Shown here: positions 1 through 64,000 of the stretch, in pieces
Layout: the number at the start of each line of letters is the position of its first letter
How positions within the stretch are numbered: the first letter of the stretch is position 1
Origin: Pelagomonas calceolata
Lineage: Eukaryota > Sar > Pelagophyceae > Pelagomonadales > Pelagomonadaceae
Length of the DNA stretch: 64,000 bases
Direction: 5' to 3'
Assembly (NCBI GenBank): GCA_918797485.1
Contig: CAKKNE010000004.1
Location: forward strand, 3,224,001-3,288,000
Notes under the pieces: model-generated
Told to the model about the DNA's origin: nothing
Databases searched by the model: none
What the model saw: only the letters and a program-made list of their open reading frames with translations
Program-made: the position numbers and the translations under genes

Positions 1-734
1 GCGCGGTTCGACGAAGCGCCCGCGTACGCTTGTAATGCGTCGCCGAGCATGGCCGGGCCGGTCAGGTCGAGCACCGGGATATGGCCGCCCGCGCAGTACG
101 CGCTACGCTCGCCCGCGCATGCCTCGGCGTCCCCAGAAAACGCCGCGATGCGATCCGCGGCGAGCAAGGCGGCGTGCAACGGGAAACCGTGGCCCTTCTC
201 GCAGGCGAACGCCCAATTCAGCGGCGCCGAGGGGTCGTCGGCGACCGAGCCCTCCCACGCGAAGACGCAGCCGTCGATCTCGAGTTCGGAGAGAGGATCG
301 TCGATGCAGACCGCATCCGCGTCGAGCCACCAACCTCCGTAAGTGTGGACAAGCAGCAGCCGCGCGAGGTCCGTGCGCAGGACGAAATGTTTCGAGAACG
401 GTGGTCTCCGAAGAGCATCAATGGCGGTCGCGATTCTCGCGTCGAGCGCCGCCGCCTCGTCGAGAAACGCGTCTAGCGCCGCGTCGTCGTACCAGATCGT
501 CGCGTAGCCGGGGTTCTGTACCGCGCAGGAGACGACGTTGCGCCGCGTGCGACCGAGTCGCGCGCCGCCGCCGGCCGCCGTCAGCGCCGCGGCGGAGAAG
601 TTGTGGGACCGGTGTAGTACTCGCAGGTCGTCAATGATGCGCGGCGGCGCGTCGTGCCAGTGCGGCACGCCCGTCGCAGCGGTCTTGCGGTGGTCTAGGT
701 ACTGCTGCCCATGAATGACAGTGATTGTGCACAT
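1..734 (-). CDS. GT32-like DXD glycosyltransferase (3' end outside window)
   Basis: Open frame from ATG at 734 running off the left edge without a stop, so the C-terminus is missing; about 244 residues are present. It starts MCTITVIHGQQYLD and carries TDLARLLLVHTYGG followed by WWLDADAVCIDDP; the DAD at about residues 138-140 is the metal/nucleotide-sugar binding DXD motif of the Gly_transf_sug (GT32/Och1-like) fold, preceded by the usual R-x-D-x-x-R-x-x-x-L helix. Family knowledge implies transfer of a hexose or HexNAc from a nucleotide sugar, usually in the Golgi. No clear signal anchor is visible at this start, so an upstream exon or a different start is possible. A CTAG-type promoter element lies about 120 bp upstream. 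Confidence 0.75.
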   Translation of the reverse strand, partial: MCTITVIHGQQYLDHRKTAATGVPHWHDAPPRIIDDLRVLHRSHNFSAAALTAAGGGARLGRTRRNVVSCAVQNPGYATIWYDDAALDAFLDEAAALDARIATAIDALRRPPFSKHFVLRTDLARLLLVHTYGGWWLDADAVCIDDPLSELEIDGCVFAWEGSVADDPSAPLNWAFACEKGHGFPLHAALLAADRIAAFSGDAEACAGERSAYCAGGHIPVLDLTGPAMLGDALQAYAGASSNR

Positions 735-773
735 CAATTGCCATATCATCCTGGAGTCATCGAACCCTTACGC

Positions 774-811
774 ATGGATCGCAGACGAAGGATTTGGGCT
801 GCCCGATGCAG
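774..811. repeat. Duplicated upstream segment, copy 1
   Basis: A 38-nt stretch beginning ATGGATCGCAGACGAAGG is nearly identical to 2354-2390, with one T inserted or deleted. Both copies sit upstream of a minus-strand gene (the glycosyltransferase and the PC-esterase) and within about 50 bp of a CTAG element, so a small promoter region seems to have been duplicated. Confidence 0.8.
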
Positions 812-855
812 TGACGGCGTGTTTAGGCCACCAAAAAAGCAGGCTTGTCGGAATT

Positions 856-879
856 CCTAGTGTCTTACCGGCCGCTAGC
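856..879 (+). promoter_or_regulatory. CTAG element 1 (GTGTCTTAC orientation)
   Basis: CCTAGTGTCTTAC then CGGC then CGCTAGC. It lies about 120 bp upstream of the glycosyltransferase start at 734; the gene on its other side ends toward it (stop at 975). The rest of the 735-974 spacer holds only the duplicated segment at 774-811. Confidence 0.7.
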
Positions 880-974
880 AAAGCCGTGCACAAACTATAT
901 TCGCGCCAAACTTCAGGCAATTTTAACTGGCCCTAGCCGAATGAGAAAATTGTGCGCGGACATAACAAATCACA

Positions 975-2232
975 TCAATAAAGGTCGACGCTCCGCCCCG
1001 CGAAAGCCGCGTCGACGGCCTCGACGAGCTCGCCGAGGATCGCCTCGACCAGCCCGGGCGAAAAGCAGAAGTGCGTGCAGTCGCGGCCGCCCGGGTGCAA
1101 GTCCCAGAGCGGCTGCGTGAGCTCGTGGAGCCGGAGCATGCGCAGCCGCGGCGTCGGTCCGCCGGTGCGGTTCCCCTGGGCCGCGCGGAAGGCGTCCCAG
1201 GCGACGGCGTTGCGCCAGCCCGTGTCGAGCTCCGCCTCGGGGTGCTGCCGTCCCGCGCCGTGGCAGGACGCGTTGTGGAACGACGCCGGCACGCAGTTGT
1301 AGTGCGCGATGGGGCGCGCGCTGGATTTCATCCCAGATGCGAAGTAGCCGCCCGTCGTCGTCGCCTGTGTGGAAATCAAAATTTTACGGCGCGTTCCTCC
1401 ACGCCATCGACGCGACGCCTGCTCGATGGCGTGGCGATGCCGGTTCCGCTCGACCGAGCCACGACGGCCGCGTCATGCACCCGACGCACTGGTTGATTTC
1501 CACACAGATCGTCGCGAAGTGCTGGGCCGTCGTTTCCGCGTACAGGGCGACCGCGCCCGCGTCGACGGCCTCCATGAGGACGGAAAAGATGACCTTGAGG
1601 TGCGCCGCCAGCTCCGCGTGGTCGTGGTGGTGCAGCCCCATGTTCGCCACGAAGACAGTTTGGGAAGAGGCCGCGCCCACCACGCCCCGCTGCCACGCCT
1701 CGTTTTCGGTGGACGGTATTATAGGAGCCCCCGCTGGAAGCAGGCTTCGACGAGCGACGCCCAACTCATCGAAGGGACTGAAGCCGCAGTACTCTTGGCT
1801 CGTCTCGACGATCTGCCGCGCCACGGAGTCGCCCATCCACCGGACCAGAGTAATGTCGCGGCGCGCCCGCATCTCACGATACGCTCCGCAACGATTGGTC
1901 GCGTTGGGCCCGGGGAGCCAGCTCGGCCACGCGTAGGTCGACTTACGCGCCCGCAGCGCGGGCCAGCCCTCGTGCGGCCGGTTCGGTACCGCGTTCACGA
2001 ACTTCGGGCAGTCGTGGCGCGTCTGGTGCTTGCCGTCTTGCCGATGAGGCTTGCAGGCTTTTTTTGTGCAGTTGCCCGCCGTGAAGAGCAGGCAGGCCTC
2101 GCAGTCAGTGCGCGGCACGGCCGCCCAGACGGCGCGCTGCGCCGTGTCGTTCCGCGACGAGAGGTCGTAGGTGCGGCAGGCCCGCTCGGTCGCGCTGGCA
2201 GCAATGAGCGTGCAGAGCAGGTGCCGGATCAT
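975..2232 (-). CDS. PC-esterase / trichome-birefringence-like O-acyltransferase
   Basis: Two exons, 2232-1504 and 1364-975, give 372 residues. The N-terminus MIRHLLCTLIAASA is signal-peptide-like. RWMGDSVARQ (GDS at residues 134-136) and DCTHFC (D338, H341) are the two hallmark motifs of the PC-esterase domain (TBL/PMR5/Cas1p families), which O-acetylates polysaccharides in the secretory path. Many cysteines and an NAT glycosylation site fit a lumenal or secreted protein. The exons are separated by an introner (1365-1507) lying between the GDS and D-x-x-H motifs; joining ATC TGT to GCG ACG restores the frame. The N-terminal half is Cys-rich, a feature of the TBL N-domain. The acceptor polysaccharide cannot be told. 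Confidence 0.8.
1365..1507 (-). mobile_element. Introner element 1 (intron 1365-1503 of the PC-esterase gene)
   Basis: Perfect 15-bp terminal inverted repeats, CTGTGTGGAAATCAA and its complement, at 1365-1379 and 1493-1507, flanked by 8-bp target duplications (GTCGTCGC at 1357-1364, ATCGTCGC at 1508-1515, one mismatch). Inside is a hairpin with arms CCACGCCATCGA / TCGATGGCGTGG. On the coding (minus) strand the donor GTGGAA lies 4 nt inside the element and the acceptor ACAG is its last base. This is a non-autonomous DNA transposon acting as an intron, like the introners known from Aureococcus and Micromonas. Confidence 0.9.
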
Positions 2233-2353
2233 CTCTCAGCTGCAGCTGTCTATGCTGCGCGGCGACCGTGGATATGAGGAGGTACCCTATCCTCTTGCCG
2301 CAGCCATTGCCATTCGGCCTAGCGCCGATAGCAATCGAGTTGCCGAGTGATAT

Positions 2354-2390
2354 ATGGATCGCAGACGAAGGATTGGGCTGCCCGATGCAG
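2354..2390. repeat. Duplicated upstream segment, copy 2
   Basis: Near-identical partner of 774-811, upstream of the PC-esterase start at 2232 and about 40 bp from the CTAG element at 2432. Confidence 0.8.
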
Positions 2391-2431
2391 CGGATAGCGC
2401 GTGCCAGGCGCGACAAGTGACGGCTTGTATT

Positions 2432-2455
2432 GCTAGTGTCTTACAGGACGCTAGC
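2432..2455 (+). promoter_or_regulatory. CTAG element 2
   Basis: GCTAGTGTCTTACA, GGA, CGCTAGC. Centre of the divergent spacer 2233-2644: about 200 bp from the PC-esterase ATG on one side and 190 bp from the ATG at 2645 on the other. The spacer shows nothing else beyond the duplicated segment. Confidence 0.8.
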
Positions 2456-2644
2456 GGATTATCCCGGCACACGTTAAGTTTTCAGCCCACGCGCGGCAGC
2501 CGGTACCCCGCCGCGTCGACGGTGTGACAACGCTGCGCCACAGCCCAGGTGCCACGCGCACCACCGGACACAAGAGCCCGCGCGTCTCACGCGTCGTTAC
2601 AGCAAAACCGTCTGACGACGCAGCAGCGGAGTAAAAAAGCGACC

Positions 2645-3412
2645 ATGGAGTTCATCACGCAACAAACACAAAGCATGAGCCTCGCCGGCGCGCCGCCGCA
2701 GCGCCAGCCCAAAAAGTACGGCGGCGGCGGCCAGCGCCACCAAAAGAACCGCCGCGGCGGCAAGGCGAATCACAACAAACAGAAGCAGCCGGGCGACAAC
2801 AAGGAGAACCAGAGGAACGGCGCCAACGCGCGAAGGAGGCACCGCCAGCACCGCGGCGGCGGCGGCCAGAAGCGGGCCCTCGCGGCCGCGGCCGCGGCCG
2901 GCCAACCGCCGCCGCAGGGCTTCTACTGGGTCGGCTACGGCGGCATGCCCTTCCAGCCGGCGCCGGGGACCTACCCGAACCGGACCTACGTCAGACCCAA
3001 CGTACAGGCGCCGCCACCGTGGCCGGGCGTCTTCCACGCGCCGCCCCGGGCGCCGGCCGAGGAGGGACCCTCGTTATGCTTCACGGTCGGCGACACGCCG
3101 GCCAAGGCCGTCGTCACGCCGCAGCGCAAGCCGTCTTCTACAATCTGCCCGACGACCTGCGGGCCGACGCCGAACTCGGACGCAAAGCTGCGGCGGAACC
3201 TCGCGGACGTCTACGCGTCCTTCGACTGCGTGCTCATGAACCACGCGATTGAAGTGAGCGAGCGGGCGGCGGCTGCACGGACACAGGGGCCACGCGAAGA
3301 GCTCACGGCCGACGCGGCGTTGGCGGCGGCCGCGGCGGCTTCTGCGGATGCGGCCCTTGCCGCTGCGGCGGACGCCGCGCTCGGGGATGCTTCGACGTCG
3401 TCGGAGAGGTGA
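2645..3412 (+). CDS. Low-complexity basic N-terminus protein, unknown function
   Basis: 255 residues from the ATG at 2645 (context GACCATGGAG), MEFITQQTQSMSLAG. Residues about 20-85 are Gly/Arg/Lys/Gln/Asn-rich (KKYGGGGQRHQKNRRGG), as in RGG-type RNA-binding tails; a Pro/Tyr-rich stretch follows, then a short ordered-looking part (DAKLRRNLADVYASFDCVLMN) and an Ala-rich C-terminus. No named domain is recognised. The basic Gly/Arg region suggests RNA association, which is inference only. Head-to-head with the PC-esterase gene across a CTAG element. Confidence 0.6.
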   Translation: MEFITQQTQSMSLAGAPPQRQPKKYGGGGQRHQKNRRGGKANHNKQKQPGDNKENQRNGANARRRHRQHRGGGGQKRALAAAAAAGQPPPQGFYWVGYGGMPFQPAPGTYPNRTYVRPNVQAPPPWPGVFHAPPRAPAEEGPSLCFTVGDTPAKAVVTPQRKPSSTICPTTCGPTPNSDAKLRRNLADVYASFDCVLMNHAIEVSERAAAARTQGPREELTADAALAAAAAASADAALAAAADAALGDASTSSER

Positions 3413-3472
3413 CACGGTGCGTAAGAAGACATATCGTATGAGTCCGACGTCGCGTCGATAGCGTTCCGCGCT

Positions 3473-3496
3473 GCTAGTGTGTTACAGGCCGCTAGC
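3473..3496 (+). promoter_or_regulatory. CTAG element 3
   Basis: GCTAGTGTGTTACA, GGC, CGCTAGC (one change from consensus). In the 312-bp gap between two plus-strand genes (stop 3412, ATG 3725), about 230 bp upstream of the second, so this copy can only serve one gene. Nothing else is seen in the gap. Confidence 0.75.
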
Positions 3497-3724
3497 TAAA
3501 TAGCCCAGTGCCAAAAAGTGGTGGACTGCGGCGCACAGATCGCTGGTACACCAGCCGTAGCGCGGTGGTTCGAACAGCGCCTGATCGCTGCTAGTGCTGG
3601 CGAAGAGAAAACGGCACCTCGCGCCGTAGCGTAGACAAAAAGCTCTTCAGACTCCCAGAGCCCCTGGCCGAAAAAAGCGCTCCGGCGAGGACAAAAGAAT
3701 AAAACACGAGGTCAAAAGCATAAA

Positions 3725-4774
3725 ATGGCCGCCCTCGTCGCCAGCCCAAACCAAGACACCCCTTTGGGAGGCGAAAACTACGTCGTCGTGACGATCGAGG
3801 AGGTCGAGCTCTCGCTGAACGCCGTCGTCGCCTTACCGAGCGACGACGAGGACGATAATGAAGGCGCCGCCGACGCCGCGCTGGAGGCGCGCGTGGCGGC
3901 GACGCAGCAGGTCGCCGACGTCCAGGAGCTCTGGATGTTAGATAGGTCCGCGAAGGCTCGAAGGGACGCGGCTTTGTTAGGCGGTTCCTCTGAAGCCGTC
4001 GTGCCCGAGGACGATGAACTGAGACGGAATCAATTACGGGCGTCCCTCATAACGAGGCAGGCGCCCTCACCACAATTGAATCCGCCGCCCTCGTTTACGA
4101 CGACCGACGACTTGGTCGCCCACGTCCAGGAGGGCGTCACGTACACGCACGCGGTCAAACAAAGCGCGACGAAACGCGACGGCGGCGAGGCGCAGTCGCG
4201 GAGGGACGTGGAAAGAGACCGGTTGTTGCTGGATGGGCGGGGGCCGGCGCTCGAGGGTGGTAGGGTCGGCTACGACCGCGTCGTCGCGTCGTTGGTGAGC
4301 GCGCAGCGGAAACTCGTGCAGCGGGCCGACGCGGCGGCCTGGCGCCAGAATGTAAATGATGCGACGTACGATGCCTTCGCCAAGGCGGCTCTGGTTGCGG
4401 TGAATCGCACGGAGAGCGGCGGGGCCGCCTTAGACGCGGTCGTCGCGACGGTGGCCGGCGAAGACGGTTCAAAACTATTAGTACCGGTGCCCGATTCCAG
4501 AAGAGCGGAACCTTTGAGGGTCCACTTGGATCTGGGGCCGTACGCTTGTGACGACGGCTGGCGCTGGGGCATTAGGGCAAGGGTCGAGGGCACGACGTTC
4601 TACCGCCTCTTCGCGCCGGACGACTTCGACGAGGAACGGTTGCGGTGTACGGCGCGCTACGCGAACGCGCTGCTGCTGCCGCTCGACGGGCTGGGCGCCG
4701 AGGCGGTCGTCCGGGACGCGTCACGCGCGAGCGTCGTCGTCGCGCTCGAGCCGCCGGATCCGAAGCAGGCGTAG
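3725..4774 (+). CDS. Conserved-looking unknown protein, 349 residues
   Basis: Starts MAALVASPNQDTPLGGENYV in context AAAATGGCC. The N-terminal third is acidic (PSDDEDDNEG near residue 40), the middle is predicted helical and charged, and the C-terminal 100 residues look like a compact beta-rich domain (LRVHLDLGPYACDDGWRWG, TTFYRLFAPDDFDEERLRC). No family motif is recognised. No signal peptide or membrane segment; likely cytosolic or nuclear. Confidence 0.6.
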   Translation: MAALVASPNQDTPLGGENYVVVTIEEVELSLNAVVALPSDDEDDNEGAADAALEARVAATQQVADVQELWMLDRSAKARRDAALLGGSSEAVVPEDDELRRNQLRASLITRQAPSPQLNPPPSFTTTDDLVAHVQEGVTYTHAVKQSATKRDGGEAQSRRDVERDRLLLDGRGPALEGGRVGYDRVVASLVSAQRKLVQRADAAAWRQNVNDATYDAFAKAALVAVNRTESGGAALDAVVATVAGEDGSKLLVPVPDSRRAEPLRVHLDLGPYACDDGWRWGIRARVEGTTFYRLFAPDDFDEERLRCTARYANALLLPLDGLGAEAVVRDASRASVVVALEPPDPKQA

Positions 4775-5069
4775 TCCCTCTCTCGTCGTGTGTATGTAGT
4801 AGTTTCCATTGGCCTGTGGTTTTACGCGGCGATGGCGTCCGGGCAAAACCTGTTTTGTTGCTCGAGTCTCGAGGCTGCAGCAAAGAGCGATTGCCGCGAT
4901 AGCCGTAGCCGCCCGCGTTCGTGAGTCGCTCCTTTCAAACGCCTCGAGACGCGCGAACGACGAGCCATCAATCTCTCGGCTCCTGCTGCACAGTTTTGCT
5001 TCAGTGATCCACAGGCGATTTTATTGTGAGGACCGGCGGAGCTGCGAGCTTAGATACACGATACAGGCG

Positions 5070-5486
5070 ATGCCCGAAGCCGCCGACGCGCCGGGCGCGG
5101 AGGAGGAAAAGGACGACGACGCGGGCCTGGGCGGGCTCTTCGACGACTCGCCGGACTCGGAGCCGGGTTCGCCACACATCATGAGCGCCGCCTGGGTCGA
5201 ACAAATGGCACGTGACCCAGGTTTCCAGCGGCATTTGCCTGGGATCGATCTCGCCTCCGCGCTGGCACGGATGGACCTTTCCCAGCGGGGTCAGGTCACA
5301 GAGCTCATAGCCAGGATCGAGGAACAGATGGCAAGAGCCGACGCGGAGGAAGCACGATGCGTCGCGACTGAGGCACAAATTGCCGAGGCAGTTAGACGAC
5401 GCGTTGCGGCGGAGGCACGAATTGCCGAGAGCAATAGACAAATCGCCGAGGAACACGCGAACGACCAATTCCCGGCAGGCGGGTAA
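5070..5486 (+). CDS. Small acidic, coiled-coil unknown protein
   Basis: 138 residues from ATG 5070 (MPEAADAPGAEEEKDDD). An acidic N-terminus with a Gly-Leu-Phe-Asp cluster (GLGGLFDDSPDSEPGSP) is followed by MSAAWVEQMARDPGFQRHLPG, faintly like an STI1-type helix, then an Ala/Glu/Arg heptad region to the C-terminus. The frame stays open upstream to about 4809 but the composition there is not protein-like, so the internal ATG is preferred. Its stop is 12 bp from the stop of the convergent next gene. The 295-bp gap 4775-5069 holds no visible feature. Confidence 0.45.
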   Translation: MPEAADAPGAEEEKDDDAGLGGLFDDSPDSEPGSPHIMSAAWVEQMARDPGFQRHLPGIDLASALARMDLSQRGQVTELIARIEEQMARADAEEARCVATEAQIAEAVRRRVAAEARIAESNRQIAEEHANDQFPAGG

Positions 5487-5498
5487 GAAATGATAAGG

Positions 5499-6428
5499 TT
5501 ACACGGCGAACAGCGCCTCCCACTTGTCCCCCCGCTTCGGCGGCGGTCGCTTCGGCGGCGGCTCGTCGACGTCCTCCGACGGCTCGACGACGACGCGCCG
5601 CTGCTTCCCGTCCACGTCCTCGAGCAGCTCCTCTGCCAGCGCCCGCGCGACGGGCGACCCGCGCCGGAGCGCCCGTCGCGACACGCGCCGCGCGGAGAGC
5701 TCCGCGGCACACAAACGCCCGGGCCCGGCCCAGGCCGGCGCCTCGCCGAGCCGCCGGTACGAGACGGCGTTCCGCGAGACGACGTATGATTCCCTACATT
5801 TCAGGCCCTTCTGCGCGCGCCGCGCCGCCGCCGTCTTCGCGCCGCCGACGCCGACGCCGAAGAGCCGCGCGAGGCCCCGCTTTTTGGGAGTCCCAACGTA
5901 GGCGTCGACTCTAGTTTCAAAGCCCTCGACGGCGAAGGTGGACACGCGCGGTTCCAAAGCTTTGTCTGCCGTCCGCGAACGGAGGGCCACCGTCGTGCCA
6001 TCGCGACGCAGTCCCAAGCGCACCGTCGCCGCGTAGGGCGGCGGCCGCGCTACGCTACGCGGCGGCGCGTCGGGCCGCGCGCGCCACTCGATGAGTTCGT
6101 CGCTTTCGTCGGCGTACGCGTACCTCCTTCGCACCTCGAACGCCCGCGGCTCTACCAAAAAGTCGTCGTCGTTCACATCATCCTCAGAATCGCCTCTTCT
6201 CGCGTCGCCCCGCAGCGCACGCGTCGCCTCGACGCCCTCGAGCCGCGCTATAACCACTCCCGTCGCCGGGTCCGTGAGCTGCCCGCTGCAGCGCCAGTAG
6301 TGCCACTGGCGCCCGCAGCCGAAGCGGGCGTCGCGCCATTTGTTAAATTGACGCGCGCGCGTGCGGAGCTTGTTGGCACATGCTGTTGTTGCCAGAAGTA
6401 ATAGCAGGCAGCGGCACGGCTTCGTCAT
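5499..6428 (-). CDS. Secreted or plastid-type unknown protein
   Basis: 309 residues from ATG 6428. MTKPCRCLLLLLATTACANK is a clear hydrophobic signal sequence, so the protein enters the secretory system or, in a red-lineage alga, possibly the plastid. The body begins FNKWRDARFGCGRQWHYWRCSG, then charged beta-rich stretches and a Pro/Lys-rich tail (EPPPKRPPPKRGDKWEALF). Overall layout (short W/G-rich start, interrupted beta strands) is loosely like DUF3598/lipocalin-type plastid proteins, but no diagnostic motif was found. An open frame continues upstream of 6428 across the CTAG element but is not credible as protein. Confidence 0.6.
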   Translation of the reverse strand: MTKPCRCLLLLLATTACANKLRTRARQFNKWRDARFGCGRQWHYWRCSGQLTDPATGVVIARLEGVEATRALRGDARRGDSEDDVNDDDFLVEPRAFEVRRRYAYADESDELIEWRARPDAPPRSVARPPPYAATVRLGLRRDGTTVALRSRTADKALEPRVSTFAVEGFETRVDAYVGTPKKRGLARLFGVGVGGAKTAAARRAQKGLKCRESYVVSRNAVSYRRLGEAPAWAGPGRLCAAELSARRVSRRALRRGSPVARALAEELLEDVDGKQRRVVVEPSEDVDEPPPKRPPPKRGDKWEALFAV

Positions 6429-6530
6429 GCTCAGCGAACGGCCGCACGGGTGCGCGCTGCAGCGATGCGATATCAGAACGGTCTGCGCGCGCGTCTGTGC
6501 AGCTGTGGGCGAGCTGTGCGGCTGAATGGG

Positions 6531-6553
6531 GCTAGCGGTGCGTAACACACTAG
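6531..6553 (-). promoter_or_regulatory. CTAG element 4 (slightly degenerate)
   Basis: GCTAGCG, GTGCG, TAACACACTAG. Lies between divergent genes, 103 bp from the ATG at 6428 and 135 bp from the ATG at 6688. Confidence 0.65.
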
Positions 6554-6687
6554 ATTTCTTTTTGCTTTGGGCTGCCCATCGCTGCCAAACACTGGCATAC
6601 GTGCTCGTCGGGCCCGCAGAATACGCTCCAGGCCGTTGAGGCTGCCCACTCCCACGCTTGCCGCCGCGGCAGCAAAGACAGACAGCC

Positions 6688-7563
6688 ATGGCACCCGCTC
6701 CCCCAAGCAAGGAGCTCTCCAGCCTCGAAAGCACGATAATCGGAGGCATCACTGGGAGCATCGCGGAAGCAGTGGTCATGCCGGCATTGGTCATCAAGAC
6801 GAGGATGATGGCCCAAGGCGCCGACGCGTCGCTCACGAGCTACCGGAGCGCCGCCCATGCTGCCTCGACCATGCTCCGCGACGAAGGGTTTGGCGCGTTC
6901 TACAAGGGGCTCGGTCTCTCTGTAGTATTCACTCCGTTAGCGCGCGGTTTGTACATGACGGGCATCGAAATGAGCCATTCGACCTTCGGCTCCGGCACTT
7001 CCGCGACGGATTTTGCGGCCGGGATGAGCGCCCAGCTCGTGTCGTCGATCGCGTACGTGCCCCGCGATATTGTGGTGGAGCGCTGCGCCATCGACGGCCA
7101 GATCGCCAAGCAGGTCGGCTCGACGGCCTCGTCGCTCGCGGCTCTGCGTACAATTTTCTCGACGGAGGGCGCCATGGGCTTCTTCCGGGCCTTCGTGCCG
7201 CACCAGCTCGTCTGGGTGCCCTTCAACGGCATCTTCATGTGGGCCCTGGGCCGGTGCAAGCAGTTCGGAGACGGTGAGCAGACCTACATAAGGGGCGTCG
7301 GGAACACGTTCTGCGCCGCGGCCTTCGCCGCCGCGTGCACGAACCCGATCGACGTCATCAAGACGCGGATGCAGATCGCCGGCGCGAACACGGAGGTCTT
7401 CGCCTACTCAGGACCGGCGGACTGCCTGAAGCAATTGATAAGGAAGGAGGGCGTGCGCGCCCTCTTCGCCGGCATCGGCGGGCGCTTCCTCTACACCGGC
7501 CCGGCCTTCGCGATCTTCTTCCCGACCTACGATTTGCTGAAGACGGCGTACGTGGCGCTGTGA
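6688..7563 (+). CDS. Mitochondrial carrier family (SLC25) protein
   Basis: 291 residues, the normal length for a three-repeat carrier. Signature motifs: MPALVIKTRM (repeat 1, without the usual acidic residue after Pro), VPRDIVVERCAI (repeat 2), NPIDVIKTRMQ (repeat 3), each followed by a helix and an EG-x-x-A/G-F-[YF]-x-G type loop (DEGFGAFYKGL, EGAMGFFRAF, KEGVRALFAGIGGRF). It should sit in the mitochondrial inner membrane and exchange a metabolite or cofactor; the substrate cannot be assigned. Start chosen at 6688 (ACAGCCATGG) rather than the in-frame ATG at 6658. Confidence 0.9.
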   Translation: MAPAPPSKELSSLESTIIGGITGSIAEAVVMPALVIKTRMMAQGADASLTSYRSAAHAASTMLRDEGFGAFYKGLGLSVVFTPLARGLYMTGIEMSHSTFGSGTSATDFAAGMSAQLVSSIAYVPRDIVVERCAIDGQIAKQVGSTASSLAALRTIFSTEGAMGFFRAFVPHQLVWVPFNGIFMWALGRCKQFGDGEQTYIRGVGNTFCAAAFAAACTNPIDVIKTRMQIAGANTEVFAYSGPADCLKQLIRKEGVRALFAGIGGRFLYTGPAFAIFFPTYDLLKTAYVAL

Positions 7564-7775
7564 CGCGCGAGGACTCTTGAATTCGCCGGTCCGGGGAGTT
7601 GTGTGTCGTCGCTGCGACCACTGGGGCCACGACGCCATCGACGCGCGCGCGGCGGCGACCACGCAGATCTCGTGGCGCAGCTCCACCTGCTCGAGAGCAT
7701 TGATTTGCCCATAGTTAACATAGTAAGCCTGTTGTGCATTAATAAACGAACGTAAGTTACTTCAGTACAACCCTC

Positions 7776-9479
7776 CTACTTGCGCGGCTTGCCCTTGCCG
7801 CCGGACTTCTTCTTGGCGACCTTGGACACGACGGGCTTCTTCTTCGCCGCGCCGGGCTTCGGCGGGAGCACCTTGAAGAAGGAGTCCATACGCCGCTGGG
7901 TCCGCGCGCCCTGAGCTTTCACAAGTTTCTTGAGCGCGCCCTCGACGCGGTCCGCGTTGAAGCCCATCTTCTCGATGAGGAACTCGCGGAGCTTCGCCTC
8001 GTCGGGCTTCTTCCACTCTAACGATACATCGGCGGCGGGCGTGACCTCGTGCTCGAGGAAGAGCTGGCGCGCCCAGACGTAGCGCGGCAGGAAGGGGCCC
8101 TCTTCTTCCGGTTCCTCCGGCGCCTCGGCCTCGGCCTTGGGCACCTTAGCGGCCGTCTCATCGCTGGCGTCCTCGCTCGGGCGCTTGGCGGCGGGCGTCT
8201 CCGCGGTTGCAACCGGCTCCGTGGCCATGGGCTCGGCGGCCGGCTCGGCCGGCTCGACGGCCATGGGCTCGGCCGCCTCGGCGGGCTTGGCCGGCTCGGC
8301 CGCGGGCTCGGTGGCCATCGGCTCGGCCGGCGCCGGCTCCGACGCGGCGGCGAACGCCGGCTCCGAGGCCGCGCTGAACGCCGGCTCCGAGGCCGCCGCG
8401 AACGCCGGCTCCGGCTCAGACGTCGAGGCGAAGACGGGCTCGGAAGAGGCCGCGAACGCGGGCTCGGAAGCCGCGCTGAACGCCGGCTCGGACGAGAACG
8501 TCGGCTCCTCCGCCGCCTTGACCTCCTTCAGCGGAGACGGCTTCTTCGGCTGACCAATCTCAGGCTTCTTCTTCTTGGGCGGCGCCACGCCTTGCCCGGC
8601 CACACGTTCATCGGGAGGCAGCCAGTTCGCGGGAACGTTCGCGCGATCCTTCGCCTTGAGACCCTTGCGCAGAATCTCTTCAATCGAACCGTGCTCCTTG
8701 ATGAGCTTGAGAGCCGTTTTAGGACCGACGCCCCGGATGGTGCCCGAATAGTCGCAGCCACATAAAATGCAGAAGTCGACGAATTGGGCATTCGTCAGCT
8801 CCAGACCCTCCAGCACGCGTTGATGCGTGATCTCCAGAATTTTTTTATCCGAATCTTTCCCCTTCTTCGTGAAGGTTAAGTTCCTTAATTGACGAGTAGC
8901 CCCAAAAGTTAACGCGTCCATGTCCTCCGTGCCGACGGCGTGCGCCTTCCCGCCTTTCACGAGCTCGCCGCATTGCGCTTCCGCTTCACAAGGAGCTTCG
9001 ACGACGGGCACGCCCATCATCCTCAGGAGGGCTTTGACATCTTCACAATCCTTGCGACTGACTTTTGTTAACATACCACTGTACTTTTCGATGTCTTCGG
9101 TGTTGCCCTCCTGTTGCGCCTTCTTGAGCTTCTCCTCGGCCTCCTTGCGCTTCGCTTGGCGCTTGGCCAATTCTCCATCTTTGGCCTCGGGCGGTCGCCC
9201 GTCGAAGACGTAAACCGGCTTCACGCCGCTTTCGAGCAACTTAATCGTGCGGTTGAACATGCCCTGGATGTGGCTCGTCTGTTCTCCCTCACTATTGGTG
9301 AGGACCGTGGCCGGGCCGCCCTCCCTACCATGGCCTCGGATCGCAATGAGGAACTGGTAGAGCGACATCGACGCGTCGATCGCGACGATGCGGCCCGTGT
9401 AGGCTTCCGGGCCCTGCAATTCCCGCACGGCGCCCGGGGCGAACTCCTGGATGAGGGGCATGAGGCCCTTGATGCCCAT
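7776..9479 (-). CDS. FEN1: Flap endonuclease 1 with large Ala/Glu/Pro insertion
   Basis: 567 residues; typical FEN1 is about 380. MGIKGLMPLIQEFAPGA is the N-terminal nuclease region, with DASMSLYQFLI, YVFDGRPPEAK, EAPCEAEAQCGELVK, GTEDMDALTFG and LCGCDYSGTIRGVGPKTALKLI providing the metal ligands and the helix-hairpin-helix. It cleaves 5' flaps in lagging-strand replication and base-excision repair in the nucleus. The C-terminal QRRMDSFFKVLPP is a PCNA-interacting PIP box, followed by a Lys-rich tail. About 165 residues of repeats such as SEPAFAAASEPAFSAA (roughly residues 295-460) split the core between the ANVPANW segment and YVWARQLFLEHEV. The convergent carrier gene ends about 210 bp away. 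Confidence 0.95.
   Translation of the reverse strand: MGIKGLMPLIQEFAPGAVRELQGPEAYTGRIVAIDASMSLYQFLIAIRGHGREGGPATVLTNSEGEQTSHIQGMFNRTIKLLESGVKPVYVFDGRPPEAKDGELAKRQAKRKEAEEKLKKAQQEGNTEDIEKYSGMLTKVSRKDCEDVKALLRMMGVPVVEAPCEAEAQCGELVKGGKAHAVGTEDMDALTFGATRQLRNLTFTKKGKDSDKKILEITHQRVLEGLELTNAQFVDFCILCGCDYSGTIRGVGPKTALKLIKEHGSIEEILRKGLKAKDRANVPANWLPPDERVAGQGVAPPKKKKPEIGQPKKPSPLKEVKAAEEPTFSSEPAFSAASEPAFAASSEPVFASTSEPEPAFAAASEPAFSAASEPAFAAASEPAPAEPMATEPAAEPAKPAEAAEPMAVEPAEPAAEPMATEPVATAETPAAKRPSEDASDETAAKVPKAEAEAPEEPEEEGPFLPRYVWARQLFLEHEVTPAADVSLEWKKPDEAKLREFLIEKMGFNADRVEGALKKLVKAQGARTQRRMDSFFKVLPPKPGAAKKKPVVSKVAKKKSGGKGKPRK
8195..8530 (-). repeat. Tandem Ala/Glu/Pro-coding repeats inside FEN1
   Basis: Imperfect repeats encoding EPAF-A-A-SE and AEPMA-EPAEP units, built on GCCGGCTCCGAGGCCGC-like DNA. 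They lie within the FEN1 frame, which stays open. Confidence 0.8.
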
Positions 9480-9685
9480 GGTAGCTGTGCGGCGCTTTAG
9501 CGCTCGTTTGGGGCTTGGCGCTTAAAACGCTGTGTGCGGCTCGGCCGCTGCGAATGTGGCGCGGCGGCGGCGTGAGGTGGCGCAGCGGTGCTGGCGTCAG
9601 CTTTTGACAGCGTTGTGGCTGTCGGCGGCACGTCTATCGCGTGTGTGAGGCTGCGAGAGAACGATTTTCAAAATCAGTCTCGCAA

Positions 9686-9709
9686 ACTAGCGTACATCAG
9701 CCCACTAGC
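9686..9709 (-). promoter_or_regulatory. CTAG element 5 (degenerate)
   Basis: ACTAGCGTACATC then AGCCCACTAGC: same length and same ends as the consensus, with a diverged middle. Located 207 bp upstream of the FEN1 ATG in the 332-bp gap 9480-9811; the gap holds nothing else visible. Confidence 0.4.
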
Positions 9710-9811
9710 CAGAATCTTGTGGCGCCCGCACTGGCGGAGGGCTTCAGAGTACCCCAGCGAGACAAAGGAAGTCATTATCACATCAAAATTACAACAAAAA
9801 AGCTCGTCTCG

Positions 9812-10864
9812 TCACCGCTTCTTCCGCCGCTTCTTCCGCGACGACGCCGAAGCCGCAGCCAAAGAGGCTTCGCGGACGCGCGCCATCAGCTCCGCGTCGA
9901 GGCGCACAACTCGACAAACGCGCCGCGACGTCACGACATCCCGCGCGGGTGGCAAGGCGCCCTCGTAGAATGGTGACGGCGCCCCGTTCGACGACGCGAG
10001 AGGAGGCAGCGTCGGCGGCGCGCCGGCGCCGTCCCGCGCGTAGACGTACACGACCGCGTCGATAGCAGAGAATGATTTGCGGTCGCGCGCCTTGCGATTC
10101 GCGTACGGCTGGTAGGCGGCGCGGTCGAAGACGAGCGCGCCGCGGTACGTCAGGAGAGCATGAGAGACCAAACACGGGAAGCCCCACCAACTGAACGGCT
10201 CCTTGGTCTTGTGCGCTACATGAATCTCGCCGCCCGGCGCGAGCAGCGGCACTGCTGAGCGCACGAAGGCCCGTACTAATGCCTTGTTTTCTTCGATGGC
10301 CGAAGCGTCCGCCTTCCCGGAACCTTCCGAGTTCCCGTCTTTTCCATCAGAGACGGGCAGGCACGGGAAGTTGAAGACGATGCGGTCGAAACTTTCATCA
10401 AATGAGAGGCGCCGCGCGTCGACGCCGTACCTCACGTCGTCGATGCGCCTCGCGTGGCCGCGCACATCCAAACCATCGTACTCTCGTTGCAAAGTCTCCA
10501 GGTCCGGTTCTAGCGTGGACGCGGTCAACGACGCACACTCGCCGCGCTCGGCCAGCGCCACGGAGAAGGATAAATCTCCGTCACCCACGGTAAGGACGCG
10601 ACAGCCGCCGTACAGCTGTCCTAAATCCGGTCCGGGACTCTCATCTACGACCCTAGGACAGCTCTCGGGTCTTTGTGGAGGCGGCAGCGGCCGGCCGGGC
10701 GCGCCGTGCTGGCAGATCCGGTGCGCGCAGACCGCGCAGCCATCTAGAGCGCAGCGAGCGGTGGCTTGCAAACAGTAGAGCGTCGCGAGGTCGGCGCGTT
10801 CCGTCGCGGGCGGCGGTTTCTTGGGACGCTTTTTGGGTTGTTGTGTTGGCTGCACGTCCGCCAT
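9812..10864 (-). CDS. BMT5-like (DUF2431) 25S rRNA uridine-N3 methyltransferase
   Basis: 350 residues from ATG 10864 (MADVQPTQQPKKRPKKPPP, a basic nuclear/nucleolar-type start). A Cys/His cluster (CALDGCAVCAHRICQHG) precedes the SAM-binding motif I VLTVGDGDLSFSVAL, the hallmark of the BMT5/FDXACB1 family; FDRIVFNFPCLPVSDG matches the family's N-F-P motif IV region, and GGEIHVAHKTKEPFSWWG the later strand. Yeast Bmt5 methylates U2634 of 25S rRNA. The C-terminus SSRKKRRKKR is a basic nucleolar-type tail. The extra Cys cluster may bind zinc. Confidence 0.85.
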   Translation of the reverse strand: MADVQPTQQPKKRPKKPPPATERADLATLYCLQATARCALDGCAVCAHRICQHGAPGRPLPPPQRPESCPRVVDESPGPDLGQLYGGCRVLTVGDGDLSFSVALAERGECASLTASTLEPDLETLQREYDGLDVRGHARRIDDVRYGVDARRLSFDESFDRIVFNFPCLPVSDGKDGNSEGSGKADASAIEENKALVRAFVRSAVPLLAPGGEIHVAHKTKEPFSWWGFPCLVSHALLTYRGALVFDRAAYQPYANRKARDRKSFSAIDAVVYVYARDGAGAPPTLPPLASSNGAPSPFYEGALPPARDVVTSRRVCRVVRLDAELMARVREASLAAASASSRKKRRKKR

Positions 10865-11029
10865 GGCTGCAGCTTGACACCGGCAGTGCAGCGGTGCCGC
10901 ACGCTGTCGCGGCGATGGCGTTGGGTGCAGCAGCGACGTGCAGTTGAGACGACCACGATCCGGTGTCTGAGAATCTCCTGGAGCGATGCGTACAGGCACA
11001 CTGTACAGGCACGCTGCTGTCCCGGCAGA

Positions 11030-11050
11030 GCTAGCGTCTTGACATACTAG
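11030..11050 (-). promoter_or_regulatory. CTAG element 6 (degenerate)
   Basis: GCTAGCGTCTTGACATACTAG, between the divergent methyltransferase (166 bp) and myosin (284 bp) starts. Ends fit the consensus, the middle only partly. The remainder of the 469-bp spacer shows no feature. Confidence 0.4.
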
Positions 11051-11333
11051 GCTCCGAGACGACTGCTCCCGCAACCTGTCCAAGGGACGTGTCCTCGACA
11101 CGTAGACAACTCCCTACCTCCGGCCTCTCCAAGACATCTTAAAGCTTCGGGCTTTCGATCATCTCGCGGGCGTCGCCGCGCGGGCCTTCGGACTAGCTGC
11201 GGACGTGCGCGGGCAGCTTCTCGACGCAGCCCCCAACATCTAAAGAGATCGCCAGTGCACTCGAGCGCTGCGCGCGAACGCAAGGGCGCGCGCGCGGCAC
11301 AGGACCAGCTAGAAGCCAATCCAGCCCCCAAGC

Positions 11334-14300
11334 ATGAAGCTCTACGTCGAGGACGAGGAGGGCGACGCCGTCTGGGTCAAGGCCACGCTACCGAGACCGC
11401 CGGAGCAGTACGAGCCCGGCCTGGTCGTCGACGCGGTCGTCCGCGGCCGGCCGATGAGCGTGAAGCTCCCCGCGGAGGAAATGTATCAGCAGGAGGGTCT
11501 GGACATGGAGAACTGCGACGACCTTTGTGATCTCGGGCACGTCCACGAGGCGTCTATTTTAGATACGATCCAGGAACGGGCCCATTGTAGCAAGCCCTAT
11601 ACCGCGGCCGGAGACGTGGTGGTCGCCGTGAATCCGTTCAGGTGGCTGAAATTGTACACGCCCGAGTTAAGAGCGCTACATAGCGCACCACCCAACTCGT
11701 ATGAAGAACGTCGAGCTGCTCATTGCTATTCCGTGTCCGGTGCCGCGGCTAGAGGTGCCGCCAGGGGAGACGACCAGTCCATCCTCGTGAGTGGTGAAAG
11801 TGGTAGTGGAAAGACCGAAACCGTGAAGATCATGCTCGTCCATCTCGCCGACGTCGCGCGGCACGGCGGGGCCACGCAGCAGATCATTACGCAAGTTTTA
11901 AGGGCCGGGCCTCTCTTGGAGTCCTTCGGCAACGCCGCGACCCTCCGAAACGGCAATTCGTCGCGCTTCGCCAAGTTCCTGCGGATCGAGTTCGATCGCC
12001 GTACAATGGCCCTCGAGTCCTCGTGGTGCGAGACCGCTTTATTGGAGAAGACGCGCGTGGTGGAACGAGCCAAGGGCGAGCGCGCCTTCCACGTCTTCTA
12101 CGAGTTGTTACAACAAAGAAGACGACGCACACCGAAATACCTGCCGGAGCACCCTTGTAGATCTGCAGATGCCTCAGCAACCAAAGCGCGCGGCTTCGAC
12201 GACCGCCAGTCCTACCCAAAGATGATTGAGAGTCTAGAAACGGTGTGCCAGCTCGACGAGGCCGAACGGGAAGCTTTGTTGCACTGCGTCGACGCTGTTT
12301 TGAGCTTGGGCGAGGTCCAGTTCGACTCCGTCTACGCGCGCACGGAGGACCACGGCTGCAAGGTACGGAACGCGTTGGACTTGACGCAGGCCGCTAACGC
12401 CTTGGGTTGTGATCATTCATTACTGGAAGAAGGTTTTCTTAGACGTACTGTTGGTACTTCTACTACTTCGTTAAGTGCGGAGCAAGCGGCGGACGCGAGA
12501 GATGCCTTGGCCAAGGAGTTGTATTCTAGACTGTTTGATCGCGTTGTCGAGTTGTCCAACGCCACCACAAAAAGGCAGTGGGCGTTGCAACAGACCGAAT
12601 CAGTAGTCATCGGGATGCTCGATTTGTTCGGCTTTGAATTTTACGGTGCGGCCGGTTCGACAAATGGCTTCGAACAACTCCTGATCAACTTCGCCAACGA
12701 GCGGTTGCAACAGAGATTTGTCGCCGACGTCCTGGCCAGAGCGCAACGGGAGTTACTAGCGGAAGGCGTGCCGTGGACTAGAGTTGATTACCAGGACAAT
12801 GCCCAGGTCCTAAGGTTGATCGAAGCGCGAGGCGGCCTCGTGGACATCCTGAACGAGGAGTGCATCCGCGGCGGGAGCGGTGCCGACGCGAATTTCGTCG
12901 GGAAATTGCTCAGGACGTATACCGGAGATATCTTAAGTACACCGAAGATCCGCATCACGCAAGCAGGAGAAGCGTTACCTTTCAAGATCATGCACTACGC
13001 GGGCGATGTCTTGTATAGATGTACTGATACCGCTTCTTGGGTCGAGAGGAACCGGGACGTCCTACCGGCGAAGTTAGTCGAGGCCATGACGACGCCGGCG
13101 GGCCCAGCCTCACCAGGAGGCTCGGCGAACGTGGCGTCGCCCGTCGCGGTCTTTGGCGCCGCCGAGGCGAGGCAAGCCGCACTCCAGCGGAAGCAGCGAC
13201 GGCAGTCGGGCCAGCGAGCGTTGAGGCGAGGCTCGCAAGTCAACGCCGCGGAGACCGTAGCCTCGAAATTTAGGGCTCAACTGAAAAACCTGATGCACCA
13301 GATCGCGGCCACGAAGTGCCGCTACGTCCGGTGCATCCGCCCGAACGACGAAGCGGCGCCGATGGGCCAAGCTGGGTCCTTTGATCGCATCGCCGTGGTG
13401 GAGCAGTTGCGGTGCTGCGGCGTGTTAGCTGCTCTACGAGTAGCTAGAGCTGGTTATCCTGATAGAAAGCCGTTGCGGGCCTTTGTCGAGAGATTTGCGG
13501 TTTGTCTGCCCGGCGATGGCCGGTCGTCCACACTGAAGCGGTGCCGCGATGCGGCGAACGCGGCGGGCTTGGGTGATTTCGACGCTTCTCTCGATGGCCT
13601 GGCCGTCACGGACGACGTCGACGCGCCGACGGCCCAGGACCTGCGCGAGGGCGAGGACGAGGACCTGGTGCTGGATCGGGCTGTGGTGGCTGCGGCCCTA
13701 CCTTGGAGGAAAGCCTGCGAGGACATCCTGAGGTGTCTGGAACGGGGTGGGAGGAAGGGCGCTTTGGCCAAGCATCCTGCTCTGAAACCGGGACGGGTCT
13801 TCGTGGGCAAGACGAAGGTCTTCTTGCGGGATGGTGCTCTGGATGATATTGAGAGAGTACGAGCAGTGGTATGTTTTGATTTAGCGGCGCGGCTGCAGGC
13901 TCATGGTAGAGGATACCTCGGCAAGAAGTACTACCGGAAGGTGCTGCGTGCTTTGCTGATCGTGGCGTGTGCCTTGCGCGTGAAACTGGCTCGTAGAAGG
14001 GCAGCTAAAAGGCGACGACTCGTCAAGGCCATCTCCTGCTTTCAAGCGAGATGGCGCGGCATCGACATCCGCATGGTCGGCTATCTACAGTTAGCGAAGG
14101 CCGCGGCGTTGACGATCCAGACTAAAATAGCCCGTCCTGAAGTGGCTAGACGTAGATGCATCTTGGTACGAGACTTAAGGGCGCGAGGAGAAAACCTCGA
14201 CTCGATCACCAAGCGCCTGAACCGCATCGCCATGGAGAAGGCCGGGAGCATACCTAAAGCGTCAAATCAGAGAGGTTCTGCCGTGGCGCGCGCCGCGTCC

Positions 14301-15224
14301 ATGGGTACGAGAAGTGGGAGCGGCGGCTCGATCTCTGGGACGGAAAAAGCAGAACTTGAGGGCGAGGCAAATGCTATGAGGGAATTGGCGGGCGAGGCGT
14401 CCAAGGCGCTGGAGGAGATCCGGGCCGAGAACGCGGAGCTGCGCGAGAAGGCTCGACTACTGGCGCTGGACGTCGAGGCGGAAAAGGAAAAAGGGCGAAA
14501 GTGGCAGCAGCGCGAGCAGGTCCTGGCGGCGGTCGTGGATGAGGCACGACGGGAGGCTACCAAAGCGACAGCAGCGATGCACCGCCACATGGCCGATTCG
14601 GCGGCGCTCGCGGGCGCCTCCGAGGCGAACGACGCGTACGCTAGATTTAGGAGGAAGTTACTTAGGCACAGTGATTCAATGACGCCGGCGATGCGTAGTA
14701 AACTACTTGAACAAAAAAGACCGACGCAGAAGGTGACCATTACCAGAGCTGATTTAGCTAGATTTGTCAATGATTGCCAGACGGTAGGGCTGGACGTCGT
14801 CAAGCACAACCGCAAGGGGAAAGCAGAGAGAAGGTTGTTGAAGCTGACGTCGGACGCCGCGGCCCTATACTGGACGATGCCGAACGGCAAGGCCGCTTCC
14901 AGTAAAGAGCGCTTCTACCTGCACAAGTGCCTTGAATTGAGAGCCGGCCACGACGTGGATCCCGATGCCAGGAACAAGCTCATCTGCGGGACGGAAACAT
15001 TACGAAAGTCGCTGCAGGCCAAGCACTGCAAGCTCGCCTTCAGTTTTATCTTCGCGGACCGCACCGTGGACATCTCGTTCGCGACGGTCGAGGACTGCAA
15101 GCGGTCGATGCGCTACTTCAAGGCCCACGTGCAGGACCTGAAGAACAAGGCGGACCACGCGGTCATGCTCAAGGACGAGCAGCACATCGCGTCGACGCCG
15201 GTCGGCAAGAACGGCGCCTTTTAA
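11334..15224 (+). CDS. Unconventional myosin heavy chain
   Basis: 1296 residues in a single exon. Motor domain about residues 60-860: P-loop GESGSGKT (154-161), switch I NGNSSRFAKF (206-215), switch II/relay LDLFGFEFY (about 429-437), the actin-binding loop region and the converter HGRGYLGKKYYRK. A basic neck follows (about 850-950) with weak IQ-like helices (CFDLAARLQAHGRGYLGKK, CFQARWRGIDIRM), a coiled coil near 1000-1085 (EIRAENAELREKARLLALDVE), and a C-terminal domain of about 190 residues ending FADRTVDISFATVEDCKRSM, which reads like a PH-type fold. It is an ATP-driven actin motor; the tail suggests membrane or lipid cargo. It does not match classes I, II or V by eye; a stramenopile-specific class is likely. 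Confidence 0.9.
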   Translation: MKLYVEDEEGDAVWVKATLPRPPEQYEPGLVVDAVVRGRPMSVKLPAEEMYQQEGLDMENCDDLCDLGHVHEASILDTIQERAHCSKPYTAAGDVVVAVNPFRWLKLYTPELRALHSAPPNSYEERRAAHCYSVSGAAARGAARGDDQSILVSGESGSGKTETVKIMLVHLADVARHGGATQQIITQVLRAGPLLESFGNAATLRNGNSSRFAKFLRIEFDRRTMALESSWCETALLEKTRVVERAKGERAFHVFYELLQQRRRRTPKYLPEHPCRSADASATKARGFDDRQSYPKMIESLETVCQLDEAEREALLHCVDAVLSLGEVQFDSVYARTEDHGCKVRNALDLTQAANALGCDHSLLEEGFLRRTVGTSTTSLSAEQAADARDALAKELYSRLFDRVVELSNATTKRQWALQQTESVVIGMLDLFGFEFYGAAGSTNGFEQLLINFANERLQQRFVADVLARAQRELLAEGVPWTRVDYQDNAQVLRLIEARGGLVDILNEECIRGGSGADANFVGKLLRTYTGDILSTPKIRITQAGEALPFKIMHYAGDVLYRCTDTASWVERNRDVLPAKLVEAMTTPAGPASPGGSANVASPVAVFGAAEARQAALQRKQRRQSGQRALRRGSQVNAAETVASKFRAQLKNLMHQIAATKCRYVRCIRPNDEAAPMGQAGSFDRIAVVEQLRCCGVLAALRVARAGYPDRKPLRAFVERFAVCLPGDGRSSTLKRCRDAANAAGLGDFDASLDGLAVTDDVDAPTAQDLREGEDEDLVLDRAVVAAALPWRKACEDILRCLERGGRKGALAKHPALKPGRVFVGKTKVFLRDGALDDIERVRAVVCFDLAARLQAHGRGYLGKKYYRKVLRALLIVACALRVKLARRRAAKRRRLVKAISCFQARWRGIDIRMVGYLQLAKAAALTIQTKIARPEVARRRCILVRDLRARGENLDSITKRLNRIAMEKAGSIPKASNQRGSAVARAASMGTRSGSGGSISGTEKAELEGEANAMRELAGEASKALEEIRAENAELREKARLLALDVEAEKEKGRKWQQREQVLAAVVDEARREATKATAAMHRHMADSAALAGASEANDAYARFRRKLLRHSDSMTPAMRSKLLEQKRPTQKVTITRADLARFVNDCQTVGLDVVKHNRKGKAERRLLKLTSDAAALYWTMPNGKAASSKERFYLHKCLELRAGHDVDPDARNKLICGTETLRKSLQAKHCKLAFSFIFADRTVDISFATVEDCKRSMRYFKAHVQDLKNKADHAVMLKDEQHIASTPVGKNGAF

Positions 15225-15387
15225 ATATCCCTCATCTCCCCCGCTCGCCGTCTCTAAGGGATCCTCGAGTTATCTTTTGTCGCGGCGCGGTTGTTCCCCG
15301 TCGTTGTAGACGCGTAGTGATACGTCGAAAGCGTATGGTAGACGGTGTTTATGATACGATGCTGGTGCCGCCGCGTATCGAGGCATA

Positions 15388-15388
15388 A

Positions 15389-15419
<31 letters not shown>

Positions 15420-15422
15420 ATT
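15388..15422. repeat. (AAAT)n microsatellite
   Basis: About nine AAAT units in the 294-bp gap between the myosin stop and the next start, in an AT-rich patch unlike the surrounding GC-rich DNA. No other feature is seen in that gap. Confidence 0.95.
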
Positions 15423-15518
15423 AAGGAAGACCTAAAAAAAAGGAACAAGCTCCTAAAAAACGGGTTTTCCAAGCCGAGTCAAGCCGCCGCAAGCCCTTAA
15501 CTCACCGCAAAACGCAAG

Positions 15519-16673
15519 ATGATCCTCACAACTTGCGCCGCCTGTGCCGCCCCACTGGCCCACGACGCGCCGCGATGCGTGCGCTGTAAGCTAAGATACT
15601 GTGATGCCACTTGCCAACATGACCACTGGCGCCGCGGCCACAAGCAGATGTGTAAGAAAATACACCGCGGCGGCAACGCAGAACAGTATAATGCAGACAA
15701 AAAATACAAGGAGGCCGTCGCGGAGGCGGTCGAGGCCTGCGCCGACGACACGAAGGGCCAGACGTGCTACATCTGCACGCAAGCTCTCCATTGGAAGACA
15801 AAGGAGGGCCTCGTGCGCATGTGTGCGTGTCGCGGGACGGCGGGTTTTGCCCACGTGTCGTGTCTGGCGGAGCAGGCCAAGATTTTGTTCGCGGAGGCCG
15901 AGGCGAACAATTTGGACAAGAATGCGTGGAATGAGAGGTGGAAGCGGTGGCAGAAATGTAGCTTGTGTGAACAAGATTACCACGGCGTCGTGCGGTGCGC
16001 GCTTGGGTGGGCCTCCTGGAAGACGTACTTGGGGCGGCCGGAGACGGACCAGATTCGCCGCATGGCGATGAACCTGCTTGGGAACGGCTTATACGCTGCA
16101 AATCGGGACGAGGAGGCGCTGTCCGTGTTCGAGGCCAATTTGGCTACGCTGCGGCGCTTTGGTGCACCAGAGGCCCACTTGCTCGACATGAAGGGCAATC
16201 TTGCGAGCACGCATCATAAACTCGGACGGCACAAGGAATCGTTATCCACCACCCGAGAAATCTATGCTGGAGTCAAGTCACTCTACGGTGACCGCCACTT
16301 TCGCACGCTCCAGGCGGCCTTTAATTTGGCACTTGCGCTCAACAAACTAGGGAAGTACGCAGAGTCCGAATCATTGCTGCGCGGACCAATCTCGGACGCT
16401 CAACACACGTTCGGAAACGACAACGAGTACACGCTCGATCTTCGCTCGGTGCTCGCAGACACTCTGGCTTGTCTCGGTGGCATCGATAATCTGCGCGCGG
16501 CCGTGGCTATGCGCGAGGACGTTTATAAACGCACGCGGCAGATCTTTGGGGCTCTGCACCCGATGACACAACGACGCCAGCGTCGTCTGGAAGAATACCG
16601 GGCGGCGGTTGCGCAGGGTTACACTATCGTACGCGAGCACCGTGACGGCGGCCGGGACGACCCGAACCCCTAG
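15519..16673 (+). CDS. MYND zinc finger / RING-variant-like / TPR protein, paralogue A
   Basis: 384 residues. Residues 6-45 form a MYND finger (CAACAAPLAHDAPRCVRCKLRYC, then DATCQHDHWRRGHKQMC). Residues about 82-155 form a second Cys/His module (CYICTQALHWKTKEGLVRMC, CRGTAGFAHVSCL, CSLCEQDYHG) spaced like RING-CH fingers. The rest is kinesin-light-chain-type TPR helices (NLASTHHKLGRHKESL, FNLALALNKLGKYAESESL). Such proteins are adaptor or E3-like scaffolds, but function here is unknown. A close paralogue is at 32864-34018. Confidence 0.8.
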   Translation: MILTTCAACAAPLAHDAPRCVRCKLRYCDATCQHDHWRRGHKQMCKKIHRGGNAEQYNADKKYKEAVAEAVEACADDTKGQTCYICTQALHWKTKEGLVRMCACRGTAGFAHVSCLAEQAKILFAEAEANNLDKNAWNERWKRWQKCSLCEQDYHGVVRCALGWASWKTYLGRPETDQIRRMAMNLLGNGLYAANRDEEALSVFEANLATLRRFGAPEAHLLDMKGNLASTHHKLGRHKESLSTTREIYAGVKSLYGDRHFRTLQAAFNLALALNKLGKYAESESLLRGPISDAQHTFGNDNEYTLDLRSVLADTLACLGGIDNLRAAVAMREDVYKRTRQIFGALHPMTQRRQRRLEEYRAAVAQGYTIVREHRDGGRDDPNP

Positions 16674-16702
16674 TCTGATAAGTCCATTTTACGCGAGACG
16701 GA

Positions 16703-17782
16703 CTAGTCCCCGTCGACGAGCTGGTGGTACGACGTCGTCACGCTCTTCAGCTCCCGCTTGGGCGCGTAGAGCCGCACGCTCCGCGCCAGGAACCTAGAAG
16801 AGGTCCCCGGGTCGCCCTCCATCATGATGCCCTTGCGCACGGAGATGGGCAACTGCCCCTGCCGGTCGTCCTCGTCGACAAAACAACCAGCCTCGACGAA
16901 GAACGCCTTCTCCTCGTCAAGAGCGAAGGGGCACAAGGCATAACAGCCCGGTAGGATACATAAAACGGCGCCGTCCTCGCGAAACACCACGGAATCATAA
17001 GCAAGACCCGGCTCGGAGACCTCCCCATAACTCTCCAGCAAGGTCCTTTCGGTCTTGGCATCAGTAGAAAAAAGGTCCCCGGGCATCCGCATCTCCAAAC
17101 CCCGATAAAACCGCTCGCCGTCACATCGCAACACGAAGTCCTGCTTCAGAACCCTACAAGCGCTGTTGTCCGGCCGTCGGACAGTAGCATCTCCGGCCCA
17201 TTCACCACTTACAGCGAAGACGTCGTCGACCTCGGCCGCTAATGCCGCGCCCCCTGTGCTTTCCGTCGCGCCCACGCGCTGTTCGTCTAAGCACGCGATG
17301 CGTTTGAGTAGACCAGTCGCGCCATCATATAAAGCTAGGATACGTATCCTCGCCTCGTCCGACACGGCGAGACCCGTCTCGATGGTGAACGATGGGGCTG
17401 TACCAGCGACCAATGACGACGCGCGGTCGCAGGAGTAGGAGCCGTCGAAGTCGCACACGACGTCTTTTGACGGCAGCGTCGTCTCGATGGCGTCGTCGTC
17501 GTCCCAGCTGAATCGTTCTTCGAGATCGCCGTTCGTGCGCCGTTTCACGGCCGCGGAGTAGCGCTTTCCATCTAAATCCGCGTCGTAGTCCACTCTTCGT
17601 CTAGTGGCGTCGACGACGACGGACCGGCAGACGCCGCGCCAGGCGTGCGCGTTGTACTGCAAATAGGATTCGCGCTCCGTCGCGTCGGTGGCGCTCGCGC
17701 TCTGAACGATGCGGTGCGGCGCGCGGTGTCGCAGCCGTGCTGGTTGCAGCGCCGCCGCCGCGGTGATCAAGGCGGCGATCAT
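16703..17782 (-). CDS. DUF3598/CpcT-like plastid-type protein
   Basis: 359 residues. MIAALITAAAALQPARLRH is a short signal-like start. Residues near 40-60 (ESYLQYNAHAWRGVCRSVVV) resemble the N-x-x-x-W-x-G-x-F opening of DUF3598 lipocalin-like proteins found in cyanobacteria and plastids, followed by long beta-rich stretches (RYSAAVKRRTNGDLEERFSW) and ending LYAPKRELKSVTTSYHQLV. Family role is unclear; related CpcT folds attach bilins. Assignment to DUF3598 is by pattern only. Its stop is 29 bp from the preceding convergent stop. Confidence 0.55.
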   Translation of the reverse strand: MIAALITAAAALQPARLRHRAPHRIVQSASATDATERESYLQYNAHAWRGVCRSVVVDATRRRVDYDADLDGKRYSAAVKRRTNGDLEERFSWDDDDAIETTLPSKDVVCDFDGSYSCDRASSLVAGTAPSFTIETGLAVSDEARIRILALYDGATGLLKRIACLDEQRVGATESTGGAALAAEVDDVFAVSGEWAGDATVRRPDNSACRVLKQDFVLRCDGERFYRGLEMRMPGDLFSTDAKTERTLLESYGEVSEPGLAYDSVVFREDGAVLCILPGCYALCPFALDEEKAFFVEAGCFVDEDDRQGQLPISVRKGIMMEGDPGTSSRFLARSVRLYAPKRELKSVTTSYHQLVDGD

Positions 17783-18168
17783 GTCGCTACCGCGGCTGGC
17801 GCTCCCCCTGGCAGTGCAAGCCTGCTGTGCTGCCGCTCACGCGCCGTCGCGGCACGGATGCGCGATGCCGCTTGGCTCGATCGTCTTTCGACGGAGCGCT
17901 GCGAGTGCTGACCGACTCACGAATCCGCTCGTGCGACGCAGCGTCTGCCAGCGTTGAGCGAGGTGCTGCCTGCGGCGCTTGCCCTTAAGAGTGCCTGCAC
18001 CTGTCGCCGCAAACGTATCGCACCAACGCACAGCTCTCGTCGGCGTCGCCAGGGAGTACTCACGAAGGCGTCTGAGCGACCAGCAGTCGAAGACGCGGCC
18101 GCCGCCGGGCGCACAGTGAGCTGCTGAAGTGCACGCCGCAGGACAGCCAAGCGGCCGCACGTTAAGCC
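17783..18168. other. Divergent spacer lacking a CTAG element
   Basis: 386 bp between the starts of the DUF3598-like and NusG genes. No copy of the CTAG element, no TATA-like box and no RNA gene is visible. It is one of only two divergent spacers without the element. Confidence 0.7.
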
Positions 18169-19626
18169 ATGCGGCGCGCCGCCGCGCTGGCGATGCTATG
18201 CGTAACAACAGCTCTAATCCCGCCGCTCGCGAAACCCATAGCACGACGAAGGGCCGTGCCCGTCGACATCGAGACGAGCGACAGGAGCGACTGGTACATT
18301 TTGCAGTGCTACGTGGGCAACGAGTTGTGGTGCGGCGAGACGCTCAAAGAAATACTGTCGTATCCGGAGAACGCCGAAGCCAAGTCGCGAGTCGATGAGA
18401 TTCTCGTGCCCACCGAAAAAGTCGCGTCGACGCGAGGCAAGAAGGTCTACCATAAAGATAGAATAATATACCCAGGCTACGTCTTCGTCAAGTGGCGCCC
18501 GGACCAGAACTCCTGGGCGGTGCTGACCAAAGTGCCAAAAGTAGCGAATTTCGTGGGCGACGACAAAGGCATGCGCAACGGCATAGGAGATGTTGTTGTA
18601 GGGTATAAAGGTGCCGTGACGCCCACACCATTGACAGAAAGAGAAGTGCAGGGCATGCTCAAGATCCACCAGGAGGGCCAGGACGTCGGTCTGGATTCGA
18701 TCGTAGATAACTATGCTCTTGGGGATATTGTCGCGGTCGTCAAAGGTGACCTCACCGGAGAACGAGGGTTGATTCGTTCAGTGAAGAACGACCAATTGAT
18801 CATTCGATTGACGGGCGGCACGTCGGCCTTCGACGTCCCTCTGGACCCCGACCAAGTGAGATTGTTGACACCGGAGGAAATTGCCCAGATGGAACAGGCC
18901 GAGGAATTGGCCCAAGCGCGGGCGGACGCTGCTGCTCGCGAAGCTGCGGAGAGAGAAGCTCGGAGATCGGGCGAGGCGGACTATGGGAGAGGGGACGCCG
19001 GCCTCGCGTCGCGGCGACAGCGCCGTGCGGACAGGAAGGAGCAAGATGTCTATGATGTCGACGACGGCGCGGGGCGAGCGGCTCGACGAAGCAGGTGGGA
19101 CACGATGGCCGAGGCGTCGGCACGGGAAGGCGCGCTAGGCTTTGGAAGTGCAGTGGATAGAGACCTGGACGAAGATGAGTATACCACTGCAGAAGATGAT
19201 CCGGATGATGCGTTGCTGGGCCAGCCGTCGGAAGCCGATGACGCCTTCTTCGACTCCTTGTTTGCGTCCATGGGCGACGACGAGAAGCCGAAGAAGGAGA
19301 AATCGAGGAAGGCCGAGGCGGCGTCGGACGACGACTTGCTGCGATCTTTGTTGTCCGATGATAGTGAAGACTTCGAGGAGGACGAGGATGAGTCCTTCGC
19401 GTCGTTTCTTGGATCTGATGAAGATGATCTGGGCGATGAGGACGACGCCGAGTTATTGTCTATCCTGGGCATCGGCGGCGACGACGCGCCTCCTGCGGTG
19501 CCCGTCGCCACGACCGACTACGACGCGATGAAGGTGCCCGAGCTCAAGGCGCTGCTCAAGGAGCGGGGCCTCAAGGTCGGGGGCAAGAAGGCGGACCTCG
19601 TCGCGCGGCTCCGCGAGGCGGCGTAA
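18169..19626 (+). CDS. Plastid-type NusG transcription factor with C-terminal SAP domain
   Basis: 485 residues. Hydrophobic N-terminus MRRAAALAMLCVTTALIPPLA plus basic stretch fits a bipartite plastid presequence. NGN domain begins SDRSDWYILQCYVGNELWCG (about residue 40) and includes RIIYPGYVFVKW; KOW motif ALGDIVAVVKGDLTGERG at about 180-200. A long acidic, low-complexity linker with a coiled start (EEIAQMEQAEELAQARADA) leads to a C-terminal SAP helix-extended loop-helix (YDAMKVPELKALLKERGLK, about 450-485), a DNA-binding module. NusG modulates RNA polymerase elongation; the SAP domain parallels SAP-bearing plastid nucleoid proteins. Plastid location is inferred. Confidence 0.85.
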   Translation: MRRAAALAMLCVTTALIPPLAKPIARRRAVPVDIETSDRSDWYILQCYVGNELWCGETLKEILSYPENAEAKSRVDEILVPTEKVASTRGKKVYHKDRIIYPGYVFVKWRPDQNSWAVLTKVPKVANFVGDDKGMRNGIGDVVVGYKGAVTPTPLTEREVQGMLKIHQEGQDVGLDSIVDNYALGDIVAVVKGDLTGERGLIRSVKNDQLIIRLTGGTSAFDVPLDPDQVRLLTPEEIAQMEQAEELAQARADAAAREAAEREARRSGEADYGRGDAGLASRRQRRADRKEQDVYDVDDGAGRAARRSRWDTMAEASAREGALGFGSAVDRDLDEDEYTTAEDDPDDALLGQPSEADDAFFDSLFASMGDDEKPKKEKSRKAEAASDDDLLRSLLSDDSEDFEEDEDESFASFLGSDEDDLGDEDDAELLSILGIGGDDAPPAVPVATTDYDAMKVPELKALLKERGLKVGGKKADLVARLREAA

Positions 19627-19644
19627 CACTGTGTACCTAGATAC

Positions 19645-20382
19645 TTAGTCGAACAGCGACGACGTCGACGCGGGCGCCTTCGGCGAGCTCCCGAAGAGCG
19701 AGTTCTCGCCCTCGTCGTCCGAGCCTACCAAATCGCCGAGGACCTTGGACCGCGACGCCGCGAGCTTGGCCTGCTGGGCCTTTTTTGCCGCTTCAATTTT
19801 GCGCCGCTCGGCCTCCTCGGCCTCCTTCTTCAGGCGCGCCTCTTCCGCGCGCTTGGCCGCGAGGGCCTCGCGTTCCTTGCGCTGCGCCTCGGCGCGCGCC
19901 TCGGCCTCCCTTCTTAGTTGGTCCTGGCGCTCCCGTTCCCGTTGCGCGCGAGCCTCGCGCTCGCGCTGCTCTTGGGCCAAACGCTCGGCGTGGGCTCGTC
20001 TCGCCGCCTCGCCGCGCTGGCGCTCCGCTTCTAAACGCTGGGCGTGCTCCCGCGCGCGCGCGGCGCTCGGGTCGCTCGCCGACCCGGGGCCGTACGCCGC
20101 GGGCTGGGCGCCGTAGCCCGTCGGGCCCGTGCGCGAGCTCGTGGAGGGCGCGTAGGCCTGTCTGGTGGGGCTCGCGGCGGCGTAGGCTTGGGGCGCGGGC
20201 GGTGGGAGCGCGGCTGTTGATGGTATGGCGGCGCCCTTCTCGACGGCGCGCAGCAAACGGTCCATCGTGACCTGCTGCGCTCTTACTAAACTTGTCAAGG
20301 CGTCGATGCGGTGCGACTGGCCATCGATCACTTCTTTGAGATCTGCGATGGTCACCTCGTCGTCCTTTTTGGCTTCCTCCAT
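19645..20382 (-). CDS. Coiled-coil protein, unknown
   Basis: 245 residues from ATG 20382 (MEEAKKDDEVTIADLKEVID). A short helix predicted to dimerise (residues 10-50), a Pro/Ala/Tyr linker, then an Arg/Glu/Ala single-helix or coiled coil (about 105-215) and a tail GSDDEGENSLFGSSP ... TSSLFD. Two L-F-x-acidic/S short motifs in the tail recall LF motifs of trafficking adaptors such as FAM21, but that is only a resemblance. Its stop is 18 bp from the convergent NusG stop. The frame is open upstream to 20451, but the context at 20382 is better. Confidence 0.6.
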   Translation of the reverse strand: MEEAKKDDEVTIADLKEVIDGQSHRIDALTSLVRAQQVTMDRLLRAVEKGAAIPSTAALPPPAPQAYAAASPTRQAYAPSTSSRTGPTGYGAQPAAYGPGSASDPSAARAREHAQRLEAERQRGEAARRAHAERLAQEQREREARAQRERERQDQLRREAEARAEAQRKEREALAAKRAEEARLKKEAEEAERRKIEAAKKAQQAKLAASRSKVLGDLVGSDDEGENSLFGSSPKAPASTSSLFD

Positions 20383-20481
20383 GGCTGCGGCTGAAGCTGT
20401 GCTGACTGCTGCTTGCGTGCCGTGGTCCAGGAAGGCCCACGCTGTACACAAGGCAAAGCCAAAGCGCGCTCCCCGGAATTA

Positions 20482-20505
20482 GCTAGCGGTCTGTAAGACA
20501 CTAGC
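20482..20505 (-). promoter_or_regulatory. CTAG element 7
   Basis: GCTAGCG, GTC, TGTAAGACACTAGC. Midway between divergent starts: 100 bp from 20382 and 123 bp from 20628. Confidence 0.8.
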
Positions 20506-20627
20506 ACGCTCTCAGACGGCTTTTCACCAGCGTGGCGGCTGTTGTGAGCGGCTAGAGTACGCTGTCGTGACGGCAGGAGAGCCTCCATACACCCCTGCTG
20601 CTGCACGAGCGGCTGCGCCATTCATAA

Positions 20628-21350
20628 ATGCTCCGCGCCATCGCTCTGCTGGGTGCTGCCGGCCGCGCCTTCCAGGCTCCAGCTCTGGGCGTCGCCGCGC
20701 CGCTCTCGCAACGCGCCGCCGCCGCGACCAGTGCCGAGATGACTGATGTAGCTCTCGAGAACCCCACCTGCCGCGACCGCGACTACGCCGGCAACGCGGC
20801 GCGGTACCTCGTCGACCTGCACGAGAAGAAGGCGGTCTTCGACTTTTGCGGCGGCATGATGTTCCAGCTCGTGCTCACCGACGCTCTGGTCGACAAACTC
20901 AAAGGCCCGGACGCGCCGAACGTCGTGATCCACGACGCGTCGACGCGGCGCATGGCGCAGGTGCCAGGGTATGATAAATCCAACTTCGCCGACGACGCGA
21001 CGTTCTTCCACGGCCGCGAGGTCCGCAAAGTGCCGAACGCCGCGGGTGGCATGAATTTTGTGCTGCAGCTGTCCGCCGTCGAGGACAAGGACGGCTGGGT
21101 CGCGGGCGAGCGCGACGGCTACGACGGCTGGGGCCACGACTCGTCGCGCGTCTGGCGCGACGGGAAAAGGTTAGAGGACGAAGGCGTCGCGGGGTTTCGG
21201 GAGCGCTACGGGCCGAATTCCTTCACGCTGAACCACCGCTTCTACCTGCATTTGGATAACACGAACCAGCTCTGGCTCTCGGCCGAGGACGGGTGCGAGG
21301 GGCGGCTCGTCGACCCGGGCGAGAAGAAGAAGCTGTTCGGCCTCTTTTAA
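20628..21350 (+). CDS. Plastid-targeted unknown protein
   Basis: 240 residues. MLRAIALLGAAGRAFQAPAL shows a signal peptide followed by an A-F-x-A-P motif, the Phe-containing cleavage motif of secondary red plastid presequences. The mature part contains VFDFCGGMMFQLVLTDALVD and ends CEGRLVDPGEKKKLFGLF. No domain recognised; soluble mixed alpha/beta by composition. The presequence supports plastid stroma as location. Start is preceded by ATAAATG, with the CTAG element 123 bp upstream. Confidence 0.7.
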   Translation: MLRAIALLGAAGRAFQAPALGVAAPLSQRAAAATSAEMTDVALENPTCRDRDYAGNAARYLVDLHEKKAVFDFCGGMMFQLVLTDALVDKLKGPDAPNVVIHDASTRRMAQVPGYDKSNFADDATFFHGREVRKVPNAAGGMNFVLQLSAVEDKDGWVAGERDGYDGWGHDSSRVWRDGKRLEDEGVAGFRERYGPNSFTLNHRFYLHLDNTNQLWLSAEDGCEGRLVDPGEKKKLFGLF

Positions 21351-21371
21351 GTTTATCTATAGATACTTAGT

Positions 21372-22133
21372 CTACCAGGCCTTGTTGTGCTCGCCGGGCA
21401 TGAGCTTCTTGCCCTTGCCCTTCAGGGCGGCCACGGCCTTCGTTTTCAGCATTTTGTTCCACCACGCGCCGAGGCCGTCCGGCAGCTCGCTCTCGTCGAC
21501 GGCCGCCGTGAAGGACGAGATCGCGAGCTCGAGGGCCGTGAATAATAAGAAGTCGCTGTAGTTGACGGGCGCGTCGGCCGACGTCACCGCGGCAAAATGC
21601 GTGAGCCACTTCTGCTTGCGGTCGCTCCCGAAGTCGGGCTTCGTGGCCTCGGTGATAAAATCCACGGCGTCGCAACAAATCTGGAGCGCCTTCGCGTCGG
21701 CGGCGGCGTCGGCCGGGGCCAACCCGAGCTCGTGGCCGAGCACGTGACAAATGGCGGGCGTCTGGCTCACGACGACGCCCGACGGCGTCTTTATGGCCGG
21801 GAGCGCGAAGATGCCCTCGGGCTTGTGGGACTGGTCCTTGATCACGTATTTTGTGCCTGCGCGGTGACGGCGTGGTGAGCCGTCCGGGCCTCAGGCCCTC
21901 AGCCGGCGACGGGCCGACGGAGTCACGGCGCCGTCGGCGCGGTCGCGACTGGAGCCGCGCGCCACGGTTGCGACAAATCCACGCCATCGACGCGACATTA
22001 ACAAGCCCGAAGCCGCGTCGATGGCGTATCGTAGGCGCGGGCTCGGACCACTCTCCTCAAAAATGAGCAAAGGGCTTAGGGCTCTCCCATAGAATTCTCC
22101 ACACGCGCCCCAATAATACAGCTCATACGCCAT
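21372..22133 (-). CDS. Glutathione S-transferase (sigma/mu-like)
   Basis: Two exons, 22133-22049 and 21856-21372, give 189 residues. Exon 1 encodes MAYELYYWGACGEFYGRALSPLL IFEESG, the thioredoxin-like beta-alpha-beta start with the catalytic Tyr region; exon 2 continues TKYVIKDQ and has the conserved PAIKTPSGVVVSQTPAICHVLG (cis-Pro and the glutathione-binding Gln/Thr) and a helical C-terminal domain. The intron is phase 1, GT-AG. It conjugates glutathione to electrophiles or acts as an isomerase. 189 residues is short for the family (200-220), as the C-terminal helices are compact. Stop is 21 bp from the convergent stop. Confidence 0.8.
21857..22048 (-). mobile_element. Introner-derived intron 2 (GST gene)
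   Basis: 192-nt GT-AG intron with an internal hairpin ACGCCATCGACGCG / CGCGTCGATGGCGT (arms around 21981-22028) that matches the core of introner 1. Terminal inverted repeats and target duplication are not recognisable, so it is an older or composite copy. Confidence 0.65.
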
Positions 22134-22203
22134 TGCGGTGAGTGAATTGCTGATATTCGCCGCGCAATCCTATAACCACTGGCAGGCCTGTAAAGCAGGT
22201 CTA

Positions 22204-22228
22204 TATATGGTATGGTATGGTATGGTAG
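22204..22228. repeat. (TATGG)n short microsatellite
   Basis: Four to five tandem TATGG units just downstream of the discoidin gene's stop, in the gap before the GST start. Adjacent sequence varies to TAGGTGTATGG. Confidence 0.8.
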
Positions 22229-22261
22229 GTGTATGGTCGTCACATCTCATAAAACAACTAC

Positions 22262-23068
22262 TTACCCCGCACACGTCCCAAAAATATCCAGCTCCCACAC
22301 GCTCGTCCCCCACCGCGTCCCCGGCCGCGCGATGTCTAATTTGATCTGGTCGACCGGCGCCATCGAGTTCGAAGAAAGACGATGCAAAATGCGCTGCTTC
22401 GCGGGTCGCGACTCGACAGCAGAAGCGCCGACGGCCAGGCTGACCCAGGCGCCGGTTTTACTCCGCCCTTTGAGAGTGTAATCGCGTGCGAACGCCGACT
22501 CGAACTCGACGTCGATGCGCTCGACGACGCATGTCGCTTCGAGATCCACCAAAAGCCAGTGGGCGCCGGGGATGGGCGCGCCCTGCATGTTTTTGGCCGC
22601 TTGCCATCGATCCTTCAGCCAGTCGTTTTTGAGACCGTTCGTGACGACCGAGGCCTCGCCCAGATTACCTCGCACACTCGCGGTAACTGGTTTATTCCTC
22701 GATATTAACCGCATCTGCTGGTGCGGCGTCGGCGGCCGCGTCAGGTCGATGTAGTGGACGAGGCGCTTTTGCGGAGGCGCCCACTCGTGCGGGTGGGGTA
22801 AATTCGTGTCAAGCGTTGGGGTCGCGATGCGTGGTGGTGGAGGTGGTTCCTCGTCGGCGTCGCGACGGGTGCATGCGAAGACCATCACTGCCAACATGAG
22901 GGCAGCCCCTACTCTCTTCAGGTAGTGGTAGCGCGGCGGCGGCAGCGGTGCCGCCTCCTCGTCCGGGGCGTCGTAGAAGAGACCGTCTTCCTCCTGTTGT
23001 TCCTTGGTCCGTGACCGCATCTTGTACATGCTATTTAGGCTGCCCCAAAGCGCCTCTCTGGCGCGCAT
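22262..23068 (-). CDS. Type II membrane protein with discoidin (F5/8 C) domain
   Basis: 268 residues from ATG 23068. An acidic/proline N-terminal tail is followed by one hydrophobic helix (VGAALMLAVMVFACT, about 57-71), then a Pro-rich stalk and a C-terminal F5/8 type C / CBM32-like jellyroll: NKPVTASVRG, HWLLVDLEATCVVERIDVEF, and closing RWGTSVWELDIFG. Such domains bind carbohydrate or phospholipid headgroups. With no enzyme domain, it is probably a Golgi- or surface-anchored lectin. An alternative start is the ATG 14 codons downstream (MYKMRSRTKEQQ). Confidence 0.75.
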   Translation of the reverse strand: MRAREALWGSLNSMYKMRSRTKEQQEEDGLFYDAPDEEAAPLPPPRYHYLKRVGAALMLAVMVFACTRRDADEEPPPPPRIATPTLDTNLPHPHEWAPPQKRLVHYIDLTRPPTPHQQMRLISRNKPVTASVRGNLGEASVVTNGLKNDWLKDRWQAAKNMQGAPIPGAHWLLVDLEATCVVERIDVEFESAFARDYTLKGRSKTGAWVSLAVGASAVESRPAKQRILHRLSSNSMAPVDQIKLDIARPGTRWGTSVWELDIFGTCAG

Positions 23069-23243
23069 GATTTAACTCGACCCGCGCGCTTGCAGGCGTC
23101 GTCGTCGTTACTTGTTGGAAGGTGTATAGAAGGACTCATGGGCTGTGGGCGTTGTAGTGGTCTCAGCTGTGCGGGTTCTGACCCCGCGCCAAAAATTGAA
23201 TTGGCAGCTTTTGTGGCATTGAATAGCAACTGCACTCAACGCA

Positions 23244-24176
23244 ATGGCCTTCTGCGACGTTACGAACCACCGCAACGACGGCACCGTGCACGGGGCAGCC
23301 CCTGCTAAAAAATTCGGCTGCGGCGACGGCGGCACAAAGCGCTATCACAACGCCTACAACGCCTGCGACCAAAATTACTGGCGTGACGTGCATGGCTACG
23401 ACTCGCGGGACGACGGATGCACGAGGCGCGATGAAGACAGCTACTGCGAGCGTCGGACCCGAGGCTACGACCGGGAGCGCTCGCGCTCGCGCTCGCGATC
23501 ACGGTCGCGATCGCGGTCGCGATCGCAGTCGCGGTCGCCGGTGGTGCGGCCGGCGTCGCCGCCGCCGCGCCAGCCCACGGCTACCCCCAGCACAACTGCT
23601 GCAGCTCTCGTGCACAAGGCGGTGTTGGCAAACGAGTTTCCCGCCAAGGCGTGCCCACTCTCGTACCGGTTGCCGCTCTACGAGAAGATAGCGAAAGAGG
23701 CGGAAGCGGCCGGCGACCAGGCCGGCGCCGATGCACTCCGCCAGGAGTGTAAGGACTGCTGCCGTAAGACAAAAAACAAGTTTCTGTCGGACAAGGCGCT
23801 GTTTTCGCACCTCGGAGCTAACTCGGACGACAATCATTTCTTCCACGGCATCGCCTTACAGGCCATGGCGCAACGAATTGCGGAGGGCCCACTCGGCCCG
23901 AAAGGAGAAAGTCACTTGTTTCCCTCGACGAACGTATCGGCGCAGAACATCAGGAACAGATTTCCGGAACTCATGATGATGCGGGCTCGCCGGGCACGCC
24001 TTGCATCCGCGACGACGCACAAATGCACGTCACAAATGCGTGGCAGGTCGGGATTATCCGCGACGACGCCACAAATGCAGTGGCGGGCCGCCACCGACGC
24101 GCTGGGCCGCACCTACTACTACAGTAGCACGGGCCAGACGAGCTGGACGCGGCCGACCGGTCTCGTCACACCATAA
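23244..24176 (+). CDS. RS-repeat protein with C-terminal WW domain
   Basis: 310 residues. Residues about 76-100 are Arg-Ser dipeptides (DRERSRSRSRSRSRS), as in splicing SR proteins; the middle is helical (YEKIAKEAEAAGDQAGADAL); the C-terminus holds a WW domain, WRAATDALGRTYYYSSTGQTS W with final W-x-x-P (WTRP). A WW plus RS layout fits a pre-mRNA processing factor that binds proline-rich partners, but no orthologue is recognised. The 175-bp head-to-head spacer with the discoidin gene has no CTAG element. Confidence 0.7.
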   Translation: MAFCDVTNHRNDGTVHGAAPAKKFGCGDGGTKRYHNAYNACDQNYWRDVHGYDSRDDGCTRRDEDSYCERRTRGYDRERSRSRSRSRSRSRSRSQSRSPVVRPASPPPRQPTATPSTTAAALVHKAVLANEFPAKACPLSYRLPLYEKIAKEAEAAGDQAGADALRQECKDCCRKTKNKFLSDKALFSHLGANSDDNHFFHGIALQAMAQRIAEGPLGPKGESHLFPSTNVSAQNIRNRFPELMMMRARRARLASATTHKCTSQMRGRSGLSATTPQMQWRAATDALGRTYYYSSTGQTSWTRPTGLVTP

Positions 24177-24339
24177 TCTCGTGGGCGCACGCGCAGATTT
24201 TGTAAGAGGAGCGCGCACGCTGTAGCGTGGCTCGCCCCCACGCCTCGCCCCCCATTCCCCAAGAAGTAAGTGCAAAGAAAACTATAAAAAGGACTCTCTT
24301 GCACTAGTGTATTTTTGTTACGGTGAAGGCCTCTGGCCC

Positions 24340-24364
24340 GCTAGCGGAACGTAAAGACACTAGC
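24340..24364 (-). promoter_or_regulatory. CTAG element 8
   Basis: GCTAGCG, GAACG, TAAAGACACTAGC. In the 331-bp gap between two plus-strand genes, 144 bp upstream of the ATG at 24508. An ACTAGTGT half-site lies 33 bp before it. Confidence 0.7.
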
Positions 24365-24507
24365 AAGCTGCCACACGAGCGGCTGCTCAGCGTTGTACGT
24401 GACTGACTGGACAGCACCAACTACCGAGCAGTAGTGCAGCCGAAGACGCTTCGGCGCAGCGAGATCCAGCGCTAGCGATTGCACCCGTGACAACCTGAAA
24501 CCTGACC

Positions 24508-25323
24508 ATGCCCTCCCACCTGCAGCCTCTCCTCGTCGTCGCATTGATCGCATTCGTGCCCGCGGCGACCGCACTAGTGGTCGGAGGCATCGACATCCCA
24601 CATGCAAAAGTATCACCCACGTCCCGAGCATTAGAGGACCAGACCTACCCCGACAGGTGGCCCTTCGACGCTCGGGATTTAACGCCGCAGGACCCGAGCG
24701 ACGACCAGCTCTTTTATCTCATCCCGAAATTCGTGCAGCATGCGGGAGCGGAATGCAGGGAGTCACTGACAAAGTACTACGGCTGCGTCCTGCCGGATAA
24801 TGGTGATGTGCTGGATTTGTGCAGCTCCTGGACGTCGCACTACCCCAAAAACTACAAAGCGAAGCGCTGCGCCGCGCTCGGGTTGAATGCGTTGGAGCTC
24901 CTCGCGAACCCCGCGAAGACCGAATGGACCGTGCGGAACCTCAACAAGGACCCGACTTTACCTTATGATGATAATAGCTTCGACGTCGTCACGAACAGCC
25001 TGTCGGCGGACTACCTCACGAGCCCCCTCGAGGTGTTCAAAGAAATCAGGCGCGTGCTCAAGCCGGGCGGCCTCGCGGCGATGGCGTTTACAAATAGATG
25101 TTTTCCCTCGAAAGTAGTCCCGTGCTGGACGCGGCCCTTCACGGAGCCGTCGCACGCGCGCATCATCGCTTCTTATTATCATTATGCGGGCTTCGATGAT
25201 GATGATATATCGGTGGTGGACGTGTCGCCCGACGGCTGGGTGGGCCAGCGCGATCCCATGGTCGTCGTCCAAGCGCGGAAAGCGCCGGCCGACCGGTTGG
25301 GGAGCCTCGAGGCGCTGGCGTAA
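24508..25323 (+). CDS. SAM-dependent methyltransferase (type 11)
   Basis: 271 residues. MPSHLQPLLVVALIAFVPAATA is a signal sequence. SAM-binding regions: VLDLCSSWTSHYPKN (motif I, with a non-standard C-S-S), LPYDDNSFDVVTNSLSADYL (motif II/post I), EIRRVLKPGGLAAMAFTNRCFP (motif III). These match the Methyltransf_11 superfamily and a plant/algal clade of small plastid methyltransferase-like proteins. Substrate unknown; the presequence suggests lumen or plastid. Motif I lacks the typical G-x-G-x-G, so activity should not be assumed. Confidence 0.8.
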   Translation: MPSHLQPLLVVALIAFVPAATALVVGGIDIPHAKVSPTSRALEDQTYPDRWPFDARDLTPQDPSDDQLFYLIPKFVQHAGAECRESLTKYYGCVLPDNGDVLDLCSSWTSHYPKNYKAKRCAALGLNALELLANPAKTEWTVRNLNKDPTLPYDDNSFDVVTNSLSADYLTSPLEVFKEIRRVLKPGGLAAMAFTNRCFPSKVVPCWTRPFTEPSHARIIASYYHYAGFDDDDISVVDVSPDGWVGQRDPMVVVQARKAPADRLGSLEALA

Positions 25324-25382
25324 GTATTTGTTGTGAAACTGCACACGGGACGCGTCTTAGGCGGGGGGAGGGAGGAAACAGA

Positions 25383-25979
25383 CTAGCCCTTCATGGTCTT
25401 GCCCGGCGGCAGCGCGCGCGAGGCGAAGCCGTGGAACGAGAGCCGCGCGGACAACTCCGGCGGCCCGCCGTCCTTGCCCTTGGTCCACTGGTAGAGCTCC
25501 GTGTTCGCGCGCGACTCCTTGTCCGTGACGACGGTCGTCTGGCCGTGGGCCCAGCCGACCTTGAAGTTCGTGATGCCGTTCCGTTCTTCCTCGGGCACGT
25601 TCAGCACGACGCATTTTATGGAGGCGGGCACGTAGGTCTTGGGCGGGCCGTCGTCCTTCTTCACCGCTCTCTGAGGCTCGGCGGGCTCGAAGCAGGCCTC
25701 GTAGTCGTCGCAGCGCGGGACCGGGCCGCCTCTCACGCCCTGGGGCAGGACCTCGACGCACTTCGCACTCAACCAACCATTGAGCGGCTCCGTGACGCGG
25801 CAGCGGCCTATTTTGGTCCCGTCGCCCTTCAGGTGGAAGCCCGACTCCCACACCCGCACCTCGGCGCCCGTCGGCAACTCTCCTATTAACTCAGAGTCGA
25901 GGGCGCGGCCCGCGCGGACGACGGCGCCCTGGTTCGCCTTGACTCGACATAGGTGGCCGCACCAGGCCTCGGCGACCAT
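25383..25979 (-). CDS. SH3-like domain protein, unknown
   Basis: 198 residues from ATG 25979 (MVAEAWCGHLCRVKANQGAVV). The first ~75 residues (VRAGRALDSELIGELPTGAEV ... GWLSAKCVEVLP) have the pattern of a bacterial-type SH3 fold with a closing G-W-x-S motif. The second half (ASIKCVVLNVPEEERNGITNF) is unassigned. The frame remains open upstream through the tRNA gene at 26018-26088, which ends only 39 nt before this ATG on the same strand, so the 5' UTR must be short or contain the tRNA. Confidence 0.6.
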   Translation of the reverse strand: MVAEAWCGHLCRVKANQGAVVRAGRALDSELIGELPTGAEVRVWESGFHLKGDGTKIGRCRVTEPLNGWLSAKCVEVLPQGVRGGPVPRCDDYEACFEPAEPQRAVKKDDGPPKTYVPASIKCVVLNVPEEERNGITNFKVGWAHGQTTVVTDKESRANTELYQWTKGKDGGPPELSARLSFHGFASRALPPGKTMKG

Positions 25980-26017
25980 CGTTGACGTGGTACCTGCGCG
26001 CGGCGCCGCGTCGCGTA

Positions 26018-26088
26018 AACCGCCCGAGGGAATCGAACCCCCACTGCGCGGGCTAAAGCCACGAGTCCTCCCATTAGACCAGAGCGGT
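26018..26088 (-). tRNA. tRNA with anticodon UUA (predicted ochre-suppressor type)
   Basis: A full cloverleaf of 71 nt. Acceptor ACCGCTC pairs with GGGCGGT (one G-T); D-stem GTCT/GGAC with loop AATGGGA; anticodon stem CGTGG/CCGCG around loop CTTTAGC; variable CAGT; T-stem GGGGG/CCCTC around TTCGATT; discriminator T. A box (TGGTCTAATGG) and B box (GGTTCGATTCC) fit RNA polymerase III promoters. The anticodon at 26056-26054 is TTA, which would read the stop codon UAA. Other loop placements break the stem. The T discriminator and D-arm sequence are closest by eye to eukaryotic glutamine tRNAs. Function as suppressor, decayed tRNA or tRNA-derived repeat is open. Confidence 0.8.
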
Positions 26089-26411
26089 CGTGGACGCCGG
26101 CGCGGCGCCTCAGTCTCGTCACGACGACTGCGGAGGCGACAGCTTTGCCTGTGGGGAATGGGGTCTGGCGCTGCGCTTTTGATGCGCGCGGCGACGGCGT
26201 GGTGGCTGCCCTCTCTTTGGCGGTGCGCGCGTCGATTACGAGACACGCGTTAGCTCACCTATGCACTGCACAGCGAGGAATGCCACCACAAACAAAGTGG
26301 CCTCTTGCAAACGAGTTCGGGTTTTGCGCGTGACCACCGAGCTCTGCCGCCACGTAGGACTCCTCCTGATGCACAGCAGAATGATGCCTAACGGACGCAT
26401 CCCGGGAAGTG

Positions 26412-26435
26412 GCTAGTGTCTTACAGGCCGCTAGC
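26412..26435 (+). promoter_or_regulatory. CTAG element 9
   Basis: GCTAGTGTCTTACA, GGC, CGCTAGC, a perfect consensus copy. It lies 174 bp from the plus-strand ATG at 26609 and 324 bp from the tRNA. The rest of the 629-bp region 25980-26608 contains only the tRNA. Confidence 0.8.
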
Positions 26436-26608
26436 GGATTATATGCTCTCCGCGCGCTCGAGAGAGAAAGCGGCTCACGGGTGCATTTCAGACGCGCTCA
26501 CGCTGTAGACCAGTAGCTGAGACTGCCACCCAGCACTCCAGCAAAAAAATCCGCTCCGCGCGGCGCTCAGCACGAGCAACAGCCTCGATCCACCCGCAGC
26601 GAAACGCC

Positions 26609-28312
26609 ATGGCCGAGATCACCGTCGGTTCAGAAGTAGAGAAGAAGTTCCCGGGCTACGGTGTTTATCAGGGCACCGTCGAATCCATTGATGGTGATAC
26701 GTGCCTCGTGCGGTGGCGCTGCGCCGAGCCCGAGGAACCCACGACTTTAACACTGGCCGAGGCCGCCAAGTGCCTCGTCACCAAGCACAAATCACCCCCA
26801 TCGAAGAAGAAAGCCACGAAGAAGCCCGCGCCCAAGCGCGCCCCACCCACTGATGATGAAAAACCGTCAAAGAAGACGAAGAAGGACCCGCCCAACGCGG
26901 CAGCGCTCGCGAACGCGCCGGGCGACGCGAGCTGTGCGGCCGAGGTGCGCACGGGCCTCAAGAAGGTTGAGGCTTATGCCCAGAACTGGTTGAGCAAGCA
27001 CAAGAAGGATGACGCGCCTTCGGGAAGTGAGGTCGTCGAGATGTTGAAATTGCTCAATGGGAAATGGCCGACGCAGGCCCGGCCGAACGTGACGGACACC
27101 GGAAGACCGGTGCCGGGCATGTGCGCCGGGTTGGTGTTCGCTCTAGGGCAAGGTGCTCGCACGTCGCTGATCTCGACCAATCATCCCCAGATGACGAAAT
27201 TTCTGGTCAAGTGGTGCCGGGCGACGCTCCCGAAGACGAAGAAGGGCGCGGAGTTCCCCTTCTCGTCGCTGCAGGTCAATTATAATTATGCGGTGCGATG
27301 CCGCGTATCTTACCGTCGCGTCGATGGCGTCCACCGTTGACACGCGCAGGCCAAGAAACATGTTGATGGGAATAATATAGGACCGTCCTACATCATCTCG
27401 CTAGGGAAACACACGGGCGGCAACCTCTGGACGGCGGACCAAGGTATCATCGAGTGCCACGACCAGTGGAAATTGTTCGACGGGAATACCGAGCACTACA
27501 CGACGCCCTTCAAAGGTGAAAGGATTTCATTTATAGCCTTCGCCCACGAGCAGTACAACAAGCTCGAAGCTCCAATCGCGAAGAACTTACAAAGCTTAGG
27601 CTTCACGGCGGCGCGGTCGGATCGAAAGGATCTGGAATTCTTCGCTCGGTTTCGGATTGAGCGTAGTTACTTGACGGAGGAACACAACGCCAAGTTCAAG
27701 GCCGAGCTCAAGAAGCGCGCGCAGAAAAGCGCGCCGGCCTCGACGCTCAAGCTGCATGATGTGGCGGTTGAGTGCTATGGCAGGCAGGCGGACCGGGGCG
27801 GCGGCTGGATGGCGTTCCACGGTATTAATGGTGTGGAGACGTTGCAACTCACCCCGAACAGTGTGGGCATTTGGTGCGCGGAGCTCAAATTTGTTGATGG
27901 CAAGCTCGCGTTAGTTTCGCACAAGCGGTTGGACTTCTATAATAAGAGAGAAAAAGCCACCGCCGAGTTCCAGAAGCAAGTCGAGAAGATGAAGGACGGC
28001 ACGCCCGTGTTACTCGGTATTGCTGATACGGCCTGCGCCGCGTCGCGGCCGTTGGGCCAAGGTTTGTATAATGCGCTCTACAAGCTCGGCGCGCCCAAGG
28101 ACATGCCCAAGATCGAGTACCGGGCGGCCTGGGCCTTTATTGGCTATAAAGGAGCGAAGGCTGGTACGGCGCAACACGCCATGGGCACGCGGTCCACTCT
28201 ATTGAGATTGGACGCGTCGATCCCGAAGAAAGGGTCCCTGGTGAAGAAGGACGTCGACAACACGTCGATCATCGACGTCTGCATCGGCACGGGCCAGGAC
28301 TCTGCCAAATAA
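26609..28312 (+). CDS. Tudor-like / 2OG-Fe(II) dioxygenase-like / ILEI-like fusion protein
   Basis: Exons 26609-27292 and 27350-28312 give 548 residues. Residues 5-50 (VGSEVEKKFPGYGVYQGTVES) form a Tudor/SH3-like reader like those in the SET protein at 53163. A Lys-rich linker follows, with FPFSSLQVNYNYA then, across the intron, HVDGNNIGPSYIISLG (HxD iron ligands), LFDGNTEHYTTPFKGER (distal His and 2OG-binding Arg): a double-stranded beta-helix dioxygenase in the style of TET/JBP. The C-terminal 200 residues (VAVECYGRQADRGGG ... DGTPVLLGIADTACA ... RAAWAFIGYKGAKAG) resemble the ILEI/FAM3 fold. A nuclear nucleic-acid or chromatin oxidase is a reasonable inference; the substrate is unknown. Confidence 0.75.
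27293..27349 (+). mobile_element. Introner-derived intron 3 (dioxygenase gene)
   Basis: 57-nt GT-AG phase-0 intron between ...NYNYA and AKKHVDG. It contains the introner core CGCGTCGATGGCGT as a single arm, without its hairpin partner. Its length equals that of introner 5. No target duplication is recognisable. Confidence 0.75.
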
Positions 28313-28403
28313 GTATCTAGTAACAAGCAGGTAGTTTACTTAGCGCGGAGCGTCGGCTCCGTGCGACACGATGTTGCGCCTGGGGCGCGAACACAACACA
28401 AAA

Positions 28404-28823
28404 TCAGGTGGAGGGCTTCGCCAGGCTCCACTTCGAGGCGGAAGCGCGCGACTCCGTCAGAGGGCTCACCACTGGTTGCTCGATGTCGAAGCTCACGGCG
28501 CGGACCCTCGTGTCCTCGGGCACGGCCTCCACGGGCGCCACGGGCTTGGCGTGGCGCGACGCCGAGAGCTCGTCTTCTGGGCCCTCCTTCGACTCCTCGT
28601 CGAGGACAGCGTCTACTTCTATCGGCTTCTCCTCGGGCTCGGCGAGCGTCGTCCGCTTCGATTTCAGGCACGCCGCGACGGCGCAGCAGACGATGGCCAG
28701 GACGACCAGTAAAGAGGTCGTGGCGCGGCTCCGGCCGCCGCGGGAGGCCGCGTGGTGGACGGCCGTGGCGTTGTGCGCCGCGGCCACTGCCAGGCAGAGC
28801 GCTGCCCTGATGTGGATCGTCAT
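28404..28823 (-). CDS. Small single-pass membrane protein
   Basis: 139 residues. MTIHIRAALCLAVAAAHNATA is a signal peptide; a second hydrophobic helix (TTSLLVVLAIVCCAVAAC, about 35-52) makes it a type I membrane protein with an acidic cytosolic tail (EEKPIEVDAVLDEESKEGPEDE). No domain recognised. A long antisense frame overlaps on the other strand, but the signal/TM layout and the start at a divergent spacer favour this one. Confidence 0.55.
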   Translation of the reverse strand: MTIHIRAALCLAVAAAHNATAVHHAASRGGRSRATTSLLVVLAIVCCAVAACLKSKRTTLAEPEEKPIEVDAVLDEESKEGPEDELSASRHAKPVAPVEAVPEDTRVRAVSFDIEQPVVSPLTESRASASKWSLAKPST

Positions 28824-29058
28824 ACCGCCGACCGGGGCTGCCGTTCACGGGCCAACGTGTTCGAAATAATACATGGTACCGTGTTCGCGAAGCCCTTTTC
28901 GCGTCTGTCACCGTGCTTGCGCGCAGCGCAGATGACAACAGGTCTGTGATTCTGCAGACCTTCGTCAAGCGCGCTGCAGTCTCGGTGCGGCACGGTAATC
29001 GTGCGATGCCTCGAGGGCATGCGTGCAACGTTGCGCGTGGATGCTTGCTTGGACGGGG

Positions 29059-29080
29059 CCTAGCGGAGTGAGGCACTAGC
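29059..29080 (-). promoter_or_regulatory. CTAG element 10 (degenerate)
   Basis: CCTAGCG, GAG, TGAGGCACTAGC. In the 410-bp divergent spacer, 236 bp from ATG 28823 and 154 bp from ATG 29234; nothing else seen there. Confidence 0.5.
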
Positions 29081-29233
29081 CAGGGAGAGGACGCAAGTTT
29101 CAAATCCTTACGTCGGCCCATCGGGAGCTCTGTGCACGTCGGTGCGCTCGCAGACAGTTGCTCATTACGGCTGCATCGCCTGCTCTCGCCGACAGCCGGC
29201 GATAGCGCACCACTGTGCTGCTGCATTGGCAAA

Positions 29234-30946
29234 ATGGCAGCACACGTAACCCAGCAGCTCAGCAGCGCTTCCTTGGAAGACGCCTGCGACGACGACGACG
29301 TGTATGAGGTCTGCACGCACGTCGCCATCGTGAGAAAAACACCGGAGCTCGACAGCCCGGAGTTAGCCGCTGTCCCAAGAGGAGCAAGAAATCTGCTGCT
29401 GGAGGGCGACTTAGGGAAGCTTTCCAAGCACGTGAGGCGGGTGCGCTGGCGGGTAGGAAGGGACGAGGGCTTTGTTTCCAGAAGATGTGTGAGACCTGTC
29501 TCCTGGAAAAGTATCTGCCGACGGACGGGACGAGCGCGCTGGCGGTTGGATGTTTCCGACTGGCGGCCCGTGCGCGGCGAGCAAGGTAGGGAGTGGGCGT
29601 TCCTGATGGATCTGATTCCCGAGCCGTCAGAGAAAGAAAGAATAGGGAGGTTCCACCACGCGTCCGACCGGTACAAGGCGTTAGTATCAAGGTTATGTGC
29701 GCGTAGAGTGTGCGCCGTGTGTTTAGGGCTCGAGGACGCGACTGTCGAGGTCGGACGGACCAAGGGCAAGAAGCCGTTCTTGTTACAAGGGGGTTCAGAT
29801 GAGAAGCCGAACTTCAATTTCAACGTGAGCCACGACGGGAGGCATGTCGTCGTATGTGCGGAGCCTCGTACAGTAGTAGGTGTCGATGTGTGCGCCCCTG
29901 ATTCGGAACGGAAGGGCGGCGGCGAGCACGACCTCGAGGCCATGAAAGATATGTTGACAGCACGGGAGTGGGCCTGGTTAAATACTGAAGATAGAGCTGA
30001 AAGATTCAGGTTGCTGTGGAGCGGGAAGGAGGCCTTCGCGAAGGCTCGGGGCGACGGCCTGGGCTTCGAGTTCAAACGGCTGGATCTTGTTATCACACAA
30101 GTCAAATGTAAGGATGGGCGACGGCTCTTCGAGGGTAAACCCATTGTGGATGGTGTTTCACTGGAAAAGGAGTGGCGCCTGTCGCTCGAAATCTTCGAAG
30201 ATGGACACGTCTTTGCCTCCGCGAGAGGGCCGGTCCATGCTGTCGTAGATGCGCACGGCCTGTTCAAAGCGACCCTTCGAAAGCAATCAATCACGTCTGA
30301 AGAGTTAGACGCAGACTTACATCTCGAGTGGACGCCTTTATCTATTGCAGACTTAGTACCCGACGAGCAGAGGAAAGCCTACCTGAGGTGCGTCGACGAC
30401 GATGAGAGATCACTGGCGCCGCCTCCACCAGCACTGTCGCCGGACTCGACGACGCCCGGCTCCGTGCGCTACCAGACGTCGCCGCCGCCACCGGGCGACG
30501 TGAAGAAGGGGTCTGGCGTTTATGTAAGTGAGGCGCCCATGGACTGCCAATGGGCCGTCTACGGGCGCGACGACGATTATCGATCTTCTTGTGCGAAGGA
30601 TGGGTGTGTCACGAACAATAGGGGCATGATCCTAGGTTATCTCACGGAGACGCAAGCGGGGTCGGCTTCCGAGGAGTTTTTGGGCGAGCTCGAGCCCGAC
30701 GCCACCGGTTCGGCGTTGAACGCGCTCGATGGCCAGGATACGCATATTTGTACATTACATTTGGACGGCTGTCGTTTAGTATCATTGGAAGGGTCGACGC
30801 TGTGTGAAGTCGACCGCTCGGGCCGGATTCTCGGGCCGCGGTCTCAAGTATTAGGTGAGGTCCGGCCCTTTTCCTACGCGATGCAGCGCGAGGTCGCGCT
30901 GTATCTATGCTTCCTGGACCCGGGTTTATTGGATTCTCAAGTGTAA
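29234..30946 (+). CDS. 4'-phosphopantetheinyl transferase with SH3-like and C-terminal extensions
   Basis: 570 residues. An N-terminal SH3-like segment (VCTHVAIVRKTPELDS ... EGFVSRRCVRPVSW) is followed by an AASDHPPT/Sfp-type core: NFNFNVSHDGRHVVV (about 195), VVGVDVC (about 215) with the Mg-binding Asp, and LLWSGKEAFAKARGDGLGFEF (about 259-280), the W-x-x-K-E-A motif. It transfers 4'-phosphopantetheine from CoA to carrier proteins of fatty-acid, polyketide or lysine metabolism. About 200 further residues have no known match (NNRGMILGYLTETQAG, RSGRILGPRSQVLGEV) and contain two similar G-x-I-L-G units. Confidence 0.85.
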   Translation: MAAHVTQQLSSASLEDACDDDDVYEVCTHVAIVRKTPELDSPELAAVPRGARNLLLEGDLGKLSKHVRRVRWRVGRDEGFVSRRCVRPVSWKSICRRTGRARWRLDVSDWRPVRGEQGREWAFLMDLIPEPSEKERIGRFHHASDRYKALVSRLCARRVCAVCLGLEDATVEVGRTKGKKPFLLQGGSDEKPNFNFNVSHDGRHVVVCAEPRTVVGVDVCAPDSERKGGGEHDLEAMKDMLTAREWAWLNTEDRAERFRLLWSGKEAFAKARGDGLGFEFKRLDLVITQVKCKDGRRLFEGKPIVDGVSLEKEWRLSLEIFEDGHVFASARGPVHAVVDAHGLFKATLRKQSITSEELDADLHLEWTPLSIADLVPDEQRKAYLRCVDDDERSLAPPPPALSPDSTTPGSVRYQTSPPPPGDVKKGSGVYVSEAPMDCQWAVYGRDDDYRSSCAKDGCVTNNRGMILGYLTETQAGSASEEFLGELEPDATGSALNALDGQDTHICTLHLDGCRLVSLEGSTLCEVDRSGRILGPRSQVLGEVRPFSYAMQREVALYLCFLDPGLLDSQV

Positions 30947-31197
30947 CTTTTCAAGTTTGTGCCAGTGGTACTCGTTCTCTCGCGCACCGTCTAGGATCAC
31001 GCCATCGCCGCGACAACACACCAAGACTAGAAGAGATGAATCGTATTTATAGGTGACCGCGTGGGCCCCGCCCGGGCGGCGGCGACCGGCGTTCGCTCGG
31101 CACGTATGTCACATGCGCCGTTTTGTAGCGAGGCCGTTTTTCCAGGCTCACAGGAGCCCCCCAGAAAAGTGTCGCCGCGCTCGAGGGCGAGCGCAGT

Positions 31198-32475
31198 CTA
31201 GTAGCCGCCGTAGCCCTGCTGCCTAGGGGCATAGCGGCGTCTATCAGCATCGCCATACCCCACGGACAGCAAGTTGAGAGCTGCCGTGTCCGCCGCCAAC
31301 GAATCGGCAGCATAGGCGTCCGACGACTCGGGCGCCGGCGCGTAGAGGCCGCCGCCGCCAAAACCATTGGAACCAGAAGGCGCCGAGGGCGCCGGCGCGC
31401 CCCAGCCGTCGCCCGCCGCGGAATAATTGGTAGACCAGATGCTCCCGGAGTCGAAGAAGCCGGCGCCGGCGACGGGCGACGCGTCCAGCCGAAACGCGGG
31501 GCGGTGGCCGTTCGATGGCGGCGCCGGCGCCGGCGCGTTCCACAAACCAGCCACATCTAACGGCGGCTGCCTCGACTGTTGGGGAGGTGGCGGCGGCGCC
31601 GGCGCCGGCTGGCGCGTCCCGCCCAACAGCGAATCTAGACCCGTCGAGCCCCCTCTGCCGAAGCCGTACTCGCCGCCGAGAGACTGGAGGTTGTCTGTCG
31701 AAGACCCGTACCCGTAGGACTGGGTAGGAGCGCGCGGCGGCCGGCCCTCCGGCCGCTTCTGCTGCTCCTGGTCCCGCAGCGACGCCGCAATGGCCTGCTG
31801 CCGCTGCTGCTCCTCCAAGAGCTCCGCATTGCGTTTAGCCTCGGCCCGGCGCTGCTGGCGATTCGGCGCGTTCTCACTATCGCTCCCGGCCCGGTTCCGG
31901 CGCAGCGTCAGAGGATGCTCCGACGGCAGCGGAATGCGCTGGACGCCCGTCGCCGCGACGATGGCCTCGCGCTTCTCCTTGTTTCTTTCCTTCTTCTCCT
32001 TCTCGCGCAGCTTCATCTCGCGCTTGTTCCGCATGATTTCTTCCTTTTCTACGGCACTGAAGGCGTGCGGGTTGTCGTGGTACGGATTCCTACAAGCCGG
32101 GCAGAGATTATTCAAATTCTCCTTGATGTGGTGCCAGCACCACATGCAGACCTGCGTGTCGCGTGGTGAGTTTGTCAGCGTTGGGCGGTGCTCTCTCGCG
32201 CTCTCTCGCGGTCGCGTCGACGACAGCCTCGGCGCGTCCGGGGGCGCTCTCAGCAGCCCCGGAGCCCGGCCCGGGGCGCGCCGGGCGTCGCGCTGCTCGT
32301 GCCGGCCGCGTCGCGCGCGCGCGCGGCGACCCGAACACAAATTAGTTCGCCAGCTGTTTTCTCGTCGGACGCCGCGTCTCGCCTGGTAGCCACATTTGCA
32401 CGGCAGGAAGTTCTGGTCCGAGATGTCCAGCTCCTCGCAGCACAGCGGGCACACCTGCTCGTCGCTGTCCGACAT
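31198..32475 (-). CDS. CNOT4: CNOT4-like RING E3 ubiquitin ligase
   Basis: Exons 32475-32383 and 32151-31198 give 348 residues. The C4C4 RING (residues 9-56) reads CPLCCEELDISDQNFLPC-KCGYQ then VCMWCWHHIKENLNNLCPAC, characteristic of Not4, followed by the linker helix (EEIMRNKREMKLREKEKKER). The usual RRM is not evident; the C-terminal half is Gln/Ala/Gly/Pro-rich and ends QQGYGGY. CNOT4 ubiquitinates targets in co-translational quality control and associates with the CCR4-NOT complex. The intron splits the RING at GYQ|V and is GC-AG. Confidence 0.85.
   Translation of the reverse strand: MSDSDEQVCPLCCEELDISDQNFLPCKCGYQARRGVRRENSWRTNLCSGRRARARRGRHEQRDARRAPGRAPGLLRAPPDAPRLSSTRPRESAREHRPTLTNSPRDTQVCMWCWHHIKENLNNLCPACRNPYHDNPHAFSAVEKEEIMRNKREMKLREKEKKERNKEKREAIVAATGVQRIPLPSEHPLTLRRNRAGSDSENAPNRQQRRAEAKRNAELLEEQQRQQAIAASLRDQEQQKRPEGRPPRAPTQSYGYGSSTDNLQSLGGEYGFGRGGSTGLDSLLGGTRQPAPAPPPPPQQSRQPPLDVAGLWNAPAPAPPSNGHRPAFRLDASPVAGAGFFDSGSIWSTNYSAAGDGWGAPAPSAPSGSNGFGGGGLYAPAPESSDAYAADSLAADTAALNLLSVGYGDADRRRYAPRQQGYGGY
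32152..32382 (-). other. GC-AG intron in CNOT4 gene
   Basis: 231 nt. Coding-strand exon 1 ends TACCAG and the intron starts GCGAGA; it ends ACACGCAG. No in-frame GT donor gives the conserved Q-V-C-M RING join. The interior has CTCTCTCGCG repeats but no introner hairpin or clear inverted ends. Confidence 0.75.
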
Positions 32476-32774
32476 GATTGCGCCGCGCTCCTCGCTCCTC
32501 GCGCGCTTTTGGCCTAGCCTCTGCCGCCGCCGAAACTAGGGGTCCCCAGCCTTCAGCGCCCAAAGGGTCGCCTTCGGCTCGCTGTCCTGCCTCCCGCCAA
32601 CGCCCGCTTGGGTAGCGGACTAGCTGCGGCGGGGGCGCGCGTCGCTGTGCCGCAGAGGACGGAGGACAGGCTAGTGTGCTCCGCGGCGCCGCGCTTGAAT
32701 TTTCTGGCCGTCTGGCAGCCTCTGCAGGCCTCACAAAGACAAGCGAAGCAACCGGAGCCGAAAGCTGCAAATTT

Positions 32775-32798
32775 GCTAGTGTCTTTATGGCCGCTAGC
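32775..32798 (+). promoter_or_regulatory. CTAG element 11
   Basis: GCTAGTGTCTTTATGGC then CGCTAGC. In the divergent spacer 32476-32863: 300 bp from the CNOT4 start and only 66 bp from the MYND/TPR start. The spacer is otherwise featureless. Confidence 0.7.
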
Positions 32799-32863
32799 TA
32801 GTCCATCCGCAGCCAAAAAGCGTAGCTGCTAGGGCTGCCCCACGCGGCCGCCGCGACAACGAG

Positions 32864-34018
32864 ATGATCCTCACGCAATGCGCCGTCTGCGCCACCGAGC
32901 TTGGCTTGACCTTGGGCAAGAAATGCGGTCGCTGCAGCACGCGCTACTGCGGGGCAGCCTGCCAGGTGCAGCACTGGAAAGAGGGCGGGCACGACCAGCT
33001 CTGCAAACCAATAAAAAAGGCTGGCGGCGCGGAGCAATACAACGCAAATAACAAGTACGCGGAGGCTGTATCGGTCGCGGCGGAGGCGTGCGCGGAGGAC
33101 ACCAAGGGGCAGACGTGCTACATCTGCACGCAAGCCTTGCATTGGAAAACGAAGGAAGGCCTCGTGCGCGGGTGCTCTTGCCGCGGGACGGCGGGCTTCG
33201 CGCACGTGTCGTGTCTGGCGGAGCAGGCGAAGATCTTGGTTGCGGAGGCCGAGGAGAACAATTTGGGCCACAAGGCGTTGAATGAGAGATTTGCGCGGTG
33301 GCACACGTGCGGTCTGTGCGAGCAACGGCACCACGGCGTCGTGCTGTGCGCTCTCGGGTGGGCCTGCTGGAAGACCTACGTGGGGCGGCCGGAGACAGAC
33401 GCTCACCGGCTCGTGGCGATGAGCGTGCTTGGGAACGGTTTATCCGCAGCAGACTATAACGAGGAAGCGTTGACTGTGAGAGAGGCCGAGTTGGCTATGC
33501 TGCGGCGCGCTGACGCACCAGAATATAACACTCTCTCCGTGATGAGCAATCTTGCGATTGCGTATGAAGCGCTTGGACGACCCGAGGCCCTGCAAGCGAA
33601 ACGGGACGTATACTATGGATATTTGAAGCTCCAAGGTGATGAACATCAACATACCCTCAATGCAGCCAGCAACTACGCGTGGGGTCTTGTTCAGCTTGAG
33701 CGCTTCGAAGAAGCCAAGGCACTGTTTCGCAAAACGATACCCATAGCCCGGCGCGTTTTCGGCGAGGGTAAGGAACTCACGCTCAGGATGAGATGGCTTT
33801 CCGCAGAGGCGCTCTACAAAGCCGACGGCGCCACGCTCGACGATCTCCGCGAGGCCGTGACGACGCTCGAGGACACCGCACGGATTGCGCGGCGCGTGCT
33901 CGGACCTTCGCACCCGACCACAGAAGACATTGTGCGCGATTTGCAACTCGCGCGAGCGGCGCTTGGCGCCCGCGACGTCGAGCCTCTCCGGGAGGCCGTG
34001 GGGGCGATGGACGTGTAA
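32864..34018 (+). CDS. MYND zinc finger / RING-variant-like / TPR protein, paralogue B
   Basis: 384 residues, the same length as paralogue A (15519-16673). MYND: CAVCATELGLTLGKKCGRC plus CGAACQVQHWKEGGHDQLC. The second Cys/His module is almost unchanged (CYICTQALHWKTKEGLVRGC, CRGTAGFAHVSCL, CGLCEQRHHG), while the TPR half is considerably more diverged. Unlike paralogue A, this copy has a CTAG element in its promoter. Its stop is 10 bp from the convergent stop. Confidence 0.8.
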   Translation: MILTQCAVCATELGLTLGKKCGRCSTRYCGAACQVQHWKEGGHDQLCKPIKKAGGAEQYNANNKYAEAVSVAAEACAEDTKGQTCYICTQALHWKTKEGLVRGCSCRGTAGFAHVSCLAEQAKILVAEAEENNLGHKALNERFARWHTCGLCEQRHHGVVLCALGWACWKTYVGRPETDAHRLVAMSVLGNGLSAADYNEEALTVREAELAMLRRADAPEYNTLSVMSNLAIAYEALGRPEALQAKRDVYYGYLKLQGDEHQHTLNAASNYAWGLVQLERFEEAKALFRKTIPIARRVFGEGKELTLRMRWLSAEALYKADGATLDDLREAVTTLEDTARIARRVLGPSHPTTEDIVRDLQLARAALGARDVEPLREAVGAMDV

Positions 34019-34028
34019 GAAAGACTGT

Positions 34029-34682
34029 TTACACAATAGCAACCCCCAGAAGAGCGACGAGGGCCGCTCCCGCGACCCCGCGCCGCGCCGCCGCGTTGCA
34101 GGGGATGTCCACGTCGTGCTTGTACGCCTTCTTGTTCACGCAGCACGTCGTCTCGACCGTGAAGCCCGCGATCTCGTATTTGAAGGGCGTGTCGTCCAAA
34201 TTGGACAGGTCCGCGTTAACGGTAGAGATGCCCATGGCCTTCTGCTCCGCCGCCGTCGGGTAGCACTGGCTGTGGTTCGCGCAGCTGCGAATAATCGCAC
34301 ATTTTCTATTTTCTGGATCGACGTTATCGCGGTTGTCGGGGTCGTGGAACTCCTCGCAGACCTTCGTGCGCGCGCAGTACCAGGGCCCCGCGCAGCTCGG
34401 ATCATTTTTGTTGTCCGAGAGGCACTCGGCGTCGCAGAACACCGAGCGGAGCATGTACTCGTCCGTGCCGGAGTAGCACTCGGAACGATCGTCGAGCTTC
34501 CAGCGCTCGTCCTCCATGCCGCCGCCCGTTCTCGGTTTCACGGCGTCTCTTACCTTCTTGTATTGATTGTCGCCGAAGGTCCATTCTTTTTTCGCGCCCT
34601 GCTGGAAGGTCGTCGTCGTCTGCGTTTGTTGTTGGGCCGTGGCGGCGGCGATTGCGGCGAGGCGGAGGAGGCGCCGCGCCAT
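34029..34682 (-). CDS. Secreted Cys-rich protein, possibly GPI-anchored
   Basis: 217 residues. Signal peptide MARRLLRLAAIAAATAQ, then a Gln/Thr stretch and a Cys-rich body with about a dozen cysteines (ECYSGTDEYMLRSVFCDAEC, CAGPWYCARTKVC, CAIIRSCANHSQC). It closes TTCCVNKKAYKHDVDIPCNAA, like the C-C-x-x-C-N ending of Ly6/three-finger domains, followed by small residues and a hydrophobic tail (VAGAALVALLGVAIV) typical of a GPI signal. Probable cell-surface protein; no partner known. Confidence 0.65.
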   Translation of the reverse strand: MARRLLRLAAIAAATAQQQTQTTTTFQQGAKKEWTFGDNQYKKVRDAVKPRTGGGMEDERWKLDDRSECYSGTDEYMLRSVFCDAECLSDNKNDPSCAGPWYCARTKVCEEFHDPDNRDNVDPENRKCAIIRSCANHSQCYPTAAEQKAMGISTVNADLSNLDDTPFKYEIAGFTVETTCCVNKKAYKHDVDIPCNAAARRGVAGAALVALLGVAIV

Positions 34683-34872
34683 CGCTCTCGCGCGGCCGTG
34701 GCGTTTTGGGTCACAGGTCCAATATTTAGTCTTTTTATAAGAGTAAAATAGTGTGAGCGGCGCGACGGGAACCGTACAGGTCGGAGGCGGCGGTTATGGG
34801 TGTCCCTCTGAGTCGCCTTGAACCGCGCCGGCGTGCCGACTGAGCGCGAAAGCCAGTCGATGAAACCACTGG

Positions 34873-34895
34873 GCTAGCGGCTGTAAGACACTAGC
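34873..34895 (-). promoter_or_regulatory. CTAG element 12
   Basis: GCTAGCG, GC, TGTAAGACACTAGC. Exactly central between divergent starts (191 and 199 bp). The rest of the 411-bp spacer shows short GCAGCAG runs only. Confidence 0.8.
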
Positions 34896-35093
34896 ATACA
34901 GCAGCAGACGAGACCGAGCGCTCGACGCCACGACGTACACGCCGCGTAGAGCTAGAACGAGAAGCGCGCAAGTGCTCAGCGATCACTGCGCCAGCAGCCA
35001 GCAGCACGCAGCGACCGCTGAGCCGCTGTAAGCACTCGCCACACAGCAAGGCAGCAAGGAGCAACTGAGAGAGCCAGGCGAGCAAAAGAAACG

Positions 35094-38000
35094 ATGCCCA
35101 AGGCCCGCTTCACCGTGAGCGACGTCGCCGCCATGGCAAGAGAAGTGCGAGAAAGGTGCGGCGACTGGCGCGTCAACCAAATTTATGATGGGGACGCCCG
35201 GACGTTCGTCCTGAAGCTGCAGCAGTCTGGAATTCCAGAAAAACGCTTGTTACTCCTAGAATCGGGCACGAAGTTCCTCGTCACCAAATTCGATGCGCGC
35301 GAAGATCCACAAGCTATGCCGTCGCCCCTATGTTCGAAATTGCGTTCATCGTTAAAAGGCAAGCGTCTGACCGACGTGAAAGCGCTTGGTAGAGATCGAG
35401 TCGTTTCCCTGCGCTTCGGCGCCGGGCCCGGCACGTTCAACTTATTCCTCGAGCTGTACGCCGCGGGCAACGTCGTTTTGTGTGATGCGTCGTATGTCGT
35501 GGTCGCCGCGCTACGCACCGACAGCCTCAAAGTCGGCGACTCATATACTGTTGCGGTGCGGGCCGTGGCGCCGCCTTCAGAATTACTGCCTGCTGATGGA
35601 CTACAAAAGTTCTTGGAAGAAGCTTTACGCACGCGCGTCCAGCGGAGCGAGGCCGCGGCGCTCGCGCAACAAACGAAGAAGAAGAAAAAAAGAAGAGGCG
35701 CCTGGACCCTCGCCCAGCTTTTGTTGGATAGAGGTAGTGGCGTCGACGCCTACGGCAGTGATGTGGTGGACCACTGTATCGTAGCGTCGGGTCTCGACGG
35801 CTCGTTACCACTAGCCGAGCAGCCCGAGGACTACGTCCACAAACTCCACGCGTCCTTACGAGCCGCGCCATCCTTGGCCGACGCCATCACCACAGGCACT
35901 TGTGGCAAACCTCGTCTACTGTTAGAAAACGACAAATTCGTCTCGTTCGCACCCGGCGTGTTTTTGCAGCACGAGGCCTACGACGTGCGAGAATTTTCGT
36001 CGTTCTGCGAAGCGGTAGATGAATACTTCCGGGAAACGAAGGAAACGAAGTTACAATCGAAAGCTAAAGATGCTACCCATGCTATTACCGCGAAGGTCGA
36101 GAAGATCCGCATCGATCAGAAACAGCGCGTTGACGATCTAGAAGCTTCCCTAGCACTGAAAGAGAGAACTGCATCGTTGTTAGAAGAACGAGCGGACCAG
36201 ATCGACGCCGTCGTGCAGGTGCTGAACAATGCGCTACAGTCGGGCTTGCGGTGGGATGAAGTACAAGATTACGTGCGCGAGGAGCAGGCGAAGGGCTCTC
36301 CCCTCGCGTCGTTAATTCAAGAAATTGATTTTGAACAACGAGTAGTGACAGTGGCACTAGATGAGTGTTCCGCAAAAGTCTCGCTCGATGAAAGTGCGCG
36401 CGCCGCATCATCCACACTATGGTCGTTGGCAAAAAAAGCTAGGATGAAGGTCACAAAAACGCAGGAGGCTTCCGTCTCTGTCATCAAAGCGGCCGAGAAA
36501 CAAGCCGACAATAAGTTGAAAGCAAGGGCCTGGCAGCAGGACGCATCGCGCCTGAAAAGACAGAAATCCACACAAGCGTGGTTCCAGCGCTTCGCCTGGT
36601 TCGTTTCCTCCGAAGGGTTCTTAGTGGTCGCCCCTAGGGACAAAGGACAATGTGAACAAGTTTTATTTGGTGGGGTTCTCCGTCCTACCGATGCTCTGGT
36701 GCTCTGCGAACAGAACGGCCCCCCTACAGTAGTACGAGCTAGGAATGGTGTGTTATCACCATTGGCCCTGCACGAGGCCGGGTGCTTCGCGGCGTGTCGC
36801 TCGGACGCGTGGCAGCGGCGGGATCGCGCGCCGGCCTATTGGGTGCCCGGGTTTTCTGTGCGGCGCGTCGGCTCATCTAATAGTACGCAAGTGCTGAACG
36901 TGCTGGGAGACGTAGCGATTTCATCTGGTACGAAGAAGACGTATTTACCACCTACTCAACTAGAGCTCACTTTCGCGCTGCTCTTCAAGCTCTCGGATGA
37001 CAGTCTGGAGGCGCATTCAGGTGATAGGCCCGGTCGCGTGCCCGACGAGGAATTGTTGCGGTTGACACCGTCGGAAGAAGCTACGGAAAGTGAGGAGGAG
37101 GTTGCGCCTGTTGTTGTCGAGGACGCTTTGCCGCCCGCGCCGGAGCCGCACTTCGCGCGTACCGGCCTGTGTGGAAATCGACGCGCGTACCGGGCACGGG
37201 GACAATGTCGCGTCGATGGCGTGGAATCGCCGCGCCATCGTGCGGACGCGTCGCGTCGGTGTGGCGCCCAAAATTTGATTTCCACACAGGTACCGGCAAA
37301 CTCACGGCGAGGGAGCGCAAGCTCCTCAAGAAGTATGGCGGTGATATCGACGCCATGCGCGAAGCGGAGCAGCGGCGCATTGGGTCTAGAACGAGAGAGG
37401 GTAGACGGGCACCGTCGCCCGAGCCTTTGCCGGTAGACGAGGAGGAGGAAGTGCCGTCACCTGTGCAACAGAAGAAGACTAGTAGAAGACAGCGCGGCCA
37501 GAAGAAGAAGAAGAATAGACGGAGGGACGACTCGTCTGAGGACGAGGGACCGCGCGTGCCGCTGCGGTTGCAGAAGGTGCCCACTATATCTCGTAAAAAG
37601 AAGACGAAGAACGAGGGTTTGGAAGTATTAATAGGGATGGGCTTCGCTAGAGATGCCGCCGCCGCAACGTTAGCCGCACATGATGGTGATGTAAATGCCG
37701 CCGCGACGGCGTTGTCCGCCTTTGATCAAGAAGAGGAAGCACCGCCAGCACCACCGTCGACGGCGGAGTTGCTGGACGGGACTTCATCTCAAGCCGTAGC
37801 TCGATTAGGCCCGCTCGCGTCAGACGCGTGGGCGCGCTGTACGAGGGAAATTCCAGCATTGGACGAAGCGGCGATGGCTTATGAATTACACAGAGTGGCG
37901 GATTTGAATGACGACGCGAAGGCTTGTCAGGTTTTTGAGGCCTTTTTAACGGCCGACGTCGAGGAGCGGGAGCGAAATGATAGAAGGAGAAACGAGGCCG

Positions 38001-38494
38001 CGGCTCGCGAAAAGCGCACTGGAATCGCAAGTGATTTCGTGGAAGCGCCTAGGAACCTGCCCGCCCTACTCTCGGGCATCTGCCGACGAATTGCAAGAGG
38101 CGACGCCCCGAAGACGACGAAAAGTGCCGGTATTGTTATTGAGGGAGACGACGCCGAGCATGTCGCGAGGTTGACGGGGACGCCCCTACCAACCGATTCA
38201 TTAACAGAAGCCGTCGCCGTGTGCTGTCCTACGAGTGCTTGTAGAGGATTTGCGCACTCCCTCAAACTGCAGCCGGGGGGGACGAAGAAGGGTCGGGCCG
38301 CGCGCGACGCTCTTGAAATATTAGCGAGAGCGGCTTCTGATCATGTGGATTTGATACGAGACGTCGACGCGAACGAGGCGATCCTCGCGCTGGTGGGAAA
38401 CACGCGCGTGACGCATCAAGCGGCTTCTCAACTAAAAAAGGATCGAGCGGTGGATGAAAAACAAAACAAGAAGAAGAAGAAAACTAGTGTGTAA
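35094..38494 (+). CDS. NEMF: NEMF/Rqc2 ribosome quality-control factor
   Basis: Exons 35094-37170 and 37290-38494 give 1093 residues, close to human NEMF (about 1076). NFACT-N begins MPKARFTVSDVAAM with RVNQIYDGDARTFVLKL; a coiled coil lies about 330-470; NFACT-R includes AGCFAACRSDAW and PAYWVPG; a UBA-like unit (VLIGMGFARDAAAATLAAHDG) lies near 835-870; NFACT-C is at the end (CRGFAHSLKLQPGG). It binds stalled 60S subunits, recruits Listerin and adds C-terminal tails in ribosome-associated quality control. An introner lies in the acidic linker after NFACT-R. The stop is 6 bp from the convergent PSMD9 stop. Confidence 0.95.
37167..37289 (+). mobile_element. Introner element 4 (intron 37171-37289 of NEMF)
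   Basis: Ends CTGTGTGGAAATC ... TGATTTCCACACAG, flanked by a perfect 8-bp duplication GTACCGGC at 37159-37166 and 37290-37297. Interior hairpin CGATGGCG/CGCCATCG. Donor GTGGAA is 4 nt inside the element, acceptor at its end; phase 1. The perfect duplication suggests a recent insertion. Confidence 0.93.
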
Positions 38495-38500
38495 GTAATG

Positions 38501-39106
38501 TTACTGGAGCGGTAGGAGTCGGCACCCGAGGAGCCCCTCGCCGGCCCATGTTCTAGCAGTCATCTCGAGTTTCACGCGATTGTTTCCCCTTTCTACCCAG
38601 ACGGCAAAGGGCCGTCCCACGTGTCCCAGCACGAACGGCTTCACCTGATCTAATGAGATCGCGTCGCCGAAGGCCACGACCAGATCTCCCAGCCTCAACC
38701 CGGCCTCGGCCGCGGGTGACGAAGCGCGCACCTCGGTAATCGAGCACCAGGGCGCGTTTGAGGGCGGCGCCGGCGGCGGTTTCACACTACGTGAAGGCGG
38801 CGGCGTTGTCCGAGCGTCCTCCGGCGGCGCGGCGAGCGCGATCGGTAACAAGGCTTCGATCTTCTTCATCAGCGCCTTGTGGTCCGTTCTTATGGTAGCG
38901 TGGCGGCCGCGCTGGCTTCTTACCCTATACAGATCCAAGTCCGCGCGCGGGTAGCCCTCGGCGTCGACCAACGCATCCTTGAGGCCGACGCCGAGGCCGT
39001 CCAATTCAGAGACGATGGCCGCGGCCTCGTCCTCTAAAGCTTGGCGCTGCCTTTCTAATTCCTTGAGCTGGGACCTGGCGTCGTCGCAGTCCATCTGTGC
39101 GGCCAT
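38501..39106 (-). CDS. PSMD9: 26S proteasome assembly chaperone PSMD9/Nas2
   Basis: 201 residues from ATG 39106 (MAAQMDCDDARSQLKELERQ), near the family length of 220. N-terminal helical hairpin with YPRADLDLYRVRSQRGRHA, the family signature; C-terminal PDZ-like domain (ITEVRASSPAAEAGLRLGDLV). Nas2 binds the C-terminus of Rpt5 during base assembly. The frame is open upstream but the ATG at 39106 fits orthologues. Confidence 0.9.
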   Translation of the reverse strand: MAAQMDCDDARSQLKELERQRQALEDEAAAIVSELDGLGVGLKDALVDAEGYPRADLDLYRVRSQRGRHATIRTDHKALMKKIEALLPIALAAPPEDARTTPPPSRSVKPPPAPPSNAPWCSITEVRASSPAAEAGLRLGDLVVAFGDAISLDQVKPFVLGHVGRPFAVWVERGNNRVKLEMTARTWAGEGLLGCRLLPLQ

Positions 39107-39296
39107 TTCTCTGATTCTATGGCGATTTTGGCGTCCTGGTTTTGTGTTTTGTGCTTGCTCTCCTGAACTTTGTCTGCGTTTCTGTGGCGGCGGTGCAATA
39201 CTGCTGGCTGCGACTTGTCTTAGAACGACCTCGAGTGCTGCTCTTGGCCCGCGATTGCGTCGCGCGGCACTTTTTAGCCGCGGCGCGCTTGGCCTA

Positions 39297-39319
39297 GCTA
39301 GCGTCGATAAACGTACTAG
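39297..39319 (-). promoter_or_regulatory. CTAG element 13 (degenerate)
   Basis: GCTAGCGTCGATAAACGTACTAG. Central in the 398-bp divergent spacer, 191 bp from ATG 39106 and 186 bp from ATG 39505. Ends match, middle is diverged. Confidence 0.5.
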
Positions 39320-39504
39320 TTTTGTTAGCAGCCGAACTTGCCAAAAAGCGCCAGTGCACGGCGCGATTGGACCGGTAGACATAGGTAAACCGCTAAGGCG
39401 TAAGCCCATCCACAGGGGATTGCTATTCCCAAGCAGCAGAATCGCTGCGGCCGCCCCGGCTGTGTTCGGCTGCCTCGCTTCCAGAGAGAGCATTCCGTAA
39501 CTTA

Positions 39505-40629
39505 ATGGAGACCGCGAGCATCACCTTCTCCCGCGCGGCGCCCGACGAGGCCTGGGACGCCAACCAGACCAAGGAGGCGCCACAAACGGTCTGCCTCGCG
39601 TGCCCGCCGCACAACAAGCACACCGCGCACACGTGCGGCACGCGGGGCCGCCTCAACCCGTTGCCGCGCGGCCCGAAGAAGGGCCGGAAGAAGGGACCGG
39701 AGCCGCTCGCCGAGCTGTGCGGGGCCTGCATGGGAAAAGGAGGGGCCCACACGTGCGGCAACTTCGGCGACGACGCCGTGGCGCCGCCGCCGGTGGCCGC
39801 GCCGCCTCCATTGGAAGAAGACGACTCGAGCGACGCGGACTCGGCGGCCTTCGGCATCACGTCCTTCGAGAACGAGGAGGAGCTGCGGAAGGCGTGCCCG
39901 CCGCCTCCCCCCAAACCCTCGAGGTCGCCGTCGCCGTCGCCGCCGCGCATGCCGTCGCCGCCGCGGCGCGCGCGCCAGAAAGGCGGCCAGAAGTGCGGCC
40001 CCTGGTTCCAGTATTGGTTGGAGAACGACGCGGCCGCCTCCGAAGAGTTCTGGCAGGCGCTCGGTGACGCCGACAAGCGGCCTATTAGGGTCCTCTGGAC
40101 GCGCAAGTACGAGGAGAGCCTGCGGGCCACGGGCCAGAGCATGTGGCTCCAGAGTCCACCGCCCCTACCCCTCCCGCTCGCCGCGCAGCAGCGCTACCGC
40201 TCGCACGGGAGAAGCCCGTCGCCGTCGCGCACGAAAGGCGCCGGCATCCGTCCGTCGCCGCCGGGCTGGCGCGCGGGCGACTCGCTCGAAACATTTGAGA
40301 GCGACCGCCCAGCACCCGTAAGGGCGCCCGGTGCGGTCCCGAAGCGCTACAACAACGACAAGGCCTGGCAAGTCAAGCCGAAGCGGCCGCGCATCAAGGA
40401 CGCGCGGCCCGAGGTGCCCCGGGGCACGCGCGTGCGGCTGGCCGACCCGCGCTTCCGGGGCAAGCTCGGGACCGTCGTGGACCACAAGCACGCCTGGTAC
40501 CGCGTTCAGTTGGATACGGGCGGCGTCCAGTCCGTGCGCGTCATGTTCCTCCAGCGCGAGGACGGCTCGCCGATGCACCCCGAGTTCGCGCGGCGCATGG
40601 CGGAGCTGTCGAGCGACGAGTCGGACTAG
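39505..40629 (+). CDS. KOW-motif protein with paired Cys/His motifs
   Basis: 374 residues. Two short Cys/His motifs near the N-terminus: CLACPPHNKHTAHTCG and CGACMGKGGAHTCG, a C-x2-C ... H-T-C-G pattern that could bind zinc. A Pro/Ser-rich middle (PSRSPSPSPPRMPSPP) is followed by GPWFQYWLENDAAASEEFW and a C-terminal KOW-like segment (RGTRVRLADPRFRGKLGTVVD). KOW segments bind RNA or protein in transcription and translation factors. No orthologue recognised. Confidence 0.65.
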   Translation: METASITFSRAAPDEAWDANQTKEAPQTVCLACPPHNKHTAHTCGTRGRLNPLPRGPKKGRKKGPEPLAELCGACMGKGGAHTCGNFGDDAVAPPPVAAPPPLEEDDSSDADSAAFGITSFENEEELRKACPPPPPKPSRSPSPSPPRMPSPPRRARQKGGQKCGPWFQYWLENDAAASEEFWQALGDADKRPIRVLWTRKYEESLRATGQSMWLQSPPPLPLPLAAQQRYRSHGRSPSPSRTKGAGIRPSPPGWRAGDSLETFESDRPAPVRAPGAVPKRYNNDKAWQVKPKRPRIKDARPEVPRGTRVRLADPRFRGKLGTVVDHKHAWYRVQLDTGGVQSVRVMFLQREDGSPMHPEFARRMAELSSDESD

Positions 40630-40670
40630 TGCTCTCTTGGCGCGTAATTTTCCCCCAACCACGACTCTAC

Positions 40671-41465
40671 TTAATAATAAGGCGCGTGAAGCCAGTAAAA
40701 CTCGACGACGCGCCGTACGAGCTCAGGCGGGAGGACATGGGCGAATTTCGGGATGAAAATTGCGTTGATGGCGTGGCGGCGCGCGCGTTCGTAATTCTGG
40801 AAGCCGTTCCCACGAAAGCCGCCTGCCTTGAGTATTTTTGCAAGGTAAGGATCAGGGTGCGCTGGGGCCCTCAAAAAGGTGGCGCCCGCTCTGAGGAGGA
40901 TGGGGTAGAGGCTCGGGTTCATCCAGGCTTTGTCGAGACTCAGGTCTGGCCTGTTAACCGCGGCGCCTGCTCTCAGGAGCAGGGCAATGCACTCCCGGCG
41001 CCGTGCGGAGGCTCCGAATCCAACTGCAAGCGCTAGCGGTAAACCACTGCCGCTCTTGGCCCCCGGAGCGCAGGCCGCATTTACATTCGCCCCGGCCTCG
41101 ATCAGGGCGGCCACGAGAGAGACGCGGCACATCACGACAGCGAAATGTAGCGGCCTCCATTGAGCGTGCCATCCAGGGTGACGGCATCTAGGTGCATTAT
41201 GGTTATCGTTCGCGTGTATATCCGCTCCCGCGCCGACGAGTGCATGAAAGCAGGCTAGTCGTTCTTCCAGGTTATCCGCGGATTTGCCCTCGCTACTTCT
41301 AGTCGAGAACGCGGATTTGCCCCGCTGCCATCCGCACAGTAAATGAAGTGGTTTTAACCCATGGTGTCTGGTAGGAGCGTTTGGTGAGGCTCCTTTCGCG
41401 AGTTCTCGCCGCAGCGCAACCAGATCGCCGTCACGAGCGGCCACGTGTATGGCCAGAAGCACCAT
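40671..41465 (-). CDS. Ankyrin-repeat protein
   Basis: 264 residues from ATG 41465 (MVLLAIHVAARDGDLVAL). About five ankyrin units: HVAARDGDLVALRREL, LKPLHLLCGW, HALVGAGADIHAND, RPLHFAVVMCRVSLVAALIEAGANVNAA, ALAVGFGASARRRECIALLLRAG. A binding scaffold of unknown partner. A GTG codon upstream would lengthen the frame but there is no upstream ATG. Confidence 0.7.
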   Translation of the reverse strand: MVLLAIHVAARDGDLVALRRELAKGASPNAPTRHHGLKPLHLLCGWQRGKSAFSTRSSEGKSADNLEERLACFHALVGAGADIHANDNHNAPRCRHPGWHAQWRPLHFAVVMCRVSLVAALIEAGANVNAACAPGAKSGSGLPLALAVGFGASARRRECIALLLRAGAAVNRPDLSLDKAWMNPSLYPILLRAGATFLRAPAHPDPYLAKILKAGGFRGNGFQNYERARRHAINAIFIPKFAHVLPPELVRRVVEFYWLHAPYY

Positions 41466-41566
41466 GGCCCTGTACAGCCACACGAAAGCAAAACGGAGCA
41501 GGCGAAACCCGTCCCAATCAGAAAATCAGATGTGCCAGGCTAGCAACTATCTTAACAACCACAATG

Positions 41567-44158
41567 TTACGCCGCGGCGCCGGCAGCGAAGGACACGCTG
41601 CGGTCCGGCGAGTTATCCCCCACCAAGCACGCCCGCGGGACGTAGCCGGCGTCGCCACCCTTCGTCGCGAAGATCCAGCCCGGCTCGCCGTCCAATTCGT
41701 CGCGCTTCACTATTAACGTATCGCCCTTCCGCATCCGCATCTCCATGGCCTCCGTGGGGACGTGGGCGCGGCGCGCCTTGATCCGGCACAGCGGCCCTCT
41801 ATCCACTTCGATGCCCTCGGCGGCCTTGCGCTTGTTCCAGTACGACGCGCTCTCTTTTACCGAAGCCGCATCCGGCGAGGCCGCCGGTGCGGGCGCCGGC
41901 GCCGGCGCCGTCACGTCTTTTTTCTGCGCCCGGGCCACCTCCGCCTTCGCTGATAGCCGCTCGGGGTTCCACGAGTCCCGGAGTTGCCCCTGCGACTTGC
42001 CCCACACTAACCGCATCATGAGTTCGCGGCACGCGTCCATGGACTGCGCTATGAGCGTGGGCGTCTTGGCGAACGTCTCCTTCTCGCGACCCTTCATCCG
42101 CGCATTCAGCGTCTTGACGACGCCCATCAGCAATGCTTTACGTAAATTCGGCTTCCTACCAATCAACACGCCCAACAGGAGACAATAAGGCCGCAAATAC
42201 GCGACGTGCTGGTGCTCCAAGTCCAGACAGATGTGCTCGACCAACACAGCATTGTCAAAAGTCCGGTCGTGCATCACTTGTTCCGGCTTGTTCGCGTGTC
42301 GAAACGCCACGGCCACGGCGGGCAAATCCTTCTTCTGCTCCGGTTCGAGAGCGAATTTCAAAAAACGTAACTGCTCGCGAGGCGGCTCCCTTATGAAGAA
42401 CGCAGCAACTTCACCAGACAGTAACTCAGCATCAGTAGGAACCTGCTTCACCGGTGCACGCGGCTTCACAGGAGAAGCCGCCCTTTTCTTCGCGATCATT
42501 TTTATGGTTTCGACGGCCTTCTTCTGTTGCTTCGCATCTTTTTTCGCAGCTTCGGCTTCCTGCGCCTTCGTATCTTGTAGATTCTTCTCGGCTATCGATC
42601 GGCGAATAAATTTCACGCGCTCCATCTCCTCCTGGACGCGAGCTTTCGCCAAAGCTCTTTTGGTTTCGAGGTCCGCGTACGCCGCTTCGCGCCTCGCCTT
42701 TTTCAAGTCGTCTTCCTGGCGCTTGCGTAGGGCCGCGTCCATGCCGGGGCCGTCGGAATACTCCGACTCCGACGACTCATCTGATGAAGACTCCTGTCTA
42801 AGCTGTCGAGCCTGCTGCGCCAATTGTTCAGCCTCGCGCCTAGCGCGCGCTACCTCCGCCGTCGCGGTATTCAAGGCTTTGGAAGCATCACCACCGGACA
42901 CGCGTTCCGTCGCCGTCTGGACGTACTCCCGGAGTGCCCGTGTGTCATCCTGCGGAGCACTTGCTTCGGCCTTTTTCGCCTCGCGCTGGACGCGTTTTGC
43001 CTTCCTCTGCTTCATCTTCCTTCGTAGTACCGAGGGCGGCACGCGCGTCGGCACGGGCTTATTCTCATCTTCACTAGAAGTACTATCGGCATTCATATCG
43101 TTCGGCCTCGCCCACATCTTTCTACAAGCTTCTACCTCGGGGTGCAGCGGCGTCGCGCCGAACTCGTCATCAACTTCATTCCGCGCGCGCGTCGAGACGC
43201 GTTCGGCCGTCGCCGCGACGTCGGCCTGGGCCCGTTCCACTTCCCTCACGAGCTTGGCCCTCCTTGCCAATTCTTCCGCTCGTCGTTCCGAGACGGACGC
43301 CTCTTGGAGGTTGTGTTTCACGGCCATGTCCGACGCTATGCTCGGCTGTGCCAGCGAGCCCGACGCGACGGACGGCCGTGACAATGATCCTTGTTCTAAT
43401 GAAGGTCTCGATAATGATCCTTGCTCGAGCGACGGTCTGGATAGAGACGCCTGCTCGAGGTCCCTCATCCTCCTTGCTTCAGCAGCCTGTCGAGCTTTCG
43501 CCTTGACCTCCTCGGAGGGCTTCCGCTTCGCTCGTTCGACGGCCGCCGTGGCCCTTGCTCTATCGCGCTGGTCCTCGGACGGCTTCGTGAACCGCGAGCC
43601 GTGCGGAAAGAGATTCAAAGCGGGCACGGCGTCCGGCGATGACACACGTCCGGCCGGCCGGTTCACGCGCGCCATGTCGCTCTCTGATGAATATTGGGAG
43701 GCGGGGTACGAGTACTCGGATACCGCTCGAGATGACGCCATCGGGTCCGTGCGAGACGTCGGGTGTGACGACCGCGCCGTCGGGTGCGACGAGGCCGCGG
43801 CCGCCTCGAGCTCCTGCTTCGCCGCGGCGTAGCGCGCCGCCGACAGCTTGCGGTCCATTGCCCGTCGCTCGATGTCCTCCGCGCGCGCGACCATGCGCCG
43901 CCGCATCAACTCGACCTCCTGCAGCTGCTTGTTCGCCTCCTCCCGATTTATGAGGATTTCCTCCATGGGGTTCAGATCCGCGATCGAGGGTCCCGTCTTC
44001 CGCTTCGGCGGCTTCGTGCCGCCGATCTTTGTCTCGGGTACTGAGTCCTCGGCGATGGCGGCGAGCTCTGGTTCCAGCGCTGCGGCCGCGGCTTTTTCCC
44101 GCCGTCGTTTTGCGATCTCCTTGCGCTGCTCGGACGTGAGCGGTTGGCGCTCCGCCAT
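41567..44158 (-). CDS. Long coiled-coil protein with C-terminal SH3-like domain
   Basis: 863 residues from ATG 44158 (MAERQPLTSEQRKEIAKRRR). Mostly charged helices and Ser-rich linkers; a repeat QASLSRPSLEQGSLSRPSL appears near residue 250. A folded block at about 630-775 (GEVAAFFIREPPREQLRFLKF, YLRPYCLLLGVLIG) looks like a helical repeat or armadillo-type domain not recognised by name. The C-terminus holds an SH3-like fold (MRMRKGDTLIVKRDELDGEPG WIFATKGGDAGYVPRACL). Probably cytoskeletal or trafficking scaffold; no orthologue assigned. Confidence 0.65.
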   Translation of the reverse strand: MAERQPLTSEQRKEIAKRRREKAAAAALEPELAAIAEDSVPETKIGGTKPPKRKTGPSIADLNPMEEILINREEANKQLQEVELMRRRMVARAEDIERRAMDRKLSAARYAAAKQELEAAAASSHPTARSSHPTSRTDPMASSRAVSEYSYPASQYSSESDMARVNRPAGRVSSPDAVPALNLFPHGSRFTKPSEDQRDRARATAAVERAKRKPSEEVKAKARQAAEARRMRDLEQASLSRPSLEQGSLSRPSLEQGSLSRPSVASGSLAQPSIASDMAVKHNLQEASVSERRAEELARRAKLVREVERAQADVAATAERVSTRARNEVDDEFGATPLHPEVEACRKMWARPNDMNADSTSSEDENKPVPTRVPPSVLRRKMKQRKAKRVQREAKKAEASAPQDDTRALREYVQTATERVSGGDASKALNTATAEVARARREAEQLAQQARQLRQESSSDESSESEYSDGPGMDAALRKRQEDDLKKARREAAYADLETKRALAKARVQEEMERVKFIRRSIAEKNLQDTKAQEAEAAKKDAKQQKKAVETIKMIAKKRAASPVKPRAPVKQVPTDAELLSGEVAAFFIREPPREQLRFLKFALEPEQKKDLPAVAVAFRHANKPEQVMHDRTFDNAVLVEHICLDLEHQHVAYLRPYCLLLGVLIGRKPNLRKALLMGVVKTLNARMKGREKETFAKTPTLIAQSMDACRELMMRLVWGKSQGQLRDSWNPERLSAKAEVARAQKKDVTAPAPAPAPAASPDAASVKESASYWNKRKAAEGIEVDRGPLCRIKARRAHVPTEAMEMRMRKGDTLIVKRDELDGEPGWIFATKGGDAGYVPRACLVGDNSPDRSVSFAAGAAA

Positions 44159-44289
44159 CGTCGCGGACGCCGCCGGGGCAGCCTGTTGACGGTCCGGAGG
44201 CCGCCTGGGCAGCTGCCTTCCGAGGCGTCGAGCCGTCAAGGCCGCTGGCAGACGGATTTAACTCACAGCGCGCGGTTGGCGTTTTGCTT

Positions 44290-44312
44290 GCTAGTGTCTT
44301 ACATCCGCTAGC
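44290..44312 (+). promoter_or_regulatory. CTAG element 14
   Basis: GCTAGTGTCTTACA, TC, CGCTAGC. Central in the 298-bp divergent spacer, 132 bp from ATG 44158 and 145 bp from ATG 44457. Confidence 0.8.
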
Positions 44313-44456
44313 AACGCCGGCTTTTCACAGCGCTGGCTTGTCGAGGTACAGCTGTCCGGAGGCCGCATCGGTGGTTGAACGGACGCACGGATCGCAGCGC
44401 TCGGCGCAGCGGCAAGCGCAGGTAACGCCGACGACGTGTGCCCTCCAACAACGAGT

Positions 44457-45821
44457 ATGGACACCGCGTACCTGCTACTGCGCTACGCGGCCGCGCTCGT
44501 AATAATCATGGTCACGACCCGCATCCGACGGCACCTGCGACGCAAAAAGGTCGTCGCCTTCCTGCACCCCTACGCGGCCCAGGGCGGAGGTGGCGAGCGT
44601 GTGCTGTGGGTCGCGGTCGCCGCGTTGCGCAAGGCGCGGCCCGACGTGAGGATAGTGATCTACTCCGGCGACGGGCTCTCCGCTAAAGAACTTGTAGCGC
44701 ATGCGCGCGAGCGGTTTGGTGTTGCGGTGCCGGACGTCACCATACAACCCGTGTGTACACGACGATTAACAAACGCCAAGACGTGGCCCGTCGCGACGAT
44801 GGCGGGGCAGGCGTTGGGAGCGATGATTCTGGCCATGGAAAGCGTCCTGCGAACGCCGCCCGACGTCCTCGTGGACACGACGGGGCTCGCGTTCGGCGTA
44901 CCCCTCGCCAAATTGTTGGCAGGCTGCGCGGCGGCGGCCTACGTGCACTACCCGGCCGTGTCGCAGGACATGCTCGATGCTTTGGATAGGCCGGCGTTCA
45001 ACAACTCGAAACGCTGGGTACGGCTACGGCGCGTCAAGGCCGTCTATTACCGGCTGCTCGGCAAAGTATACGGGTGGTGCGGCCGGCGCCACGACGTCGT
45101 CATGGCGAACTCGTCGTGGACGCGCGGCCACATCCAACAAGTGTGGGGCCGCGGCGCTTTATTAGCTTACCCGCCGTGCGGCGCGATGAAGGGTATTACT
45201 AGAAAAGAGACCGGGAAAGTCACCGTCCTGTCGCTGGCCCAGTTCCGGCCCGAGAAGGACCAGATGAAGCAGCTCGAGGCCTGGGCGTTGTTACCTCCAG
45301 AAACGCGGCGGAAGGCCAAACTCGTGATTGCGGGCGCCGTCCGCCATGCCGACGACCAGCGCGTGTTGGATGCCCTGAAGCGACAAGCAGTAGGTATGGA
45401 TGGCGTCGAGTTCCTCGTGTCCGCGCCACGACATGAAATCATGGCGCTGCTCCAGACGGCGTCGGTCGGGCTGCACACGATGCGATTGGAGCACTTCGGA
45501 ATTGCGGTCGTCGAGTTCATGGCCGCTTCATTGGTAGTTGTGGCCCACGCGTCGGGCGGGCCCTTGCTGGATATCGTTGGTACTAGTGGAGAGCGCGGCT
45601 TCTTGGCGACGGACGCGCGTGACTACGCGGCGAAGCTCTCGTCAATAATCGAGATGGACGCGTCTTCACGTCGAAAAATTGGGGAGAACGCGAGGGCCTT
45701 TGTGGCGGAGCGGTTCTCTGATTCTGCTTTCGGGCGGACGTTCGTGTCGGCCCTCGCTGTGTTGTTGAACCCTGCTAGGCCGCCGGCGGCCGCGACGGTG
45801 CTCAAGGGGGGGCTGAATTAG
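44457..45821 (+). CDS. ALG11: ALG11 alpha-1,2-mannosyltransferase
   Basis: 454 residues from ATG 44457 (MDTAYLLLRYAAALVIIMV, the N-terminal membrane anchor); an alternative ATG is 7 codons upstream. HPYAAQGGGGERVLW is the family signature, followed by VDTTGLAFGVPL and YVHYPAVSQDML, and a GT4 C-terminal half with VLSLAQFRPEKDQMKQLEAW and the E-x7-E-type region (TMRLEHFGIAVVEFMAA). ALG11 adds the fourth and fifth mannoses to the dolichol-linked oligosaccharide on the cytosolic ER face using GDP-mannose. Confidence 0.95.
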   Translation: MDTAYLLLRYAAALVIIMVTTRIRRHLRRKKVVAFLHPYAAQGGGGERVLWVAVAALRKARPDVRIVIYSGDGLSAKELVAHARERFGVAVPDVTIQPVCTRRLTNAKTWPVATMAGQALGAMILAMESVLRTPPDVLVDTTGLAFGVPLAKLLAGCAAAAYVHYPAVSQDMLDALDRPAFNNSKRWVRLRRVKAVYYRLLGKVYGWCGRRHDVVMANSSWTRGHIQQVWGRGALLAYPPCGAMKGITRKETGKVTVLSLAQFRPEKDQMKQLEAWALLPPETRRKAKLVIAGAVRHADDQRVLDALKRQAVGMDGVEFLVSAPRHEIMALLQTASVGLHTMRLEHFGIAVVEFMAASLVVVAHASGGPLLDIVGTSGERGFLATDARDYAAKLSSIIEMDASSRRKIGENARAFVAERFSDSAFGRTFVSALAVLLNPARPPAAATVLKGGLN

Positions 45822-45841
45822 GTTGTGTTTTTGTATCTTAC

Positions 45842-46099
45842 TCACCTACCCACCTTTTCCGCCGCTTTATATCGGTCGATAAACTTCTCCACACCTCCTA
45901 TCATCTCACGTAGTCTTTCCCTGGCTCGCACGTCGGGCAGGACCGCCGGGTCATCCCACTTGCCTGAAGCGCATAAATCGAACAACTGCAACGGTATGGA
46001 CTCGCCCACACCGTCCCAGCGGCGCGCTAAGAGGGGGCAGCATTGCGCGTGATGCGAAAAATCCAAGGCTTGACACTCCTCCTCGCAGTAGCGAGCCAC
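45842..46099 (-). pseudogene. MYND-finger fragment
   Basis: About 85 codons: ARYCEEECQALDFSHHAQCC is the second half of a MYND finger (Y-C-x2-E-C-Q ... H-x3-C-C), followed by a helical tail (ERLREMIGGVEKFIDRYKAAE). No ATG precedes it in frame (a GTG only) and the first C-x2-C half is not found upstream on this strand. It is either the last exon of a gene whose 5' exon was not recognised or a remnant. MYND genes elsewhere in the window show the family is multi-copy. Confidence 0.4.
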
Positions 46100-46507
46100 C
46101 GCGTGAAACGCGTCGGGAGAAAACGCGTCCGCGGTCCGCCGCGAATATTTGCGTCGGGGTTCGATAACTTTTCCTCTTTTCGCTCAGCGCCGATGCATAT
46201 GACCCTGGGGCCCCGCCGGGGCGCCTCGGACCAGCCCCGCTTTCGTCCAGCGGCGAGCGCGGCGCGTTACGAGGCGAAAGCAGGGTTCGAGAACGAGCGA
46301 ATACGGCACCGTTTTGAGCGCTGTAAGTTACGAGGGGCAAGTCACGGCCCACGTAGAGCCTGTCGCGCGGCCCAGGCCTTGGACGTGCAAGACGGGCCGA
46401 GCAATATCGATTTTTTCTCGAGCGAGGCGCGAGCGAGCCGCAAGGAAAACCTGCAATTAAATTAATAGCTAAAAAATAGGCAAGCTCAAGGGGGGGTAAA
46501 TCGCGGA

Positions 46508-46530
46508 GCTAGCGGCATGTAAGACACTAG
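46508..46530 (-). promoter_or_regulatory. CTAG element 15
   Basis: GCTAGCG, GCA, TGTAAGACACTAG. 196 bp upstream of the small membrane protein ATG at 46727. The rest of 46100-46726 shows no gene or RNA. Confidence 0.8.
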
Positions 46531-46726
46531 GAACATAGCCCCAAGGCAAAAGCAGAGTGCTACGAGCCATATAAGTCGATAGCGGTGGTCAGAGCAGCGC
46601 AAACGTATTGGACAGCTGGGTGGGCTCAAGACTTGCAGCACTGCGCGACGCCACCACGCAATAGCAGCAGCAGCATAAAAAGCAGACAGCAGCACAAATC
46701 GCCGCGGCGGCGCAAGCGACGCACAA

Positions 46727-46915
46727 ATGGTTTTCCTCACGATGGTCGACATCTGGCGCGAGACGGTCGAGGAGCTGGGCGGCCTGCGCGGCTTCTTCTA
46801 CATCTTCCTCGTCATGGTCGTCTTCACGCTGATCGTGCAGTGGGCCGTCGGGCGCGCGTCCGCAACACGTGCCGCGAAACGCATGAACCGCCAGCGCATG
46901 CGCAAGCTGCGGTAG
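46727..46915 (+). CDS. Small single-helix membrane protein
   Basis: 62 residues: MVFLTMVDIWRETVEELGG, one transmembrane helix (FFYIFLVMVVFTLIVQWAV) and a basic C-terminus (RAAKRMNRQRMRKLR). It is preceded by a strong CTAG element, which supports a real transcript. An alternative start is the ATG five codons in. The next ORF begins 26 bp after its stop on the same strand, so the two may share a transcript or be misjoined exons. Confidence 0.55.
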   Translation: MVFLTMVDIWRETVEELGGLRGFFYIFLVMVVFTLIVQWAVGRASATRAAKRMNRQRMRKLR

Positions 46916-46941
46916 CGCTTCGCCATCCCTAACCACCCAAC

Positions 46942-47550
46942 ATGCCGCCTCGCGTTTACATCCCTGTGACCGTCCAAGACGAGTCTGAGAGACCACGGTC
47001 GCCACGCGGCCTCGGCGCCGTCGTCAGCGCGGGCCTGATGTCTGCGGACGACGGCCCGCCCGAGTGGCGCGAGAAGATCTTCGGCTCCGCGTGGTGGTAC
47101 CGCTGGTCTTCCTTCGCCTACTGCCTCGCCGGCGGGCTGCTCGTCATTAGACCAGCACCGATGTACCGGCACGCGCGGCCCTGCTGCTTTCTTTTCCCGT
47201 TCCGCTCCATGGGCGCGCTGATCTTTTTGAACGGTATCCTGTCGTACCTGGCCGACACGCACACCTTTGGCCGACCTTCCGCGTGGCGGGCGGCGGACTC
47301 TTACGTGGCGACGTTCAACACGATCCTACAGTTCGTGCTAATTTTGCTGCAGATCATCGGCCCGATGTCCTTCCCACGCGACATGGTGACCGTCTTCACG
47401 GCGTCGCTGCTCGTGGCGATAGCGTGCAAGCGCCGCGCCGTCGCCGCATTCGCGCGCCGAGACCGCGACGCGTACCTCGTCTGGCACGCGCTCTGGCACG
47501 TCGTGCTGCCCGCGGGCGCCGTCGCGGGGCAGCTGCTCTTGGAGCCGTAG
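46942..47550 (+). CDS. Multi-pass membrane protein, possibly CREST-like
   Basis: 202 residues with about five hydrophobic helices: FAYCLAGGLLVIRPAPM, MGALIFLNGILSYLADTH, TILQFVLILLQIIGPMSF, VTVFTASLLVAIACKRR, and HALWHVVLPAGAVAGQL. A Ser/Asp pair (SYLAD) in one helix and H-x3-H (HALWH) in the last recall the CREST (alkaline ceramidase/PAQR) superfamily metal site. The assignment is tentative. Starts 26 bp after the preceding stop, with no promoter element between. Confidence 0.5.
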   Translation: MPPRVYIPVTVQDESERPRSPRGLGAVVSAGLMSADDGPPEWREKIFGSAWWYRWSSFAYCLAGGLLVIRPAPMYRHARPCCFLFPFRSMGALIFLNGILSYLADTHTFGRPSAWRAADSYVATFNTILQFVLILLQIIGPMSFPRDMVTVFTASLLVAIACKRRAVAAFARRDRDAYLVWHALWHVVLPAGAVAGQLLLEP

Positions 47551-47594
47551 CTCGACGCTGTTTAATTTTTTTCTACAAGTATCGAACCTAACGT

Positions 47595-47900
47595 ATGCTA
47601 GCGGCGTGTAAGACACTAGCAAGCCTGGTAACAAAAAGTACCAACGCGGCCCGCGGCGGCAGCGTCGCCACCGTGCGACGACTCCATGAACTCGGGGCTC
47701 CCTGCGCCGTCGGGTGCGAGATCGAGACGAAATGGTATGATCCGCGCACCTGGCTCAGCGACGTGTACGAGGGCGACGGGAGTTTGTGTCCCCTCCGCGT
47801 CGCGGCCGATGCGGGCCACGCCGACGTCGTCGCGTTCCTCGCCGAGCTGCTGCCCGACGTCGACCCGGCCACCGGCAAGCGCCAGACGAAAGAGCTCTAG
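47595..47900 (+). CDS. Ankyrin-like small ORF beginning at a CTAG element
   Basis: 101 codons: MLAACKTLASLVTKSTNAAR, then ankyrin-like RRLHELGAPC and LRVAADAGHADVVAFLAELLP. The ATG overlaps the first base of the CTAG element at 47597, whose sequence is read as LAACKTLAS. If the element is a promoter, a transcript starting downstream would lack this ATG and there is no later in-frame ATG, so this may be a gene remnant or start elsewhere. Confidence 0.35.
   Translation: MLAACKTLASLVTKSTNAARGGSVATVRRLHELGAPCAVGCEIETKWYDPRTWLSDVYEGDGSLCPLRVAADAGHADVVAFLAELLPDVDPATGKRQTKEL
47597..47620 (-). promoter_or_regulatory. CTAG element 16
   Basis: GCTAGCG, GCG, TGTAAGACACTAGC, perfect core. In the gap after the multi-pass protein's stop, overlapping the start of the ankyrin-like ORF. 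Confidence 0.75.
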
Positions 47901-48004
47901 ATATACTGTAAGGTATTAGGATCTCTCTCAGGTTCTCTCTCGAAGGGGAAGGAACGCGACGTCCAATCGGCCGCACCGCTTAATACCACCATTTCCACCA
48001 AAAC

Positions 48005-49561
48005 CTACATGCCCGGCCCGAAGTCGAAGGCCTTCTGCGGCGTGTTCTGCGCCACCCCAAAGGCGAAGTTGTTGCCGATCGTTTCCGGCGCCACGTTAAC
48101 ATCTTCCTCGTCAACTCCGAAATACGTCTCCAGCACTCTGACGGCCTTCTCGTAGATGTCATTGTTGTCGTGCTGCTGGAGGTCCTCGATCTTCTTCAAG
48201 CCTTCACTGTCGGCAATATGATTGGCCATCAAGTTATGGCCGCCCATTTGTTTCGACTCCGCGTCGCCGACCTTGAGGATGTTTTCTAGGGCCTCTAACG
48301 CTACGATGATGATCTTGACGTCCGCGACACTGAGCAGTTCGCATAGGGGCGGGATGCAGGCCTGGCTCACGAGGAATTTAATTTGTTCCGGGGTTCCGCC
48401 AGAGGTAGCGTTGGAGATGGCCCACGCGGCCTCTTTTCTGATGTCGAATTCCGCACTATTCAATAAATTGACCAATGGAGGAATGACATTCGCGTCCACG
48501 ACGGACTGGATCTGGTCCTTATTACCCGCCGTGATGTTGCTGATCGTCCAGCAGGCCTCTTTTCTGATACCCTTCTTGGGATTACCTAACAGTGCTAACA
48601 AGCAAGGCAGCGCCGAGAAGTTGATGATGATCTGCGTCTGTAAATCATCACCGGTCACGATGTTGCCTACGGTCCTTAGAGCAGGGGTCTGCACCGACGG
48701 CGACGGGTGCATGAGCAGTTCCACCAATCTTCTACATACACCAGCTTCGATGACGGCCTGGATCTTCTCATTAGGACCATCAGATAAATAGGATAAGGCC
48801 CAGCACGCGTCCGTCAGGACCTCTTCGTCCGGGGAGTAAATTAATTGTGCTAGGGTAGGTAAGGCGGGCCTTACTGTCCCGAACTCGGGCTGCGGCTTGC
48901 CTCGGCAGAAGTTCGAGAGGGTCCACGTCGCGTTCCTAAGCATGCTCAGCTTGGAATTCTCATGCAATTGCTGCAACAGGGGCTGCATCGCGCCTTCTCG
49001 CAACACTAAGTCGCGACACGTGGGAGAATCACCAGCAATATTCCCCAAAGCCCAGACGGCCTGCTCCCGCACGTCATCGTTCGGCGACAAGAGCAATCTA
49101 CAGAAGATGGGCACGGCACCTTCCTCAATCACCACGCGCGTGTGGTCCGAGGTCCCGGACGCAATGTTCGTCAGCGCCCAGGCCGCCTCGAACTGCAACG
49201 CCGGCGCGTCGTCCTTTTGTAAGAATTGCACTAAGCGAGGCACGACGCCGGCGTCGATGACCGTCTGGATGGGCGGATTCCGTTCGATCGATAAGAGTTT
49301 GCGGAACTGCGTCGTCGCCTCCAAATGCACCGAGGGATCCATACTATGGACGCCCGCGACCAGATTAGGCAGCTGCTCCAGCTTCTGGACGACCGTCGCG
49401 TCCATCTGCGCGGGCGTCTGGCCCTGCGCCGGCCGCTGGACGCCCTGCCGCCTTTTATTCATGCGCTCCTCCTTCTTGGACTTGCGGATCTGGATCGTCG
49501 TCTCCTCCCGCCGCCTCCGCGAGTCCTCGGCGGAGATGCCGGCCTTGAACTGGCTCTTGCG
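48005..49561 (-). CDS. Importin subunit alpha (5' exon not resolved)
   Basis: 519 codons including stop from the exon start [18 protein letters not shown]. The importin-beta-binding N-terminus (basic [19 protein letters not shown]) is followed by about ten armadillo repeats: [69 protein letters not shown] and so on, with conserved Trp/Asn ladders that bind nuclear localisation signals. The ORF continues upstream only by a GTG, and the preceding sequence TGATTTCCACGCAG is an introner-type acceptor, so the initiator ATG is in an upstream exon (one candidate ATG at 49811). Confidence 0.93.
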
Positions 49562-49575
49562 CTGCGTGGAAATCA
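49562..49575 (-). mobile_element. Introner-type 3' end upstream of importin-alpha
   Basis: On the coding strand TGATTTCCACGCAG directly precedes the first conserved importin-alpha codons, matching the right terminal repeat of introner 4 with CACGCAG in place of CACACAG. The left end of this intron was not found, so its extent is unknown. Confidence 0.55.
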
Positions 49576-49893
49576 CCGGATGAGAGCGGCGGGCGCGGGG
49601 TTTCAGGGGACGGCTCTCTTCTCTAGACGAACGAGCGCGCGCGGCTGCGGCGAGCAGCGCGCGGCTGTGGGAAGGGCGCTCGCCGGGCCCGGCCCGCCAG
49701 CGCTGCGCTGCGCGTCGTTTCGGCCGCCAGGCTCGCCACAGAGGGATTGGGTAGGGCGCGTGCTGCGGACGCCGAGAGCCTCGCGTCGCTTGGCCTTGCG
49801 AACCCGCTCATATTTGCTTAATTTCTTGCCTCTACTGAGCCCTCCTGCCCTGGCTTTAGGCTCTGCGCGGGCGTGTGTGGAAGGTCTCGGCTA

Positions 49894-49916
49894 GCTAGTG
49901 TCTTACAGACGCTAGC
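49894..49916 (+). promoter_or_regulatory. CTAG element 17
   Basis: GCTAGTGTCTTACA, GA, CGCTAGC. In the 651-bp region between importin-alpha and the divergent PUB protein, 312 bp from ATG 50228. The rest of the region contains the probable importin-alpha 5' exon and no other feature. Confidence 0.8.
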
Positions 49917-50227
49917 TGCCAACCGTCGCAAACGACAGCCGTCGAACGGGCTATTGCCGAGTCCCCGAGAGGTCCTGGATACGCCTGCTCGAATTTGTGA
50001 GGCTGTCGAGACCAGCAAAATAGCAGGCCCAGGCAGGCCAAAAAAACAAGGTCCGCCGGCGTACCGTTACGCGCGGAGCGTTTTTAGAATCATTTGTTGT
50101 CGTGCGTCGTCGTGGCGCGGCGGCGGCACCGCTCGTCGGACTGTGTACAAAAGCTCTCACAGAGAGCATTGTGAGACGCATTGATTAATCGGCCGCCGCG
50201 GCGACGCGCGCGGACCAATTGTGCGCG

Positions 50228-51232
50228 ATGAATAGCGCCATGAAGGCCCTCGCCGCCGAACGCGCCGCGAGGAACGGTAGCGCCCTCCCGCGCCAGACGC
50301 CGAAGCCGGCGCCCCAAGGTACCCGCGTCGCGTTCACCGGCCAAAGAATCAAGGCCGAACCGAAAGCGATGTTCGACAAAGAACTCAATAGCGTCCCGCG
50401 CGGTCACGAGCCGCGCATAATCAAATTTCCTGGCGGCCGCGCCGCGCCGTTCCGACTCACGACTCGCACACGTGTGACGAGTCACTTGTTGATTTGCACA
50501 GGCCTCGAGGACCTCGTGAAGCCCCTGCCCCCGGGCGACGCCTCGACGGTGCACACGCGCATCCTCGGCGTCGCCCAGAACATCCTCGACGCGCCCGACG
50601 ACATGTCGGCCAACGGGCCACGAGTAGTTAACAAGGAGAAGTTCCTGCGAGCCCTCAAAGGCGCGCGCAAGCCCGAGGACTTGCTCAAGCGCATCGGCTT
50701 CGCGACGCGCCGCGGCGCCGACAAGCACGGCAAGCAGGTCGACTGGCTCGTGTTGGATGTGGTCAACGAGACGGAAAACGCGCCGTCGGACCTCCAGAAG
50801 CTGAAGCGCATCGCGAAGGCGATCCAAGATGCGGAGGCGCGCAACGCCCCGAAAGCCCACCAGTCGCGCGCGGACGCGGACGCGCAGGACCGGACGCGCA
50901 TCCTGCGCAACATGGCCGAGGACCGCATGGACGTGAGCGCGAAGAAGCCCAAAAAGACCGCCCCTACGCCTCCGCCTCCGCCGCAGCTGATCGTGCGCGT
51001 CCGAAGGGCCGACGGGTCCGTGACACGCGTGGCCTTCGACGGCGCCCCGACGCTCGACGACCTCCGCGCGCGGAGCGGCGCAGCCGAGCTCTTCGCCGAC
51101 GAGGCATTGACGCGGGCGTGCGCCGCCGCGGACCTGGTGCACGGCGCCGTCGTCTACGCTCCGCCCGACGGTGACGCCGTGGCGGACGGGGAGGAGGGCG
51201 GCGACGCCATGGTGGGGGAGGAGGAGGGCTAG
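50228..51232 (+). CDS. PUB-like and ubiquitin-like domain protein
   Basis: 334 residues from ATG 50228. Residues about 108-190 (VHTRILGVAQNILDAPDDMS ... PEDLLKRIGFATRRG) match the PUB pattern (N-I-L-x-x-P-D-D, then L-L-x-x-I-G-F), a p97/VCP-binding domain. The C-terminal part (QLIVRVRRADGSVTRVAFDG) looks like a ubiquitin/UBX-type beta-grasp. Together they suggest a p97 cofactor in the ubiquitin-proteasome pathway, inferred. A Pro-rich linker joins them; the tail is acidic. Confidence 0.6.
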   Translation: MNSAMKALAAERAARNGSALPRQTPKPAPQGTRVAFTGQRIKAEPKAMFDKELNSVPRGHEPRIIKFPGGRAAPFRLTTRTRVTSHLLICTGLEDLVKPLPPGDASTVHTRILGVAQNILDAPDDMSANGPRVVNKEKFLRALKGARKPEDLLKRIGFATRRGADKHGKQVDWLVLDVVNETENAPSDLQKLKRIAKAIQDAEARNAPKAHQSRADADAQDRTRILRNMAEDRMDVSAKKPKKTAPTPPPPPQLIVRVRRADGSVTRVAFDGAPTLDDLRARSGAAELFADEALTRACAAADLVHGAVVYAPPDGDAVADGEEGGDAMVGEEEG

Positions 51233-51248
51233 ACTCTAAGAAGATAGA

Positions 51249-52172
51249 TTAACGGGCGGACACCATGACGTTGTCGATGAGCCAGTACCCGTCGTCGCTC
51301 GTGTCGCAGAGCTCCTTGCAGTCCGCCGCGTCCCGCAGACTCAGCGCCCACTTCGTCTTCACCCATAAACCTGAAGGGTCCTGGAGCTGCACGGTTTGGA
51401 ACGCCCGGTTGCCGTCCACATTTAAGTTCATCGTGCCCTTGAACGAGAGGTCCTCCCACCTCAATAGTATATCATACTCCGAATCCATGACGAACGCGAT
51501 GAAATCCTCGTCGTCCACCGGCTCGCTGCCGAAGGACGACGCCGGCGACAGAAACCGTAGTAATGTAGGAACGCCGGTGTTCTCCGTCTCCTCGACCTCG
51601 GCGACGCGATTGCCCTCGCGCAACGCCCGCAACACGCCGGAAATCACTTCCCCCGGCGTCTGGCCCGACGACGGCGCGAACTCGCTCCAGTCCGGCGACG
51701 TTAATACGGGAGGTAAGAACGTGTTCGTGCCCATGGAACGGTTCTGCAGCGCCTCGTTGAGCTGCTTCGACACCAATGGAAAATCGCCCTTCCGCGCCAG
51801 CGTCTCGTAGATCTCGGAGTCGGCCATTGTTGTATCTTTCTCCTCGAGCTGCTTCAGGCGCTGCGCCTTGAGCGCGGCGTACATGTCCTTGTTCTCGCCC
51901 TCGTCGAGCCTGTGCGGTTACGGACGTCGCGTCGATGGCGTGGGGCGTCCGACATGTGATTTCCGCACGGCGTCGAGCGTCGGCGGTCTTTGATCCGTCT
52001 CGTCCTTGCCTCGGAGCTTATCCCACAGTTTTTTGGCTTTACTGCGCTTGGACTCCTCATCATCAGCCGCTCTGAGGATGCAAGCCGGTGCGCGCGGCGC
52101 GCCGCGGTGCAGCACAAAGGCCGTGCAGGCACTGGTGGCTAGCAGAGCGACGGCGCCACGGCGCGGCGCCAT
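51249..52172 (-). CDS. Plastid-type unknown protein split by a GC-AG introner
   Basis: Exons 52172-51967 and 51909-51249 give 288 residues. MAPRRGAVALLATSACTAFVL is a signal-type presequence followed by basic and Ala/Pro residues, suiting a plastid protein. Exon 2 encodes LDEGENKDMYAALKAQRLKQ and a beta-rich C-terminus (FIAFVMDSEYDILLRWEDLS). No family recognised. The exons join in frame only with the GC donor described for introner 5. Stop is 16 bp from the convergent PUB protein stop. Confidence 0.7.
51910..51970 (-). mobile_element. Introner element 5, GC-AG (intron 51910-51966)
   Basis: Coding-strand ends CCGTGCGGAAATC and CCGCACAG, flanked by a perfect 8-bp duplication GCTCGACG (51971-51978 and 51902-51909, read on the minus strand). 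The intron is 57 nt, starting GCGGAA 4 nt inside the element. A GT donor two bases upstream would shift the frame, so the GC donor is required. It contains the core ACGCCATCGACGCG. Confidence 0.88.
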
Positions 52173-52282
52173 TTCTCTTCACCGCCTTGCGAAGGTTACA
52201 AGAGATGAAATGAGCAAATCTGGATGCAAACGGCTGCTCCGCGGCGGAGTTTTGGACGTGAATCTGAATCCCGGCTTGGCTT

Positions 52283-52307
52283 GCTAGTGTCTTACCAGGC
52301 CGCTAGC
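52283..52307 (+). promoter_or_regulatory. CTAG element 18
   Basis: GCTAGTGTCTTACC, AGGC, CGCTAGC. 111 bp from ATG 52172 and 169 bp from the ATG of the small plus ORF at 52476. The 303-bp spacer holds nothing else. Confidence 0.8.
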
Positions 52308-52475
52308 TCGATCAGGTCATTAATTACGACCGAGATAAGGCTCGCATAAGTTCTCGCGCCGATAGCGTTTGTCGCCTTATCTCGCGTAGTCGCCCACAAC
52401 TCGCAGTCCGGTCAAAAAACCGCCGCGGCACGTATTCCTTGAGCCAGGTCAAAGAGAGCAAAAAAAAGGTCACAA

Positions 52476-52757
52476 ATGCTCGCGACGCTCGCAAGCGCCG
52501 CCGCCGCGCCCCCGCTAGCACCGCCAGGCGCCGCCGATGCGCCGACACTAGACTTGTATGTGGGTGACGAGCGCCGGACCACCATCACAACAACCTTCGG
52601 CACCGCGACCGAGGCCCTCGCGGCCGCCGTCCTGATGCGGCCCGGGGTCCAGACGACGCGTAATCAAATTTTGTTAACAAGGCCTGCACTTGGGTCGGCT
52701 TTGCTGCTATCCTCGCGCGCGTTTCGCTACCAAATATTGGACATGCGATTGCTTTGA
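52476..52757 (+). CDS. Small hypothetical ORF
   Basis: 93 codons, MLATLASAAAAPPLAPPG then TLDLYVGDERRTTITTTFG. It has an ATG 169 bp after a CTAG element, but the last third looks non-coding, so the real gene may end sooner or have a spliced 3' part. No domain. Confidence 0.35.
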   Translation: MLATLASAAAAPPLAPPGAADAPTLDLYVGDERRTTITTTFGTATEALAAAVLMRPGVQTTRNQILLTRPALGSALLLSSRAFRYQILDMRLL

Positions 52758-52942
52758 GTGGAAACGACTCCTTTTTCGCGCGAGCCGACCTCACAACAAA
52801 TTATGGTGCACCTCGACCTCTTTGCCATTAACATGCAAGCCCCAAGGCGTCCAAGCCATCTGTCTAGAAGAGAGTAGAGCCGTCGGGATGCGTGTGCGAG
52901 GCCTCTTTGCCGAAACATATCGATATGTCTGTGGACGTGTGA

Positions 52943-52965
52943 GCTAGCGGTGTAATGCGGAGCTC
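52943..52965 (-). promoter_or_regulatory. CTAG element 19 (half-site only)
   Basis: GCTAGCGGTGTAATGCGGAGCTC; the left half fits, the right end is GAGCTC rather than CACTAGC. 198 bp upstream of the ATG at 53163. Remaining 405-bp gap shows no other feature. Confidence 0.35.
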
Positions 52966-53162
52966 ACCGCGCTCGCAGTTCTGCGCGCCGTCGTGACCTA
53001 ACTAGAGGCGAAAAACACAGCGCCAAAGGTGAGCAAGCACTGCGCAACGCGCCGAGCCACCAGTCGGCGCAGCAGCCGAGAAACCGTGAGAGCGCCAGGA
53101 CGCTCTCCGGTGCCGCGCGCGAAATTAGAACGAACCGCGCGAGCGCCACACACGGAAAACCG

Positions 53163-56100
53163 ATGTGCGACTGCGCCGGCGACGCCTCGTGCGTCCTGCG
53201 CTTCTGCCGGGCCATCAGCTTGGACGCGCCCAAGGTCGCCGACGTGCGCGCCGCCGCGGACTGCGTCGAGGATTTAAGAGGAGCGGCGCCCGACGAGGTC
53301 GAGGCCATCTGCGCCCAGTGGAAGGTGCTCGCGAAGGGCAAATTTAGAAGAGCCGTCGCGGCCTTACAAGAAGAGGTGCGCCAGGGCGCGGACGGCGCCT
53401 TTGATCTGGACGACGCCGCGCCGGTGACACCCGCGGCGCGCGAGGGCGAGGTGCGGGCCGCGGTCGCGCGGGACGGCGGCGGGCCCGAAGAGGCCCCGGC
53501 GCCGGTGGAGGCCCCGGCGCCGGCGCCCGCCGAGTGGCTCGCGTCGCGCAGCGGCGTCCGCGTCGGCGCGACGGTCGAGAAGCGGTTCCCGGGCTACGGG
53601 CTTCACAGGGGCACAATCGTCGAGCTCGGCGCCGACGACGTCGTCGTCAAGTGGGAGACGGACGAGCGCACGACGCTCTCGCTCAAGGAGGCCTCGCGGC
53701 GCGTCATCGCCGCGCCATCCAGAAAAACGGAGCGGGTCGCGCCGGCGCCGGCGCCCGCGGCCGCCCCGCCGACGTTCCGCGTCGGCGACCTCGTCGTCGT
53801 CGCGCCCGACACCTCGCCCGGCCACAACCGCGAGGGCGGTCCGGGCACGATCGTCGCCGCGAACGACGACGGCTCCTTCGACGTCCGGTCGCCCGTCAGC
53901 CGCCACACGATGCTGCGCGTGTCGCCCGCGGACCTCGCCCACGACGAGGCCGCGCGCGGCGGCCGCGCGACGCGCCGGAGCGGCGGCCGAGACGACGCGC
54001 CGGCCGCACCACCGCCGCGCCGGCGCCGCGCCATCGCCGAGAGCAGCGACGACGACGACGCGCCCGCCGCCGAGCCGGCCGCCGCCGAGCCGGCCGCCGC
54101 CGAGCCGGCCGCCGCCGAGCCGGCTGCGGCCGAGGAGCCGGCCGCAGCGTCGCCCCCGCCCCCGCCCCCGCCGGCGACGCCGAAACCCGCCGCGGCCGCG
54201 CCGGAACCCGCCGCGCCGGCGCCGGCGCCCGCCGCGGCCGCGCCACCCGCCGCGCCGACTAACGGACAAGGACAAGCACAACCGGCGTGGGCCGCCGTTT
54301 GCACGGAGGTGCTGGCCGCCGTCCGGGACAGCAACATCATGGGCGTGCGCGACCGCCTCGTGGGCCGCGGCTTCCGCTGCGGCCCGGTCTACGGCGGCAG
54401 CAAGCAGAAGCCCGGCCAGGGCTACTATGAGATCACGCCTCCGCCCGCATTCCCGTCAAGCTACTACCTCGTCGGGAAGAACGTCCGGATGAACAAGGAG
54501 GTGCTGCGTTCGAAGACCCAGCTCGTCAAGTACTTCGAGGCCTGCCTCGCGCTCGCGCAGAGCGGCGGCGCGTACCGCACGCAGTCCGAGCGCGATGAAG
54601 AGCGCCGCGCCGCGATGGAGAGCAGCGATGACGACGACGACGACGACGACGCGGCGCCGGCGCCGGCGCCGGCGGCCCAAGTGGAGGCCGCGCCGCCCGC
54701 CGAGGCCGAGGCGGCGCCGGCTCTCGCAGACGAGTCGGAGGAGGCCGACGCGCCGGCCGCGGCCGACGACGACGAAGAAGAAGATCCCGAGCTCGCGGCC
54801 ATCGAGGACGGCCGCGCGGCCGAGGCCGCCTTGATCGCGGAGGGCGAGCGCCGCCTCGCGGCGGCGACGGAGGACGAGATCCGCGCGGCGGCGCCCTACG
54901 CCGAGGGCGACCAGGTCGAGGCGCGCTTTAGAGGTGGATCTAATTGGTACCCGGCCGTCGTCGTCGCGCTCGTCGTGGACGCGCGAGGGTCGTTCTTCGT
55001 GGACCTGAAATACGCGGACGGGTCCGACCACGCCGAGGAGGCCGTGCCCGTGGAGCTCGTGAGGCCGCTGCGGCGGCGCCGCCAGGCGACGGAGGAGGCC
55101 GTCGTCGAGGCGCCGGCACCGCCGGCTCCCGTCCCGGCGGACGCCGTCCGCGTGCTGCACAAGTTTAGCGGCTACGGCGACTTCGAGGGCTCCGTCGTGT
55201 CCACGGAGGCGGACGGCGCGTGTTCAGTGAAGTGGGACGCCGACGGTTCCATTACAACTCTCGACCAACCGCGGTTCGAGCGCGCGCGGCGCCGCTACGC
55301 GGAGAAGCACGGCCTCATGCCCCCGCCCTCATCGAGCGGCCGGCCGAAGAAGGGCGCGCACGACACGCGCGCGCCGCCGGCGCCGGCGCGCGGCCGCCAG
55401 GCGCCGACGCCGGCCCGGACGCCGACGACGCAGAAGCGGTCGCCCCGCGCGGCGCCGCGACGGTGGTCGGCGGACGAGGAGGCGTCGCTGCGCCGGCTCG
55501 TGGGCGAGCTCGGGCGCGACGCCTGGGAGACGATAGCGGAGCGGCTGGGCACGGGGCGGTCGGCGAGCGCGTGCGAGCAGAAGTGGCAGGCCCTGATGAA
55601 TTGGAGCTCGACTCCCGCGGCGCCGCCGCGGGCGCCGCCGCCCGGGGCGACACCATTGCCGGACGCGCCGACGCCGCCCGAGCGGAAGCCCGCGAAGCGC
55701 GCGCGGCCGGCGCCGGCCGAGGAGGCGCCGACAGCAGAAAGGCCGTACCCGGTCGGCACGCAAGTCGAGGCGCGGTTCAAGGGCGGCGCCAAGTTCTACG
55801 CGGCGATCGTCGTCGCCGCGCGCGACGGCGCCGTCGACGTGACCTACTGCGACGGCTCGAGCGACTCCGAGGCCAACGTCCCGCTGGACCTCGTGCGGCC
55901 GCTGCAGCGCCGCAAGCGCACGGCGGTCGTCGCGCCGCCCGCGCCGCCGCCCCCCTCAAAGAAGCCCGCGAAGAAGAAGCCCAAGGCGAAGCCGGCGACC
56001 AAGGCCACCTCGGCCATCTGGGACAATGGCAGCAGCTGGCGGCCGCGCGCCGAGGCCGGCACCCGCAACCCGGCCTATCACGGCTGCGGCAAGTGCCGCT

Positions 56101-56699
56101 GGAGGCCGAGCGGCTGCCGCGGCTGCATCGCCGCCGACGCGGAGCGCGGGCCCCAGCCGCCGCCGCGCCCTTTGGTACGGGGCGCCGTGACCGTCGCGGC
56201 GGACAAGTTCCTCGCGCCGCTGCTCGGGGCGGTGGGCGTTCCCGATGCGGAGCGCCGCGCGTGCTGGGCGGGGCAACGGCAGACGCTCGAGTCGCTCGTG
56301 AGCGTCACGTCCGCGGGCGTCGTCGACGAGAACGGCTTCGGCGTCGTGGCCAAGCAGCCCCTGCGGGCCGACCAGATCATCATCGATCCGACGGTGCTCC
56401 TGGTGCCGCGGCCCTCGGATTACGCGCGCGCGCACCTGCCGCCCTACGACTACATCGCCTTTGGCGCGAACGATTATGCGCTGTTAAGGGAGGTCGCCCT
56501 GAAGCATTGCTCGCTTACGTTCTATTTGAACGGCGCAGACTATGCTGGTTCAAGGCACGCGCCGAACGTCAAGTGGTTCGTCCACCGCCACGGCCGCGGC
56601 GGCGCGCAGCTCGCGTGGAAGCTGCTTTCGGACGTCGCCGTGGGCGAGGAGCTGCTGGCGACGTACACGGCGCCGGAGTTCGCGGACCCCCCGGTGTAA
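53163..56699 (+). CDS. Multi-Tudor, SANT and SET-domain chromatin protein
   Basis: 1178 residues. Tudor/SH3-like reader units: VGATVEKRFPGYGLHRGT (about 135-180), FRVGDLVVVAPD (about 205), EGDQVEARFRGGSNWYPAVV (about 580-640), KFSGYGDFEGSVVST (about 663-700) and VGTQVEARFKGGAKFYAAIV (about 863-915). A SANT/Myb domain WSADEEASLRRLVG ... ERLGTGRSASACEQKWQ spans 765-815. A Cys motif HGCGKCRWRPSGCRGC is at about 971-987. A C-terminal SET-like domain (1055-1175) ends GEELLATYTAPEF with NGADYAGSRHAPN replacing the usual N-H-S-x-x-P-N, so catalytic activity is uncertain. Ala/Pro-rich repeats (about 300-370) link the units. Probably a histone-methylation reader/writer. Confidence 0.85.
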   Translation: MCDCAGDASCVLRFCRAISLDAPKVADVRAAADCVEDLRGAAPDEVEAICAQWKVLAKGKFRRAVAALQEEVRQGADGAFDLDDAAPVTPAAREGEVRAAVARDGGGPEEAPAPVEAPAPAPAEWLASRSGVRVGATVEKRFPGYGLHRGTIVELGADDVVVKWETDERTTLSLKEASRRVIAAPSRKTERVAPAPAPAAAPPTFRVGDLVVVAPDTSPGHNREGGPGTIVAANDDGSFDVRSPVSRHTMLRVSPADLAHDEAARGGRATRRSGGRDDAPAAPPPRRRRAIAESSDDDDAPAAEPAAAEPAAAEPAAAEPAAAEEPAAASPPPPPPPATPKPAAAAPEPAAPAPAPAAAAPPAAPTNGQGQAQPAWAAVCTEVLAAVRDSNIMGVRDRLVGRGFRCGPVYGGSKQKPGQGYYEITPPPAFPSSYYLVGKNVRMNKEVLRSKTQLVKYFEACLALAQSGGAYRTQSERDEERRAAMESSDDDDDDDDAAPAPAPAAQVEAAPPAEAEAAPALADESEEADAPAAADDDEEEDPELAAIEDGRAAEAALIAEGERRLAAATEDEIRAAAPYAEGDQVEARFRGGSNWYPAVVVALVVDARGSFFVDLKYADGSDHAEEAVPVELVRPLRRRRQATEEAVVEAPAPPAPVPADAVRVLHKFSGYGDFEGSVVSTEADGACSVKWDADGSITTLDQPRFERARRRYAEKHGLMPPPSSSGRPKKGAHDTRAPPAPARGRQAPTPARTPTTQKRSPRAAPRRWSADEEASLRRLVGELGRDAWETIAERLGTGRSASACEQKWQALMNWSSTPAAPPRAPPPGATPLPDAPTPPERKPAKRARPAPAEEAPTAERPYPVGTQVEARFKGGAKFYAAIVVAARDGAVDVTYCDGSSDSEANVPLDLVRPLQRRKRTAVVAPPAPPPPSKKPAKKKPKAKPATKATSAIWDNGSSWRPRAEAGTRNPAYHGCGKCRWRPSGCRGCIAADAERGPQPPPRPLVRGAVTVAADKFLAPLLGAVGVPDAERRACWAGQRQTLESLVSVTSAGVVDENGFGVVAKQPLRADQIIIDPTVLLVPRPSDYARAHLPPYDYIAFGANDYALLREVALKHCSLTFYLNGADYAGSRHAPNVKWFVHRHGRGGAQLAWKLLSDVAVGEELLATYTAPEFADPPV
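54060..54135 (+). repeat. 15-bp tandem repeat coding AAEPA
   Basis: Four to five copies of GAGCCGGCCGCCGCC inside the SET-protein gene, encoding repeated Ala-Ala-Glu-Pro-Ala. In frame, so likely length-variable. Confidence 0.9.
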
Positions 56700-57324
56700 G
56701 AACTGTGATCTAGTTTCGATTCCTTTGGGACCTACGTACCCCTCAGAGAGTTTCTGCACCGCTTGATGTTCGCGCCGCCCGCGGGCCTCGCGGTGGGGGG
56801 AGGCCGAGACAGGCATATGAAGAGGCGCGGATGAGAGGTCTGAGAAGAGAAAACGATCCACACGACATCCGTTTTTTTTCCAGTTGCAGTTTCCCCAGCG
56901 TTCTCACACATCCCAGGAGCTCAAAGCATCACTGCTGACTATTACGCGCGACACAGCGTCTCAAATTGCACGGCTTCACTTCTCACAGCGTAAGCGCGAC
57001 CCAGAGGTACTAACAAGCCCACGCAACGCTTCTCTCGCGCGTTTCGAGAGATATATACGCACTTTTTTTCAGCCCTCTAACTCACCGTGTCCAGAGAGCG
57101 CGCCCAGTTCGTCCCGGCCCTCGCAAGCGTCTTATTACCTCCTCCTTGACCCGTGGGCGCGCCCGGGGGGGTCGCTTCTGCAAATCACTCGCTTGCAAAT
57201 TTTTCGTCGCGGCGCAAGTGCGGCGACTTCCGCGCCCGCCGAAGCGAGACATTCCGCGCAAGGCCGCGAGGCGAGACATCACGCGCGCTCCGCTCGCAGA
57301 CCCGCATCCACAACCAGACCAATC
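56700..57324. other. Intergenic region without a visible feature
   Basis: 625 bp between the SET protein stop and the next start, both plus strand. Several open frames cross it but composition is not protein-like. No CTAG element or RNA gene is seen. Confidence 0.6.
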
Positions 57325-58183
57325 ATGCCGTCGCTTACCAAGGTCCTCCTCGCTTTAAGCCTCGCCTCCACTGACGCGTGGTTCCAGAAGACGTTCTGCT
57401 CCTACTTCGAGGAGCGCGCCAACAAGTGCATGTGCCAGAACCTGCCGCAGGCGATCGCTCTCGAGTTTGGAGATTCAACTGAAAATCTCGAGACGAACAC
57501 GCAGTGGCTGGTCCAACCGGAGCAGATCCTCACGTATCCGTGCTCTACTGGCTACCTCGGCACGAGCAGCGCAGAAATCAACATGATCGGGCAACTCGAC
57601 GTTACTCGAGAGTCGAGCCTAGACCATGATTCCCGCACAGGCAACGCCGCCGCAAACTACGAACTCGAGCACGACATCCAGGACGCCATCACCGATCTCG
57701 GCGAAAGCTTGATTGATTCGGTGAAGTGTGGCGTCAAGTGCGACATCAACAACAACGCCGTCGCGAGCGGCACCCTCGACACCGGTATCTACGAGTCCAA
57801 CAACGCGAACTCGATCTTGGAGGCGAACCGCTGGGGCTGGCCGATCTACAATCACGAGGAGATCGAGTACCTCTGCGGCGCCCACCCGGGCGTCGGCCCC
57901 CAGTCCGAGCGCACCGGCGCCCTCGACAAGTGGTGGATCGACAAGGGCTTCGGCGAGCTCGTCGACGGCCTGAGCGCGTGCGACTGCAAGACGGACGTGA
58001 CCTTCGGCGACGGCTCCATTGGTTCCATTGCGACGGGCTGCTACCGCTGCGCCGGGACTATCACGTACGGCATCACCGAGTCCACCGGCTGCTACGTCAG
58101 CGACTCAGTGTCGAATTTCAATCGATGCGATATAATCGTGCCAACGAACGCGTCGCATTTCCACACAGGACGTCGGCCACTAA
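57325..58183 (+). CDS. Secreted Cys-containing protein, unknown
   Basis: Exons 57325-58107 and 58169-58183 give 265 residues. MPSLTKVLLALSLASTDAWF is a signal peptide. The body has paired cysteines (CSYFEERANKCMCQNL, CGVKCDINNN, CDCKTD, CYRCAGTITYG) and long acidic/aromatic stretches; no named domain. A short intron with an introner acceptor ends the frame four codons later (DVGH, stop). Read without splicing, the frame would continue about 100 nt with unlikely composition. Confidence 0.65.
58108..58168 (+). mobile_element. Introner-type intron 6
   Basis: 61 nt, GT-AG, phase 0. The right end GCATTTCCACACAG matches the introner terminal repeat; the left end CTCAGTGTCGAATTTC is a diverged partner. 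Weak inner pairing ATGCGA/TCGCAT. Target duplication is not clear. Confidence 0.65.
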
Positions 58184-58350
58184 GTCCGGCGCCGGTCGTG
58201 AAACTACCCACGCGACCACGACTACGACTACGAAGCCTACCGCTCCTCCTCTTCCCCAACCAGTACCAACGTGCCCATCTCATCTGAACCGAGCGCGTGC
58301 CGTACCCATCCCCCGAGTAGAGTGAGCCCTGTCTATATAACATACCCACG

Positions 58351-61320
58351 TTACGCCGACGACGACAGTGCCCCCACGCTCGCCTCGAGCGCGAGCCGCG
58401 CCACCTCGGGGTTCGGCGACCGCACCGTCACGAGCGCGGCCGACGTCGCGAGGAGCTTGACGTGCCACAGGCAGATCGCGGCCGTCGGCGTGTGCGTCGC
58501 GGCGAGGATGAGCTCGCGCGTCGCGGGGATCGCCTCGACGAGCACGGCGCCGACCTTGGCCAGGCCGGCCGCGACGGCGTCGGGCGTCGTCTGCGTCGGA
58601 GTCAACGAGACCTCGGCGCGCTTCTCGTGTTTTGTGGGACCCCAGCGGCCGCCAAAGTCCGCCGTCGTCAGCTTCTCCGGGGCGAACGCCGTACTTGGTG
58701 TGGCCTCGGTTAAAGATAAACCGTCGAAGGCCGCGAAGGGGTCGCTCGCGGTAGAGGGAGGCGGCACGGGCGCCGGCGCCGGCGCCGAGAGGTCTCCTAA
58801 CAAATCTGAGACCGGCGGCGGCGGCGGCGCGGGCGCGGGCGGCTCCTCGGGCGCGCCGAGATCTAATAAAGACGGCTCCGGCGCCGGCGGCGGTGCCGGC
58901 GGCGGCGGCGACCGGCTGGCCTGGCGCGACGACGCGTTCGACGCCTTGCGCGGCGCGCGCCGCGGCGCCGCGGCGGTCGCCGCGCCGACGCCGCCGAAGA
59001 GCGCGGCGGCCATGCGCTCCTTCTCGGCCTGCTCCGCCGTCTTCTCCTCGGGCTCCGTCGGCGTCGGCGCGCGCTGCTGCTGCGTAGGTGCGGCGGCCGG
59101 TCGTGGCGCCGCCGGCGTTGGCGCAACGGGCTGCCGCGGCGCGCCCCAGGGCCCCGACGCCGCCGCGAGGCCGCCGCCACTACCAATGGCGTTGCCGCCG
59201 CGCGCCGTCGTTCTTTGTGGAGGCTGGTTCGCGTACTCGGCCTCCTGGAGGCGCCGCGCGATCTCCTCGTCGTTTTCCGTCGAATCGCCCATGGGATACG
59301 ACGTCTGTTGCACCCTTCTTCCAGGCTTCTGGGGCTCGGCGTAGGCCTCGAACTTAAAGTTGGAGGTCTCCTCCTCGGACTCGGACTCCGTTTCATTCTC
59401 GTCGTCGACCGGTTTTTGGTAAGGCGCGGCCCCCGCGTTCAAGGCAGAAGCGACGAAGCGATCCAAGAAACCTAGGGCGTCGCCGCCGTTTCGATCTTCT
59501 CCTTCTCCGGTCACTACACCATCCAGCGGATCTTCGAGTGAGGCATCATAAGGTAATGCATCTTCCAACAATCCGGAGTCCTCCGTCGAGGCATCCAGCA
59601 AGTTCAACGCTTCGAGGGCTCGCTGCTGCAACTCGATGTTCGAGGACGATGCGAACCGTTCAGCTAACGATCTTAAAGCTGCTTTTGTGTTGATATCATC
59701 ACTTTGAGCCGCTAATTTGATCAGCGCAGTTAACAATAGTTCACGAGCTCTAGGTGCACCCTTCAGTCTAGCATCGTCCGCAGCTAGTGTAGCAATAGCT
59801 TCAGCAACGCTAGCAGACTCGGACGACAGCTGCGCGAACTCGCCCAGTACCCAAGCTAACACGTGGAATAACCCATCAGGTACCACTTCCCGGTGGAGCA
59901 TGCCCACGAACCGATCGACGGCGTCCGCTCTAAGAGCGTCGGCGTCGCCCTCCTCGCCGCCCTCGGCCACTAACGACAGCATCTGCTGAGCCACCTCGTT
60001 AGGTACGAGCTCACCAGCTAATTCCATGACCCTCACGATCGTCGCGACGTACCAGGCGTTCGACGGGGCGAACCTCTCAGCTGCGGTGCACAACCTCGAT
60101 ACGAGAGCTCTTCTCAGAAAGTCGTCGGTCGACTGTTCTAGAGACTCTACCAACTTCGAGGCGATAAATTCGACGTTGACCGGATTCATCATCCGGTAGA
60201 GTAAATCCAAAGTCTTTCTTTTTAGGGTATCGTCGACCGACGACAGACAGTCGATGACGGCTAATTGATGTTCCGCCGCGTATTTCGGGTGCTGTTCTAC
60301 GACCTGTGCCAAACCTGTGATTCCTAAATATTTCAAGTTGTGGTTCTCCGAACCTAAGAACCTAGCGATGGCTCTCGCGGCCTCATCTAACAGGTTGTTG
60401 TTCGGGTAAATGGTCGTGACGGTCCGTACGCACTCGTAGACTATCGCGTAGCCCACATTAATACCCGTATCGGCCCTCCGAATCACATCGCCCAGCACCT
60501 CGTACATACCCTCTGAAGTTGATTGATCGGCCCGTCCTAGTAGAGCCAAGATACGGAGCAACCTGAGTTGAGCCCAAGGAGCGGGCATCCTATGGTAGTC
60601 GAAATCTCTAGGTAAACGATGTTCCACGATCTGTTTTAATATAGAAACGAACGACGGCACGAGCTCCTTGAATCCCAAAGGTTTTTCTGTGATCTGAGCG
60701 TGTAGTAAGCACAAAGATGCGGCCATAACGGAAGGGTCTTTATCACATAAAGTACGGCGCATCTGCGGCCCCAAGTGCGAAACAGCGGAGGCGTCCAATC
60801 TATGAAATCTATGTAAGACCATGACCGTCTTCTTTCTGACTAATTCTCTATCATGTTGCAACAACTTAACGACGTGAGCTAGGAGCGGTGGAATCATATC
60901 CGTCGTAGCTAATCTAATCGTAGCACCCAATGCAGCGGCCACCTCTAGAAAGTTGGAGGACGTCATGTCCTGCTGGAGTTGATTGACCAACATAAATCTA
61001 AATTCGTGATCAGGAGATAAACACAACCCCGAACATAAATACCCAACGCGCTTCTGGATCAAGTTCTTCGACGCCGCCAACTCGATCGCGCGGATGTACC
61101 CAAAGGCCGCGTCGTGGCCCAACATTTCCACATATATCAATCGCACGAGGAACTCCTTCATTTTCTTCCTCGATATTTTAGCCTCAGGCATCTTCTTTTT
61201 TAATGTTTGGACCTCATCACTTATGATGCGATCCTCCTGCTGCTTGGACTTGGATTCCCCAATAGCTTTGACCAAGTCGAAGAAGTCCTTGCTCAGGTGC
61301 GCGGACATCATCGAGGCCAT
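58351..61320 (-). CDS. AP4E1: AP-4 complex subunit epsilon
   Basis: 989 residues. The trunk starts SAHLSKDFFDLVKAIGESKSK and DEVQTLKKKMPEAKISRKKM, the large-adaptin epsilon pattern, then HEAT-like repeats (VRLIYVEMLGHDAAFGYIRAI, ELVRKKTVMVLHRFHRL, ILALLGRADQSTSEGMYEVL, LKYLGITGLAQVVEQHP). A long acidic/Pro-Ala hinge follows from about residue 650 (SESEEETSNFKFEAYAE) with a short ear (LTTADFGGRWGPTKHEKRAEV). AP-4 sorts cargo at the trans-Golgi. Several short hinge motifs (LLDLGAPEEP, DLLGDLSAP) resemble clathrin/accessory-binding sites. Confidence 0.93.
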   Translation of the reverse strand: MASMMSAHLSKDFFDLVKAIGESKSKQQEDRIISDEVQTLKKKMPEAKISRKKMKEFLVRLIYVEMLGHDAAFGYIRAIELAASKNLIQKRVGYLCSGLCLSPDHEFRFMLVNQLQQDMTSSNFLEVAAALGATIRLATTDMIPPLLAHVVKLLQHDRELVRKKTVMVLHRFHRLDASAVSHLGPQMRRTLCDKDPSVMAASLCLLHAQITEKPLGFKELVPSFVSILKQIVEHRLPRDFDYHRMPAPWAQLRLLRILALLGRADQSTSEGMYEVLGDVIRRADTGINVGYAIVYECVRTVTTIYPNNNLLDEAARAIARFLGSENHNLKYLGITGLAQVVEQHPKYAAEHQLAVIDCLSSVDDTLKRKTLDLLYRMMNPVNVEFIASKLVESLEQSTDDFLRRALVSRLCTAAERFAPSNAWYVATIVRVMELAGELVPNEVAQQMLSLVAEGGEEGDADALRADAVDRFVGMLHREVVPDGLFHVLAWVLGEFAQLSSESASVAEAIATLAADDARLKGAPRARELLLTALIKLAAQSDDINTKAALRSLAERFASSSNIELQQRALEALNLLDASTEDSGLLEDALPYDASLEDPLDGVVTGEGEDRNGGDALGFLDRFVASALNAGAAPYQKPVDDENETESESEEETSNFKFEAYAEPQKPGRRVQQTSYPMGDSTENDEEIARRLQEAEYANQPPQRTTARGGNAIGSGGGLAAASGPWGAPRQPVAPTPAAPRPAAAPTQQQRAPTPTEPEEKTAEQAEKERMAAALFGGVGAATAAAPRRAPRKASNASSRQASRSPPPPAPPPAPEPSLLDLGAPEEPPAPAPPPPPVSDLLGDLSAPAPAPVPPPSTASDPFAAFDGLSLTEATPSTAFAPEKLTTADFGGRWGPTKHEKRAEVSLTPTQTTPDAVAAGLAKVGAVLVEAIPATRELILAATHTPTAAICLWHVKLLATSAALVTVRSPNPEVARLALEASVGALSSSA

Positions 61321-61607
61321 GGTCGCGGCGGGTCGCGTTCGGTGCCGCGGTTTTTACTGCGTGCGCTGTTGCGCTGGTGCGGCGCGGTCGTCGCTCGTCC
61401 CGCGAGGGTTATGCGCACTCGCAAAACGCCCCCGAGTCACCGCGCGCGGCCGGGTCTCTTGGGTGGTGCAGGTGGAGCTTACGAGGCGCGCTCGGCGACG
61501 CTCGCTTGCGCCAGAGAGCACTGTTGGCTAGCGCCCGCAAGTGTTAAATCGCCGAAACTCGCGCGCGTCGTCGTGCACGGCTGCCGCGTCCAAGCCAGCA
61601 TTTTCTG

Positions 61608-61630
61608 GCTAGTGTCTTACTGCCGCTAGC
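61608..61630 (+). promoter_or_regulatory. CTAG element 20
   Basis: GCTAGTGTCTTACT, GC, CGCTAGC. In the 419-bp divergent spacer, 288 bp from the AP-4 start and 110 bp from ATG 61740. Nothing else seen. Confidence 0.8.
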
Positions 61631-61739
61631 TTGCGCTGCGGCCTTGACAAGTGATGCGAGGAAGGACCCGTGAGCGGTTTAGGCAATCGTTCGATCGCTG
61701 GGGTCAGCTGTACAGCAGCAGACCAGCATTATTGCAGCA

Positions 61740-62828
61740 ATGGCAGAGCTTGTTTCGCAGCAGTCGAGCAGCCCTGTCTACCGCGCCGCCTGCGAGCTGG
61801 CGGCGTATCGTCTGCGCGACGCGCTGACTGACAAACCGTTCATAGAGTACGACAGTAGCCTCAGAACGGTGCTGCTGCGGTGCCTGCCGGATGAGGTCGC
61901 TAGCATCGCTGTGTGTTCGGCGGTCGACGGGTCTCGCGCACTGCTGCATCGTGACGCTGTGAGCGGTCCCGGGTATGTCTTGGACACGGCGACGAAGACG
62001 TCGCCGCCGTGGCTGAAGCGCTGCGGCCTCGAGCCGGGCTGGAGCCGGCCGTACACGGACCCCGACACGCAATCGGTCGTCATAAGCTTCGTCGCACCGC
62101 TCGTGCGGGACGGCAAGGTCGTCGCCGCCGTAGCGGCGGGCTCGATCCCCGTCGGAGCGCGTGCAAGCAAGAAGCGGCCCGCGGCGCCCGCGTGGCTCTC
62201 CGTGACGGAGCCGCGCCTGCGGAGCCGACTCCTGTATCCGAATCCGGTTTGTTTGCTGACGACGTGGGGCGAGGTCGACGGCTCATGGCGCAAGAACGTC
62301 ATGACCATCTCGTGGCTGACGTGCCTGAACAACGACGCCGACGTCCTCCTGTCGATCAACGCGCGGCGGCACAGCGCCGCGGCGGTGCTGTCCGGGCGGG
62401 CCTTCGGCCTCTCCGTGCCGACGTCCGATCTGGCGGCAATGGTTCTGAAAATCGGCGCCTGCTCCGGCAGTAAAACGGACAAGCTCGCGACGGTCGAGGG
62501 CTTGGCCGCCGTCGAGGCCGACGCAGAAGCCAAGGCCGGCAAGGGCGGCTTCGCGGCGCTCATGAGCGACTCGTCGGACGACGACGACGGCGTCGCGGCG
62601 CCGCCGGACGCGCCATGGTTCGTCGAGGGCTGCGTCGCGCGGCTGGCCTGTGTGGTGGAGAGGCGCCTGACAGAGGGCGAGGACCACCACGTCGTCGTCG
62701 CCAAAATCACGGACGCGTCCGTGCGCGAGGACTACTGGGACGGCAAGACGTTCCGCGCGCCCCACGGCCGGGCGCCTTTCTTGTCTTTCCTCGGGTCGCA
62801 GAGCTTCGGGCACACAGTTCAATCATAA
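61740..62828 (+). CDS. Flavin-reductase-like FMN-binding protein with N-terminal extension
   Basis: 362 residues. The split-barrel FMN domain runs about 165-275: RLLYPNPVCLLTTWGEVDGS, RKNVMTISWLTCL, DADVLLSINARRHSAAAVLSG, FGLSVPTSDLAAM, in the DIM6/NTAB flavin reductase pattern. The first 160 residues (EYDSSLRTVLLRCLPDEVASI, VISFVAPLVRDGKVVAAVA) may be a PAS/Cache-like sensor; the pairing is unusual. An acidic insertion (SDSSDDDDG, about 280) lies near the end of the domain. Stop is 4 bp from the p23 stop. Confidence 0.75.
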   Translation: MAELVSQQSSSPVYRAACELAAYRLRDALTDKPFIEYDSSLRTVLLRCLPDEVASIAVCSAVDGSRALLHRDAVSGPGYVLDTATKTSPPWLKRCGLEPGWSRPYTDPDTQSVVISFVAPLVRDGKVVAAVAAGSIPVGARASKKRPAAPAWLSVTEPRLRSRLLYPNPVCLLTTWGEVDGSWRKNVMTISWLTCLNNDADVLLSINARRHSAAAVLSGRAFGLSVPTSDLAAMVLKIGACSGSKTDKLATVEGLAAVEADAEAKAGKGGFAALMSDSSDDDDGVAAPPDAPWFVEGCVARLACVVERRLTEGEDHHVVVAKITDASVREDYWDGKTFRAPHGRAPFLSFLGSQSFGHTVQS

Positions 62829-62832
62829 AAAT

Positions 62833-63333
62833 TTATTCGGCACTAGGCTTGTCGAGCCCGCCATCCAAGTCGGACAGGTCGACGTCGTCATCGCTGTCCG
62901 GCTCGTCGGCCGCCACCGCGCTAGCTGGCGCGAACGAATCCGCGCCCTGTAACGCCGACATGTCGAAGGCGCCCGCGTCGTCCTCCTCGTCCTCGTCGAC
63001 GTAGCGGCTCCAGTCCGTGGCCACGTGTCTCTTCTCGAAAACTTTATCATTTGTCAAACGGCACCAGTGGTCCGCCTCCTGGTCCTTCTTCACGACGTGC
63101 ATCTGGATCGACCTCCCATGCACCTTCCAGACCGACTCGTCGGGGAGGACCTCGGCCGCGAACGTGACGTCGAAGGCGTACTTCTTCTCGTCGGCGTCGC
63201 ATTGGAATTTTAGAGTTGTGCTTTGCAAATCAACGGTAACGCCCGTCGCTTCGGCTACTTTTATCACAACGTACAAGCCGTCCTTGCGCTGGCTCCACTC
63301 GATGGGCGGTACTATCGTGGCCAGGGCTGCCAT
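62833..63333 (-). CDS. Hsp90 co-chaperone p23 (CS domain)
   Basis: 166 residues. CS/p23 beta-sandwich about 8-115: PPIEWSQRKDGLYVVIKVAE, LKFQCDADEKKYAFDVTFAAE, and the signature Trp motif DHWCRLTNDKVFEKRHVATD WSRYV. An acidic C-terminal tail follows. p23/Sba1 stabilises the ATP-bound Hsp90 closed state. CTAG element 21 is 182 bp upstream. Confidence 0.92.
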   Translation of the reverse strand: MAALATIVPPIEWSQRKDGLYVVIKVAEATGVTVDLQSTTLKFQCDADEKKYAFDVTFAAEVLPDESVWKVHGRSIQMHVVKKDQEADHWCRLTNDKVFEKRHVATDWSRYVDEDEEDDAGAFDMSALQGADSFAPASAVAADEPDSDDDVDLSDLDGGLDKPSAE

Positions 63334-63514
63334 TTTTGGTGCTGGAGGCTGTCTTGGTCCTGGAGGCTGTGTAAGTGTCCGAAGCGATGGAGTGCTCTCT
63401 CAAGATTCGCGCAGAGCACCTCTGGCAAAGTCCTGCACCAGCACTGAAGCTCTATTGGCAAATCTGTGAGAGTTTGCACAGGTTCCAAGCCGCGGAGTTC
63501 CAGGGCATAATAAT

Positions 63515-63538
63515 GCTAGCGGCTTGTAAGACACTAGC
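63515..63538 (-). promoter_or_regulatory. CTAG element 21
   Basis: GCTAGCG, GCT, TGTAAGACACTAGC. Divergent spacer 63334-63822, 182 bp from the p23 start and 285 bp from the ATG at 63823. An ACGCCATCGACGCG stretch (introner core) lies at about 63777 in the 5' region of the right-hand gene. Confidence 0.8.
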
Positions 63539-63822
63539 ATGATTGCTCGGCTCTTACGCTCTTTGTATAGCGCAAGCGAGCAGCACAGCGGCGCGAATAC
63601 GAACCGTCGCGTCTATATTGACCCCGCAGCCCAGCCTGTGCCACTCGCTTGACCCGCGCTTGCCTCGGCGCGGTTTGCAGCAAGTGCTCTGGGAGAGTGC
63701 TCTGCGGTGAAGCTGTCGCAGCCCCGTGTCTCCAGACACGTGCACTGCACGAAGATTAACATATAACCGCTGCCAGACGCCATCGACGCGTGTTTTGGAA
63801 CGCACGGTATCTGCACGCGATA

Positions 63823-64000
63823 ATGGCGACCTTCGACGGCCTCTTCGATCCCGCAAAAGTAGCGGAGAAGCGCCGCCAGGACGCCGAGAAGCGCGAGGCG
63901 TTAGCCAGGATCAAGGCCTGGGCCGAGGAGCTGCTGCCGGAGCCCGCTCGGGGCCGCCTGAAGGTGACGGTGAACGAAGTTGTCTGTGGCGACCCGGCCT
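63823..64000 (+). CDS. Unknown protein cut by window edge
   Basis: First 59 codons: MATFDGLFDPAKVAEKRRQD then ARIKAWAEELLPEPARGRLK and VTVNEVVCGDPA. The last part resembles plant and algal small proteins with a V-x-V-N-E-V-x-C-x-D/E-P-x-C pattern, function unknown. The rest lies outside the window. Confidence 0.5.
   Translation, partial: MATFDGLFDPAKVAEKRRQDAEKREALARIKAWAEELLPEPARGRLKVTVNEVVCGDPA

Follow-up and report, generated by a model that had tools for sequence, protein, structure and literature searches.

A bipartite ~24-bp element recurs upstream of Pelagomonas calceolata genes, often between divergent pairs

The window, a 64,000-nucleotide stretch of Pelagomonas calceolata contig CAKKNE010000004.1, carries repeated copies of an imperfect bipartite inverted repeat of ~24 bp, with halves GCTAGTGTCTTAC and CGCTAGC separated by a short spacer. 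The element was first noticed in a sequence-only reading; it is real and genome-wide, and its reported extent in the window, 856–63538, is correct. Allowing up to three mismatches, the 13-mer left half has 27 matches in the window (10 exact) against 9.4 expected, a number reached by none of 100 shuffles, and both halves together occur 17 times with at most three edits. The reversed pattern is absent at up to four edits from the window and from a 200-kb sample of contig 1 (hereafter the C1 sample), and five permuted patterns together give one match at up to three edits. A matrix was built from 41 sites of the window and C1 sample, and when the same sites were then scored with a cut-off of 10, it placed 19 elements in the window: in 14 of 16 divergent spacers, 5 of 20 same-strand gaps, none of 15 convergent gaps and no coding sequence. 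The 15 strong and 6 weak copies in 15 of 17 divergent spacers of the sequence-only reading thus become 19 copies and 14 of 16 spacers, because gene models and cut-off differ. The 19 copies are as follows (gene assignments from Pfam).

856..879, plus strand: element in same-strand gap 705-989 (gene model doubtful); 1 edit, spacer 4, matrix 38.1
2432..2455, plus strand: element in divergent spacer 2233-2644; exact, spacer 4, matrix 39.3
3473..3496, plus strand: element in same-strand gap 3413-3724; 1 edit, matrix 34.9
6531..6554, minus strand: element in divergent spacer 6429-6777, right gene mitochondrial carrier; 2 edits, matrix 30.1
11030..11051, minus strand: weak element in divergent spacer 10865-11333, BMT5-like / myosin head; matrix 16.2
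20482..20505, minus strand: element in divergent spacer 20383-20627; exact, matrix 38.9
24340..24364, minus strand: element in same-strand gap 24177-24507; 2 edits, spacer 5, matrix 35.5
26412..26435, plus strand: element in divergent spacer 25980-26608; exact, matrix 38.2
29059..29080, minus strand: element in divergent spacer 28824-29233, right gene phosphopantetheinyl transferase; 3 edits, matrix 23.5
32775..32798, plus strand: element in divergent spacer 32476-32863, RING_4 protein / TPR-MYND; 2 edits, matrix 36.8
34873..34895, minus strand: element in divergent spacer 34683-35093, right gene NFACT; exact, spacer 3, matrix 38.3
39297..39320, minus strand: weak element in divergent spacer 39095-39504, left gene Nas2_N protein; matrix 15.2 (ends from matched letters)
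44290..44312, plus strand: element in divergent spacer 44159-44456, SH3 protein / ALG11; exact, spacer 3, matrix 41.3
46508..46531, minus strand: element in same-strand gap 45822-46726; 1 edit, matrix 38.2
47597..47620, minus strand: element in same-strand gap 47547-47638 (preceding ORF ends 47550); exact, matrix 42.3
49894..49916, plus strand: element in divergent spacer 49554-50239 (predicted 23-bp exon 50071-50093 dropped), left gene Arm-repeat protein; exact, spacer 3, matrix 36.6
52283..52307, plus strand: element in divergent spacer 52173-53162, right gene Myb/Agenet protein; exact, spacer 5, matrix 40.1
61608..61630, plus strand: element in divergent spacer 61321-61739, adaptin AP-4 epsilon-like / flavin reductase; exact, spacer 3, matrix 38.3
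63515..63538, minus strand: element in divergent spacer 63334-63822, left gene CS-domain protein; exact, spacer 4, matrix 40.1

Across the genome there are 1,741 exact copies of the 13-mer, against none of its reversed control and ~0.5 expected from composition; CGCTAG lies 0–6 bases after the 13-mer in 1,544 genomic matches (control, 0), and tolerance of up to two mismatches raises the matches to 4,347 (control, 298). The element probably occurs at several thousand promoters, with an estimated density of one per 7–8 kb. The window is element-rich, holding its 10 exact 13-mers where the genome mean predicts 3.4 (P 0.003), and the share of divergent spacers with an element exceeds that of the C1 sample (14/16 versus 13/43, Fisher P 1e-4). 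Viral contigs gave no exact match to two element patterns, and prokaryote contigs gave six matches, one of which (L053; GC 0.40, spacer 0) seems to be a chance match.

In the matrix from the window and C1 sample, the right half, CGCTAGC, varies as little as the left half does, and the two halves carry ~36 bits of information (23.3 + 13.2), compared to ~14 needed to locate the sites; a single ordinary factor as binder does not explain this excess. The spacer had been given as 2–4 bases, which covers most of the 100 matches listed, all on contig 1 (4 bases in 69, 3 in 21 and 2 in 5), but not three with no spacer and two with 5 bases. In 264 kb (the window plus the C1 sample), 29 elements are heterotypic, and versions made palindromic from either arm are nearly absent (0 and 1). 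GC content dips within 100 bp of the element, from 0.62–0.69 to an AT-richer 0.54–0.60.

We surveyed placement in the same 264 kb, using home-made gene models in which introns are over-called and a matrix score of at least 10. The 49 elements found occupy 27 of 59 divergent gaps, 21 of 131 same-strand gaps and none of 57 convergent gaps, with none in 195 kb of coding sequence, an enrichment over convergent gaps and coding sequence such as a bidirectional promoter element would display. Absence from tail-to-tail gaps, as claimed earlier, is upheld, and the equal density in coding, 3′-3′ and 5′-5′ regions that the sequence-only reading had named as evidence against itself was tested for and not seen. 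Divergent and convergent gaps differ strongly (Fisher 3e-10, uncorrected for the shorter length of convergent gaps), and compared with other noncoding DNA the divergent gaps show a moderate excess (39% of bases hold 25 of 41 sites, P 0.006); per kb of gap there are 0.94 elements in divergent, 0.56 in tandem and 0.38 in intronic-called gaps. The first 30 exact matches on contig 1 fall in divergent (19) and same-strand (11) positions, none being convergent or coding (L027 and L028 are one site), and element words rank top in an unseeded k-mer list of divergent spacers. The claim that the element marks divergent promoters thus holds for 27 of the 59 gaps and fails as a rule, since the element also sits in same-strand gaps and 32 of the 59 (3 of which are at most 40 bp) lack it; it is not required for divergent transcription. 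Among divergent spacers of more than 40 bp, 28 have no element (matrix below 8); a search of these for a second motif returned nothing beyond GC-rich words and weak signals, GGCTGCCC for example.

Where an element lies in a gap called intronic, the preceding frame hits a stop before the element in 15 of 16 cases (two of the 16, with a predicted exon below 60 bp, were counted as divergent elsewhere). In the window and C1 sample, 8 of 12 such gaps with an element have a stop at most 30 bases from the end of the exon, as do 19 of 104 without, which makes gene boundaries likelier there, though not proven case by case; some copies may have a true intron position.

A boundary or architectural site, of the BEAF-32, CTCF or ZNF143 kind, separating neighbouring divergent genes or organising loops and affecting transcription only secondarily, or a promoter replication-origin site, would suit both the concentration between head-to-head genes and the long, bipartite, high-information sequence, which is what zinc-finger arrays prefer. 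We nonetheless consider it unlikely, as the element also occupies the 21 same-strand gaps and its estimated spacing is dense for origins.

Within spacers the element is more central than a uniform distribution predicts (KS P 0.015). Its distance, measured to start codons and not to transcription start sites (TSSs), has a median of 194 bp and a 10th–90th percentile range of 113–334 bp, which bears out, at roughly 100–330 bp, the 100–250 bp on both sides proposed earlier. In same-strand gaps, 19 of 22 elements are 142–432 bp ahead of the next predicted start, and a hand tally of 12 sense and 15 antisense copies (P 0.70) reveals no preference towards the downstream gene, confirming that either orientation is used. 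Base skew was no pointer to the TSS: A over T rises gradually towards the ATG with and without an element, and no TSS could be inferred from it.

These distances and orientations bear on whether this is a true core-promoter element that holds the pre-initiation complex to a set distance and direction, as do Inr, TATA and oomycete INR/FPR. Presence upstream of many unrelated genes fits that function, but the broad ATG distance and lack of fixed orientation do not, and oomycete core motifs, in the part of the source available, are oriented (forward to reverse, 5.9 to 1.8) and near the TSS (PMC3599244). We regard it as quite improbable.

In a sister pelagophyte, whose sequence lies in a bacterial metagenome-assembled genome, the element is kept in both readable orthologous spacers despite diverged flanks, and in one of them it is inverted in place; retention in two spacers is weak statistically because nearly half of divergent spacers carry elements. 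Five further elements there fall within blocks aligned to G000 or on their borders, and are placed by alignment only.

Thousands of near-identical copies, with more information than a factor site needs, might also be a dispersed repeat of short length that a transposon or introner left as its end or footprint, spread by copying without regulatory selection; introner-type introns are reported in Pelagomonas in the accessible part of one paper (PMC9481584), and one intron-gap word is enriched in the k-mer list. Against this, comparing the masked flanks of 70 sites at E 1e-3 revealed similarity in 8 pairs, including a 374-bp local duplication, and no sequence common to the set; copies are absent from coding sequence and convergent gaps, and the element outlasted its flanks in the two sister spacers. 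We reject a repeat or transposon origin, on the flanks above all, as very improbable. An RNA-level hairpin, GCUAGUG-loop-CGCUAGC in 5′ leaders, is hardly credible and likewise rejected: the arms can pair with one G-U and a loop of varying length, but in 71 rows the outer pair is changed in 14, broken in all 14 and compensated in none, the T-G pair is never C-G and is T-A in one row, both orientations lie upstream of genes, and the sole Rfam match in the window is a tRNA.

The best reading of the sequence is a binding site for a dominant protein resembling a general regulatory factor, placed at shared promoters; as such a factor would predict, the element occurs in either orientation (12:15) beside many unrelated genes, its window neighbours belonging to diverse Pfam families. 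Of the earlier alternatives, a promoter-associated site common to divergent genes, probably of a dominant factor, stands, and a strict core-promoter element does not. Specifically, we think it probable that one dominant lineage-specific protein, or a fixed pair, marks and opens pelagophyte promoters by binding here. This protein or pair would bind the double-stranded element at nuclear promoters, contacting GCTAGTGTCTTAC and CGCTAGC as two modules across the short flexible spacer, and would clear a nucleosome-poor gap ~100–330 bp upstream of start codons. Transcription may start on both sides of the bound element, so that one copy could serve two divergent genes, and in tandem arrays the same element would act upstream of a single gene. 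We infer protein binding, nucleosome exclusion, two-way activation and a single binder from letters and positions. Tentatively, we suggest that a lineage-specific long-site protein or heterodimer could be a genome-wide promoter organiser, using a ~36-bit imperfect inverted repeat in both orientations at several thousand promoters; the palindromic ends of the repeat would permit in-place flips during evolution without loss of function, and the alternation of genes between strands in this genome would let one site serve two genes.

The host is a tiny, very abundant ocean alga. Because the element is short and nearly invariant, a 24-bp probe could fish out its binder; promoters for genetic tools could be built around it, and it could help annotation split neighbouring genes fused by intron-happy models. 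How such a long site is maintained and moved is a question open to testing, prompted by its information excess and the flip in place.

The sequence-only reading knew of no described stramenopile element with this sequence, and the literature matches listed, including term look-ups in Pelagomonas papers, showed no description of it as far as their accessible text goes. Among known systems, Drosophila BEAF-32 and other promoter-proximal boundary sites are concentrated between head-to-head genes, with a sequence that differs from the element. Yeast general regulatory factor sites are orientation-tolerant and common to divergent genes, that of Abf1 being bipartite, and carry far less information than the Pelagomonas element. 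In the source text available, budding yeast Abf1, Reb1 and Rap1 sites are, similarly, scattered over promoters, belong to abundant factors and are associated with nucleosome-depleted regions; the Pelagomonas element is, by comparison, known from sequence alone. The compact genome of the sponge Amphimedon likewise has many bidirectional promoters and one leading motif, Sp1/GC-box, which is commoner in bidirectional promoters (~36% versus 29%), but this is a GC-rich box of a known factor family, and the accessible part of its description includes no long bipartite structure (PMC4773876). Oomycete INR, FPR and DPEP, as partially consulted, are short, oriented and near the TSS, with published patterns dissimilar to the element; like it, they are lineage-specific stramenopile promoter motifs found in a minority of genes (PMC3599244).

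The ~24-bp element recurs throughout the P. calceolata assembly (32,445,274 bases, 8 contigs), where its left-half 13-mer, GCTAGTGTCTTAC, has 869 and 872 exact copies on the two strands, as compared to none for the reversed control and about 0.5 predicted from composition. Adding the right half (CGCTAG after 0-6 bases) retains 766 and 778 matches, with none for the control, and admitting up to two mismatches in the 13-mer yields 2,221 and 2,126, versus 159 and 139. Scaling up the 30 matrix hits of a 200-kb sample gives about 4,900 elements genome-wide. PMC9481584 describes the RCC100 nuclear genome as six contigs of 32.4 Mb, besides plastid and mitochondrion, with 63% GC, 16,667 genes and 0.45 introns per gene; the window (C4:3224001-3288000) has a GC content of about 0.63, and C1:2000001-2200000, the C1 sample, one of 0.64. 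C1:2520000-2927000 holds only 2 exact 13-mers versus about 24 expected (P 1.5e-8); this stretch may be the low-GC centromere region of that paper.

Among the 41 sites within three edits in the window and C1 sample (264 kb together), the CTAGTG and CGCTAGC columns each carry one base at 95-100%, and the positions around the first half, a preceding CTT and a following A/G, are weaker. The two halves hold 23.3 and 13.2 bits, values that the edit limit biases upward, as compared to the 13.4-14.0 bits needed to specify about 4,000-6,000 sites. The ends of the element, GCTAGTG and CGCTAGC, form an imperfect inverted repeat, with heterotypic arms found 29 times in the 264 kb; of the two versions with symmetric arms, one is absent and the other occurs once. 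The spacer is flexible: among 100 matches listed, all on contig 1, it measures 4 (69), 3 (21), 2 (5), 0 (3) or 5 (2) bases. One divergent spacer holds a tandem pair of exact elements 37 bp apart (C1:575887 and C1:575924). The elements at C1:2086824 and C1:2092743 share a flank on one side (374 bp at 93% identity), probably through a local duplication.

Placement was judged on gene models from an intron-aware coding HMM trained on the window and C1 sample, with predicted exons shorter than 60 bp left out of the gap classification. Elements within three edits fall in divergent (25), tandem (8) and "intronic" (8) gaps of these two regions, and none in the 57 convergent gaps or 195 kb of coding sequence. 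With a matrix derived from sites of the same region that it scores, 49 elements reach a score of 10, occupying 14/16 divergent gaps in the window and 13/43 in the C1 sample, 5/20 and 16/111 same-strand gaps ("intronic" ones included), no convergent gap (0/15 and 0/42) and no coding sequence; at lower cut-offs coding matches surface in the C1 sample, one at score 8 and two at score 6. The first 30 exact hits on contig 1 are distributed alike, 19 divergent and 11 same-strand (loci L027 and L028 being a single site), with none convergent or coding. A stop lies no more than 30 bases from the exon end in 8/12 "intronic" gaps with an element versus 19/104 without, so that resemblance to a gene boundary is more frequent in the former. 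The convergent gaps are short, totalling 6.6 kb, and their lack of elements (P about 8e-4 for 71 rows) therefore counts for less than does the lack in coding sequence. Relative to the remaining noncoding DNA, divergent gaps are moderately enriched (P 0.006), and we regard the element as promoter-associated more than strictly divergent.

An unseeded k-mer ranking of divergent spacers places words of the element on top; when same-strand gaps are included, an intron word leads. Overlapping words drawn from ACGCCATCGACGCG show strong enrichment in same-strand gaps, introns included, of the window and C1 sample, and probably represent the introner family. Gene order in these regions alternates between strands, with only 32/148 adjacent predicted pairs on the same strand (P 2e-12), or 40/156 if the eight element-holding "intronic" gaps are counted as tandem.

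In 27 divergent gaps the median from element to start codon is 194 bp (113-334 bp, 10th-90th percentile, 54 arms), and the element sits closer to the centre than uniform random placement would put it (KS P 0.015); in same-strand gaps 19/22 elements lie 142-432 bp upstream of the next predicted start, and the other three 17, 47 and 1,703 bp before it. Orientation relative to the downstream gene is mixed (12 sense, 15 antisense), with the gene on the 3'-half side slightly nearer (medians 174 versus 210, P 0.04). GC drops from 0.62-0.69 to 0.54-0.60 within 100 bp of the element (71 rows).

The genes adjoining elements have unrelated cellular functions, their products including mitochondrial carrier, phosphopantetheinyl transferase, RING_4, NFACT, ALG11, Arm-repeat, adaptin and CS-domain proteins. 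At an E cut-off of 1e-3, one or more Pfam families matched 21 of the 36 window ORFs, some under Pfam's own cut-off, and none matched the other 15. The divergent spacer at 25980-26608 of the window contains a minus-strand tRNA gene (26017-26089; Rfam tRNA, 49.5 bits) whose predicted anticodon, UUA, would read the stop codon UAA, the most frequent stop (61/131 predicted genes >150 aa).

Scanning prokaryote contigs for the exact element gave six matches, in marine MAGs. The MAG labelled Spirochaeta MED672 has contigs (L051, L054 and others) that align collinearly to P. calceolata, mostly at 79-94% identity, and so come from a misbinned related pelagophyte; portions of L052 and L056, in two further bacterial MAGs, are 90-96% identical to P. 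calceolata. The loci fetched from the relative hold at least seven elements. Two have a readable orthologous P. calceolata spacer, and there the element occurs in both species between poorly alignable flanks; the remaining five lie inside or at the margin of blocks aligned to P. calceolata, letters having been read for the other two only. As nearly half of divergent spacers carry an element, retention in these two cases is by itself of modest weight. In one orthologous pair the element is displaced 57 bp relative to a conserved TAAG. Those of L054:5353-5375 and L057 have opposite orientations although the short sequences that bracket them are shared (CACCTCGTCGC, 36 and 31 bases upstream; CAGCCG, 6 and 9 bases downstream); judged from these shared anchors, this single case is an in-place inversion of the imperfect palindrome.

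Readings of the element as an RNA structure or as a product of repeats were tested, and neither held. Near-invariant, asymmetric, built of two modules, free in orientation, flexible in spacer and promoter-associated, the element has the features expected of a site contacted at several points by a DNA-binding protein or heterodimer. We favour a role like that of a general regulatory factor, whose inferred binding would open chromatin and let both flanking genes start there. The surplus information may point to a pair of proteins reading the element or to recognition of a very long site. Searches of mainly open-access articles on its sequence and on pelagophyte or stramenopile promoter motifs showed no description of the element among the papers listed, those matching its sequence looking unrelated by title and opening of the abstract; term look-up in PMC9481584 and PMC13284251 gave none either. 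Its sequence and its scale in this lineage appear undescribed, while a promoter site common to divergent genes is of a kind already known.
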